The position numbers were made by a program, and so were the translations under genes. From NCBI GenBank assembly GCA_002189035.1, contig NEEC01000222.1, positions 1 to 63,870 on the forward strand: a stretch of DNA of 63,870 nt, given 5' to 3'. Of this stretch, positions 1 to 63,870 are shown piece after piece. Each line of letters starts with the position of its first letter. Position 1 is the first letter of the stretch. The notes under the pieces are model-generated. The model saw only the letters and a program-made list of their open reading frames with translations, had not been told where the DNA came from and did not search any database. The stretch comes from Utricularia gibba (Eukaryota; Streptophyta; Magnoliopsida; Lamiales; Lentibulariaceae).

Positions 1-118
1 GTTCGGTTTCGGGGTTGCCTACATGGTTTTTCAAGGAACATCTTCCCGTTTTGTGGTGGCTAGTCTCGCTGGGAACTTGTCCTGGACCTCGATTCTTTAT
101 GTCTATGAGGTCAAAAGG

Positions 119-126
119 ATGCAAAT
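119..126 (+). other. ATGCAAAT octamer in the satellite monomer
   Basis: ATGCAAAT is the canonical binding octamer of POU/Oct-type factors in animals. It occurs once in almost every monomer, within gatgcaaatcgatg, and is missing from class D (except the copy at 1253). Without knowing the organism, a functional reading is not supported; the exact match and its conservation are what is seen. Confidence 0.5.
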
Positions 127-173
127 CGATGAAAAAATTGATGCATTTGTTTAAATTACGATATCACGTGCAC
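125..173. other. Central palindrome cluster of the monomer (reference copy)
   Basis: Six perfect 6-base palindromes lie in 49 bases: ATCGAT (125-130), ATGCAT (141-146), TTTAAA (150-155), GATATC (160-165), CACGTG (165-170) and GTGCAC (168-173). The cluster recurs in most monomers. F loses ATCGAT, A loses GATATC and CACGTG, D loses ATCGAT, and monomers with tttcaatt or tttaatt lose TTTAAA. Confidence 0.8.
163..170 (+). other. ATCACGTG, match to the Cbf1/CDEI-type E-box
   Basis: ATCACGTG fits the budding-yeast CDEI consensus RTCACRTG and contains the bHLH E-box/G-box CACGTG. It recurs in all classes except typical A. Several B copies have ATCACATG, which also fits. This is a motif match only; a regional satellite array is not a point centromere. 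Confidence 0.4.
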
Positions 174-310
174 CCTACATGATTTTTTCAACAACTTACT
201 TTATACTTGAGGAGGTGGTCTTGGGGGCAAGAGGAACCAGACAACGGTCATATTAGGCTTGGGCCGAAAGTAAGTTGTAGCCCGGCAAAGAAAGTGTTGT
301 ATTTATTAAC

Positions 311-624
311 GTTCGGTTTTCAGGGTTGCCTACATGGTTTTCCAAGGAAAAGCTTTTCGTTTTGTGGCGGCCGCTCTCGCTGGGCACTTGGTCCGGGCCC
401 CTGATTCTTTATGGCTCATGAGGACAAAAGGATGCAAATCGATGAAAATAATGATGCATTTGTTTAAATTACGATGTCGCGTGCACCCCAAATGATTTTT
501 TTAACAACATACTTTATACATGAGGAGGCGGTCTTGGGGGGCACTTGGAACCGGAAAAAGATCAGCTTAGGCTTGGGCCGAAAGTAAGTTGTAGCCCGGC
601 AAAGAAAGTGATGTATTTATTATC
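311..624 (+). repeat. Class A monomer (reference copy)
   Basis: Class A opens every HOR unit (42 copies). Its left half has tttcagggttgcc, a HindIII site AAGCTT (350-355), a NotI site GCGGCCGC (367-374) and an ApaI site GGGCCC (395-400), then gctcatgaggac. Its right half has gatgtcgcgtgcacc, where other classes have gatatcacgtgcacc, then caccccaaatg and ggcacttggaacc. A is always preceded by a D or E monomer ending in attaac, with one exception (attatc at 12705-12710). Sub-variants differ in the NotI site (GCGGCTGC) and in cgcaggg versus cgctggg. Confidence 0.95.
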
Positions 625-1546
625 GTTCGGTTTACGGGGCTTCCTACATGGTTTTTCAAGGAACATCTTCTCGTTTTATGGCGGCCAGTCTCGCTGGGAA
701 CTTGGTCCTTGACCCTGGTTCTGTATGGCTAATGGGGTCAACCGGATGCAAATCGATGAAAAAAAAATGATGCATTTGTTTAAATTGCGATATCACATGC
801 ACCCCACATGATTTTTTCAACAACTTACTTTATACTTGAGGAGGCGATCTTAGGGTGCACCTCGAACAGGACAAAGGTAAGGTTTGGCTTGCGCCAAGAG
901 TTAGTTGTAGCCCGACAAAGAAAGTGATGTATTTATTATCGTTCGGTTTTTGGGGTTGCCTACATGGTTTTTCAAGGAATCTTCTCGTTTTGTGGCAGCC
1001 AGTCTCGCTGGGAGCTTTGTCCTGGACCCCGATTCTGTATGGCTCATGGGGTCAAAAGGATGCAAATCGATGAATACAATGATGCATTTGTTTCAATTAC
1101 GATATCACGTGCACCCCACATGATTTTTTTCGACAACTTACTTTATACATGGGGAGGCGGTCTTGGGGGGTACCTGGAACCGGAAAATGGTCAGCTTAGG
1201 CTTGGGCCGATAGTAAGTTGTAGCCCGCAAAGAAAGTGATGTATTTATTATCGTTCGGTTTTCGGGGTTGCCCTACATGGTTTTTCAAGGAACATCTTCT
1301 CGTTTTGTGGCAGTCTCGCTGGGAGCTTTGTCCTGGACCCGATTCTGTATGATGGGTCAAGGATGCAAATCGATGATGATGCATTTGTTTAAATTACGAT
1401 ATCACGTGCACCCTACATGATTTTTTCACAACTTACTTTATACTTGAGGAGGTGGTCTTGGGGGGCAAGAGGAACCAGAACGGTCATATTAGGCTTGGGC
1501 CGAAAGTAAGTTGTAGCCCGGCAAAGAAAGTGATGTATTTATTAAC
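311..1546 (+). repeat. HOR 4-mer A-B-C-D
   Basis: Monomer starts are A 311, B 625, C 941, D 1253. The D is atypical: it keeps ggatgcaaatcgatg and reaches 294 bases through several small losses (tatgatgggtcaagg, ttttttcacaac, cccgcaaag). Its C-to-E switch is still visible because caccctac and ggcaagagg follow. Confidence 0.9.
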
Positions 1547-1860
1547 GTTCGGTTTTTCAGGGTTGCCTACATGGTTTTCCAAGGAAAAGCTTTTCGTTTT
1601 GTGGCGGCTGCTCTCGCTGGGCACTTGGTCCGGGCCCCTGATTCTTTATGGCTCATGAGGACAAAAGGATGCAAATCGATGAAAATAATGATGCATTTGT
1701 TTAAATTACGATGTCGCGTGCACCCCAAATGATTTGTTTAACAACATACTTTATACATGAGGAGGCGGTCTTGGGGGGCACTTGGAACCGGAAAAAGATC
1801 AGCTTAGGCTTGGGCGAAAGTAAGTTGTAGCCCGGCAAAGAAAGTGATGTATTTATTATC

Positions 1861-1877
1861 GTTCGGTTTACGGGGGC
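1861..1877 (+). other. CENP-B-box-like sequence at the monomer start of B, C' and D
   Basis: Aligned with the core NTTCGNNNNANNCGGGN, the monomer start has TTCG, the central A and the last three G, but G for the C of CGGG: 8 of 9 core bases. Classes A, C, E, F, G and X lack the central A. The match could be chance and has no support beyond sequence and its place in a satellite. Confidence 0.3.
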
Positions 1878-2174
1878 TTCCTACATGGTTTTTCAAGGAA
1901 CATCTTCTCGTTTTATGGCGGCCAGTCTCGCTGGGAACTTGGTCCTTGACCCTGGTTCTGTATGGCTAATGGGGTCAACCGGATGCAAATCGATGAAAAA
2001 AAATGATGCATTTGTTTAAATTGCGATATCACATGCACCCCACATGATTTTTTCAACAACTTACTTTATACTTGAGGAGGCGATCTTAGGGTGCACTCGA
2101 ACAGGACAAAGGTAAGGTTTGGCTTGCGCCAAGAGTAGTTGTAGCCCGACAAAGAAAGTGATGTATTTATTATC
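1861..2174 (+). repeat. Class B monomer (reference copy)
   Basis: B follows A in 28 of the 42 units. Marks are tttacgggggcttcc at the left end, ttttatggcggccag, ccctggttctgtatgg, a long A run after atcgatg, aattgcgatatc, and a right half with gaggcgatcttagg, gtgcacctcgaacagg (here gtgcactcgaac) and cttgcgccaagag, ending attatc. Its right half is shared with class G and is followed by C, except in the trimers at 4357, 34312 and 44715. Confidence 0.93.
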
Positions 2175-2795
2175 GTTCGGTTTTTGGGGTTGCCTACATG
2201 GTTTTTCAAGGAACATCTTTCGTTTTGTGGCAGCCAGTCTCGCTGGGAGCTTGTCCTGGACCCCGATTCTGTATGGCTCATGGGGTCAAAAGGATGCAAA
2301 TCGATGAATACAATGATGCATTTGTTTCAATTACGATATCACGTGCACCCCACATGATTTTTTCGACAACTTACTTTATACATGGGGAGGCGGTCTTGGG
2401 GGGTACCTGGAACCGGAAAATGGTCAGCTTAGGCTTGGGCCGATAGTAAGTTGTAGCCCGGCAAGAAAGTGATGTATTTATTAACGTTCGGTTTTCGGGG
2501 TTGCCTACATGGTTTTTCAAGGAACATCTTCCCGTTTTGTGGTGGCTAGTCTCGGGAACTTTGTCCTGGACCTCGATTCTTTATGTCTTATGAGGTCAAC
2601 CGGATGCAAATCGATGAAAAAATTGATGCATTTGTTTAAATTACGATATCACGTGCACCCTACATGATTTTTTCAACAACTTACTTTATACTTGAGGAGG
2701 TGGTCTTGGGGGCAAGAGGAACCAGACAACGGTCATATTAGGCTTGGGCCGAAAGTAAGTTGTAGCCCGGCAAAGAAAGTGATGTATTTATTAAC

Positions 2796-4356
2796 GTTCG
2801 GTTTTCAGGGTTGCCTACATGGTTTTCCAAGGAAAAGCTTTTCGTTTTGTGGCGGCCGCTCTCGCAGGGCACTTGGTCCGGGCCCCTGATTCTTTATGGC
2901 TCATGAGGACAAAAGGATGCAAATCGATGAAAATAATGATGCATTTGTTTAAATTACGATGTCGCGTGCACCCCAAATGATTTTTTTAACAACATACTTT
3001 ATACATGAGGAGGCGGTCTTGGGGGGCACTTGGAACCGGAAAAAGATCAGCTTAGGCTTGGGCGAAAGTAAGTTGTAGCCCGGCAAAGAAAGTGATGTAT
3101 TTATTATCGTTCGGTTTACGGGGGTTCCTACATGGTTTTTCAAGGAACATCTTCTCGTTTTATGGGGCCAGTCTCGCTGGGAACTTGGTCCTTGACCCTG
3201 GTTTCTGTATGGCTAATGGGGTCAACCGGATGCAAATCGATGAAAAAAAATGATGCATTTGTTTAAATTGCGATATCACATGCACCCACATGATTTTTTC
3301 AACAACTTACTTTATACTTGAGGAGGCGATCTTAGGGTGCACCTCGAACAGGACAAAGGTAAGGTTTGGCTTGCGCCAAGAGTTAGTTGTAGCCCGACAA
3401 AGAAGTGATGTATTTATTATCGTTCGTTTTTGGGGTTGCTACATGGTTTTTCAAGGAACATCTTCTCGTTTTGTGGCAGCCAGTCTCGCTGGGAGCTTTG
3501 TCCTGGACCCCGATTCTGTATGGCTCATGGGGTCAAAAGGATGCAAATCGATGAATACAATGATGCATTTGTTTCAATTACGATATCACGTGCACCCCAC
3601 ATGATTTTTTCGACAACTTACTTTATACATGGGGAGGCGGTCTTGGGGGTACCTGGAACCGGAAAATGGTCAGCTTAGGCTTGGGCCGATAGTAAGTTGT
3701 AGCCCGGCAAAGAAAGTGATGTATTTATTATCGTTCGGTTTACGGGGGCTTCCTACATGGTTTTTCAAGGAACATCTTCTCGTTTTTGGCAGCCAGTCTC
3801 GCTGGGAGCTTTGTCCTGGACCCCGATTCTGTATGGCTCATGGGGTCAAAAGGATGCAAATCGATGAATACAATGATGCATTTGTTTCAAATTACGATAT
3901 CACGTGCACCCACATGATTTTTTCGACAACTTACTTTATACATGGGGAGGCGGTCTTGGGGGGTACCTGGAACCGGAAAATGGTCAGCTTAGGCTTGGGC
4001 CGATAGTAAGTTGTAGCCCGGCAAAGAAAGTGATGTATTTATTAACGTTCGGTTTTCGGGGTTGCCTACATGGTTTTTCAAGGAACATCTTCGTTTTGTG
4101 GTGGCTAGTCTCGCTGGGACTTTGTCCTGGACCTCGATTCTTTATGTCTTATGAGGTCAACCGGATGCAAATCGATGAAAAAATTGATGCATTTGTTTAA
4201 ATTACGATATCACGTGCACCCTACATGATTTTTTCAACAACTTACTTTATACTTGAGGAGGTGGTCTTGGGGGGCAAGAGGAACCAGACAACGGTCATAT
4301 TAGGCTTGGGCGAAAGTAAGTTGTAGCCCGGCAAAGAAAGTGATGTATTTATTAAC
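2796..4356 (+). repeat. HOR 5-mer A-B-C-C'-E
   Basis: Starts are A 2796, B 3109, C 3422, C' 3733, E 4047. This is the only complete ABCC'E unit in the window. It is the natural parent of ABCD, because merging the C' left part with the E right part yields D. Confidence 0.9.
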
Positions 4357-5280
4357 GTTCGGTTTTCAGGGTTGCCTACATGGTTTTCCAAGGAAAAGCT
4401 TTTCGTTTTGTGGCGGCCGCTCTCGCAGGGCACTTGGTCCGGGCCCCTGATTCTTTATGGCTCATGAGGACAAAAGGATGCAAATCGATGAAAATAATGA
4501 TGCATTTGTTTAAATTACGATGTCGTGCACCCCAAATGATTTTTTTAACAACATACTTTATACATGAGGAGGCGGTCTTGGGGGCACTTGGAACGGAAAA
4601 AGATCAGCTTAGGCTTGGGCGAAAGTAAGTTGTAGCCCGGCAAAGAAAGTGATGTATTTATTATCGTTCGGTTTACGGGGGCTTCCTACATGGTTTTTCA
4701 AGGAACATCTTCTCGTTTTATGGCGGCCAGTCTCGCTGGGAACTTGGTCCTTGACCCGATTCTGTATGGCTAATGGGGTCAACCGGATGCAAATCGATGA
4801 AAAAATGATGCATTTGTTTAAATTACGATATCACGTGCACCCCACATGATTTTTTCACAACTTACTTTATACTTGGGAGGCGGTCTTGGGTGCACTGAAC
4901 AGGAAAAGGTCAGGTTTGGCTTGGCCGATAGTAGTTGTAGCCCGACAAAGAAAGTGATGTATTTATTATCGTTCGGTTTCGGGTTGCCTACATGGTTTTT
5001 CAAGGAACATCTTCTCGTTTTGTGGTGGCCAGTCTCGCTGGGAACTTTGTCCTGGACCCGATTCTGTATGGCTCATGGGTCAACCGGATGCAAATCGATG
5101 AAAAAAATGATGCATTTGTTTTAAATTACGATATCACGTGCACCCTACATGATTTTTTCAACAACTTACTTTATACTTGAGGAGGCGGTCTTGGGGGGCA
5201 AGAGGAACCAGACAACGGTCAATTAGGCTTGGGCCGAAAGTAAGTTGTAGCCCGGCAAAGAAAGTGATGTATTTATTAAC
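4357..5280 (+). repeat. HOR 3-mer A-B-E
   Basis: Starts are A 4357, B 4666, E 4971. The right half of B is mixed: gtgcactgaacagg, then aaaaggtcagg and gccgatagtagttg, part B-like and part C-like. This fits a deletion joining B to the end of a C-type monomer. The E has gtggtggccag and ctgtatggctcatggg, so its left half is also mixed. Confidence 0.85.
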
Positions 5281-6521
5281 GTTCGGTTTTCAGGGTTGCC
5301 TACATGGTTTTCCAAGGAAAAGCTTTTCGTTTTGTGGCGGCCGTCTCGCTGGGCACTTGGTCCGGCCCCTGATTCTTTATGGCTCATGAGGACAAAAGGA
5401 TGCAAATCGATGAAAATAATGATGCATTTGTTTAAATTACGATGTCGCGTGCACCCCAAATGATTTTTTTAACAACATACTTTATACATGAGGAGGCGGT
5501 CTTGGGGGGCACTTGGAACCGGAAAAGGTCAGCTTAGGCTTGGGCCGAAAGTAAGTTGTAGCCCGGCAAAGAAAGTGATGTATTTATTATCGTTCGGTTT
5601 ACGGGGGCTTCCTACATGGTTTTTCAAGGAACATCTTCTCGTTTTGTGGCGGCCAGTCTCGCTGGGAACTTGGTCCTTGACCCTGGTTCTGTATGGCTAT
5701 GGGGTCAACCGGATGCAAATCGATGAAAAAAAATGATGCATTTGTTTAAATTACGATATCATGCACCCCACATGATTTTTTCAACAACTTACTTTATACT
5801 TGAGGAGGCGATCTTGGGTGCACCTGAACAGGACAAAGGTAAGGTTTGGCTTGGCCAAAGTAAGTTGTAGCCCGACAAAGAAAGTGATGTATTTATTATC
5901 GTTCGTTTTTGGGGTTGCTACATGGTTTTTCAAGGAACATCTTCTCGTTTTGTGGCAGCCAGTCTCGCTGGGAGCTTTGTCCTGGACCCCGATTCTGTAT
6001 GGCTCATGGGGTCAAAAGGATGCAAATCGATGAATACAATGATGCATTTGTTTCAATTACGATATCACGTGCACCCCACATGATTTTTTCGACAACTTAC
6101 TTTATACATGGGGAGGCGGTCTTGGGGGTACCTGGAACCGGAAAATGGTCAGCTTAGGCTTGGGCCGATAGTAAGTTGTAGCCCGGCAAAGAAAGTGATG
6201 TATTTATTATCGTTCGGTTTTCGGGGTTGCCTACATGGTTTTCCAAGGAAAATCTTTTCGTTTTGTGGTGGCTAGTCTCGCTGGGAACTTTGTCCTGGAC
6301 CCGATTCTTATGGCTTATGGGTCAACCGGATGCAAATCGATGAAAAAAATGATGCATTTGTTTAAATTACGATATCACGTGCACCCTACATGATTTTTTC
6401 AACAACTTACTTTATACTTGAGGAGGTGGTCTTGGGGGCAAGAGGGAACCAGACAACGGTCATATTAGGCTTGGGCCGAAAGTAAGTTTAGCCCGGCAAA
6501 GAAAGTGATGTATTTATTAAC
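5281..6521 (+). repeat. HOR 4-mer A-B-C-E
   Basis: Starts are A 5281, B 5592, C 5901, E 6212. The C starts GTTCGT rather than GTTCGG. The E has an A-like stretch ttttccaaggaaaatc before cttttcg, so the E left half borrows from A. Confidence 0.9.
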
Positions 6522-8688
6522 GTTCGGTTTTCAGGGTTGCCTACATGGTTTTCAAGGAAAAGCTTTTCGTTTTGTGGCGGCCGTCTCGCTGGGACTTGGT
6601 CCGGCCCTGATTCTTTATGGCTCATGAGGACAAAAGGATGCAAATCGATGAAAATAATGATGCATTTGTTTAAATTACGATGTCACGTGCACCCCAATGA
6701 TTTTTTAACAACATACTTTATACATGAGGAGGCGGTCTTGGGGGGCACTTGGAACCGGAAAAAGATCAGCTTAGGCTTGGGCCGAAGTAAGTTGTAGCCC
6801 GGCAAAGAAAGTGATGTATTTATTATCGTTCGGTTTTTGGGGTTGCCTACATGGTTTTTCAAGGAACATCTTCTCGTTTTGTGGTGCTAGTCTCGCTGGG
6901 AACTTGTCCTTGACCCCGATTCTGTATGGCTCATGGGGTCAACCGGATGCAAATCGATGAAAAAATGATGCATTTGTTTAAATTACGATATCACGTGCAC
7001 CCTACATGATTTTTTCGACAACTTACTTTATACATGGGGAGGCGGTCTTGGGGGGTACCTGGAACCGGAAAATGGTCAGCTAGGCTTGGGCCGATAGTAA
7101 GTTGTAGCCCGACAAATAAAGTAATGTATTTATTATCGTTCGGTTTTCGGCTGCCTAAATGCTTTTTGAAAGAACATCTTCTCGTTTTATGGCGGCCAGT
7201 CTCGCTGGGAACTTGGTCCTTGACCCTGGTTCTGTATGGCTCATGGGTCAACCGGATGCAAATCGATGAAAAAAAATGATGCATTTGTTTAAATTGCGAT
7301 ATCACGTGCACCCCACATGATTTTTTCAACAACTTACTTTATACTTGAGGAGGCGATCTTAGGGTGCACCTCGAACAGGACAAAGGTAGGTTTGGCTTGC
7401 GCCAAGAGTTAGTTGTAGCCCGACAAAGAAAGTGATGTATTTATTATCGTTCGGTTTTTGGGGTTGCCTACATGGTTTTTCAAGGAAATCTTCTCGTTTT
7501 GTGGCAGCCAGTCTCGCTGGGAGCTTTGTCCTGGACCCGATTCTGTATGGCTCATGGGGTCAAAAGGATGCAAATCGATGAATACAATGATGCATTTGTT
7601 TCAATTACGATATCACGTGCACCCACATGATTTTTTCGACAACTTACTTTATACATGGGGAGGCGGTCTTGGGGGGTACCTGGAACCGGAAAATGGTCAG
7701 CTTAGGCTTGGGCCGATAGTAAGTTGTAGCCCGGCAAAGAAAGTGATGTATTTATTATCGTTCGGTTTTCGGGGGCTTCCTACATGGTTTTTCAAGGAAC
7801 ATCTTCTCGTTTTGTGGCGCCAGTCTCGCTGGGAGCTTGTCCTGGACCCCGATTCTGTATGGCTCATGGGGTCAAAAGGATGCAAATCGATGAATACAAT
7901 GATGCATTTGTTTAAATTACGATATCACGTGCACCCCACATGATTTTTTCGACAACTTACTTTATACATGGGGAGGCGGTCTTGGGGGGTACCTGGAACC
8001 GGAAAATGGTCAGCTTAGGCTTGGGCCGATAGTAAGTTGTAGCCCGGCAAAGAAAGTGATGTATTTATTATCGTTCGGTTTTCGGGGTTGCCTACATGGT
8101 TTTTCAAGGAACATCTTCTCGTTTTGTGGCGCCAGTCTCGCTGGGAACTTTGTCCTGGACCCCGATTCTGTATGGCTCATGGGGTCAAAAGGATGCAAAT
8201 CGATGAATACAATGATGCATTTGTTTAAATTACGATATCACGTGCACCCCACATGATTTTTTCGAACAACTTACTTTATACATGGGGAGGGTCTTGGGGG
8301 CCTGGAACGGAAAATGGTCAGCTTAGGCTTGGGCCGATAGTAAGTTGTAGCCCGGCAAAGAAAGTGATGTATTTATTAACGTTCGGTTTTCGGGGTTGCC
8401 TACATGGTTTTTCAAGGAACTTTTCGTTTTGTGGTGGCTAGTCTCGCTGGGAACTTTGTCCTGGACCCGATTCTTATGGCTTATGGGTCAACCGGATGCA
8501 AATCGATGAAAAAAAATGATGCATTTGTTTAAATTACGATATCACGTGCACCCTACATGATTTTTTCAACAACTTACTTTATACTTGAGGAGGTGGTCTT
8601 GGGGGGCAAGAGGAACCAGACAACGGTCATATTAGGCTTGGGCCGAAAGTAAGTTTAGCCCGGCAAAGAAAGTGATGTATTTATTAAC
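6522..8688 (+). repeat. HOR 7-mer A-F-G-C-C'-X-E, first of the 7-mer domain
   Basis: Starts are A 6522, F 6828, G 7138, C 7449, C' 7760, X 8073, E 8381. The A reads gatgtcacgtgcacc, one step from the usual A form gatgtcgcgtg towards gatatcacgtg. X has gtggcgccag, the ambiguous middle between gtggcagccag and gtggcggccag. Confidence 0.92.
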
Positions 8689-10530
8689 GTTCGGTTTTCG
8701 GGTTGCCTACATGGTTTTCCAAGGAAAAGCTTTCGTTTTGTGGCGGCCGTCTCGCTGGGCACTTGGTCCGGGCCCCTGATTCTTATGGCTCATGAGGACA
8801 AAAGGATGCAAATCGATGAAAATAATGATGCATTTGTTTAAATTACGATGTCGCGTGCACCCCAAATGATTTTTTTAACAACATACTTTATACATGAGGA
8901 GGCGGTCTTGGGGGCACTTGGAACCGGAAAAAGATCAGCTTAGGCTTGGGCCGAAAGTAAGTTGTAGCCCGGCAAAGAAAGTGATGTATTTATTATCGTT
9001 CGGTTTTCGGGGGCTTCCTACATGGTTTTTCAAGGAACATCTTCTCGTTTTATGGCGGCCAGTCTCGCTGGGAACTTGGTCCTTGACATGGCTCATGGGG
9101 TCAACCGGATGCAAATCGATGAAAAAAAATGCATTTGTTTAAATTGCGATATCACGTGCACCCCACATGATTTTTTAACAACTTACTTTATACTTGAGGA
9201 GGCGATCTTGGGGCACCTCGAACAGGAAAAGGTAAGGTTTGGCTTGCGCCAAGAGTAGTTGTAGCCCGACAAAGAAAGTGATGTATTTATTATCGTTCGG
9301 TTTTGGGGTTGCCTACATGGTTTTTCAAGGAACATCTTCTCGTTTTGTGGCAGCCAGTCTCGCTGGGAGCTTTGTCCTGGACCCCGATTCTGTATGGCTC
9401 ATGGGGTCAAAAGGATGCAAATCGATGAATACAATGATGCATTTGTTTCAATTACGATATCACGTGCACCCCACATGATTTTTTCGACAACTTACTTTAT
9501 ACATGGGGAGGCGGTCTTGGGGGGTACCTGGAACCGGAAAATGGTCAGCTTAGGCTTGGGCCGATAGTAAGTTGTAGCCCGGCAAAGAAAGTGATGTATT
9601 TATTATCGTTCGGTTTACGGGGGCTTCCTACATGGTTTTTCAAGGAACATCTTCTCGTTTTGTGGCAGCCAGTCTCGCTGGGAGCTTTGTCCTGGACCCC
9701 GATTCTGTATGGCTCATGGGGTCAAAAGGATGCAAATCGATGAATACAATGATGCATTTGTTTAATTACGATATCACGTGCACCCCACATGATTTTTTCG
9801 ACAACTTACTTTATACATGGGGAGGCGGTCTTGGGGGGTACCTGGAACCGGAAAATGGTCAGCTTAGGCTTGGGCCGATAGTAAGTTGTAGCCCGGCAAA
9901 GAAAGTGATGTATTTATTATCGTTCGGTTTTCGGGGTTGCCTACATGGTTTTTCAAGGAACATCTTCTCGTTTTGTGGCGGCTAGTCGCTGGGCTTTGTC
10001 CTGGACCCGATTCTTTATGGCTATGGGTCAAAAGGATGCAAATCGATGAAAACAATGATGCATTTGTTTAATTACGATATCACGTGCACCCCACATGATT
10101 TTTTCGACAACTTACTTTATACATGGGGAGGCGGTCTTGGGGGTACCTGGAACCGGAAAATGGTCAGCTTAGGCTTGGGCCGATAGTAAGTTGTAGCCCG
10201 GCAAAGAAAGTGATGTATTTATTACGTTCGGTTTTCGGGGCCTACATGGTTTTCAAGGAAGCTTTCGTTTTGTGGTGGCTAGTCTCGCTGGGAACTTTGT
10301 CCTGGACCTCGATTCTTATGTCTTATGAGGTCAACCGGATGCAAATCGATGAAAAAAAATGATGCATTTGTTTAAATTACGATATCACGTGCACCCTACA
10401 TGATTTTTTCAACAACTTACTTTATACTTGAGGAGGTGGTCTTGGGGGCAAGAGGAACCAGACAACGGTCATATTAGGCTTGGGCGAAAGTAAGTTGTAG
10501 CCCGGCAAAGAAAGTGATGTATTTATTAAC
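8689..10530 (+). repeat. HOR 6-mer A-B-C-C'-X-E inside the 7-mer domain
   Basis: Starts are A 8689, B 8998, C 9295, C' 9608, X 9922, E 10226. B takes the place of the F-G pair. B also lacks about 11 bases around 9088 (cttgacatggctcatgg), so it is only 297 bases long. The join to E reads attacgttcg (10221-10230), missing the base that separates attaac from attatc. Confidence 0.92.
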
Positions 10531-11777
10531 GTTCGGTTTTCAGGGTTGCCTACATGGTTTTCCAAGGAAAAGCTTTTCGTTTTGTGGCGGCCGTCTCGCA
10601 GGGCACTTGGTCCGGCCCCTGATTCTTTATGGCTCATGAGGACAAAAGGATGCAAATCGATGAAAATAATGATGCATTTGTTTAAATTACGATGTCGCGT
10701 GCACCCCAAATGATTTTTTTAACAACATACTTTATACATGAGGAGGCGGTCTTGGGGGGCACTTGGAACCGGAAAAAGATCAGCTTAGGCTTGGGCCGAA
10801 AGTAAGTTGTAGCCCGGCAAAGAAAGTGATGTATTTATTATCGTTCGGTTTTGGGGTTGCCTACATGTTTTTTTCAAGGAACATCTTCTCGTTTTGTGGG
10901 CTAGTCTCGCTGGGAACTGGTCCTTGACCCCGATTCTGTATGGCTCATGGGTCAACCGGATGCAAATCGAAGAAAAAAAATGATGCATTTGTTTAAATTA
11001 CGATATCACGTGCACCCTACATGATTTTTTCGACAACTTACTTTATACATGGGGAGGCGGTCTTGGGGGTACCTGGAACCGGAAAATGGTCAGCGTAGGC
11101 TTGGGCCGATAGTAAGTTGTAGCCCGACAAATAAAGTAATGTATTTATTATCGTTCGGTTTTCGGGCTGCCTAAATGCTTTTTGAAAGAACATCTTCTCG
11201 TTTTATGGCGGCCAGTCTCGCTGGGAACTTGGTCCTTGACCCTGGTTCTGTATGGCTCATGGGGTCAACCGGATGCAAATCGATGAAAAAAAATGATGCA
11301 TTTGTTTAAATTGCGATATCACGTGCACCCACATGATTTTTTCAACAACTTACTTTATACTTGAGGAGGCGATCTTAGGGTGCACCTCGAACAGGACAAA
11401 GGTAAGGTTTGGCTTGCGCCAAGAGTTAGTTGTAGCCCGACAAAAAGTGATGTATTTATTATCGTTCGGTTTTTGGGGTTGCCTACATGGTTTTTCAAGG
11501 AACATCTTCTCGTTTTGTGGCAGCCAGTCTCGCTGGGAGCTTTGTCCTGGACCCCGATTCTGTATGGCTCATGGGGTCAAAAGGATGCAAATCGATGAAT
11601 ACAATGATGCATTTGTTTCAATTACGATATCACGTGCACCCCACATGATTTTTTCGACAACTTACTTTATACATGGGGAGGCGGTCTTGGGGGGTACCTG
11701 GAACCGGAAAATGGTCAGCTTAGGCTTGGGCCGATAGTAAGTTGTAGCCCGGCAAAGAAAGTGATGTATTTATTATC

Positions 11778-12091
11778 GTTCGGTTTACGGGGGCTTCCTA
11801 CATGGTTTTTCAAGGAACATCTTCTCGTTTTGTGGCAGCCAGTCTCGCTGGGAGCTTTGTCCTGGACCCCGATTCTGTATGGCTCATGGGGTCAAAAGGA
11901 TGCAAATCGATGAATACAATGATGCATTTGTTTCAATTACGATATCACGTGCACCCCACATGATTTTTTCGACAACTTACTTTATACATGGGGAGGCGGT
12001 CTTGGGGGGTACTGGAACCGGAAAATGGTCAGCTTAGGCTTGGGCCGATAGTAAGTTGTAGCCCGGCAAAGAAAGTGATGTATTTATTATC
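11778..12091 (+). repeat. Class C' monomer (reference copy)
   Basis: C' is identical in plan to C but starts with the B-type left end tttacgggggcttcc. It follows C in the 5-, 6- and 7-mer units and directly follows A in the trimer at 50485. It looks like a B-left/C-right chimera whose switch lies within the first ~70 bases, before gtggcagccag. Confidence 0.9.
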
Positions 12092-12402
12092 GTTCGGTTT
12101 TCGGGGTTGCCTACATGGTTTTTCAAGGAACATCTTCTCGTTTTGTGGTGGCTAGTCTCGCTGGGAACTTTGTCCTGGACCGATTCTTTATGGCTTATGA
12201 GGTCAAAAGGATGCAAATCGATGAATAAATGATGCATTTGTTTCAATTACGATATCACGTGCACCCCACATGATTTTTTCGACAACTTACTTTATACATG
12301 GGGAGGCGGTCTTGGGGGGTACCTGGAACCGGAAAATGGTCAGCTTAGGCTTGGGCCGATAGTAAGTTGTAGCCCGGCAAAGAAAGTGATGTATTTATTA
12401 TC
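12092..12402 (+). repeat. Class X monomer, E-left/C-right chimera
   Basis: The left part is E-like: tttcggggttgcc, gtggtggctag, gggaactttg and ttatggcttatgaggtc. From gtcaaaagg onward it is C-like: gaataaatg, caccccac, ttcgacaac, GGTACC. X sits at position six of the 7-mer, between C' and E. Copies at 8073 and 9922 carry a more C-like left half. Confidence 0.85.
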
Positions 12403-12710
12403 GTTCGGTTTTCGGGGTTGCCTACATGGTTTTTCAAGGAAAATCTTTTCGTTTTGTGGTGGCTAGTCTCGCTGGGAACTTTGTCCTGGACCCGATTCTT
12501 ATGGCTCATGAGGTCAACGGATGCAAATCGATGAAAAAAATGATGCATTTGTTTAAATTACGATATCACGTGCACCCTACATGATTTTTTCAACAACTTA
12601 CTTTATACTTGAGGAGGTGGTCTTGGGGGCAAGGGAACCAGACAACGGTCAATTAGGCTTGGGCCGAAAGTAAGTTGTAGCCCGGCAAAGAAAGTGATGT
12701 ATTTATTATC

Positions 12711-14849
12711 GTTCGGTTTTCGGGTTGCCTACATGGTTTTCCAAGGAAAAGCTTTCGTTTTGTGGCGGCCGCTCTCGCAGGGACTTGGTCCGGGCCCTGA
12801 TTCTTTATGGCTCATGGGACAAAGGATGCAAATCGATGAAAATAATGATGCATTTGTTTAAATTACGATATCACGTGCACCCAAATGATTTTTTTAACAA
12901 CTACTTTATACATGAGGAGGCGGTCTTGGGGGGCACTTGGAACCGGAAAAAGGTCAGCTTAGGCTTGGGCCGAAAGTAAGTTGTAGCCCGGCAAAGAAAG
13001 TGATGTATTTATTATCGTTCGGTTTTTGGGGTTGCCTACATGGTTTTTCAAGGAACATCTTCTCGTTTTGTGGTGGCTAGTCTCGCTGGGAACTTGGTCC
13101 TTGACCCGATTCTGTATGGCTCATGGGTCAACCGGATGCAAATCGAAGAAAAAAAATGATGCATTTGTTTAATTACGATATCGTGCACCCCATGATTTTT
13201 TCGACAACTTACTTTATACATGGGGAGGCGGTCTTGGGGGTACCTGGAACCGGAAAATGGTCAGCTAGGCTTGGGCCGATAGTAAGTTGTAGCCCGACAA
13301 AAAGTGATGTATTTATTATCGTTCGGTTTTCGGGCTGCCTACATGTTTTTTTCTTCTCGTTTTGTGGCGGCCAGTCTCGCTGGGAACTTGTCCTTGACCC
13401 TGATTCTGTATGGCTCATGGGGTCAACCGGATGCAAATCGATGAAAAAAATGATGCATTTGTTTAAATTACGATATCACGTGCACCCCACATGATTTTTT
13501 CAACAACTTACTTTATACTTGAGGAGGCGATCTTGGGTGCACCTGAACAGGAAAGGTAAGGTTTGGCTTGGCCAAGAGTAGTTGTAGCCCGACAAAGAAA
13601 GTGATGTATTTATTATCGTTCGTTTTTGGGGTTGCCTACATGGTTTTTCAAGGAACATCTTCTCGTTTTGTGGCAGCCAGTCTCGCTGGGAGCTTGTCCT
13701 GGACCCCGATTCTGTATGGCTCATGGGGTCAAAAGGATGCAAATCGATGAATACAATGATGCATTTGTTTCAATTACGATATCACGTGCACCCACATGAT
13801 TTTTTCGACAACTTACTTTATACATGGGGAGGCGGTCTTGGGGGGTACCTGGAACCGGAAAATGGTCAGCTTAGGCTTGGGCCGATAGTAAGTTGTAGCC
13901 CGGCAAAGAAAGTGATGTATTTATTATCGTTCGGTTTTCGGGCTTCCCTACATGGTTTTTCAAGGAACATCTTCTCGTTTTGTGGCAGCCAGTCTCGCTG
14001 GGAGCTTTGTCCTGGACCCCGATTCTGTATGGCTCATGGGGTCAAAAGGATGCAAATCGATGAAACAATGATGCATTTGTTTAATTACGATATCACGTGC
14101 ACCCACATGATTTTTTCGACAACTTACTTTATACATGGGGAGGCGGTCTTGGGGGTACCTGGAACCGGAAAATGGTCAGCTTAGGCTTGGGCCGATAGTA
14201 AGTTGTAGCCCGGCAAAGAAAGTGATGTATTTATTATCGTTCGGTTTTCGGGGTTGCCTACATGGTTTTTCAAGGAACATCTTCCGTTTTGTGGTGGCTA
14301 GTCTCGCTGGGAACTTTGTCCTGGACCCGATTCTTATGGCTCATGAGGTCAAAAGGATGCAAATCGATGAATACAATGATGCATTTGTTTAAATTACGAT
14401 ATCACGTGCACCCCACATGATTTTTTCGACAACTTACTTTATACATGGGGAGGCGGTCTTGGGGGTACCTGGAACCGGAAAATGGTCAGCTTAGGCTTGG
14501 GCCGATAGTAAGTTGTAGCCCGGCAAAGAAAGTGATGTATTTATTATCGTTCGGTTTTCGGGTTGCCTACATGGTTTTCCAAGGAACTTTTCGTTTTGTG
14601 GTGGCTAGTCTCGCTGGGAACTTTGTCCTGGACCCGATTCTTATGTCTTATGGGTCAACGGATGCAAATCGATGAAAAAAAATTGATGCATTTGTTTAAA
14701 TTACGATATCACGTGCACCCTACATGATTTTTTCAACATTACTTTATACTTGAGGAGGTGGTCTTGGGCAAGAGGAACCAGACAACGGTCATATTAGGCT
14801 TGGGCCGAAGTAAGTTTAGCCCGGCAAAGAAAGTGATGTATTTATTAAC
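12711..14849 (+). repeat. HOR 7-mer A-F-G-C-C'-X-E
   Basis: Starts are A 12711, F 13017, G 13321, C 13618, C' 13929, X 14239, E 14549. G lacks about 10-12 bases (acatgttttttt runs straight into cttctcg near 13341-13358) and is 297 bases long. The A has gatatcacgtgcacc, the form of the other classes, which suggests conversion. Confidence 0.9.
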
Positions 14850-17029
14850 GTTCGGTTTTCAGGGTTGCCTACATGGTTTTCAAGGAAAAGCTTTTCGTTT
14901 TGTGGCGGCTCTCGCAGGGCACTTGGTCCGGGCCCCTGATTCTTTATGGCTCATGAGGACAAAAGGATGCAAATCGATGAAAATAATGATGCATTTGTTT
15001 AAATTACGATGTCGCGTGCACCCCAAATGATTTTTTTAACAACATACTTTATACATGAGGAGGCGGTCTTGGGGGCACTTGGAACCGGAAAAAGATCAGC
15101 TTAGGCTTGGGCCGAAAGTAAGTTGTAGCCCGGCAAAGAAAGTGATGTATTTATTATCGTTCGGTTTTGGGGTTGCCTACATGTTTTTCAAGGAACATCT
15201 TCTCGTTTTGTGGTGGCTAGTCTCGCTGGGAACTGGTCCTGACCCCGATTCTGTATGGCTCATGGGGTCAACCGGATGCAAATCGAAGAAAAAAAATGAT
15301 GCATTTGTTTAAATTACGATATCACGTGCACCCTACATGATTTTTTCGACAACTTACTTTATACATGGGGAGGCGGTCTTGGGGGTACCTGGAACCGGAA
15401 AATGGTCAGCGTAGGCTTGGGCCGATAGTAAGTTGTAGCCCGACAAAGAAAGTGATGTATTTATTATCGTTCGGTTTTCGGGTGCCTACATGCTTTTTCA
15501 AGAACATCTTCTCGTTTTGTGGCGGCCAGTCTCGCTGGGAACTTGGTCCTTGACCCTGTTCTGTATGGCTCATGGGGTCAACCGGATGCAAATCGATGAA
15601 AAAAATGATGCATTTGTTTAAATTACGATATCACGTGCACCCCACATGATTTTTTCAACAACTTACTTTATACTTGAGGAGGCGATCTTAGGGTGCACCT
15701 CGAACAGGACAAAGGTAAGGTTTGGCTTGCGCCAAGAGTTAGTTGTAGCCCGACAAAGAAAGTGATGTATTTATTATCGTTCGGTTTTTGGGGTTGCCTA
15801 CATGGTTTTTCAAGGAACATCTTCTCGTTTTGTGGCAGCCAGTCTCGCTGGGAGCTTTGTCCTGGACCCGATTCTGTATGGCTCATGGGGTCAAAAGGAT
15901 GCAAATCGATGAATACAATGATGCATTTGTTTCAATTACGATATCACGTGCACCCCATGATTTTTTCGACAACTTACTTTATACATGGGAGGCGGTCTTG
16001 GGGGGTACCTGGAACCGGAAAATGGTCAGCTTAGGCTTGGGCCGATAGTAAGTTGTAGCCGGCAAAGAAAGTGATGTATTTATTATCGTTCGGTTTACGG
16101 GGGCTTCCTACATGGTTTTTCAAGGAACATCTTCTCGTTTTGTGGCAGCCAGTCTCGCTGGGAGCTTTGTCCTGGACCCCGATTCTGTATGGCCCATGGG
16201 GTCAAAAGGATGCAAATCGATGAATACAATGATGCATTTGTTTCAATTACGATATCACGTGCACCCCATGATTTTTTCGACAACTTACTTTATACATGGG
16301 GAGGCGGTCTTGGGGGGTACCTGGAACCGGAAAATGGTCAGCTTAGGCTTGGGCCGATAGTAAGTTGTAGCCCGGCAAAGAAAGTGATGTATTTATTATC
16401 GTTCGGTTTTCGGGGTTGCCTACACATGGTTTTTCAAGGAACATCTTCCCGTTTTGTGGTGGCTAGTCTCGCTGGGAACTTTGTCCTGGACCGATTCTTT
16501 ATGTCTTATGAGGTCAAAAGGATGCAAATCGATGAATACAATGATGCATTTGTTTCAATTACGATATCACGTGCACCCCACATGATTTTTTCGACAACTT
16601 ACTTTATACATGGGGAGGCGGTCTTGGGGGGTACCTGGAACCGGAAAATGGTCAGCTTAGGCTTGGGCCGATAGTAAGTTGTAGCCCGGCAAAGAAAGTG
16701 ATGTATTTATTAACGTTCGGTTTTCGGGGTTGCCTACATGGTTTTTCAAGGAAAAGCTTTTCGTTTGTGGTGGCTAGTCTCGCTGGGAACTTTGTCCTGG
16801 ACCTCGATTCATTATGTCTTATGAGGTCAACCGGATGCAAATCGATGAAAAAAAATTGATGCATTTGTTTAAATTACGATATCACGTGCACCCTACATGA
16901 TTTTTTCAACAACTTACTTTATACTTGAGGAGGTGGTCTTGGGGGGCAAGAGGAACCAGACAACGGTCATATTAGGCTTGGGCCGAAAGTAAGGTTTAGC
17001 CCGGCAAAGAAAGTGATGTATTTATTAAC
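14850..17029 (+). repeat. HOR 7-mer A-F-G-C-C'-X-E
   Basis: Starts are A 14850, F 15159, G 15469, C 15779, C' 16088, X 16401, E 16715. The A lacks three bases in its NotI region (gtggcggctctcgcagg). X has a duplicated CA (tacacatgg, 16421-16429), a rare insertion. E carries an A-type HindIII site in ggaaaagctttt. Confidence 0.92.
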
Positions 17030-19210
17030 GTTCGGTTTTCAGGGTTGCCTACATGGTTTTCCAAGGAAAAGCTTTTCGTTTTGTGGCGGCCGCTCTCGCA
17101 GGGCACTTGGTCCGGGCCCCTGATTCTTTATGGCTCATGAGGACAAAAGGATGCAAATCGATGAAAATAATGATGCATTTGTTTAAATTACGATGTCGCG
17201 TGCACCCAAATGATTTTTTTAACAACATACTTTATACATGAGGAGGCGGTCTTGGGGGCACTTGGAACCGGAAAAAGATCAGCTTAGGCTTGGGCCGAAA
17301 GTAAGTTGTAGCCCGGCAAAGAAAGTGATGTATTTATTATCGTTCGGTTTTTGGGGTTGCCTACATTGTTTTTCAAGGAACATCTCTCGTTTTGTGGTGG
17401 CTAGTCTCGCTGGGAACATGGTCCTTGACCCCGATTCTGTATGGCTCATGGGGTCAACCGGATGCAAATCGAAGAAAAAAATGATGCATTTGTTTAAATT
17501 ACGATATCACGTGCACCCTACATGATTTTCGACAACTTACTTTATACATGGGGAGGCGGTCTTGGGGGTACCTGGAACCGGAAAATGGTCAGCGTAGGCT
17601 TGGGCCGATAGTAAGTTGTAGCCCGACAAATAAAGTAATGTATTTATTATCGTTCGGTTTTCGGAAGCTGCCTAAATGCTTTTTGAAAGAACATCTTCTC
17701 GTTTTATGGCGGCCAGTCTCGCTGGGAACTTGGTCCTTGACCCTGGTTCTGTATGCCTCATGGGGTCAACCGGATGCAAATCGATGAAAAAAAATGATGC
17801 ATTTGTTTAAATTGCGATATCACGTGCACCCCACATGATTTTTTCAACAACTTACTTTATACTTGAGGAGGCGATCTTGGGTGCACCTCGAACAGGACAA
17901 AGGTAAGGTTTGGCTTGCGCCAAGAGTTAGTTGTAGCCCGACAAAGAAAGTGATGTATTTATTATCGTTCGGTTTTTGGGGTTGCCTACATGGTTTTTCA
18001 AGGAATCTTCTCGTTTTGTGGCAGCCAGTCTCGCTGGGAGCTTTGTCCTGGACCCGATTCTGTATGGCTCATGGGGTCAAAAGGATGCAAATCGATGAAT
18101 ACAATGATGCATTTGTTTCAATTACGATATCACGTGCACCCCATGATTTTTTCGACAACTTACTTTATACATGGGGAGGCGGTCTTGGGGGTACCTGGAA
18201 CCGGAAAATGGTCAGCTTAGGCTTGGGCCGATAGTAAGTTGTAGCCCGGCAAAGAAAGTGATGTATTTATTATCGTTCGGTTTACGGGGTTCCTACATGG
18301 TTTTTCAAGGAACATCTTCTCGTTTTGTGGCAGCCAGTCTCGCTGGGAGCTTTGTCCTGGACCCCGATTCTGTATGGCCATGGGGTCAAAAGGATGCAAA
18401 TCGATGAATACAATGATGCATTTGTTTCAATTACGATATCACGTGCACCCACATGATTTTTTTCGACAACTTACTTTATACATGGGGAGGCGGTCTTGGG
18501 GGGTACCTGGAACCGGAAAATGGTCAGCTTAGGCTTGGGCCGATAGTAAGTTGTAGCCCGGCAAAGAAAGTGATGTATTTATTATCGTTCGGTTTTCGGG
18601 GTTGCCTACATGGTTTTTCAAGGAACATCTTCTCGTTTTGTGGTGGCTAGTCTCGCTGGGAACTTGTCCTGGACCCCGATTCTTTATGTCTCATGGGTCA
18701 AAAGGATGCAAATCGATGAATACAATGATGCATTTGTTTCAAATTACGATATCACGTGCACCCCACATGATTTTTTCGACAACTTACTTTATACATGGGG
18801 AGGCGGTCTTGGGGGTACCTGGAACCGGAAAATGGTCAGCTTAGGCTTGGGCCGATAGTAAGTTGTAGCCCGGCAAAGAAAGTGATGTATTTATTAACGT
18901 TCGGTTTTCGGGGTTGCCTACATGGTTTTCCAAGGAAAAGCTTTTCTCGTTTGTGGTGGCTAGTCTCGCTGGGAACTTTGTCCTGGACCTCGATTCTTAT
19001 GGCTTATGAGGTCAACCGGATGCAAATCGATGAAAAAATGATGCATTTGTTTAAATTACGATATCACGTGCACCCTACATGATTTTTTCAACAACTTACT
19101 TTATACTTGAGGAGGTGGTCTTGGGGGGCAAGAGGAACCAGACAACGGTCATATTAGGCTTGGGCCGAAAGTAAGTTTAGCCCGGCAAAGAAAGTGATGT
19201 ATTTATTAAC
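17030..19210 (+). repeat. HOR 7-mer A-F-G-C-C'-X-E
   Basis: Starts are A 17030, F 17342, G 17652, C 17967, C' 18275, X 18587, E 18899. G has the full cggaagctgcctaaatgc left tip. E again has the A-type ggaaaagctttt. Confidence 0.92.
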
Positions 19211-21354
19211 GTTCGGTTTTCAGGGTTGCCTACATGGTTTTCCAAGGAAAAGCTTTTCGTTTTGTGGCGGCCTCTCGCAGGACTTGGTCCGGGCCCCTGA
19301 TTCTTATGGCTCATGAGGACAAAAGGATGCAAATCGATGAAAATGATGCATTTGTTTAAATTACGATGTCGCGTGCACCCCAAATGATTTTTTTAACAAC
19401 ATACTTTATACATGAGGAGGCGGTCTTGGGGGCACTTGGAACCGGAAAAAGATCAGCTTAGGCTTGGGCCGAAAGTAAGTTGTAGCCCGGCAAAGAAAGT
19501 GATGTATTTATTATCGTTCGGTTTTTGGGGTTGCCTACATGTTTTTCAAGGAACATTCTTCGTTTTGTGGTGGCTAGTCTCGCTGGGAACTGGTCCTTGA
19601 CCCGATTCTGTATGGCTCATGGGGTCAACCGGATGCAAATCGATGAAAAAAAATGATGCATTTGTTTAAATTACGATATCACGTGCACCCTACATGATTT
19701 TTTCGACAACTTACTTTATACATGGGGAGGCGGTCTTGGGGGTACCTGGAACCGGAAAATGTCAGCTAGGCTTGGGCCGATAGTAAGTTGTAGCCCGGCA
19801 AAGAAAGTGATGTATTTATTATCGTTCGGTTTTCGGGCTGCCTACATGGTTTTTGAAAGAACATCTTCTCGTTTTGTGGCGGCCAGTCTCGCTGGGAACT
19901 TGGTCCTTGACCCTGGTTCTGTATGCCTCATGGGGTCAACCGGATGCAAATCGATGAAAAAAAATGATGCATTTGTTTAAATTACGATATCACGTGCACC
20001 CCACATGATTTTTTCAACAACTTACTTTATACTTGAGGAGGCGGTCTTGGGGCAGAACAGGACAAAGGTAAGGTTTGGCTTGAAGAAGTTGTTGTAGCCC
20101 GGCAAAGAAAGTGATGTATTTATTATCGTTCGGTTTTGGGGTTGCCTACATGGTTTTTCAAGGAAATCTTCTCGTTTTGTGGCGCCAGTCTCGCTGGGAG
20201 CTTTGTCCTGGACCCCGATTCTGTATGGCTCATGGGTCAAAAGGATGCAAATCGATGAAACAATGATGCATTTGTTTAAATTACGATATCACGTGCACCC
20301 CCATGATTTTTTCGAACAACTTACTTTATACATGAGGAGGCGGTCTTGGGGGTACTGGAACCGGAAAATGGTCAGCTTAGGCTTGGTAAGTTGTAGCCCG
20401 GCAAAGAAAGTGATGTATTTATTATCGTTCGGTTTACGGGGTTCCTACATGGTTTTTCAAGGAACATCTTCTCGTTTTGTGGCAGCCAGTCTCGCTGGGA
20501 GCTTTGTCCTGGACCCCGATTCTGTATGGCTCATGGGGTCAAAAGGATGCAAATCGATGAATACAATGATGCATTTGTTTCAATTACGATATCACGTGCA
20601 CCCCACATGATTTTTTCGACAACTTACTTTATACATGGGGAGGCGGTCTTGGGGGGTACCTGGAACCGGAAAAATGGTCAGCTTAGGCTTGGGCCGATAG
20701 TAAGTTGTAGCCCGGCAAAGAAAGTGATGTATTTATTATCGTTCGGTTTTCGGGGTTGCCTACATGGTTTTTCAAGGAACATCTTCTCGTTTTGTGGTGG
20801 CTAGTCTCGCTGGGAACTTTGTCCTGGACCGATTCTTATGTATGGGTCAAAGGATGCAAATCGATGAATACAATGATGCATTTGTTTCAATTACGATATC
20901 ACGTGCACCCCACATGATTTTTTCGACAACTTACTTTATACATGGGGAGGCGGTCTTGGGGGTACCTGGAACCGGAAAATGGTCAGCTTAGGCTTGGGCC
21001 GATAGTAAGTTGTAGCCCGGCAAAGAAAGTGATGTATTTATTAACGTTCGGTTTTCGGGGTTGCCTACATGGTTTTTCCAAGGAAAGCTTTTCGTTTTGT
21101 GGTGGCTAGTCTCGCTGGGATTTGTCCTGGACCCGATTCTTATGTCTTATGAGGTCAACCGGATGCAAATCGATGAAAAAATTGATGCATTTGTTTAAAT
21201 TACGATATCACGTGCACCCTACATGATTTTTTCAACAACTTACTTTATACTTGAGGAGGTGGTCTTGGGGGGCAAGAGGAACCAGACAACGGTCATATTA
21301 GGCTTGGGCCGAAAGTAAGTTTAGCCCGGCAAAGAAAGTGATGTATTTATTAAC
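19211..21354 (+). repeat. HOR 7-mer A-F-G-C-C'-X-E with eroded A and C
   Basis: Starts are A 19211, F 19516, G 19824, C 20128, C' 20427, X 20741, E 21046. The A is short (gcctctcgcaggacttgg; gatgaaaatgatgc). The end of G reads cttgaagaagttgttgtag (about 20079-20097), unlike any other copy. The next C lacks gccgata before gtaag (ggcttggtaagttg, near 20384) and is 299 bases long. Confidence 0.9.
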
Positions 21355-23536
21355 GTTCGGTTTTCAGGGTTGCCTACATGGTTTTCCAAGGAAAAGCTTT
21401 TCGTTTTGTGGCGGCCGCTCTCGCAGGGCACTTGGTCCGGGCCCCTGATTCTTTATGGCTCATGAGGACAAAAGGATGCAAATCGATGAAAATAATGATG
21501 CATTTGTTTAAATTACGATGTCGCGTGCACCCCAAATGATTTTTTTAACAACATACTTTATACATGAGGAGGCGGTCTTGGGGGCACTGGAACCGGAAAA
21601 AGATCAGCTTAGGCTTGGCCGAAAGTAAGTTGTAGCCCGGCAAAGAAAGTGATGTATTTATTATCGTTCGGTTTTTGGGGTTGCCTACATGTTTTTCAAG
21701 GAACATCTTCTCGTTTTGTGGTGGCTAGTCTCGCTGGGAACTGGTCCTTGACCCCGATTCTGTATGGCTCATGGGGTCAACCGGATGCAAATCGAAGAAA
21801 AAAAATGATGCATTTGTTTAAATTACGATATCACGTGCACCCTACATGATTTTTTCGACAACTTACTTTATACATGGGGAGGCGGTCTTGGGGGGTACCT
21901 GGAACCGGAAAATGGTCAGCTTAGGCTTGGGCCGATAGTAAGTTGTAGCCCGACAAAAAGTGATGTATTTATTATCGTTCGGTTTTCGGGGCTGCCTAAA
22001 TGCTTTTTGAAAGAACATCTTCTCGTTTTATGGCGGCCAGTCTCGCTGGGAACTTGGTCCTTGACCCTGGTTCTGTATGGCTCATGGGGTCAACCGGATG
22101 CAAATCGATGAAAAAAAATGATGCATTTGTTTAAATTGCGATATCACGTGCACCCCACATGATTTTTTCAACAACTTACTTTATACTTGAGGAGGCGATC
22201 TTAGGGTGCACCTCGAACAGGACAAGGTAAGGTTTGGCTTGCGCCAAGAGTTAGTTGTAGCCCGACAAAGAAAGTGATGTATTTATTATCGTTCGGTTTT
22301 TGGGGTTGCCTACATGGTTTTTCAAGGAACATCTTCTCGTTTTGTGGCAGCCAGTCTCGCTGGGAGCTTTGTCCTGGACCCCGATTCTGTATGGCTCATG
22401 GGGTCAAAAGGATGCAAATCGATGAATACAATGATGCATTTGTTTCAATTACGATATCACGTGCACCCCACATGATTTTTTCGACAACTTACTTTATACA
22501 TGGGGAGCGGTCTTGGGGGGTACCTGGAACCGGAAATGGTCAGCTTAGGCTTGGGCCGATAGTAAGTTGTAGCCCGGCAAAGAAAGTGATGTATTTATTA
22601 TCGTTCGGTTTACGGGGCTTCCTACATGGTTTTTCAAGGAACATCTTCTCGTTTTGTGGCAGCCAGTCTCGCTGGGAGCTTTGTCCTGGACCCCGATTCT
22701 GTATGGCTCATGGGGTCAAAAGGATGCAAATCGATGAAACAATGATGCATTTGTTTCAATTACGATATCACGTGCACCCCACATGATTTTTTCGACAACT
22801 TACTTTATACATGGGGAGGCGGTCTTGGGGGTACCTGGAACCGGAAAATGGTCAGCTTAGGCTTGGGCCGATAGTAAGTTGTAGCCCGGCAAAGAAAGTG
22901 ATGTATTTATTATCGTTCGGTTTTCGGGGTTGCCTACATGGTTTTTCAAGGAACATCTTCCGTTTTGTGGTGGCTAGTCTCGCTGGGAACTTTGTCCTGG
23001 ACCCGATTCTTATGTCTTATGGGTCAAAAGGATGCAAATCGATGAATACAATGATGCATTTGTTTCAATTACGATATCACGTGCACCCCACATGATTTTT
23101 TCGACAACTTACTTTATACATGGGGAGGCGGTCTTGGGGGGTACCTGGAACCGGAAAATGGTCAGCTTAGGCTTGGGCCGATAGTAAGTTGTAGCCCGGC
23201 AAAGAAAGTGATGTATTTATTAACGTTCGGTTTTCGGGTTGCCTACATGGTTTTCCAAGGAAATCTTTTCGTTTTGTGGTGGCTAGTCTCGCTGGGAACT
23301 TTGTCCTGGACCTCGATTCATTATGTCTTATGAGGTCAACCGGATGCAAATCGATGAAAAAAAATTGATGCATTTGTTTAAATTACGATATCACGTGCAC
23401 CCTACATGATTTTTTCAACAACTTACTTTATACTTGAGGAGGTGGTCTTGGGGGGCAAGAGGAACCAGACAACGGTCATATTAGGCTTGGGCCGAAAGTA
23501 AGTTAGCCCGGCAAAGAAAGTGATGTATTTATTAAC
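21355..23536 (+). repeat. HOR 7-mer A-F-G-C-C'-X-E, last of the domain
   Basis: Starts are A 21355, F 21666, G 21977, C 22291, C' 22603, X 22915, E 23225. This unit is close to the domain consensus at 2182 bases. It is followed directly by 4-mer territory with no unusual junction sequence, so the change of HOR type happens cleanly at an E-A border. Confidence 0.92.
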
Positions 23537-24766
23537 GTTCGGTTTTCAGGGTTGCCTACATGGTTTTCCAAGGAAAAGCTTTTCGTTTTGTGGCGGCCGC
23601 TCTCGCTGGGCACTTGGTCCGGGCCCCTGATTCTTTATGGCTCATGAGGACAAAAGGATGCAAATCGATGAAAATAATGATGCATTTGTTTAAATTACGA
23701 TGTCGCGTGCACCCCAAATGATTTTTTTAACAACATACTTTATACATGAGGAGGCGGTCTTGGGGGGCACTTGGAACCGGAAAAAGATCAGCTTAGGCTT
23801 GGGCCGAAAGTAAGTTGTAGCCCGGCAAAGAAAGTGATGTATTTATTATCGTTCGGTTTACGGGGGCTTCCTACATGGTTTTTCAAGGAACATCTTCTCG
23901 TTTTATGGCGGCCAGTCTCGCTGGGAACTTGGTCCTTGACCCTGGTTCTGTATGGCTAATGGGTCAACCGGATGCAAATCGATGAAAAAAAATGATGCAT
24001 TTGTTTAAATTGCGATATCACGTGCACCCCACATGATTTTTTCAACAACTTACTTTATACTTGAGGAGGCGATCTTGGGTGCACCTCGAACAGGACAAAG
24101 GTAAGGTTTGGCTTGCGCCAAGAGTTAGTTGTAGCCCGACAAAGAAAGTGATGTATTTATTATCGTTCGGTTTTTGGGGTTGCCTACATGGTTTTTCAAG
24201 GAACATCTCTCGTTTTGTGGCAGCCAGTCTCGCTGGGAGCTTTGTCCTGGACCCCGATTCTGTATGGCTCATGGGGTCAAAGGATGCAAATCGATGAATA
24301 CAATGATGCATTTGTTTCAATTACGATATCACGTGCACCCACATGATTTTTTCGACAACTTACTTTATACATGGGAGGCGGTCTTGGGGGTACCTGGAAC
24401 CGGAAAATGGTCAGCTTAGGCTTGGGCCGATAGTAAGTTGTAGCCCGGCAAAGAAAGTGATGTATTTATTATCGTTCGGTTTACGGGGGCTTCCTACATG
24501 GTTTTTCAAGGAACATCTTCTCGTTTTGTGGCAGCCAGTCTCGCTGGGGCTTTGTCCTGGACCCCGATTCTGTATGGCTGGGGTCAAATACATTGATGCA
24601 TTTGTTTAAATTACGATATCACGTGCACCCTACATGATTTTTTCAACAACTTACTTTATATTTGAGGAGGTGGTCTTGGGGGGCAAGAGGAACCAGACAA
24701 CGGTCATATTAGGCTTGGGCCGAAAGTAAGTTGTAGCCCGGCAAAGAAAGTGATGTATTTATTAAC
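23537..24766 (+). repeat. HOR 4-mer A-B-C-D
   Basis: Starts are A 23537, B 23851, C 24165, D 24474. This is the first unit after the 7-mer domain. Its A follows E and has an intact NotI site with cgctggg. Confidence 0.92.
24474..24766 (+). repeat. Class D monomer, short C'/E fusion
   Basis: The left part is C' (tttacgggggcttcc, gtggcagccag). The right part is E (accctacatg, ttcaacaac, ggcaagaggaacc, attaac). At the join (about 24584-24594, gtcaaatacattgatgc) roughly 17-20 bases are missing relative to C' or E. The loss removes gatgcaaatcgatg with its ATGCAAAT and ATCGAT. D closes the ABCD 4-mer. Lengths run 277-299, and almost every copy has a different join. Confidence 0.9.
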
Positions 24767-26000
24767 GTTCGGTTTTCAGGGTTGCCTACATGGTTTTTCC
24801 AAGGAAAGCTTTTCGTTTTGTGGCGGCTGCTCTCGCTGGGCACTTGGTCCGGGCCCCTGATTCTTTATGGCTCATGAGGACAAAAGTATGCAAATCGATG
24901 AAAATAATGATGCATTTGTTTAAATTACGATGTCGCGTGCACCCCAAATGATTTTTTAACAACATACTTTATACATGAGGAGACGGTCTTGGGGGCACTT
25001 GGAACCGGAAAAGATCAGCTTAGGCTTGGGCGAAAGTAAGTTGTAGCCCGGCAAAGAAAGTGATGTATTTATTATCGTTCGGTTTACGGGGGCTTCCTAC
25101 ATGGTTTTTCAAGGAACATCTTCTCGTTTTATGGCGGCCAGTCTCGCTGGGAACTTGGTCCTTGACCCTGGTTCTGTATGGCTAATGGGTCAACCGGATG
25201 CAAATCGATGAAAAAAATGATGCATTTGTTTAAATTGCGATATCACATGCACCCCACATGATTTTTTCAACACAACTTACTTTATACTTGAGGAGGCGAT
25301 CTTAGGGTGCACCTCGAACAGGACAAAGGTAAGGTTTGGCTTGCGCCAAGAGTTAGTTGTAGCCCGACAAAGAAAGTGATGTATTTATTATCGTTCGGTT
25401 TTGGGGTTGCCTACATGGTTTTTCAAGGAACTTTCTCGTTTTGTGGCAGCCAGTCTCGCTGGGAGCTTTGTCCTGGACCCCGATTCTGTATGGCTCATGG
25501 GGTCAAAAGGATGCAAATCGATGAATACAATGATGCATTTGTTTCAATTACGATATCACGTGCACCCCACATGATTTTTTCGACAACTTACTTTATACAT
25601 GGGGAGGCGGTCTTGGGGGGTACCTGGAACCGGAAAATGGTCAGCTTAGGTTGGGCCGATAGTAAGTTGTAGCCCGGCAAAGAAAGTGATGTATTTATTA
25701 TCGTTCGGTTTACGGGGGCTTCCTACATGGTTTTTCAAGGAACATCTTCTCGTTTTGTGGCAGCCAGTCTCGCTGGGAACTTTGTCCTGGACCCCGATTC
25801 TGTATGGCTCATGGGGTCAAATACATTCCGATGCATTTGTTTAAATTACGATATCACGTGCACCCTACATGATTTTTTCAACAACTTACTTTATATTTGA
25901 GGAGGTGGTCTTGGGGGGCAAGAGGAACCAGACAACGGTCATATTAGGCTTGGCCGAAAGTAAGTTGTAGCCCGGCAAAGAAAGTGATGTATTTATTAAC
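24767..26000 (+). repeat. HOR 4-mer A-B-C-D
   Basis: Starts are A 24767, B 25077, C 25393, D 25703. The A belongs to a recognisable subfamily with GCGGCTGC, aaaagtatgcaaatcg and gaggagacgg, shared with the A at 26001 and 50485. The D join reads gtcaaatacattccgatgc. B carries atcacatgc. Confidence 0.92.
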
Positions 26001-27247
26001 GTTCGGTTTTCAGGGTTGCCTACATGGTTTTCCAAGGAAAAGCTTTTCGTTTTGTGGCGGCTGCTCTCGCTGGGCACTTGGTCCGGGCCCCTGATTCTTT
26101 ATGGCTCATGAGGACAAAAGTATGCAAATCGATGAAAAATATGATGCATTTGTTTAAATTACGATGTCGCGTGCACCCCAAATGATTTGTTTAACAACAT
26201 ACTTTATACATGAGGAGACGGTCTTGGGGGGCACTTGGAACCGGAAAAAGATCAGCTTAGGCTTGGGACGAAAGTAAGTTGTAGCCCGGCAAAGAAAGTG
26301 ATGTATTTATTATCGTTCGGTTTACGGGGGTTCCTACATGGTTTTTCAAGGAACATCTTCTCGTTTTATGGCGGCCAGTCTCGCTGGGAACTTGGTCCTT
26401 GACCCGTTCTGTATGGCTCATGGGGTCAACCGGATGCAAATCGATGAAAAAAAATGATGCATTTGTTTAAATTGCGATATCACATGCACCCCACATGATT
26501 TTTTCAACAACTTACTTTATACTGAGGAGGCGATCTTAGGGTGCACCTCGAACAGGACAAAGGTAAGGTTTGGCTTGCGCCGAGAGTTAGTTGTAGCCCG
26601 ACAAAGAAAGTGATGTATATTATTATCGTTCGGTTTTGGGGTTGCCTACATGGTTTTTCAAGGAACATCTTCTCGTTTTGTGGCAGCCAGTCTCGCTGGG
26701 AGCTTTGTCCTGGACCCCGATTCTGTATGGCTCATGGGGTCAAAAGGATGCAAATCGATGAATACAATGATGCATTTGTTTCAATTACGATATCACGTGC
26801 ACCCCACATGATTTTTTCGACAACTTACTTTATACATGGGGAGGCGGTCTTGGGGGGTACCTGGAACCGGAAAATGGTCAGCTTAGGCTTGGGCCGATAG
26901 TAAGTTGTAGCCCGGCAAAGAAAGTGATGTATTTATTAACGTTCGGTTTCGGGGTTGCCTACATGGTTTTTCAAGGAACATCTTCCCGTTTTTGTGGCTA
27001 GTCTCGCTGGGAACTTTGTCCTGGACCCGATTCTTATGTCTTATGGTCAACCGGATGCAAATCGATGAAAAAAATTGATGCATTTGTTTAAATTACGATA
27101 TCACGTGCACCCTACATGATTTTTTCAACAACTTACTTTATACTTGAGGAGGTGGTCTTGGGGGCAAGAGGAACCAGACAACGGTCATATTAGGCTTGGG
27201 CCGAAAGTAAGTTGTAGCCCGGCAAAGAAAGTGATGTATTTATTAAC
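26001..27247 (+). repeat. HOR 4-mer A-B-C-E, first unit of the 34-monomer duplication
   Basis: Starts are A 26001, B 26315, C 26628, E 26941. Its counterpart in the second copy is 36440-37685 (1247 versus 1246 bases). Both A monomers have gaggagacgg, a variant found in few other copies. The C has an extra TA (gatgtatattatt). Confidence 0.92.
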
Positions 27248-28466
27248 GTTCGGTTTTCAGGGTTGCCTACATGGTTTTCCAAGGAAAAGCTTTTCGTTTT
27301 GTGGCGGCCGCTCTCGCAGGGCACTTGGTCCGGGCCCCTGATTCTTTATGGCTCATGAGGACAAAAGGATGCAAATCGATGAAAATAATGATGCATTTGT
27401 TTAAATTACGATGTCGCGTGCACCCCAAATGATTTTTTTTAACAACATACTTTATACATGAGGAGGCGGTCTTGGGGGCACTTGGAACCGGAAAAGATCA
27501 GCTTAGGCTTGGGCCGAAAGTAAGTTGTAGCCCGGCAAAGAAAGTGATGTATTTATTATCGTTCGGTTTGGGGTTGCCTACATGGTTTTTCAAGGAACAT
27601 CTTCTCGTTTTATGGCGGCCAGTCTCGCTGGGAACTTGGTCCTTGACCCCGATTCTGTATGGCATGGGGTCAACCGGATGCAAATCGATGAAAAAAAAAT
27701 GATGCATTTGTTTAAATTGCGATATCACGTGCACCCCCACATGATTTTTTCAACAACTTACTTTATACATGGGAGGCGATCTTGGGTTGGAACGGAAAAG
27801 GTCAGTTAGGCTTGGCCGATAGTTAGTTGTAGCCCGACAAAGAAAGTGATGTATTTATTATCGTTCGGTTTTCGGGTTGCCTACATGGTTTTTCAAGGAA
27901 CATCTTCTCGTTTTGTGGCAGCCAGTCTCGCTGGGAGCTTTGTCCTGGACCCCGATTCTGTATGGCTCATGGGGTCAAAAGGATGCAAATCGATGAATAC
28001 AATGATGCATTTGTTTCAATTACGATATCACGTGCACCCCACATGATTTTTTCGACAACTTACTTTATACATGGGAGGCGGTCTTGGGGGTACCTGGAAC
28101 CGGAAAATGGTCAGCTTAGGCTTGGGCCGATAGTAAGTTGTAGCCCGGCAAAGAAAGTGATGTATTTATTATCGTTCGGTTTACGGGGGCTTCCTACATG
28201 GTTTTTCAAGGAACATCTTCTCGTTTTGTGGCAGCCAGTCTCGCTGGGAGCTTTGTCCTGGACCCGATTCTGTATGGCTCATGGGGTCAAATATTGATGC
28301 ATTTGTTTAAATTACGATATCACGTGCACCCTACATGATTTTTTCAACAACTTACTTTATATTGAGGAGGTGGTCTTGGGGGGCAAGAGGAACCAGACAA
28401 CGGTCATATTAGGCTTGGGCCGAAAGTAAGTTGTAGCCCGGCAAAGAAAGTGATGTATTTATTAAC
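27248..28466 (+). repeat. HOR 4-mer A-B-C-D
   Basis: Starts are A 27248, B 27561, C 27863, D 28174. B has an F-like left tip (gtttggggttgcc) and ccccgattctgtatggcatgg, so it mixes B and F. The right end of B is also reduced (gttggaacgg near 27785). Its counterpart in the second copy is 37686-38901. Confidence 0.9.
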
Positions 28467-29704
28467 GTTCGGTTTTCAGGGTTGCCTACATGGTTTTCCA
28501 AGGAAAAGCTTTCGTTTTGTGGCTGCTCTCGCTGGGCACTTGGTCCGGGCCCCTGATTCTTTATGGCTCATGAGGACAAAAGATGCAAATCGATGAAAAT
28601 AATGATGCATTTGTTTAAATTACGATGTCGCGTGCACCCCAAATGATTTTTTAACAACATACTTTATACATGAGGAGGGTCTTGGGGGGCACTTGGAACC
28701 GGAAAAAGATCAGCTTAGGCTTGGGCCGAAAGTAAGTTGTAGCCCGGCAAAGAAAGTGATGTATTTATTATCGTTCGGTTTTCGGGTTCCTACATGGTTT
28801 TCAAGGAACATCTTCTCGTTTTATGGCGGCCAGTCTCGCTGGGAACTTGGTCCTTGACCCTGGTTCTGTATGGCTAATGGGGTCAACCGGATGCAAATCG
28901 ATGAAAAAAAAAATGATGCATTTGTTTAAATTGCGATATCACGTGCACCCCACATGATTTTTTCAACAACTTACTTTATACTTGAGGAGGCGATCTTAGG
29001 GTGCACCTCGAACAGGACAAAGGTAAGGTTTGGCTTGCGCCGAGAGTTAGTTGTAGCCCGACAAAGAAAGTGATGTATTTATTATCGTTCGGTTTTTGGG
29101 GTTGCCTACATGGTTTTTCAAGGAACATCTTCTCGTTTTGTGGGCAGCCAGTCTCGCTGGGAGCTTTGTCCTGGACCCCGATTCTGTATGGCTCATGGGG
29201 TCAAAAGGATGCAAATCGATGAATACAATGATGCATTTGTTTCAATTACGATATCACGTGCACCCCACATGATTTTTTCGACAACTTACTTTATACATGG
29301 GGAGGCGGTCTTGGGGGTACCTGGAACCGGAAAATGGTCAGCTTAGGCTTGGGCCGATAGTAAGTTGTAGCCCGGCAAAGAAAGTGATGTATTTATTATC
29401 GTTCGGTTTTCGGGGTTGCCTACATGGTTTTTCAAGGAACATCTTCTCGTTTTGTGGTGGCTAGTCTCGCTGGGAACTTTGTCCTGGACCCGATTCTATG
29501 TATGGTCAAGGATGCAAATCGATGAAAAAAATTGATGCATTTGTTTAAATTACGATATCACGTGCACCCTACATGATTTTTTCAACAACTTACTTTATAC
29601 TTGAGGAGGTGGTCTTGGGGGGCAAGAGGAACCAGACAACGGTCATATTAGGCTTGGGCCGAAAGTAAGTTTAGCCCGGCAAAGAAAGTGATGTATTTAT
29701 TAAC
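28467..29704 (+). repeat. HOR 4-mer A-B-C-E
   Basis: Starts are A 28467, B 28773, C 29087, E 29401. The E has a short mid-section (cgattctatgtatggtcaagg). Its counterpart in the second copy is 38902-40135 (1238 versus 1234 bases). Confidence 0.9.
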
Positions 29705-31873
29705 GTTCGGTTTTCAGGGTTGCCTACATGGTTTTCCAAGGAAAAGCTTTTCGTTTTGTGGCGGCCGCTCTCGCTGGGCACTTGGTCCGGGCCCCTGATT
29801 CTTTATGGCTCATGAGGACAAAAGGATGCAAATCGATGAAAAATAATGATGCATTTGTTTAAATTACGATGTCGCGTGCACCCCAAATGATTTTTTTAAC
29901 AACATACTTTATACATGAGGAGGCGGTCTTGGGGGCACTTGGAACCGGAAAAAGATCAGCTTAGGCTTGGGCCGAAAGTAAGTTGTAGCCCGGCAAAGAA
30001 AGTGATGTATTTATTATCGTTCGGTTTTTGGGGTTGCCTACATGGTTTTTCAAGGAACATCTTCTCGTTTTGTGGTGGCTAGTCTCGCTGGGAACTTGGT
30101 CCTGACCCCGATTCTGTATGGCTCATGGGTCAACCGGATGCAAATCGATGAAAAAAAATGATGCATTTGTTTAAATTACGATATCACGTGCACCCACATG
30201 ATTTTTTCGACAACTTACTTTATACATGGGGAGGCGGTCTTGGGGGGTACCTGGAACCGGAAAATGGTCAGCTTAGGCTTGGGCCGATAGTAAGTTGTAG
30301 CCCGCAAAGAAAGTGATGTATTTATTATCGTTCGGTTTTCGGGCTGCCTACATGTTTTTGAAAGAACATCTTTCGTTTTTGGCGGCCAGTCTCGCTGGGA
30401 ACTTGTCCTTGACCCTGGTTCTGTATGCTCATGGGGTCAACCGGATGCAAATCGATGAAAAAAATGATGCATTTGTTTAAATTGCGATATCACGTGCACC
30501 CCACATGATTTTTTCAACAACTTACTTTATACTTGAGGAGGCGTCTTAGGGTGCACCTCGAACAGGACAAAGGTAATTTGGCTTGCGCCAAGAGTTAGTT
30601 GTAGCCCGACAAAGAAAGTGATGTATTTATTATCGTTCGGTTTTTGGGGTTGCCTACATGGTTTTTCAAGGAACATCTTCTCGTTTTGTGGCAGCCAGTC
30701 TCGCTGGGAGCTTTGTCCTGGACCCCGATTCTGTATGGCTCATGGGTCAAAAGGATGCAAATCGATGAATACAATGATGCATTTGTTTCAATTACGATAT
30801 CACGTGCACCCCACATGATTTTTTCGACAACTTACTTTATACATGGGAGGCGGTCTTGGGGGGTACTGGAACCGGAAAATGGTCAGCTTAGGCTTGGGCC
30901 GATAGTAAGTTGTAGCCCGGCAAAGAAAGTGATGTATTTATTATCGTTCGGTTTACGGGGGCTTCCTACATGGTTTTTCAAGGAACATCTTCTCGTTTTG
31001 TGGCAGCCAGTCTCGCTGGGAGCTTTGTCCTGGACCCCGATTCTGTATGGCTCATGGGTCAAAAGGATGCAAATCGATGAATACAATGATGCATTTGTTT
31101 AAATTACGATATCACGTGCACCCCACATGATTTTTTCGACAACTTACTTTATACATGGGGAGGCGGTCTTGGGGGGTACCTGGAACCGGAAAATGGTCAG
31201 CTTAGGCTTGGGCCGATAGTAAGTTGTAGCCCGGCAAAGAAAGTGATGTATTTATTATCGTTCGGTTTTGGGGTTGCCTACATGGTTTTTCAAGGAACAT
31301 CTTCTCGTTTTGGTGGCTAGTCTCGCTGGGACTTTGTCCTGGACCCCGATTCTGTATGGCTCATGGGGTCAAAAGGATGCAAATCGATGAATACAATGAT
31401 GCATTTGTTTCAATTACGATATCACGTGCACCCCACATGATTTTTTCGACAACTTACTTTATACATGGGGAGGCGGTCTTGGGGGTACCTGGAACCGGAA
31501 AATGGTCAGCTTAGGCTTGGGCCGATAGTAAGTTGTAGCCCGGCAAAGAAAGTGATGTATTTATTAACGTTCGGTTTTCGGGGGTGCCTACATGGTTTTT
31601 CAAGGAAAATCTTTTCGTTTTGTGGTGGCTAGTCTCGCTGGGAACTTTGTCCTGGACCCGATTCTTATGTCTTATGAGGTCAACCGGATGCAAATCGATG
31701 AAAAAAATGATGCATTTGTTTAAATTACGATATCACGTGCACCCTACATGATTTTTTCAACAACTTACTTTATACTTGAGGAGGTGGTCTTGGGGGCGAA
31801 CCAGACAACGGTCATATTAGGCTTGGGCCGAAAGTAAGTTTAGCCCGGCAAAGAAAGTGATGTATTTATTAAC
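29705..31873 (+). repeat. HOR 7-mer A-F-G-C-C'-X-E, isolated among 4-mers
   Basis: Starts are A 29705, F 30019, G 30330, C 30635, C' 30946, X 31260, E 31569. A single 7-mer flanked on both sides by 4-mers; the same situation recurs at 40136. G has a partly homogenised left tip (cgggctgcctacatg). Confidence 0.92.
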
Positions 31874-33094
31874 GTTCGGTTTTGGGTTGCCTACATGGTT
31901 TTCCAAGGAAAAGCTTTTCGTTTGTGGCGGCCGCTCTCGCAGGGCACTTGGTCCGGGCCCCTGATTCTTTATGGCTCATGAGGACAAAAGGATGCAAATC
32001 GATGAAAATAATGATGCATTTGTTTAAATTACGATGTCGCGTGCACCCCAAATGATTTTTTTAACAACATACTTTATACATGAGGAGGCGGTCTTGGGGG
32101 GCACTTGGAACCGGAAAAAGATCAGCTTAGGCTTGGGCCGAAAGTAAGTTGTAGCCCGGCAAAAGAAAGTGATGTATTTATTATCGTTCGGTTTCGGGGC
32201 TTCCTACATGGTTTTTCAAGGAACATCTTCTCGTTTTATGGCGGCCAGTCTCGCTGGGAACTTGGTCCTTGACCCTGGTTCTGTATGGCATGGGGTCAAC
32301 CGGATGCAAATCGATGAAAAAAAATGATGCATTTGTTTAAATTGCGATATCACGTGCACCCCACATGATTTTTTTAACAACTTACTTTATACTTGAGGAG
32401 GCGATCTTAGGGTGCACCTCGAACAGGACAAAGGTAAGGTTTGGCTTGCGCCAAGAGTTAGTTGTAGCCCGACAAAGAAAGTGATGTATTTATTATCGTT
32501 CGGTTTTTGGGGTTGCCTACATGGTTTTTCAAGGAACATCTTCTCGTTTTGTGGCAGCCAGTCTCGCTGGGAGCTTTGTCCTGGACCCCGATTCTGTATG
32601 GCTCATGGGGTCAAAAGGATGCAAATCGATGAATACAATGATGCATTTGTTTCAATTACGATATCACGTGCACCCCACATGATTTTTTCGACAACTTACT
32701 TTATACATGGGGAGGCGGTCTTGGGGGGTACCTGGAACCGGAAAATGGTCAGCTTAGGCTTGGGCCGATAGTAAGTTGTAGCCCGGCAAAGAAAGTGATG
32801 TATTTATTATCGTTCGGTTTACGGGGCTTCCTACATGGTTTTTCAAGGAACATCTTCTCGTTTTGTGGCAGCCAGTCTCGCTGGGAGCTTTGTCCTGGAC
32901 CCCGATTCTGTATGGCTCATGGGGGGATGCATTTGTTTAAATTACGATATCACGTGCACCCTACATGATTTTTTCAACAACTTACTTTATATGAGGAGGT
33001 GGTCTTGGGGGGCAGAGGAACCAGACAACGGTCATATTAGGCTTGGGCCGAAAGTAAGTTGTAGCCCGGCAAAGAAAGTGATGTATTTATTAAC
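31874..33094 (+). repeat. HOR 4-mer A-B-C-D
   Basis: Starts are A 31874, B 32186, C 32498, D 32812. The D is only 283 bases: its join reads catggggggatgcatttg (32919-32936), removing even the gtcaaa left of the usual break. Confidence 0.92.
32498..32811 (+). repeat. Class C monomer (reference copy)
   Basis: C follows B or G. Marks are gtttttggggttgcc, gtggcagccag, gggagctttgtcctgg, catggggtcaaaagg, gatgaatacaatg and tttcaattacg. The right half has ttcgacaactt, catggggaggcgg, a KpnI site GGTACC (32727-32732) and gccgatagtaag, ending attatc. At 314 bases this is one of the cleanest copies and is taken as the intact form. Confidence 0.93.
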
Positions 33095-34311
33095 GTTCGG
33101 TTTTCAGGGTTGCCTACATGGTTTTCCAAGGAAAAGCTTTTCGTTTGTGGCGGCGCTCTCGCTGGGCACTTGGTCCGGGCCCCTGATTCTTTATGGCTCA
33201 TGAGGACAAAAGGATGCAAATCGATGAAAATAATGATGCATTTGTTTAAATTACGATGTCGCGTGCACCCCAAATGATTTTTTAACAACATACTTTATAC
33301 ATGAGGAGGCGGTCTTGGGGGGCACTTGGAACCGGAAAAAGATCAGCTTAGGCTTGGGCCGAAAGTAAGTTGTAGCCCGGCAAAGAAAGTGATGTATTTA
33401 TTATCGTTCGGTTTCGGGGGTTCCTACATGGTTTTTCAAGGAACATCTTCTCGTTTTGTGGCGGCCAGTCTCGCTGGGAACTTGGTCCTTGACCCTGGTT
33501 CTGTATGGCTCATGGGTCAACCGGATGCAAATCGATGAAAAAAAATGATGCATTTGTTTAAATTACGATATCACGTGCACCCCACATGATTTTTTCAACA
33601 ACTTACTTTATACTTGAGGAGGCGTCTTGGGGGCACCTGGAACAGGAAAAGGTCAGGTTTGGCTTGGCCAGTAAGTTGTAGCCCGACAAAGAAAGTGATG
33701 TATTTATTATCGTTCGGTTTTTGGGGTTGCCTACATGGTTTTTCAAGGAACATCTTCTCGTTTTGTGGCAGCCAGTCTCGCTGGGAGCTTTGTCCTGGAC
33801 CCCGATTCTGTATGGCTCATGGGGTCAAAGGATGCAAATCGATGAATAAATGATGCATTTGTTTAAATTACGATATCACGTGCACCCCACATGATTTTTT
33901 CGACAACTTACTTATACATGGGAGGCGGTCTTGGGGGTACCTGGAACCGGAAAATGGTCAGCTTAGGCTTGGGCCGATAGTAAGTTGTAGCCCGGCAAAG
34001 AAAGTGATGTATTTATTATCGTTCGGTTTTGGGGCTTGCCTACATGGTTTTTCAAGGAACATCTTCTCGTTTTGTGGCAGCCAGTCTCGCTGGGACTTTG
34101 TCCTGGACCCCGATTCTGTATGGCTCATGGGGTCAAATATTGATGCATTTGTTTAAATTACGATATCACGTGCACCCTACATGATTTTTTCAACAACTTA
34201 CTTTATATTTGAGGAGGTGGTCTTGGGGGGCAAGGAACCAGACAACGGTCATATTAGGCTTGGGCCGAAAGTAAGTTGTAGCCCGGCAAAGAAAGTGATG
34301 TATTTATTAAC
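33095..34311 (+). repeat. HOR 4-mer A-B-C-D
   Basis: Starts are A 33095, B 33406, C 33712, D 34021. The right half of B is B/C mixed (gggcacctggaacagg, aaaaggtcagg). C has gaataaatg and catgggagg. Confidence 0.9.
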
Positions 34312-35215
34312 GTTCGGTTTTCAGGGTTGCCTACATGGTTTTCAAGGAAAAGCTTTTCGTTTTGTGGCGGCCTCTCGCTGGGCACTTGGTCCGGGCCCTG
34401 ATTCTTATGGCTCATGGGACAAAAGATGCAAATCGATGAAAATAATGATGCATTTGTTTAAATTACGATGTCGCGTGCACCCCAAATGATTTTTTAACAA
34501 CATACTTATACATGAGGAGGCGGTCTTGGGGGCACTTGGAACCGGAAAAAGATCAGCTTAGGCTTGGGCCGAAAGTAAGTTGTAGCCCGGCAAAGAAAGT
34601 GATGTATTTATTATCGTTCGGTTTACGGGGGCTTCCTACATGGTTTTTCAAGGAACATCTTCTCGTTTTATGGCGGCCAGTCTCGCTGGGAACTTGGTCC
34701 TTGACCCGTTCTGTATGGCTCATGGGGTCAAGGATGCAAATCGATGAAAAAAAATGATGCATTTGTTTTAAATTACGATATCACGTGCACCCCACATGAT
34801 TTTTTCAACAACTTACTTTATACATGAGGGAGGTCTTGGGTACCTGGAACGGAAAAGGTCAGGTTTGGCTTGGGCCGATAGTAAGTTGTAGCCCGGCAAA
34901 GAAAGTGATGTATTTATTATCGTTCGGTTTCGGGGCTTCCTACATGGTTTTTCAAGGAACATCTTCTCGTTTTGTGGCAGCCAGTCTCGCTGGGAGCTTT
35001 GTCCTGGACCCCGATTCTGTATGGCTCATGGGGTCAAATAAATTGATGCATTTGTTTAAATTACGATATCACGTGCACCCCACATGATTTTTTCAACAAC
35101 TTACTTTATATTTGAGGAGGTGGTCTTGGGGGGCAAGAGGAACCAGACAACGGTCATATTAGGCTTGGGCCGAAAGTAAGTTGTAGCCCGGCAAAGAAAG
35201 TGATGTATTTTTAAC
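34312..35215 (+). repeat. HOR 3-mer A-B-D
   Basis: Starts are A 34312, B 34616, D 34922. The B right half ends aaaaggtcaggtttgg, then gccgatagtaag and cccggcaaag, a B/C hybrid as expected if a deletion joined B to the end of C. The trimer at 44715 shares the hybrid. The D has gcaccccac where the others have gcaccctac. Confidence 0.9.
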
Positions 35216-36439
35216 GTTCGGTTTTCAGGGTTGCCTACATGGTTTTCCAAGGAAAAGCTTTTCGTTTTGTGGCGGCTGCTCTCGCTGGGCACTTGGTCCG
35301 GGCCCCTGATTCTTTATGGCTCATGAGGACAAAAGATGCAAATCGATGAAAAAATGATGCATTTGTTTAAATTACGATGTCGCGTGCACCCCAAATGATT
35401 TTTTAACAACATACTTTATACATGAGGAGCGGTCTTGGGGGGCACTTGGAACCGGAAAAAGATCAGCTTAGGCTTGGGCCGAAAGTAAGTTGTAGCCCGG
35501 CAAGAAAGTGATGTATTTATTATCGTTCGGTTTACGGGGCTTCCTACATGGTTTTTCAAGGAACATCTTCTCGTTTTGTGGCGGCCAGTCTCGCTGGGAA
35601 CTTGGTCCTTGACCCTGTTCTGTATGGCTAATGGGGTCAACCGGATGCAAATCGATGAAAAAAAATGATGCATTTGTTTAAATTACGATATCACGTGCAC
35701 CCCACATGATTTTTTCAACAACTTACTTTATACTTGAGGAGGCGTCTTAGGGTGCACCTCGAACAGGACAAAGGTAAGGTTTGGCTTGGCCGAGTTAGTT
35801 GTAGCCCGCAAAGAAAGTGATGTATTTATTATCGTTCGGTTTTTGGGTTGCCTACATGGTTTTTCAAGGAACATCTTCTCGTTTTGTGGCAGCCAGTCTC
35901 GCTGGGAGCTTTGTCCTGGACCCCGATTCTGTATGGCTCATGGGGTCAAAAGGATGCAAATCGATGAATACAATGATGCATTTGTTTCAATTACGATATC
36001 ACGTGCACCCCACATGATTTTTTCGACAACTTACTTTATACATGGGGAGGCGGTCTTGGGGGTACCTGGAACCGGAAAATGGTCAGCTTAGGCTTGGGCC
36101 GATAGTAAGTTGTAGCCCGGCAAAGAAAGTGATGTATTTATTATCGTTCGGTTTACGGGGGCTTCCTACATGGTTTTTCAAGGAACATCTTCTCGTTTTG
36201 TGGCAGCCAGTCTCGCTGGGACTTTGTCCTGGACCCCGATTCTGTATGGCTCATGGGGTCAAATATTGATGCATTTGTTTAAATTACGATATCACGTGCA
36301 CCCTACATGATTTTTTCAACAACTTACTTTATACTTGAGGAGGTGGTCTTGGGGGGCAAGAGGAACCAGACAACGGTCATATTAGGCTTGGGCCGAAAGT
36401 AAGTTGTAGCCCGGCAAAGAAAGTGATGTATTTATTAAC
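35216..36439 (+). repeat. HOR 4-mer A-B-C-D, last unit of duplication copy 1
   Basis: Starts are A 35216, B 35525, C 35834, D 36146. The A has GCGGCTGC and gaggagcgg, which is one base short of both gaggagacgg and gaggaggcgg. Confidence 0.9.
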
Positions 36440-37685
36440 GTTCGGTTTTTAGGGTTGCCTACATGGTTTTCCAAGGAAAGCTTTTCGTTTTGTGGCGGCG
36501 CTCTCGCTGGGCACTTGGTCCGGCCCCTGATTCTTTATGGCTCATGAGGACAAAAGGATGCAAATCGATGAAAATAATGATGATGCATTTGTTTAAATTA
36601 CGATGTCGCGTGCACCCCAACATGATTTTTTAACAACATACTTTATACATGAGGAGACGGTCTTGGGGGCACTTGGAACCGGAAAAAGATCAGCTTAGGC
36701 TTGGGCGAAAGTAAGTTGTAGCCCGGCAAAGAAAGTGATGTATTTATTATCGTTCGGTTTACGGGGGCTTCCTACATGGTTTTTCAAGGAACATCTTCTC
36801 GTTTTGGCGGCCAGTCTCGCTGGGAACTTGTCCTTGACCCGTTCTGTATGGCTAATGGGGTCAACCGGATGCAAATCGATGAAAAAAAATGATGCATTTG
36901 TTTAAATTGCGATATCACGTGCACCCCACATGATTTTTTCAACAACTTACTTTATACTTGAGGAGGCGATCTTGGGTGCACTGAACCAGGACAAAGGTCA
37001 GGTTTGGCTTGGCCGAAGTAAGTTGTAGCCCGGCAAAGAAAGTGATGTATTTATTATCGTTCGGTTTTTGGGGGTTGCCTACATGGTTTTTCAAGGAACA
37101 TCTTCTCGTTTTGTGGCAGCCAGTCTCGCTGGGAGCTTTGTCCTGGACCCCCGATTCTGTATGGCTCATGGGGTCAAAAGGATGCAAATCGATGAATACA
37201 ATGATGCATTTGTTTCAATTACGATATCACGTGCACCCACATGATTTTTTCGAACAACTTACTTTATACATGGGGAGGCGGTCTTGGGGGGTACTGGAAC
37301 CGGAAAATGGTCAGCTTAGGCTTGGGCCGATAGTAAGTTGTAGCCCGGCAAAGAAAGTGATGTATTTATTAACGTTCGGTTTTCGGGGTTGCCTACATGG
37401 TTTTTCAAGGAACATCTTCGTTTTGTGGTGGCTAGTCTCGCTGGGAACTTTGTCCTGGACCTCGATTCTTATGTCTTATGAGGTCAACCGGATGCAAATC
37501 GATGAAAAAAATGATGCATTTGTTTTAAATTACGATATCACGTGCACCCTACATGATTTTTTCAACAACTTACTTTATACTTGAGGAGGTGGTCTTGGGG
37601 GGCAAGAGGAACCAGACAACGGTCATATTAGGCTTGGGCCGAAAGTAAGTTGTAGCCCGGCAAAGAAAGTGATGTATTTATTAAC
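36440..37685 (+). repeat. HOR 4-mer A-B-C-E, first unit of duplication copy 2
   Basis: Starts are A 36440, B 36752, C 37059, E 37374. The A shares gaggagacgg with the A at 26001 and has an extra ATG (aataatgatgatgc, near 36572-36585). Confidence 0.92.
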
Positions 37686-38901
37686 GTTCGGTTTTCAGGG
37701 TTGCCTACATGGTTTTCCAAGGAAAAGCTTTTCGTTTTGTGGCGGCCGCTCTCGCAGGGCACTTGGTCCGGGCCCCTGATTCTTTATGGCTCATGAGGAC
37801 AAAAGGATGCAAATCGATGAAATAAATGATGCATTTGTTTAAATTACGATGTCGCGTGCACCCCAAATGATTTTTTTAACAACATACTTTATACATGAGG
37901 AGGCGGTCTTGGGGGCACTTGGAACCGGAAAAAGATCAGCTTAGGCTTGGGCCGAAAGTAAGTTGTAGCCCGGCAAAGAAAGTGATGTATTTATTATCGT
38001 TCGGTTTTCGGGGTTCCTACATGGTTTTTCAAGGAACATCTTCTCGTTTTGTGGCGGCCAGTCTCGCTGGGAACTTGGTCCTTGACCCTGATTCTGTATG
38101 GCTCATGGGGTCAACCGGATGCAAATCGATGAAAAAAATGATGCATTTGTTTAAATTACGATATCACGTGCACCCCACATGATTTTTTCAACAACTTACT
38201 TTATACTTGAGGAGGCGATCTTGGGTGCACCTCGAACCGGAAAAGGTCAGGTTTGGCTTGCGCCGAAGTAGTTGTAGCCCGACAAAGAAAGTGATGTATT
38301 TATTATCGTTCGGTTTTTGGGGTTGCCTACATGGTTTTTCAAGGAACATCTTCTCGTTTTGTGGCAGCCAGTCTCGCTGGGAACTTTGTCCTGGACCCCG
38401 ATTCTGTATGGCTCATGGGGTCAAAAGGATGCAAATCGATGAATACAATGATGCATTTGTTTCAATTACGATATCACGTGCACCCCACATGATTTTTTCG
38501 ACAACTTACTTTATACATGGGAGGCGGTCTTGGGGGTACCTGGAACCGGAAAATGGTCAGCTTAGGCTTGGGCCGATAGTAAGTTGTAGCCCGGCAAAGA
38601 AAGTGATGTATTTATTATCGTTCGGTTTTCGGGGTTCCTACATGGTTTTTCAAGGAACATCTTCTCGTTTTGTGGGCCAGTCTCGCTGGGAACTTTGTCC
38701 TGGACCCCGATTCTGTATGGCTCATGGGTCAAACGATTTGTTTAAATTACGATATCACGTGCACCCTACATGATTTTTTCAACAACTTACTTTATACTTG
38801 AGGAGGTGGTCTTGGGGGGCAAGAGGAACCAGACAAAGGTCATATTAGGCTTGGGCCGAAAGTAAGTTGTAGCCCGGCAAAGAAAGTGATGTATTTTTAA
38901 C
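37686..38901 (+). repeat. HOR 4-mer A-B-C-D
   Basis: Starts are A 37686, B 37999, C 38308, D 38620. The D, at 282 bases, has lost even ATGCAT: its join reads gggtcaaacgatttgttt (38726-38743). Confidence 0.92.
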
Positions 38902-40135
38902 GTTCGGTTTTCAGGGTTGCCTACATGGTTTTCCAAGGAAAAGCTTTTCGTTTTGTGGCGGCCTCTCGCTGGGCACTTGGTCCGGGCCCCTGATTCTTTA
39001 TGGCTCATGAGGACAAAAGGATGCAAATCGATGAAAATAATGATGCATTTGTTTAAATTACGATGTCGCGTGCACCCCAATGATTTTTTAACAACATACT
39101 TTATACATGAGGAGGCGGTCTTGGGGGCACTTGGAACCGGAAAAGATCAGCTTAGGCTTGGGCCGAAAGTAAGTTGTAGCCCGGCAAAGAAAGTGATGTA
39201 TTTATTATCGTTCGGTTTTCGGGGGCTTCCTACATGGTTTTTCAAGGAACATCTTCTCGTTTTGTGGCGGCAGTCTCGCTGGGAACTTGGTCCTTGACCC
39301 GATTCTGTATGGCTCATGGGGTCAACCGGATGCAAATCGATGAAAAAAAATGATGCATTTGTTTAAATTACGATATCACGTGCACCCCACATGATTTTTT
39401 CAACAACTTACTTTATACTTGAGGAGGCGGTCTTAGGGCACCTGAACGGAAAAGGTCAGCTTGGCTTGGCCGAAGTTAAGTTGTAGCCCGACAAAGAAAG
39501 TGATGTATTTATTATCGTTCGGTTTTTGGGGTTGCCTACATGGTTTTTCAAGGAACATCTTCTCGTTTTGTGGCAGCCAGTCTCGCTGGGATTTGTCCTG
39601 GACCCCGATTCTGTATGGCTCATGGGGTCAAAAGGATGCAAATCGATGAATACAATGATGCATTTGTTTAATTACGATATCACGTGCACCCCACATGATT
39701 TTTTCGACAACTTACTTTATACATGGGGAGGTCTTGGGGGGTACCTGGAACCGGAAAATGGTCAGCTTAGGCTTGGGCCGATAGTAAGTTGTAGCCCGGC
39801 AAAGAAAGTGATGTATTTATTAACGTTCGGTTTTCGGGGTTGCCTACATGGTTTTTCAAGGAACATCTTCCGTTTTGTGGTGGCTAGTCTCGCTGGGAAC
39901 TTTGTCCTGGACCCGATTCTTATGTCTTATGAGGTCAACCGGATGCAAATCGATGAAAAAAAATTGATGCATTTGTTTAAATTACGATATCACGTGCACC
40001 CTACATGATTTTTTCAACAACTTACTTTATACTTGAGGAGGTGGTCTTGGGGGGCAAGAGGAACCAGACAACGGTCATATTAGGCTTGGGCCGAAAGTAA
40101 GTTAGCCCGGCAAAGAAAGTGATGTATTTATTAAC
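38902..40135 (+). repeat. HOR 4-mer A-B-C-E
   Basis: Starts are A 38902, B 39210, C 39517, E 39825. The A follows D and has the NotI region reduced to gcggcctctcgctggg. The right half of B is worn (gggcacctgaacgg). Confidence 0.9.
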
Positions 40136-42301
40136 GTTCGGTTTTCAGGGTTGCCTACATGGTTTTCCAAGGAAAAGCTTTTCGTTTTGTGGCGGCCGCT
40201 CTCGCAGGGCACTTGGTCCGGGCCCCTGATTCTTTATGGCTCATGAGGACAAAAGGATGCAAATCGATGAAAATAATGATGCATTTGTTTAAATTACGAT
40301 GTCGCGTGCACCCCAAATGATTTTTTTAACAACATACTTTATACATGAGGAGGCGGTCTTGGGGGCACTTGGAACCGGAAAAAGATCAGCTTAGGCTTGG
40401 GCCGAAAGTAAGTTGTAGCCCGGCAAAGAAAGTGATGTATTTATTATCGTTCGGTTTTTGGGGTTGCCTACATGGTTTTTCAAGGAACATCTTCTCGTTT
40501 TGTGGTGGCTAGTCTCGCTGGGAACTTGGTCCTTGACCCCGATTCTGTATGGCTCATGGGGTCAACGGATGCAAATCGAAGAAAAAAAATGATGCATTTG
40601 TTTAAATTACGATATCACGTGCACCCTACATGATTTTTTCGACAACTTACTTTATACATGGGGAGGCGGTCTTGGGGGGTACTGGAACCGGAAAATGGTC
40701 AGCGTAGGCTTGGGCCGATAGTAAGTTGTAGCCCGACAAATAAAGTATGTATTTATTATCGTTCGGTTTTCGGGCTGCCTAAATGCTTTTTGAAGAACAT
40801 CTTCTCGTTTTATGGCGGCCAGTCTCGCTGGGAACTTGGTCCTTGACCCTGGTTCTGTATGGCTCATGGGGTCAACCGGATGCAAATCGATGAAAAAAAA
40901 ATGATGCATTTGTTTAAATTGCGATATCACGTGCACCCACATGATTTTTTCAACAACTTACTTTATACTTGAGGAGGCGATCTTAGGGTGCACCTCGAAC
41001 AGGACAAAGGTAAGGTTTGGCTTGCGCCAAGAGTTAGTTGTAGCCCGACAAAGAAAGTGATGTATTTATTATCGTTCGGTTTTTGGGGTTGCCTACATGG
41101 TTTTTCAAGGAACATCTTCTCGTTTTGTGGCAGCCAGTCTCGCTGGGAGCTTTGTCCTGGACCCCGATTCTGTATGGCTCATGGGTCAAAAGGATGCAAA
41201 TCGATGAATACAATGATGCATTTGTTTCAATTACGATATCACGTGCACCCCACATGATTTTTTCGACAACTTACTTTATACATGGGGAGGCGGTCTTGGG
41301 GGGTACCTGGAACCGGAAAATGGTCAGCTTAGGCTTGGGCCGATAGTAAGTTGTAGCCGGCAAAGAAAGTGATGTATTTATTATCGTTCGGTTTTCGGGG
41401 GCTTCCTACATGGTTTTTCAAGGAACATCTTCTCGTTTTGTGGCAGCCAGTCTCGCTGGGAGCTTTGTCCTGGACCCCGATTCTGTATGGCTCATGGGGT
41501 CAAAAGGATGCAAATCGATGAAAACAATGATGCATTTGTTTAAATTACGATATCACGTGCACCCCACATGATTTTTTCGACAACTTACTTTATACATGGG
41601 GAGGCGGTCTTGGGGGTACCTGGAACCGGAAAATGGTCAGCTTAGGCTTGGGCCGAAGTAAGTTGTAGCCCGGCAAAGAAAGTGATGTATTTATTATCGT
41701 TCGGTTTTCGGGGTTGCCTACATGGTTTTTCAAGGAACATCTTCCGTTTTGTGGTGGCTAGTCTCGCTGGGAACTTGTCCTGGACCCCGATTCTGTATGG
41801 CTCATGGGGTCAAAAGGATGCAAATCGATGAAACAATGATGCATTTGTTTAATTACGATATCACGTGCACCCACATGATTTTTTCGACAACTTACTTTAT
41901 ACATGGGGAGGCGGTCTTGGGGGGTACCTGGAACCGGAAAATGGTCAGCTTAGGCTTGGGCCGATAGTAAGTTGTAGCCCGGCAAAGAAAGTGATGTATT
42001 TATTAACGTTCGGTTTTCGGGGTTGCCTACATGGTTTTTCAAGGAAAGCTTTTCGTTTGTGGTGGCTAGTCTCGCTGGGAACTTTGTCCTGGACCCGATT
42101 CTTATGGCCAACCGGATGCAAATCGATGAAAAAATGATGCATTTGTTTAAATTACGATATCACGTGCACCCTACATGATTTTTTCAACAACTTACTTTAT
42201 ACTTGAGGAGGTGGTCTTGGGGGGGAACCAGACAACGGTCATATTAGGCTTGGGCCGAAAGTAAGTTGTAGCCCGGCAAAGAAAGTGATGTATTTATTAA
42301 C
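40136..42301 (+). repeat. HOR 7-mer A-F-G-C-C'-X-E, isolated among 4-mers
   Basis: Starts are A 40136, F 40449, G 40761, C 41074, C' 41386, X 41699, E 42008. This is the counterpart of the 7-mer at 29705 (2166 versus 2169 bases). E has an A-type ggaaagctttt. Confidence 0.92.
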
Positions 42302-43511
42302 GTTCGGTTTTCAGGGTTGCCTACATGGTTTTCCAAGGAAAAGCTTTCGTTTTGTGGCGGCCGTCTCGCAGGGCACTTGGTCCGGGCCCCTGATTCTTTA
42401 TGGCTCATGAGGACAAAAGGATGCAAATCGATGAAAATAATGATGCATTTGTTTAAATTACGATGTCGCGTGCACCCCAAATGATTTTTTAACAACATAC
42501 TTTATACATGAGGAGGCGGTCTTGGGGGCACTTGGAACCGGAAAAAGGTCAGCTTAGGCTTGGGCCGAAAGTAAGTTGTAGCCCGGCAAAGAAAGTGATG
42601 TATTTATTATCGTTCGGTTTTCGGGGGCTTCCTACATGGTTTTTCAAGGAACATCTTCTCGTTTTGGCGGCCAGTCTCGCTGGGAACTTGGTCCTTGACC
42701 CTGGTTCTGTATGGCTCATGGGGTCAACCGGATGCAAATCGATGAAAAAAATGATGCATTTGTTTAAATTACGATATCACGTGCACCCACATGATTTTTT
42801 CAACAACTTACTTTATACTTGAGGAGGCGGTCTTGGGGCACCTGAACAGGACAAAGGTAAGGTTTGGCTTGGCCAAGAGTTAGTTGTAGCCCGACAAAGA
42901 AAGTGATGTATTTATTATCGTTCGGTTTTTGGGGTTGCCTACATGGTTTTTCAAGGAACATCTTCTCGTTTTGTGGCGCCAGTCTCGCTGGGAGGTCCTG
43001 GACCCCGATTCTGTATGGCTCATGGGGTCAAAAGATGCAAATCGATGAATACAATGATGCATTTGTTTAATTACGATATCACGTGCACCCACATGATTTT
43101 TCGAAACTTACTTTATACATGGGGAGGCGGTCTTGGGGGGTACCTGGAACCGGAAAATGGTCAGCTTAGGCTTGGGCCGATAGTAAGTTGTAGCCCGGCA
43201 AAGAAAGTGATGTATTTATTATCGTTCGGTTTTCGGGGGCTTCCTACATGGTTTTTCAAGGAACATCTTCTCGTTTTGTGGCGCCAGTCTCGCTGGGAAC
43301 TTTGTCCTGGACCCGATTCTGTATGGCTCATGGGGTCAAAGATGCATTTGTTTAAATTACGATATCACGTGCACCCTACATGATTTTTTCAACAACTTAC
43401 TTTATATTTGAGGAGGTGGTCTTGGGGGGCAAGAGAACCAGACAACGGTCATATTAGGCTTGGGCCGAAAGTAAGTTGTAGCCCGGCAAAGAAAGTGATG
43501 TATTTATTAAC
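42302..43511 (+). repeat. HOR 4-mer A-B-C-D
   Basis: Starts are A 42302, B 42612, C 42920, D 43224. C is 304 bases with several losses (tgggaggtcctgg; ttcgaaactt). The D join reads gtcaaagatgc. Confidence 0.9.
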
Positions 43512-44714
43512 GTTCGGTTTTCGGGTTGCCTACATGGTTTTTCCAAGGAAAAGCTTTTCGTTTTTGGCGGCGCTCTCGCTGGGCACTTGGTCCGGGCCCC
43601 TGATTCTTTATGGCTCATGAGGACAAAAGGATGCAAATCGATGAAAATAATGATGCATTTGTTTAAATTACGATGTCGCGTGCACCCCAAATGATTTTTT
43701 AACAACATACTTTATACATGAGGAGGCGGTCTGGGGGGCACTTGGAACCGGAAAAAGATCAGCTTAGGCTTGGGCCGAAAGTAAGTTGTAGCCCGGCAAA
43801 GAAAGTGATGTATTTATTATCGTTCGGTTTTCGGGGGCCTACATGGTTTTTCAAGGAACATCTTCGTTTTGTGGCGGCCAGTCTCGCTGGGAACTTGGTC
43901 CTTGACCCTGGTTCTGTATGGCTCATGGGGTCAACCGGATGCAAATCGATGAAAAAAAATGATGCATTTGTTTAAATTACGATATCACGTGCACCCCACA
44001 TGATTTTTTCACAACTTACTTTATACTTGAGGAGGTGGGTGCACCTGAACAGGACAAAGGTTTGGCTTGCAAGAGTAGTTGTAGCCCGACAAAGAAAGTG
44101 ATGTATTTATTATCGTTCGGTTTTTGGGGTTGCCTACATGGTTTTTCAAGGAACATCTTCTCGTTTTGGGCAGCCAGTCTCGCTGGGAACTTTGTCCTGG
44201 ACCCCGATTCTGTATGGCTCATGGGGTCAAAAGGATGCAAATCGATGAATACAATGATGCATTTGTTTCAATTACGATATCACGTGCACCCCACATGATT
44301 TTTTCGACAACTTACTTTATACATGGGGAGGCGGTCTTGGGGGGTACCTGGAACCGGAAAATGGTCAGCTTAGGCTTGGGCCGATAGTAAGTTGTAGCCC
44401 GGCAAAGAAAGTGATGTATTTATTATCGTTCGGTTTTCGGGGGTTCCTACATGGTTTTTCAAGGAACATCTTCTCGTTTTGTGGCAGCCAGTCTCGCTGG
44501 GAGCTTTGTCCTGGACCCCGATTCTGTATGGCTCATGGGGTCAAGATGCATTTGTTTAAATTACGATATCACGTGCACCCTACATGATTTTTTCAACAAC
44601 TTACTTTATACATGAGGAGGTGGTCTTGGGGCAAGAGGAACCAGACAACGGTCATATTAGGCTTGGGCCGAAAGTAAGTTGTAGCCCGGCAAAGAAAGTG
44701 ATGTATTTATTAAC
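43512..44714 (+). repeat. HOR 4-mer A-B-C-D with strongly shortened B
   Basis: Starts are A 43512, B 43822, C 44115, D 44428. B is 293 bases: its right half goes from gaggaggtgggtgcacc to gacaaaggtttgg and lacks cgatctta and gtaag. The D join reads gtcaagatgc. Confidence 0.9.
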
Positions 44715-45605
44715 GTTCGGTTTTCAGGGTTGCCTACATGGTTTTCCAAGGAAAAGCTTTTCGTTTTGTGGCGGCTGCTCTCGCTGGCACTTGGTCCGGG
44801 CCCCTGATTCTTTATGGCTCATGAGGACAAAAGGATGCAAATCGATGAATAATGATGCATTTGTTTAAATTACGATGTCGCGTGCACCCCAAATGATTTT
44901 TTAACAACATACTTTACATGAGGAGGCGGTCTTGGGGGGCACTTGGAACCGGAAAAAGATCAGCTTAGGCTTGGGCGAAGTAAGTTGTAGCCCGGCAAAG
45001 AAAGTGATGTATTTATTATCGTTCGGTTTTCGGGGTTCCTACATGGTTTTTCAAGGAACATCTTCTCGTTTTGTGGCGGCCAGTCTCGCTGGGAACTTGG
45101 TCCTGACCCTGATTCTGTATGGCTCATGGGTCAACCGGATGCAAATCGATGAAAAAAATGATGCATTTGTTTAAATTACGATATCACGTGCACCCACATG
45201 ATTTTTTCAACAACTTACTTTATACTGAGGAGGCGGTCTTGGGCGAACAGGAAAAGGTCAGGTTGGCTTGGGCCGATAGTAAGTTGTAGCCCGGCAAAGA
45301 AAGTGATGTATTTATTATCGTTCGGTTTTCGGGTTCCTACATGGTTTTTCAAGGAACATCTTCTCGTTTTGTGGCGCCAGTCTCGCTGGGAACTTTGTCC
45401 TGGACCCGATTCTGTATGGCTCATGGGGTCAAATGATGCATTTGTTTAAATTACGATATCACGTGCACCCTACATGATTTTTTCAACAACTTACTTTATA
45501 TTTGAGGAGGCGGTCTTGGGGGGCAAGAGGAACAGACAACGGTCATATTAGGCTTGGGCCGAAAGTAAGTTGTAGCCCGGCAAAGAAAGTGATGTATTTA
45601 TTAAC
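44715..45605 (+). repeat. HOR 3-mer A-B-D
   Basis: Starts are A 44715, B 45021, D 45320. The B right half is the same kind of B/C hybrid as at 34616 (aaaaggtcaggttgg, gccgatagtaag, cccggcaaag). This supports descent of the two trimers from one event. Confidence 0.9.
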
Positions 45606-46824
45606 GTTCGGTTTTCGGGTTGCCTACATGGTTTTCCAAGGAAAAGCTTTTCGTTTTGTGGCGGCTGCTCTCGCTGGGACTTGGTCCGGCCCCTGATTCT
45701 TTATGGCTCATGAGGACAAAAGGATGCAAATCGATGAAAATAATGATGCATTTGTTTAAATTACGATGTCACGTGCACCCCAAATGATTTTTTAACAACA
45801 TACTTTATACATGAGGAGGCGGTCTTGGGGGCACTTGGAACCGGAAAAAGATCAGCTTAGGCTTGGGCCGAAAGTAAGTTGTAGCCCGGCAAAGAAAGTG
45901 ATGTATTTATTATCGTTCGGTTTTCGGGGTTCCTACATGGTTTTTCAAGGAACATCTTCTCGTTTTGTGGCGGCCAGTCTCGCTGGGAACTTGGTCCTTG
46001 ACCCTTTCTGTATGGCTCATGGGGTCAACCGGATGCAAATCGATGAAAAAAAAATGATGCATTTGTTTAAATTACGATATCACGTGCACCCCACATGATT
46101 TTTTCAACAACTTACTTTATACTGAGGAGGCGGTCTTGGGTGCACCTGAACAGGACAAAGGTCAGGTTTGGCTTGGCCGAGTTAGTTGTAGCCCGACAAA
46201 GAAAGTGATGTATTTATTATCGTTCGGTTTTTGGGGTTGCCTACATGGTTTTTCAAGGAACATCTTCTCGTTTTGTGGCAGCCAGTCTCGCTGGGAGCTT
46301 TGTCCTGGACCCCGATTCTGTATGGCTCATGGGGTCAAAAGGATGCAAATCGATGAATACAATGATGCATTTGTTTAATTACGATATCACGTGCACCCCA
46401 CATGATTTTTTCGACAACTTACTTTATACATGGGGAGGCGGTCTTGGGGGTACCTGGAACCGGAAAATGGTCAGCTTAGGCTTGGGCCGATAGTAAGTTG
46501 TAGCCCGGCAAAGAAAGTGATGTATTTATTATCGTTCGGTTTTCGGGGGCTTCCTACATGGTTTTTCAAGGAACATCTTCTCGTTTTGTGGCAGCCAGTC
46601 TCGCTGGGAACTTTGTCCTGGACCCCGATTCTGTATGGCTCATGGGGTCAAATAGATGCATTTGTTTAAATTACGATATCACGTGCACCCTACATGATTT
46701 TTTCAACAACTTACTTTATACTTGAGGAGGTGGTCTTGGGGGGCAAGAGAACCAGACAACGGTCATTTAGGCTTGGGCCGAAAGTAAGTTGTAGCCCGGC
46801 AAAGAAAGTGATGTATTTATTAAC
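45606..46824 (+). repeat. HOR 4-mer A-B-C-D, last unit of duplication copy 2
   Basis: Starts are A 45606, B 45915, C 46222, D 46534. The A reads gatgtcacgtgcacc, intermediate between the A form and the general form. The D join reads gtcaaatagatgc. Confidence 0.9.
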
Positions 46825-48045
46825 GTTCGGTTTTGGGTTGCCTACATGGTTTTTCCAAGGAAAAGCTTTTCGTTTTGTGGCGGCCGCTCTCGCTGGGCAC
46901 TTGGTCCGGGCCCCTGATTCTTTATGGCTCATGAGGACAAAAGATGCAAATCGATGAAAATAATGATGCATTTGTTTAAATTACGATGTCGCGTGCACCC
47001 CAAATGATTTTTTAACAACATACTTTATACATGAGGAGGCGGTCTTGGGGGGCACTTGGAACCGGAAAAAGATCAGCTTAGGCTTGGGCGAAAGTAAGTT
47101 GTAGCCCGGCAAAGAAAGTGATGTATTTATTATCGTTCGGTTTTCGGGGGCTTCCTACATGGTTTTTCAAGGAACATCTTCTCGTTTTGGCGGCCAGTCT
47201 CGCTGGGAACTTGGTCCTTGACCCTGGTTGTATGGCTAATGGGTCAACCGGATGCAAATCGATGAAAAAAAATGATGCATTTGTTTAAATTACGATATCA
47301 CGTGCACCCCACATGATTTTTTCAACAACTTACTTTATACTTGAGGAGGCGATCTTGGGTGCACCTCGAACAGGACAAAGGTAAGGTTTGGCTTGCGCCA
47401 AGTTAGTTGTAGCCCGACAAAGAAAGTGATGTATTTATTATCGTTCGGTTTTGGGTTGCCTACATGGTTTTTCAAGGAACATCTTCTCGTTTTGTGGCGC
47501 CAGTCTCGCTGGGACTTTGGTCCTGGACCCCGATTCTGTATGGCTCATGGGGTCAAAAGGATGCAAATCGATGAATACAATGATGCATTTGTTTAATTAC
47601 GATATCACGTGCACCCCACATGATTTTTTCGACAACTTACTTTATACATGGGGAGGCGGTCTTGGGGGGTACCTGGAACCGGAAAAGGTCAGCTTAGGCT
47701 TGGGCCGATAGTAAGTTGTAGCCCGGCAAAGAAAGTGATGTATTTATTATCGTTCGGTTTACGGGGGCTTCCTACATGGTTTTTCAAGGAACATCTTCTC
47801 GTTTTGTGGCAGCCAGTCTCGCTGGGAACTTTGTCCTGGACCCCGATTCTGTATGGCTCATGGGGTCAACAATGATGCATTTGTTTAAATTACGATATCA
47901 CGTGCACCCTACATGATTTTTTCAACAACTTACTTTATACTTGAGGAGGTGGTCTTGGGGGGCAAGAGGAACCAGACAACGGTCATATTAGGCTTGGGCC
48001 GAAAGTAAGTTGTAGCCCGGCAAAGAAAGTGATGTATTTATTAAC
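46825..48045 (+). repeat. HOR 4-mer A-B-C-D
   Basis: Starts are A 46825, B 47135, C 47443, D 47752. The D join reads gtcaacaatgatgc, keeping more of the C' side than usual. C has gtggcgccag and gggactttgg. Confidence 0.92.
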
Positions 48046-49263
48046 GTTCGGTTTTAGGGTTGCCTACATGGTTTTCCAAGGAAAAGCTTTTCGTTTTGTG
48101 GCGGCTGCTCTCGCTGGGCACTTGTCCGGGCCCCTGATTCTTTATGGCTCATGAGGACAAAAGATGCAAATCGATGAAAATAATGATGCATTTGTTTAAA
48201 TTACGATATCGCGTGCACCCCAAATGATTTTTTCAAACATACTTTATACATGAGGAGGCGGTCTTGGGGGGCACTGGAACCGGAAAAAGATCAGCTTAGG
48301 CTTGGGCGAAAGTAAGTTGTAGCCCGGCAAAGAAAGTGATGTATTTATTATCGTTCGGTTTCGGGGGCTTCCTACATGGTTTTTCAAGGAATCTTCTCGT
48401 TTTATGGCGGCCAGTCTCGCTGGGAACTTGGTCCTTGACCCTGGTTCTGTATGGCTAATGGGGTCAACCGGATGCAAATCGATGAAAAAAAATGATGCAT
48501 TTGTTTAAATTGCGATATCACGTGCACCCCACATGATTTTTTCAACAACTTACTTTATACTTGAGGAGGCGATCTTAGGGGCACCTCGAACAGGACAAAG
48601 GTAAGGTTTGGCTTGCGCCAAGAGTTAGTTGTAGCCCGACAAAGAAAGTGATGTATTTATTATCGTTCGGTTTTTGGGGTTGCCTACATGGTTTTTCAAG
48701 GAACATCTTCTCGTTTTGTGGCAGCCAGTCTCGCTGGGAGCTTTGTCCTGGACCCCGATTCTGTATGGCTCATGGGGTCAAAAGGATGCAAATCGATGAA
48801 TACAATGATGCATTTGTTTCAATTACGATATCACGTGCACCCCACATGATTTTTTCGACAACTTACTTTATACATGGGGAGGCGGTCTTGGGGGTACCTG
48901 GAACCGGAAAATGGTCAGCTTAGGCTTGGGCCGATAGTAAGTTGTAGCCCGGCAAAGAAAGTGATGTATTTATTATCGTTCGGTTTACGGGGTTCCTACA
49001 TGGTTTTTCAAGGAACATCTTCTCGTTTTGTGGCGCCAGTCTCGCTGCTTTGTCCTGGACCCCGATTCTGTATGGCTCATGGGGTCAAATGAATGCATTT
49101 GTTTAAATTACGATATCACGTGCACCCTACATGATTTTTTCAACAACTTACTTTATACTTGAGGAGGTGGTCTTGGGGGGCAAGAGGAACCAGACAACGG
49201 TCATATTAGGCTTGGGCCGAAAGTAAGTTGTAGCCCGGCAAAGAAAGTGATGTATTTATTAAC
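48046..49263 (+). repeat. HOR 4-mer A-B-C-D
   Basis: Starts are A 48046, B 48353, C 48665, D 48978. The A has gatatcgcgtgcacc, a second intermediate form: GATATC restored, CACGTG not. The D join reads gtcaaatgaatgc, which breaks the usual gatgc. Confidence 0.92.
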
Positions 49264-50484
49264 GTTCGGTTTTCGGGTTGCCTACATGGTTTTCCAAGGA
49301 AAAGCTTTTCGTTTTGTGGCGGCCGCTCTCGCTGGGCACTTGGTCCGGGCCCCTGATTCTTTATGGCTCATGAGGACAAAAGGATGCAAATCGATGAAAA
49401 TAATGATGCATTTGTTTAAATTACGATGTCACGTGCACCCCAAATGATTTTTTAACAACTACTTTATACATGAGGAGGCGGTCTTGGGGGGCACTTGGAG
49501 GAAAAAGATCAGCTTAGGCTTGGCGAAAGTAAGTTGTAGCCCGGCAAAGAAAGTGATGTATTTATTATCGTTCGGTTTTCGGGGTTCCTACATGGTTTTT
49601 CAAGGAACTTCTTCTCGTTTTATGGCGGCCAGTCTCGCTGGGAACTTGGTCCTTGACCCTGATTCTGTATGGCTCATGGGTCAACCGGATGCAAATCGAT
49701 GAAAAAAATGATGCATTTGTTTAAATTGCGATATCACGTGCACCCCACATGATTTTTTCAACAACTTACTTTATACTTGAGGAGGCGATCTTGGGTGCAC
49801 CTCGAACAGGACAAAGGTCAGGTTAGGCTTGGGCCGAAGTAAGTTGTAGCCCGGCAAAGAAAGTGATGTATTTATTATCGTTCGGTTTTCGGGGTTGCCT
49901 ACATGGTTTTTCAAGGAACATCTTCTCGTTTTGTGGCAGCCAGTCTCGCTGGGAGCTTTGTCCTGGACCCCGATTCTGTATGGCTCATGGGGTCAAAAGG
50001 ATGCAAATCGATGAATACAATGATGCATTTGTTTCAATTACGATATCACGTGCACCCCACATGATTTTTTCGACAACTTACTTTATACATGGGGAGGCGG
50101 TCTTGGGGTACCTGGAACCGGAAAATGGTCAGCTTAGGCTTGGGCCGATAGTAAGTTGTAGCCCGGCAAAGAAAGTGATGTATTTATTATCGTTCGGTTT
50201 TCGGGGGCTTCCTACATGGTTTTTCAAGGAACATCTTCTCGTTTTGTGGCGCCAGTCTCGCTGGGAGCTTTGTCCTGGACCCGATTCTGTATGGCTCATG
50301 GGGTCAAATACATTGATGCATTTGTTTAAATTACGATATCACGTGCACCCTACATGATTTTTTCAACAACTTACTTTATATTTGAGGAGGTGGTCTTGGG
50401 GCAAGAGGAACCAGACAACGGTCATATTAGGCTTGGGCCGAAAGTAAGTTGTAGCCCGGCAAAGAAAGTGATGTATTTATTAAC
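49264..50484 (+). repeat. HOR 4-mer A-B-C-D
   Basis: Starts are A 49264, B 49570, C 49880, D 50192. The A reads gatgtcacgtgcacc and its right half is reduced (cacttggaggaaaaag). The D join gtcaaatacattgatgc matches that at 24474. Confidence 0.92.
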
Positions 50485-51420
50485 GTTCGGTTTTCAGGGT
50501 TGCCTACATGGTTTTCCAAGGAAAAGCTTTTCGTTTTGTGGCGGCTGCTCTCGCTGGGCACTTGGTCCGGGCCCCTGATTCTTTATGGCTCATGAGGACA
50601 AAAGTATGCAAATCGATGAAAATAATGATGCATTTGTTTAAATTACGATGTCGCGTGCACCCCAAATGATTTTTTAACAACATACTTTATACATGAGGAG
50701 ACGTCTTGGGGGCACTTGGAACCGGAAAAAGATCAGCTTAGGCTTGGGACGAAAGTAAGTTGTAGCCCGGCAAAGAAAGTGATGTATTTATTATCGTTCG
50801 GTTTACGGGGGCTTCCTACATGGTTTTTCAAGGAACATCTTCTCGTTTTGTGGCAGCCAGTCTCGCTGGGAGCTTTGTCCTGGACCCCGATTCTGTATGG
50901 CTCATGGGGTCAAAAGGATGCAAATCGATGAATACAATGATGCATTTGTTTCAATTACGATATCACGTGCACCCCACATGATTTTTTCGACAACTTACTT
51001 TATACATGGAGGCGGTCTTGGGGGGTACCTGGAACCGGAAAATGGTCAGCTTAGGCTTGGGCCGATAGTAAGTTGTAGCCCGGCAAAGAAAGTGATGTAT
51101 TTATTAACGTTCGGTTTTCGGGGTTGCCTACATGGTTTTTCAAGGAACATCTTCCCGTTTTGTGGTGGCTAGTCTCGCTGGGAACTTTGTCCTGGACCTC
51201 GATTCTTATGTCTTATGAGGTCAACCGGATGCAAATCGATGAAAAAAATTGATGCATTTGTTTAAATTACGATATCACGTGCACCCTACATGATTTTTTC
51301 AACAACTTACTTTATACTTGAGGAGGTGGTCTTGGGGGCAAGAGGAACCAGACAACGGTCATATTAGGCTTGGGCCGAAAGTAAGTTTAGCCCGGCAAAG
51401 AAAGTGATGTATTTATTAAC
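50485..51420 (+). repeat. HOR 3-mer A-C'-E
   Basis: Starts are A 50485, C' 50796, E 51109. This is the only unit lacking both B and F-G. A runs directly into C', which has the same left tip as B, so a B-C segment was probably deleted by exchange in the shared tip. The A has aaaagtatgcaaat and gaggagacg, as at 24767 and 26001. Confidence 0.9.
51109..51420 (+). repeat. Class E monomer (reference copy)
   Basis: E closes the 7-mers and some shorter units. Marks are tttcggggttgcc, catcttcccg, gtggtggctag, acctcgattct, tatgtcttatgaggtc and caaccgg. The right half has accctacatg, ttcaacaac, cttgaggaggtgg, gggcaagaggaaccag, acaacggtcatattagg and gccgaaagtaag, ending attaac. The next monomer is always A. 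Confidence 0.92.
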
Positions 51421-51733
51421 GTTCGGTTTTCAGGGTTGCCTACATGGTTTTCCAAGGAAAAGCTTTTCGTTTTGTGGCGGCCGCTCTCGCAGGGCACTTG
51501 GTCCGGGCCCCTGATTCTTTATGGCTCATGAGGACAAAAGGATGCAAATCGATGAAAATAATGATGCATTTGTTTAAATTACGATGTCGCGTGCACCCCA
51601 AATGATTTTTTTAACAACATACTTTATACATGAGGAGGCGGTCTTGGGGGCACTTGGAACCGGAAAAAGATCAGCTTAGGCTTGGGCCGAAAGTAAGTTG
51701 TAGCCCGGCAAAGAAAGTGATGTATTTATTATC

Positions 51734-52046
51734 GTTCGGTTTTTGGGGTTGCCTACATGGTTTTTCAAGGAACATCTTCTCGTTTTGTGGTGGCTAGTCT
51801 CGCTGGGAACATGGTCCTTGACCCCGATTCTGTATGGCTCATGGGGTCAACCGGATGCAAATCGAAGAAAAAAATGATGCATTTGTTTAAATTACGATAT
51901 CACGTGCACCCTACATGATTTTTTCGACAACTTACTTTATACATGGGGAGGCGGTCTTGGGGGTACCTGGAACCGGAAAATGGTCAGCGTAGGCTTGGGC
52001 CGATAGTAAGTTGTAGCCCGACAAATAAAGTAATGTATTTATTATC
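51734..52046 (+). repeat. Class F monomer (reference copy)
   Basis: F follows A in 13 units and is always followed by G. Its left half mixes C-like tttttggggttgcc with E-like gtggtggctag, then gggaacatggtccttg. It has ATCGAAGA where other classes have ATCGATGA, so the ClaI palindrome is lost. Its right half has accctacatg, ttcgacaac, GGTACC, gtcagcgtagg and the private end gacaaataaagtaatg. Confidence 0.9.
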
Positions 52047-52362
52047 GTTCGGTTTTCGGAAGCTGCCTAAATGCTTTTTGAAAGAACATCTTCTCGTTTT
52101 ATGGCGGCCAGTCTCGCTGGGAACTTGGTCCTTGACCCTGGTTCTGTATGGCTCATGGGGTCAACCGGATGCAAATCGATGAAAAAAAATGATGCATTTG
52201 TTTAAATTGCGATATCACGTGCACCCCACATGATTTTTTCAACAACTTACTTTATACTTGAGGAGGCGATCTTAGGGTGCACCTCGAACAGGACAAAGGT
52301 AAGGTTTGGCTTGCGCCAAGAGTTAGTTGTAGCCCGACAAAGAAAGTGATGTATTTATTATC
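52047..52362 (+). repeat. Class G monomer (reference copy)
   Basis: G always follows F and precedes C. The first ~50 bases are the most divergent stretch in the array: tttcggaagctgcc, taaatgctttttgaaag, then aacatcttctcg. The rest is almost identical to class B, including ttttatggcggccag, ccctggttctg, aattgcgatatc and gtgcacctcgaacagg. G therefore reads as B with a foreign or diverged left tip. Confidence 0.9.
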
Positions 52363-53300
52363 GTTCGGTTTTTGGGGTTGCCTACATGGTTTTTCAAGGA
52401 ACATCTTCTCGTTTTTGGCAGCCAGTCTCGCTGGGAGCTTTGTCCTGGACCCCGATTCTGTATGGCCATGGGGTCAAAAGGATGCAAATCGATGAATACA
52501 ATGATGCATTTGTTTCAATTACGATATCACGTGCACCCCACATGATTTTTTCGACAACTTACTTTATACATGGGGAGGCGGTCTTGGGGGGTACCTGGAA
52601 CCGGAAAATGGTCAGCTTAGGCTTGGGCCGATAGTAAGTTGTAGCCCGGCAAAGAAAGTGATGTATTTATTATCGTTCGGTTTACGGGGGCTTCCTACAT
52701 GGTTTTTCAAGGAACATCTTCTCGTTTTGTGGCAGCCAGTCTCGCTGGGAGCTTTGTCCTGGACCCCGATTCTGTATGGCTCATGGGGTCAAAAGGATGC
52801 AAATCGATGAATACAATGATGCATTTGTTTCAATTACGATATCACGTGCACCCCACATGATTTTTTTCGACAACTTACTTTATACATGGGGAGGCGGTCT
52901 TGGGGGGTACCTGGAACCGGAAAATGGTCAGCTTAGGCTTGGCCGATAGTAAGTTGTAGCCCGGCAAAGAAAGTGATGTATTTATTAACGTTCGGTTTTC
53001 GGGGTTGCCTACATGGTTTTTCAAGGAACATCTTCCCGTTTTGTGGTGGCTAGTCTCGCTGGGAACTTTGTCCTGGACCTCGATTCTTATGTCTTATGAG
53101 GTCAACCGGATGCAAATCGATGAAAAAAATGATGCATTTGTTTAAATTACGATATCACGTGCACCCTACATGATTTTTTCAACAACTTACTTTATACTTG
53201 AGGAGGGGTCTTGGGGGGCAAGAGGAACCAGACAACGGTCATATTAGGCTTGGGCCGAAAGTAAGTTTAGCCCGGCAAAGAAAGTGATGTATTTATTAAC

Positions 53301-55144
53301 GTTCGGTTTTCAGGGTTGCCTACATGGTTTTCCAAGGAAAAGCTTTTCGTTTTGTGGCGGCCGCTCTCGCAGGGCACTTGGTCCGGGCCCCTGATTCTTT
53401 ATGGCTCATGAGGACAAAAGGATGCAAATCGATGAAAATAATGATGCATTTGTTTAAATTACGATGTCGCGTGCACCCCAAATGATTTTTTTAACAACAT
53501 ACTTTATACATGAGGAGGCGGTCTTGGGGGGCACTTGGAACCGGAAAAGATCAGCTTAGGCTTGGGCCGAAAGTAAGTTGTAGCCCGGCAAAGAAAGTGA
53601 TGTATTTATTATCGTTCGGTTTTGGGGTTGCCTACATGGTTTTTCAAGGAACATCTTCTCGTTTTGTGGTGGCTAGTCTCGCTGGGAACATGGTCCTTGA
53701 CCCCGATTCTGTATGGCTCATGGGGTCAACCGGATGCAAATCGAAGAAAAAAAATGATGCATTGTTTAAATTACGATATCACGTGCACCCTACATGATTT
53801 TTTCGACAACTTACTTTATACATGGGGAGGCGGTCTTGGGGGGTACCTGGAACCGGAAAATGGTCAGCGTAGGCTTGGGCCGATAGTAAGTTGTAGCCCG
53901 ACAAAATAAAGTAATGTATTTATTATCGTTCGGTTTTCGGAAGCTGCCTAAATGCTTTTTGAAAGAACATCTTCTCATTTTATGGCGCCAGTCTCGCTGG
54001 GAACTTGGTCCTTGACCCTGGTTCTGTATGGCTCATGGGGTCAACCGGATGCAAATCGATGAAAAAAAATGATGCATTTGTTTAAATTGCGATATCACGT
54101 GCACCCCACATGATTTTTCAACAACTTACTTTATACTTGAGGAGGCGATCTTAGGGTGCACCTCGAACAGGACAAAGGTAAGGTTTGGCTTGCGCCAAGA
54201 GTTAGTTGTAGCCCGACAAAGAAAGTGATGTATTTATTATCGTTCGGTTTTTGGGGTTGCCTACATGTTTTTCAAGGAACATCTTCTCGTTTTGTGGCAG
54301 CCAGTCTCGCTGGGAGCTTTGTCCTGGACCCCGATTCTGTATGGCCCATGGGGTCAAAAGGATGCAAATCGATGAATACAATGATGCATTTGTTTCAATT
54401 ACGATATCACGTGCACCCCACATGATTTTTTCGACAACTTACTTTATACATGGGGAGGCGGTCTTGGGGGGTACCTGGAACCGGAAAATGGTCAGCTTAG
54501 GCTTGGGCCGATAGTAAGTTGTAGCCCGGCAAAGAAAGTGATGTATTTATTATCGTTCGGTTTACGGGGGCTTCCTACATGGTTTTTCAAGAACATCTTC
54601 TCGTTTTGTGGCAGCCAGTCTCGCTGGGAGCTTTGTCCTGGACCCCGATTCTGTATGGCTCATGGGGTCAAAAAGGATGCAAATCGATGAATACAATGAT
54701 GCATTTGTTTCAATTACGATATCACGTGCACCCCACATGATTTTTTCGACAACTTACTTTATACATGGGGAGGCGGTCTTGGGGGTACCTGGAACCGGAA
54801 AATGGTCAGCTTAGGCTTGGGCCGATAGTAAGTTGTAGCCCGGCAAAGAAAGTGATGTATTTATTACGTTCGGTTTCGGGGTTCCTACATGGTTTTTCAA
54901 GGAACATCTTCGTTTTGTGGCGCCAGTCTCGCTGGGACTTTGTCCTGGACCCCGATTCTGTATGGCTCATGGGGTCAAATATTGATGCATTTGTTTAAAT
55001 TACGATATCACGTGCACCCTACATGATTTTTTCAACAACTTACTTATATGAGGAGGGGTCTTGGGGGGCGGAACCGGACAACGGTCATTAGGCTTGGGCC
55101 GAAAGTAGTTTTAGCCCGGCAAAGAAAGTGATGTATTTATTAAC
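53301..55144 (+). repeat. HOR 6-mer A-F-G-C-C'-D
   Basis: Starts are A 53301, F 53614, G 53928, C 54242, C' 54555, D 54868. The D is 277 bases, the shortest monomer in the window. Its start is joined by ttattacgttcgg, and its right half is heavily worn (tacttatatgaggagggg, ggcggaaccggac, gtagttttag, about 55040-55115). Confidence 0.9.
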
Positions 55145-56661
55145 GTTCGGTTTTCAGGGTTGCCTACATGGTTTTCAAGGAAAAGCTTTTCGTTTTGTGG
55201 CGGCTAGTCTCGCTGGGCACTTGGTCCGGGCCCCTGATTCTTTATGGCTCATGAGGACAAAAGGATGCAAATCGATGAAAAAAATGATGCATTTGTTTAA
55301 ATTACGATGTCGCGTGCACCCCAAATGATTTTTTTAACAACATACTTTATACATGAGGAGGCGGTCTTGGGGGCACTTGGAACCGGAAAAAGATCAGCTT
55401 AGGCTTGGTTAAGTTGTACGGCAAAAAGTGATGTATTTATTATCGTTCGGTTTCGGGGGCTTCCTACATGGTTTTTCAAGGAACATCTTCTCGTTTTGTG
55501 GCGGCCAGTCTCGCTGGGAACTTGGTCCTTGACCCTGATTCTGTATGGCTCATGGGGTCAACCGGATGCAAATCGATGAAAAAAAATGATGCATTTGTTT
55601 AAATTACGATATCACGTGCACCCCACATGATTTTTTCAACAACTTACTTTATACATGGAGGCGGTCTTGGGGGCACCTGGAACGGAAAGGTAAGGTTTGG
55701 CTTGGCCAAAGTAAGTTGTAGCCCGACAAAGAAAGTGATGTATTTATTATCGTTCGTTTTTTGGGGTTGCCTACATGGTTTTTCAAGGAACATCTTCTCG
55801 TTTTGTGGCAGCCAGTCTCGCTGGGACTTTGTCCTGGACCCCGATTCTGTATGGCTCATGGGGTCAAAAGGATGCAAATCGATGAATAAATGATGCATTT
55901 GTTTCAATTACGATATCACGTGCACCCCACATGATTTTTTCGACAACTTACTTTATACATGGGAGGCGGTCTTGGGGGGTACCTGGAACCGGAAAATGGT
56001 CAGCTTAGGCTTGGGCCGATAGTAAGTTGTAGCCCGGCAAAGAAAGTGATGTATTTATTATCGTTCGGTTTGGGGTTCCTACATGGTTTTTCAAGGAACA
56101 TCTTCTCGTTTTGTGGCAGCCAGTCTCGCTGGGAGCTTTGTCCTGGACCCCGATTCTGTATGGCTCATGGGGTCAAAAGGATGCAAATCGATGAATACAA
56201 TGATGCATTTGTTTCAATTACGATATCACGTGCACCCCACATGATTTTTTCGACAACTTACTTTATACATGGGGAGGCGGTCTTGGGGGTACCTGGAACC
56301 GGAAAATGGTCAGCTTAGGCTTGGGCCGATAGTAAGTTGTAGCCCGGCAAAGAAAGTGATGTATTTATTATCGTTCGGTTTTCGGGGCTTCCTACATGGT
56401 TTTTCAAGGAACATCTTCTCGTTTTGTGGCAGCCAGTCTCGCTGGGAACTTTGTCCTGGACCCCGATTCTGTATGGCTCATGGGGTCAAAAAAATTGATG
56501 CATTTGTTTAAATTACGATATCACGTGCACCCTACATGATTTTTTCAACAACTTACTTTATATTGAGGAGTCTTGGGGGCAAGAGGAACCAGACAACGGT
56601 CATATTAGGCTTGGGCCGAAAGTAAGTTTAGCCCGGCAAAGAAAGTGATGTATTTATTAAC
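55145..56661 (+). repeat. HOR 5-mer A-B-C-C'-D with the most eroded A
   Basis: Starts are A 55145, B 55445, C 55752, C' 56063, D 56373. The A has an E-like ggcggctagtctcgctggg. Its end reads ggcttggttaagttgtacggcaaaaagtg (about 55403-55431), lacking gccgaaag, part of tagcccgg and part of caaagaaag. B has an altered right half (catggaggcgg, gggcacctggaacgg). Confidence 0.88.
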
Positions 56662-58514
56662 GTTCGGTTTTCAGGGTTGCCTACATGGTTTTCCAAGGAA
56701 AAGCTTTTCGTTTTGTGGCGGCGCTCTCGCTGGGCACTTGGTCCGGGCCCCTGATTCTTTATGGCTCATGAGGACAAAAGATGCAAATCGATGAAAATAA
56801 TGATGCATTTGTTTAAATTACGATGTCGCGTGCACCCCCAAATGATTTTTAACAACATACTTTATACATGAGGAGGCGGTCTTGGGGGCACTGGAACCGG
56901 AAAAAGTCAGCTTAGGCTTGGCCGAAAGTAAGTTGTAGCCCGGCAAAGAAAGTGATGTATTTATTATCGTTCGGTTTACGGGGGCTTCCTACATGGTTTT
57001 TCAAGGAACATCTTCTCGTTTTATGGCGGCCAGTCTCGCTGGAACTTGGTCCTTGACCCTGGTTCTGTATGGCTAATGGGGTCAACCGGATGCAAATCGA
57101 TGAAAAAAAATGATGCATTTGTTTAAATTGCGATATCACGTGCACCCCACATGATTTTTTCAACAACTTACTTTATACTTGAGGAGGCGATCTTAGGGTG
57201 CACCTCGAACAGGAAAGGTAAGTTTGGCTTGGCCAAGAGTTAGTTGTAGCCCGCAAAGAAAGTGATGTATTTATTATCGTTCGGTTTTGGGGTTGCCTAC
57301 ATGGTTTTTCAAGGAACATCTTCTCGTTTTGTGGCAGCCAGTCTCGCTGGGAGCTTTGTCCTGGACCCCGATTCTGTATGGCTCATGGGTCAAAAGGATG
57401 CAAATCGATGAATACAATGATGCATTTGTTTCAATTACGATATCACGTGCACCCCACATGATTTTTTCGACAACTTACTTTATACATGGGAGGCGGTCTT
57501 GGGGGTACCTGGAACCGGAAAATGGTCAGCTTAGGCTTGGGCCGATAGTAAGTTGTAGCCCGGCAAAGAAAGTGATGTATTTATTATCGTTCGGTTTTGG
57601 GGTTCCTACATGGTTTTTCAAGGAACATCTTCTCGTTTTGTGGCAGCCAGTCTCGCTGGGACTTTGTCCTGGACCCCGATTCTGTATGGCTCATGGGGTC
57701 AAAAGGATGCAAATCGATGAATAAATGATGCATTTGTTTAAATTACGATATCACGTGCACCCACATGATTTTTTCGACAACTTACTTTATACATGGGGAG
57801 GCGGTCTTGGGGGTACCTGGAACCGGAAAAATGGTCAGCTTAGGCTTGGCCGATAGTAAGTTGTAGCCCGGCAAAGAAAGTGATGTATTTATTATCGTTC
57901 GGTTTTGGGTTGCCTACATGGTTTTTCAAGGAACATCTTCTCGTTTTGTGGGCCAGTCTCGCTGGGACTTTGTCCTGGACCCCGATTCTGTATGGCTCAT
58001 GGGGTCAAAAGGATGCAAATCGATGAATACAATGATGCATTTGTTTCAATTACGATATCACGTGCACCCCACATGTTTTTTCGACAACTTACTTTATACA
58101 TGGGGAGGCGGTCTTGGGGGTACCTGGAACCGGAAAATGGTCAGCTTAGGCTTGGGCCGATAGTAAGTTGTAGCCCGGCAAAGAAAGTGATGTATTTATT
58201 ATCGTTCGGTTTTCGGGTTGCCTACATGGTTTTTCAAGGAACATCTTCCGTTTTGTGGTGGCTAGTCTCGCTGGGAACTTTGTCCTGACCTCGATTCTTT
58301 ATGTCTTATGAGGTCAACCGGATGCAAATCGATGAAAAAAAAATGATGCATTTGTTTAAATTACGATATCACGTGCACCCTACATGATTTTTTCAACAAC
58401 TTACTTTATACTTGAGGAGGGTCTTGGGGCAAGAGGAACCAGACAACGGTCATATTAGGCTTGGGCCGAAAGTAAGTTTTAGCCCGGCAAAGAAAAAGTG
58501 ATGTATTTATTAAC
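56662..58514 (+). repeat. HOR 6-mer A-B-C-C'-C-E
   Basis: Starts are A 56662, B 56969, C 57279, C' 57589, C-like 57897, E 58204. The fifth monomer has C-type gtcaaaagg, gaatacaatg and tttcaattacg, and occupies the X position. The C' has a merged left tip (ttttggggttcc). Confidence 0.88.
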
Positions 58515-60359
58515 GTTCGGTTTTCAGGGTTGCCTACATGGTTTTTCCAAGGAAAAGCTTTTCGTTTTGTGGCGGCGCTCTCGCAGGGCACTTGGTCCGG
58601 CCCCTGATTCTTTATGGCTCATGAGGACAAAAGGATGCAAATCGATGAAAATAATGATGCATTTGTTTAAATTACGATGTCGCGTGCACCCCAAATGATT
58701 TTTTTCAACATACTTTATACATGAGGAGGCGGTCTTGGGGGGCACTGGAACCGGAAAAAGGTCAGCTTAGGCTTGGGCCGAAAGTAAGTTGTAGCCCGGC
58801 AAAGAAAGTGATGTATTTATTATCGTTCGGTTTTGGGTTGCCTACATGGTTTTTCAAGGAACATCTTCTCGTTTGTGTGGCTAGTCTCGCTGGGAACATG
58901 GTCCTGACCCCGATTCTGTATGGCTCATGGGGTCAACCGGATGCAAATCGAAGAAAAAAAATGATGCATTTGTTTAAATTACGATATCACGTGCACCCTA
59001 CATGATTTTTTCGACAACTTACTTTATACATGGGGAGGCGGTCTTGGGGGTACCTGGAACCGGAAAATGGTCAGCGTAGGCTTGGGCCGATAGTAAGTTG
59101 TAGCCCGACAAAATAAAGTAATGTATTTATTATCGTTCGGTTTTCGGGCTGCCTAAATGTTTTTGAAAGAACATCTTCTCGTTTTATGGCGGCCAGTCTC
59201 GCTGGGAACTTGGTCCTTGACCCTGATTCTGTATGGCTCATGGGGTCAACCGGATGCAAATCGATGAAAAAAAATGATGCATTTGTTTAAATTACGATAT
59301 CACGTGCACCCCCACATGATTTTTCAACAACTTACTTTATACTTGAGGAGGCGGTCTTAGGGTGCACCTGGAACGGACAAAGGTCAGTTTGGCTTGGCCA
59401 AGAGTAAGTTGTAGCCCGACAAAGAAAGTGATGTATTTATTATCGTTCGGTTTTTGGGGTTGCCTACATGGTTTTTCAAGGAACATCTTCTCGTTTTGTG
59501 GCAGCCAGTCTCGCTGGGAGCTTTGTCCTGGACCCCGATTCTGTATGGCTCATGGGGTCAAAAGGATGCAAATCGATGAATACAATGATGCATTTGTTTA
59601 AATTACGATATCACGTGCACCCCACATGATTTTTTCGACAACTTACTTTATACATGGGAGGCGGTCTTGGGGTACCTGGAACCGGAAAATGGTCAGCTTA
59701 GGCTTGGGCCGATAGTAAGTTGTAGCCCGGCAAAGAAAGTGATGTATTTATTATCGTTCGGTTTCGGGGGCTTCCTACATGGTTTTTCAAGGAACATCTT
59801 CTCGTTTTGTGGCAGCCAGTCTCGCTGGGAGCTTTGTCCTGGACCCCGATTCTGTATGGCTCATGGGGTCAAAAGGATGCAAATCGATGAATACAATGAT
59901 GCATTTGTTTCAATTACGATATCACGTGCACCCCACATGATTTTTTCGACAACTTACTTATACATGGGAGGCGGTCTTGGGGGTACCTGGAACCGGAAAA
60001 TGGTCAGCTTAGGCTTGGGCCGATAGTAAGTTGTAGCCCGGCAAAGAAAGTGATGTATTTATTATCGTTCGGTTTACGGGGGCTTCCTACATGGTTTTTC
60101 AAGGAACATCTTCTCGTTTTTTGTGGCAGCCAGTCTCGCTGGGACTTTGTCCTGGACCCCGATTCTGTATGGCTCATGGGGTCAAAAAATGATGCATTTG
60201 TTTAAATTACGATATCACGTGCACCCTACATGATTTTTTCAACAACTTACTTTATATTGAGGAGGTGGTCTTGGGGGCAAGAGGAACCAGACAACGGTCA
60301 TATTAGGCTTGGGCCGAAAGTAAGTTGTAGCCCGGCAAAGAAAGTGATGTATTATTAAC
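58515..60359 (+). repeat. HOR 6-mer A-F-G-C-C'-D
   Basis: Starts are A 58515, F 58825, G 59135, C 59445, C' 59756, D 60067. Same composition and nearly the same length as 53301-55144 (1845 versus 1844 bases). The E before the A ends with an insertion (agaaaaagtgatg, near 58491-58503). Confidence 0.9.
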
Positions 60360-62220
60360 GTTCGGTTTTCAGGGTTGCCTACATGGTTTTCCAAGGAAAA
60401 GCTTTTCGTTTTGTGGCGGCTGCTCTCGCTGGGACTTGGTCCGGCCCCTGATTCTTTATGGCTCATGAGGAAAAAGATGCAAATCGATGAAAATAATGAT
60501 GCATTTGTTTAAATTACGATGTCGCGTGCACCCCAAATGATTTTTTAACAACATACTTTATACATGAGGAGCGGTCTTGGGGGGGCACTTGGAACCGGAA
60601 AAAGTCAGCTTAGGCTTGGGCGAAAGTAAGTTGTAGCCCGGCAAAGAAAGTGATGTATTTATTATCGTTCGGTTTCGGGCTTCCTACATGGTTTTTCAAG
60701 GAACATCTTCTCGTTTTATGGCGGCCAGTCTCGCTGGGAACTTGGTCCTTGACCCTGGTTCTGTATGGCTCATGGGTCAACCGGATGCAAATCGATGAAA
60801 AAAAATGATGCATTTGTTTAAATTGCGATATCACGTGCACCCCACATGATTTTTTCAACAACTTACTTTATACTTGAGGAGGCGATCTTAGGGTGCACCT
60901 CGAACAGGACAAAGGTAAGGTTTGGCTTGCGCCAAGAGTTAGTTGTAGCCCGACAAAGAAAGTGATGTATTTATTATCGTTCGGTTTTTGGGGTTGCCTA
61001 CATGGTTTTTCAAGGAACATCTTCTCGTTTTGTGGCAGCCAGTCTCGCTGGGAGCTTTGTCCTGGACCCCGATTCTGTATGGCTCATGGGGTCAAAAGGA
61101 TGCAAATCGATGAATACAATGATGCATTTGTTTCAATTACGATATCACGTGCACCCCACATGATTTTTTCGACAACTTACTTTATACATGGAGGCGGTCT
61201 TGGGGGGTACCTGGAACCGGAAAATGGTCAGCTTAGGCTTGGCCGATAGTAAGTTGTAGCCCGGCAAAGAAAGTGATGTATTTATTATCGTTCGGTTTCG
61301 GGGCTTCCTACATGGTTTTTCAAGGAACATCTTCTCGTTTTGTGGCAGCCAGTCTCGCTGGGAGCTTTGTCCGGACCCCGATTCTGTATGGCTCATGGGG
61401 TCAAAAGGATGCAAATCGATGAATAAATGATGCATTTGTTTAAATTACGATATCACGTGCACCCACATGATTTTTTTCGACAACTTACTTTATACATGGG
61501 GAGGCGGTCTTGGGGGTACCTGGAACCGGAAAATGGTCAGCTTAGGCTTGGGCCGATAGTAAGTTGTAGCCCGGCAAAGAAAGTGATGTATTTATTATCG
61601 TTCGGTTTTGGGGGCTTCCTACATGGTTTTTCAAGGAACATCTTTCTCGTTTTGTGGCAGCCAGTCTCGCTGGGACTTTGTCCTGGACCCCGATTCTTAT
61701 GGCTCATGGGTCAAAAGGATGCAAATCGATGAATACAATGATGCATTTGTTTCAATTACGATATCACGTGCACCCCACATGATTTTTTCGACAACTTACT
61801 TTATACATGGGGAGGCGGTCTTGGGGTACCTGGAACCGGAAAATGGTCAGCTTAGGCTTGGGCGATAGTAAGTTGTAGCCCGGCAAAGAAAGTGATGTAT
61901 TTATTAACGTTCGGTTTTCGGGTTGCCTACATGGTTTTTCAAGGAACATCTTCCGTTTTGTGGTGGCTAGTCTCGCTGGGAACTTTGTCCTGGACCTCGA
62001 TTCTTATGTCTTATGAGGTCAACCGGATGCAAATCGATGAAAAAAATTGATGCATTTGTTTAAATTACGATATCACGTGCACCCTACATGATTTTTTCAA
62101 CAACTTACTTTATACTTGAGGAGGTGGTCTTGGGGGGCAAGAGGAACCAGACAACGGTCATATTAGGCTTGGGCCGAAAGTAAGGTTTAGCCCGGCAAAG
62201 AAAGTGATGTATTTATTAAC
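60360..62220 (+). repeat. HOR 6-mer A-B-C-C'-C'-E
   Basis: Starts are A 60360, B 60667, C 60979, C' 61290, C' 61600, E 61909. Two consecutive C'-type monomers (both with ggcttcc left tips) replace the C'-X pair. Confidence 0.9.
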
Positions 62221-63870
62221 GTTCGGTTTTCAGGGTTGCCTACATGGTTTTCCAAGGAAAAGCTTTTCGTTTTGTGGCGGCCGCTCTCGCAGGGCACTTG
62301 GTCCGGGCCCCTGATTCTTTATGGCTCATGAGGACAAAAGGATGCAAATCGATGAAAATAATGATGCATTTGTTTAAATTACGATGTCGCGTGCACCCCA
62401 AATGATTTTTTTAACAACATACTTTATACATGAGGAGGCGGTCTTGGGGGGCACTTGGAACCGGAAAAAGATCAGCTTAGGCTTGGGCCGAAAGTAAGTT
62501 GTAGCCCGGCAAAGAAAGTGATGTATTTATTATCGTTCGGTTTTTGGGGTTGCCTACATGGTTTTTCAAGGAACATCTTCTCGTTTTGTGGTGGCTAGTC
62601 TCGCTGGGAACATGGTCCTTGACCCCGATTCTGTATGGCTCATGGGTCAACCGGATGCAAATCGAAGAAAAAAAATGATGCATTTGTTTAAATTACGATA
62701 TCACGTGCACCCTACATGATTTTTTCGACAACTTACTTTATACATGGGAGGCGGTCTTGGGGGTACCTGGAACCGGAAAATGGTCAGCGTAGGCTTGGGC
62801 CGATAGTAAGTTGTAGCCCGACAAATAAAGTAATGTATTTATTATCGTTCGGTTTTCGGAAGCTGCCTAAATGCTTTTTGAAAGAACATCTTCTCATTTT
62901 ATGGCGGCCAGTCTCGCTGGGAACTTGGTCCTTGACCCTGGTTCTGTATGGCTCATGGGGTCAACCGGATGCAAATCGATGAAAAAAAATGATGCATTTG
63001 TTTAAATTGCGATATCACGTGCACCCCACATGATTTTTTCAACAACTTACTTTATACTTGAGGAGGCGATCTTAGGGTGCACCTCGAACAGGACAAAGGT
63101 AATTTGGCTTGCGCCAAGAGTTAGTTGTAGCCCGACAAAGAAAGTGATGTATTTATTATCGTTCGGTTTTTTGGGGTTGCCTACATGGTTTTTCAAGGAA
63201 CATCTTCTCGTTTTGTGGCAGCCAGTCTCGCTGGGAGCTTTGTCCTGGACCCCATTCTGTATGGCCCATGGGGTCAAAAGGATGCAAATCGATGAATACA
63301 ATGATGCATTTGTTTTCAATTACGATATCACGTGCACCCCACATGATTTTTTCGACAACTTACTTTATACATGGGGAGGCGGTCTTGGGGGTACCTGGAA
63401 CCGGAAAATGGTCAGCTTAGGCTTGGGCCGATAGTAAGTTGTAGCCCGGCAAAGAAAGTGATGTATTTATTATCGTTCGGTTTTAGGGCTTCCTACATGG
63501 TTTTTCAAGGAACATCTTCTCGTTTTGTGGCAGCCAGTCTCGCTGGGAGCTTTGTCCTGGACCCCCGATTCTGTATGGCTCATGGGGTCAAAAGGATGCA
63601 AATCGATGAATAATGATGCATTTGTTTCAATTACGATATCACGTGCACCCCACATGATTTTTCGACAACTTACTTTATACATGGGGAGGCGGTCTTGGGG
63701 GTACCTGGAACCGGAAAATGGTCAGCTTAGGCTTGGCCGATAGTAAGTTGTAGCCCGGCAAAGAAAGTGATGTATTTATTATCGTTCGGTTTTGGGGTTG
63801 CCTACATGGTTTTTCAAGGAACATCTTCGTTTTGTGGTGGCTAGTCTCGCTGGGAACTTTGTCCTGGACC
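62221..63870 (+). repeat. HOR unit A-F-G-C-C'-(X), cut by the window end
   Basis: Starts are A 62221, F 62535, G 62847, C 63161, C' 63475, then 87 bases from 63784 with gtggtggctag, consistent with X or E. The unit is probably a 7-mer or 6-mer continuing beyond the window, so the array does not end here. Confidence 0.9.

Follow-up and report, generated by a model that had tools for sequence, protein, structure and literature searches.

Higher-order repeats of the alpha-satellite kind consist of diverged monomer classes that are arranged in repeating multi-monomer units. The assembly of such sequence from noisy long reads touches on two described phenomena. Passages of the HiCanu paper report that collapsed repeats yield a mosaic consensus with possible frameshifts, and that Canu run permissively mixes similar repeat copies (PMC7545148). 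The Canu paper, in its passage on falcon_sense correction, describes an O(ND) alignment followed by the choice of the highest-weight path through a DAG (PMC5411767).

The DNA analysed here, referred to as the window, is the whole of contig C8 (63,870 bp) from an assembly totalling 100.09 Mb in 516 contigs. It consists of a satellite array in which many copies lack single bases, and these missing bases are very probably a consensus artefact of mixed repeat copies and not a biological feature. The artefact is an ordinary one of a known kind, and small deletions in individual copies of the array are not trustworthy as biology.

Organisation of the satellite array

The array has a tandem period of 312 and comprises six monomer classes (A to F), with five outlying copies at the clustering threshold used. 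Assigned by nearest class, the monomers form 42 units, namely 12 EBCA, 9 DBFCAAA, 8 DBCA and 13 others, so that both diverged monomer classes and repeated multi-monomer units, the marks of a higher-order repeat, are found on the contig. Because the classes recur on other contigs, with identity of up to 99.7% (class B), the satellite family appears to be genuine, and so do its classes and higher-order units. The array and three monomers that illustrate its erosion are as follows.

1 to 63,870, no strand assigned: tandem satellite array of contig C8, 207 complete monomers of about 312 bp and an 87-bp tail
54,868 to 55,144, forward strand: class E monomer of 277 bp, the shortest in the window, with 11 deletions relative to its class consensus
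24,474 to 24,766, forward strand: class E example of a deletion of about 20 bp with copy-specific junction letters
1,253 to 1,546, forward strand: copy nearest class D, which lacks several multi-base pieces where variable columns cluster

The deletion of about 20 bp is common to the copies of class E while its junction letters vary from copy to copy, as would be expected if reads with and without the deletion had been merged. A 23-base form of the junction used as a query gave four matches across the assembly, all four of them in the window. Class E (window positions 24,474 to 60,359) also looks like a mosaic with a C-like start, an A-like first half and a D-like second half, and the deletion sits at the switch.

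Single-base losses at class-variable and invariant sites

Relative to the class consensus, the 207 copies carry 12.06 deletions, 1.79 insertions and 7.73 substitutions per kb, each counted as an event. Single bases make up 595 of the 740 deletions, with lengths of one, two, three and four or more bases in the proportion 595:102:23:20; these length tallies, like those of class-consensus columns, cover 202 of the 207 copies and omit the five outlying ones. The main loss and permutation counts take in all 207 copies, each assigned to its nearest class, and consider bases without an equal neighbour (run-1 bases), columns of class-dependent length being excluded.

The original prediction held that bases are missing preferentially where the monomer classes differ, and the count of deletions at class-variable versus invariant sites bears this out. 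With homopolymers left out, a single base has been lost at 178 of 7,676 class-variable and at 26 of 19,279 invariant site-copies, a 17-fold ratio with a bootstrap range over units of 11.6 to 27.6. When the variable label was permuted over the 178 columns, the observed count was reached in none of 20,000 trials. The ratio was 14-fold and 21-fold in the two halves of the contig and 17.5 after removal of class E and seven reassigned copies, and the 26 invariant losses divide into 15 of 11,799 site-copies away from variable sites and 11 of 7,480 adjoining one. Loss also depends on how rare a copy's own base is among the 207 copies: from the rarest to the commonest own bases the counts are 55/476, 66/1,612, 20/525, 29/3,137 and 8/1,926, a gradient from 11.6% down to 0.4%. 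The idea that a loss needs at least three alternative bases was discarded, with losses at 164 of 7,092 two-base and 14 of 584 three-or-more-base site-copies.

Eleven places had been quoted in the original prediction as examples of such losses. The short form is present at all eleven, with coordinates right to within one or two bases; as evidence, however, the examples are of unequal value. Compared with their own class, five (at 9,760, 7,814, 14,281, 10,221 and 54,862) have lost a base without an equal neighbour, while the other six (at 3,283, 7,620, 4,116, 1,224, 1,426 and 6,781) are also shortenings of runs of two to four bases and, being explained equally well by homopolymer shortening, are not diagnostic. 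The five, and one of the six for comparison, are listed below.

9,760 to 9,767, forward strand: class A copy without its variable C, TTTCAATT shortened to TTTAATT, non-homopolymer
7,814 to 7,821, forward strand: class A copy without its variable A, GGCAGCC shortened to GGCGCC, non-homopolymer
14,281 to 14,286, forward strand: class A copy without a T, CTTCTCG shortened to CTTCCG, in a column that varies inside class D
10,221 to 10,225, forward strand: class A copy without its variable T, ATTATC shortened to ATTAC
54,862 to 54,866, forward strand: class A copy, the variable T of the previous example lost again (coordinates one base early)
3,283 to 3,290, forward strand: within its class equally a run of CCCC reduced to CCC, hence without diagnostic value

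The column at 14,281 shows no difference among the six class consensuses but varies within class D only, for which reason its loss was scored as invariant, that is, against the finding.

The six ambiguous examples raise the question of homopolymer-length errors of noisy long reads, which might appear at variable sites as many class differences sit in runs. Longer runs do lose most (58 of 152 for 6-base runs in length-variable columns, for example), and in seven monomers counted in stretch L001 of contig C477, which carries the same satellite, the four single-base losses are all located in runs, with run-1 sites unaffected. The 17-fold enrichment, however, was obtained with all runs excluded, and within runs the variable ones lose 232 of 5,318 versus 21 of 2,935 for invariant ones, a comparison in which run lengths are unmatched. 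The run-1 count rules out homopolymer error as the sole cause, and as the explanation of the pattern it is very improbable.

Sister contigs with the same satellite

The satellite is also found on at least three further contigs, C477, C513 and C39, for which losses were counted in 75 of 99 control monomers, those in clusters of at least four. Run-1 bases at variable sites are missing in 178 of 7,676 cases in the window, in 13 of 1,333 on C513 and C39 together, and in 5 of 1,606 on C477. The corresponding losses at strictly invariant sites are 1 of 1,905 on C513 and C39 and 0 of 2,299 on C477, and at invariant sites adjoining a variable one 1 of 1,480 and 0 of 1,785, respectively.

The strongest control is the direct comparison of C39 with C477, one pair of stretches with about 7.2 kb in common, in which the reference is the sister sequence and not a class consensus, the variable-site labels still coming from the class alignment. 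If mixed-copy consensus is the cause, near-identical assembled sequences are predicted to differ by losses rather than by substitutions, and the two stretches indeed differ by 19 substitutions and 67 indel events. Relative to C477, C39 lacks 12 of 695 variable versus 0 of 1,453 invariant run-1 bases (Fisher 1.2e-6) and 0 of 1,279 run-1 bases in the part unmapped to monomers. Within runs it lacks 19 variable, 2 invariant and 5 unmapped bases, and 10 longer pieces are missing besides. Conversely, C477 lacks 19 pieces present in C39, including one variable and one invariant run-1 base. When L001 is compared with itself at a shift of 3,773, neighbouring C477 units differ by one substitution and 25 indel events over 6.2 kb, which points to leftover indel error on C477 too. 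A strongly eroded patch of monomers (3, 6, 12 and 3 deletions) lies inside a cleaner stretch of the same contig at L003:6449-7673.

In the units on C477, C513 and C39, about 1.2 kb of non-satellite sequence breaks the array at one shared position. One copy of this insert, at L001:3340-4515, contains a gag frame of the copia type (PF14223, E 2.3e-27), and gaps of like size are found at the same place in L002 to L005; the insert has apparently been amplified together with the satellite unit. It is absent from the window, where monomers abut without a gap. Mixed-copy consensus predicts less erosion of monomers beside unique sequence; erosion does increase away from the retrotransposon insert, but as a trend only (Spearman 0.16 with p 0.11 in 99 copies, 0.22 with p 0.06 in 71 copies).

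Consensus from mixed noisy reads as the probable origin

The consensus artefact most likely arose in the following way. Noisy long reads of different monomers would have been aligned together at the read correction stage by an aligner that permits indels only. Where the reads disagree, each alternative base would be scored as an insertion beside a deletion, and where no alternative reaches half of the coverage, the best path would skip the position. Polishing would then leave the array unmended, probably through ambiguous read mapping.

This course of events was simulated with 25 noisy reads per monomer, a variable share of them from other classes, under four consensus rules. Read errors were 9/4/1.2% for insertion, deletion and substitution; these settings, the alignment scores and the half-coverage path score (link count less half of the coverage) were assumed, and class E was omitted as source and as partner. 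With all reads from the own class, 0 of 5,559 variable run-1 bases were lost. With 50% own reads, the best path through an indel-only DAG gave 12.8 deletion, 1.6 insertion and 5.2 substitution events per kb, a loss of 3.96% at variable and 0.16% at invariant sites, a rarity gradient of 14.8, 11.4, 3.8, 0.9 and 0.3%, and deletion lengths of 501:86:16:1 (observed 595:102:23:20). With 60% own reads, the same rule gave a variable loss of 1.90%, an invariant loss of 0.09% and 6.5 deletions per kb. With 2.32% of variable and 0.13% of invariant bases lost and 12.06 deletions per kb, the window lies between the two settings, and it exceeds both in insertions (1.79) and substitutions (7.73).

The error spectrum is thus reproduced by a consensus of mixed noisy reads under the assumed settings, with too few substitutions and long deletions. 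At an own share of 0.50 the simulation overstates the loss in the second rarity bin (11.4% versus 4.1% observed), substitutions fall short (5.2 versus 7.7 per kb; at invariant run-1 bases, 0.03% versus 0.29%), and so do deletions of at least four bases (1 of 604 versus 20 of 740 observed). True within-class variation may supply the missing substitutions and long deletions.

The original prediction had named a consensus vote in which each alternative base loses to a gap. Its attribution to mixed repeat copies is supported by the site preference, the rarity gradient, the excess of deletions and the sister contigs, but a vote on mismatch-allowing alignments fails in simulation and is out as modelled, since it lost fewer bases and, at each of the four own shares, produced insertions in excess of deletions, with alignment scores held constant. 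Voting on indel-only alignments gave a fairly good fit (14.0 deletion, 4.7 insertion and 6.4 substitution events per kb at an own share of 0.50). Both the indel-only vote and the best path fit, and the exact assembly program is therefore not fixed by these results; in the simulations, the decisive ingredient is probably the indel-only alignment and not the bare vote.

Microdeletion by repair and shared descent as improbable alternatives

A biological route to the same pattern would be real microdeletion, in which a mispaired base is removed when unlike monomers exchange strands in gene conversion. A preference for variable sites and for rare bases would be expected of such a process as well, because rare bases end up mispaired more frequently. 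Yet C477 and C39/C513 show lower and differing doses of loss for the same satellite, substitutions between C39 and C477 are far outnumbered by indel events, every run-1 loss of C39 falls at a variable site, and read mixing in simulation nears the observed spectrum without any repair. A repair pathway that would remove the mispaired base alone is not known to us, and this route is extremely unlikely.

A further route would be shared descent, in which the amplification of units multiplies a small number of true deletions. The original prediction had dismissed shared descent on the grounds that the same site is lost again and again in different classes. This recurrence is partly borne out: loss in at least two classes was found for 11 of 63 variable columns (1 of 115 invariant ones), and loss in at least one class for 41 of 63 variable and 13 of 115 invariant columns. 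Although some losses are common within one class (C-class position 226 is missing in 16 of 37 copies and D-class position 280 in 9 of 24), and some, such as that at D-class position 280, could be inherited, shared descent is hardly credible as the general explanation, given that 44 of 95 distinct variable-site deletions in runs of one or two are singletons, that the bias persists among class-sites with loss in no more than 10% of copies (78 variable versus 15 invariant losses), and that several columns are lost in more than one class. A kinship test had little discriminating power: carriers of a shared variable-site deletion were no closer kin (mean z 0.15), and carriers of a shared substitution were only slightly closer (-0.22).

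Ordinary genes in the same assembly

The plastid contig C516 holds a complete rbcL of 475 aa with its frame intact, which marks the source as a land plant. Among the histone matches listed, 27 of 33 are without an internal stop, including all six full-length top-scoring ones; the other six carry internal stops, which introns could explain. The rbcL gene and the histone matches, a small sample of which rbcL is plastid, show no sign of an assembly-wide deletion load. Partial rbcL-like matches lie off the plastid contig at G000:C2:3012594-3013507, C515:58344-58736, C451:6448262 and C375:416578; these matches, several of them with internal stops, are perhaps plastid DNA that has moved to other genomes of the cell.

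Implications and comparison with known systems

For studies of satellite evolution, indel rates and small-deletion spectra that draw on noisy long-read assemblies, the artefact may pass for biology. Its signature, a loss at class-variable, non-homopolymer sites that increases as the base becomes rarer, can be tallied in the assembly itself, without reads, and so serves as a read-free diagnostic that flags unreliable arrays.

In organisation, the array resembles alpha-satellite in having diverged monomer classes in multi-monomer units, and it differs in being a plant family of 312 bp in which EBCA, DBFCAAA and DBCA units are mixed in one contig. As to the origin of the missing bases, it is like the mosaic consensus of collapsed repeats in that reads of similar copies appear to have been merged, that the consensus would represent no true copy and that indels would be introduced; the passages concerned treat alleles and repeat copies generally, whereas the loss on C8 is measured site by site in a satellite (PMC7545148). 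The likeness extends to correction of the falcon_sense type, in that an indel-only best path, with an assumed half-coverage scoring, nears the error spectrum of the array in simulation (PMC5411767).
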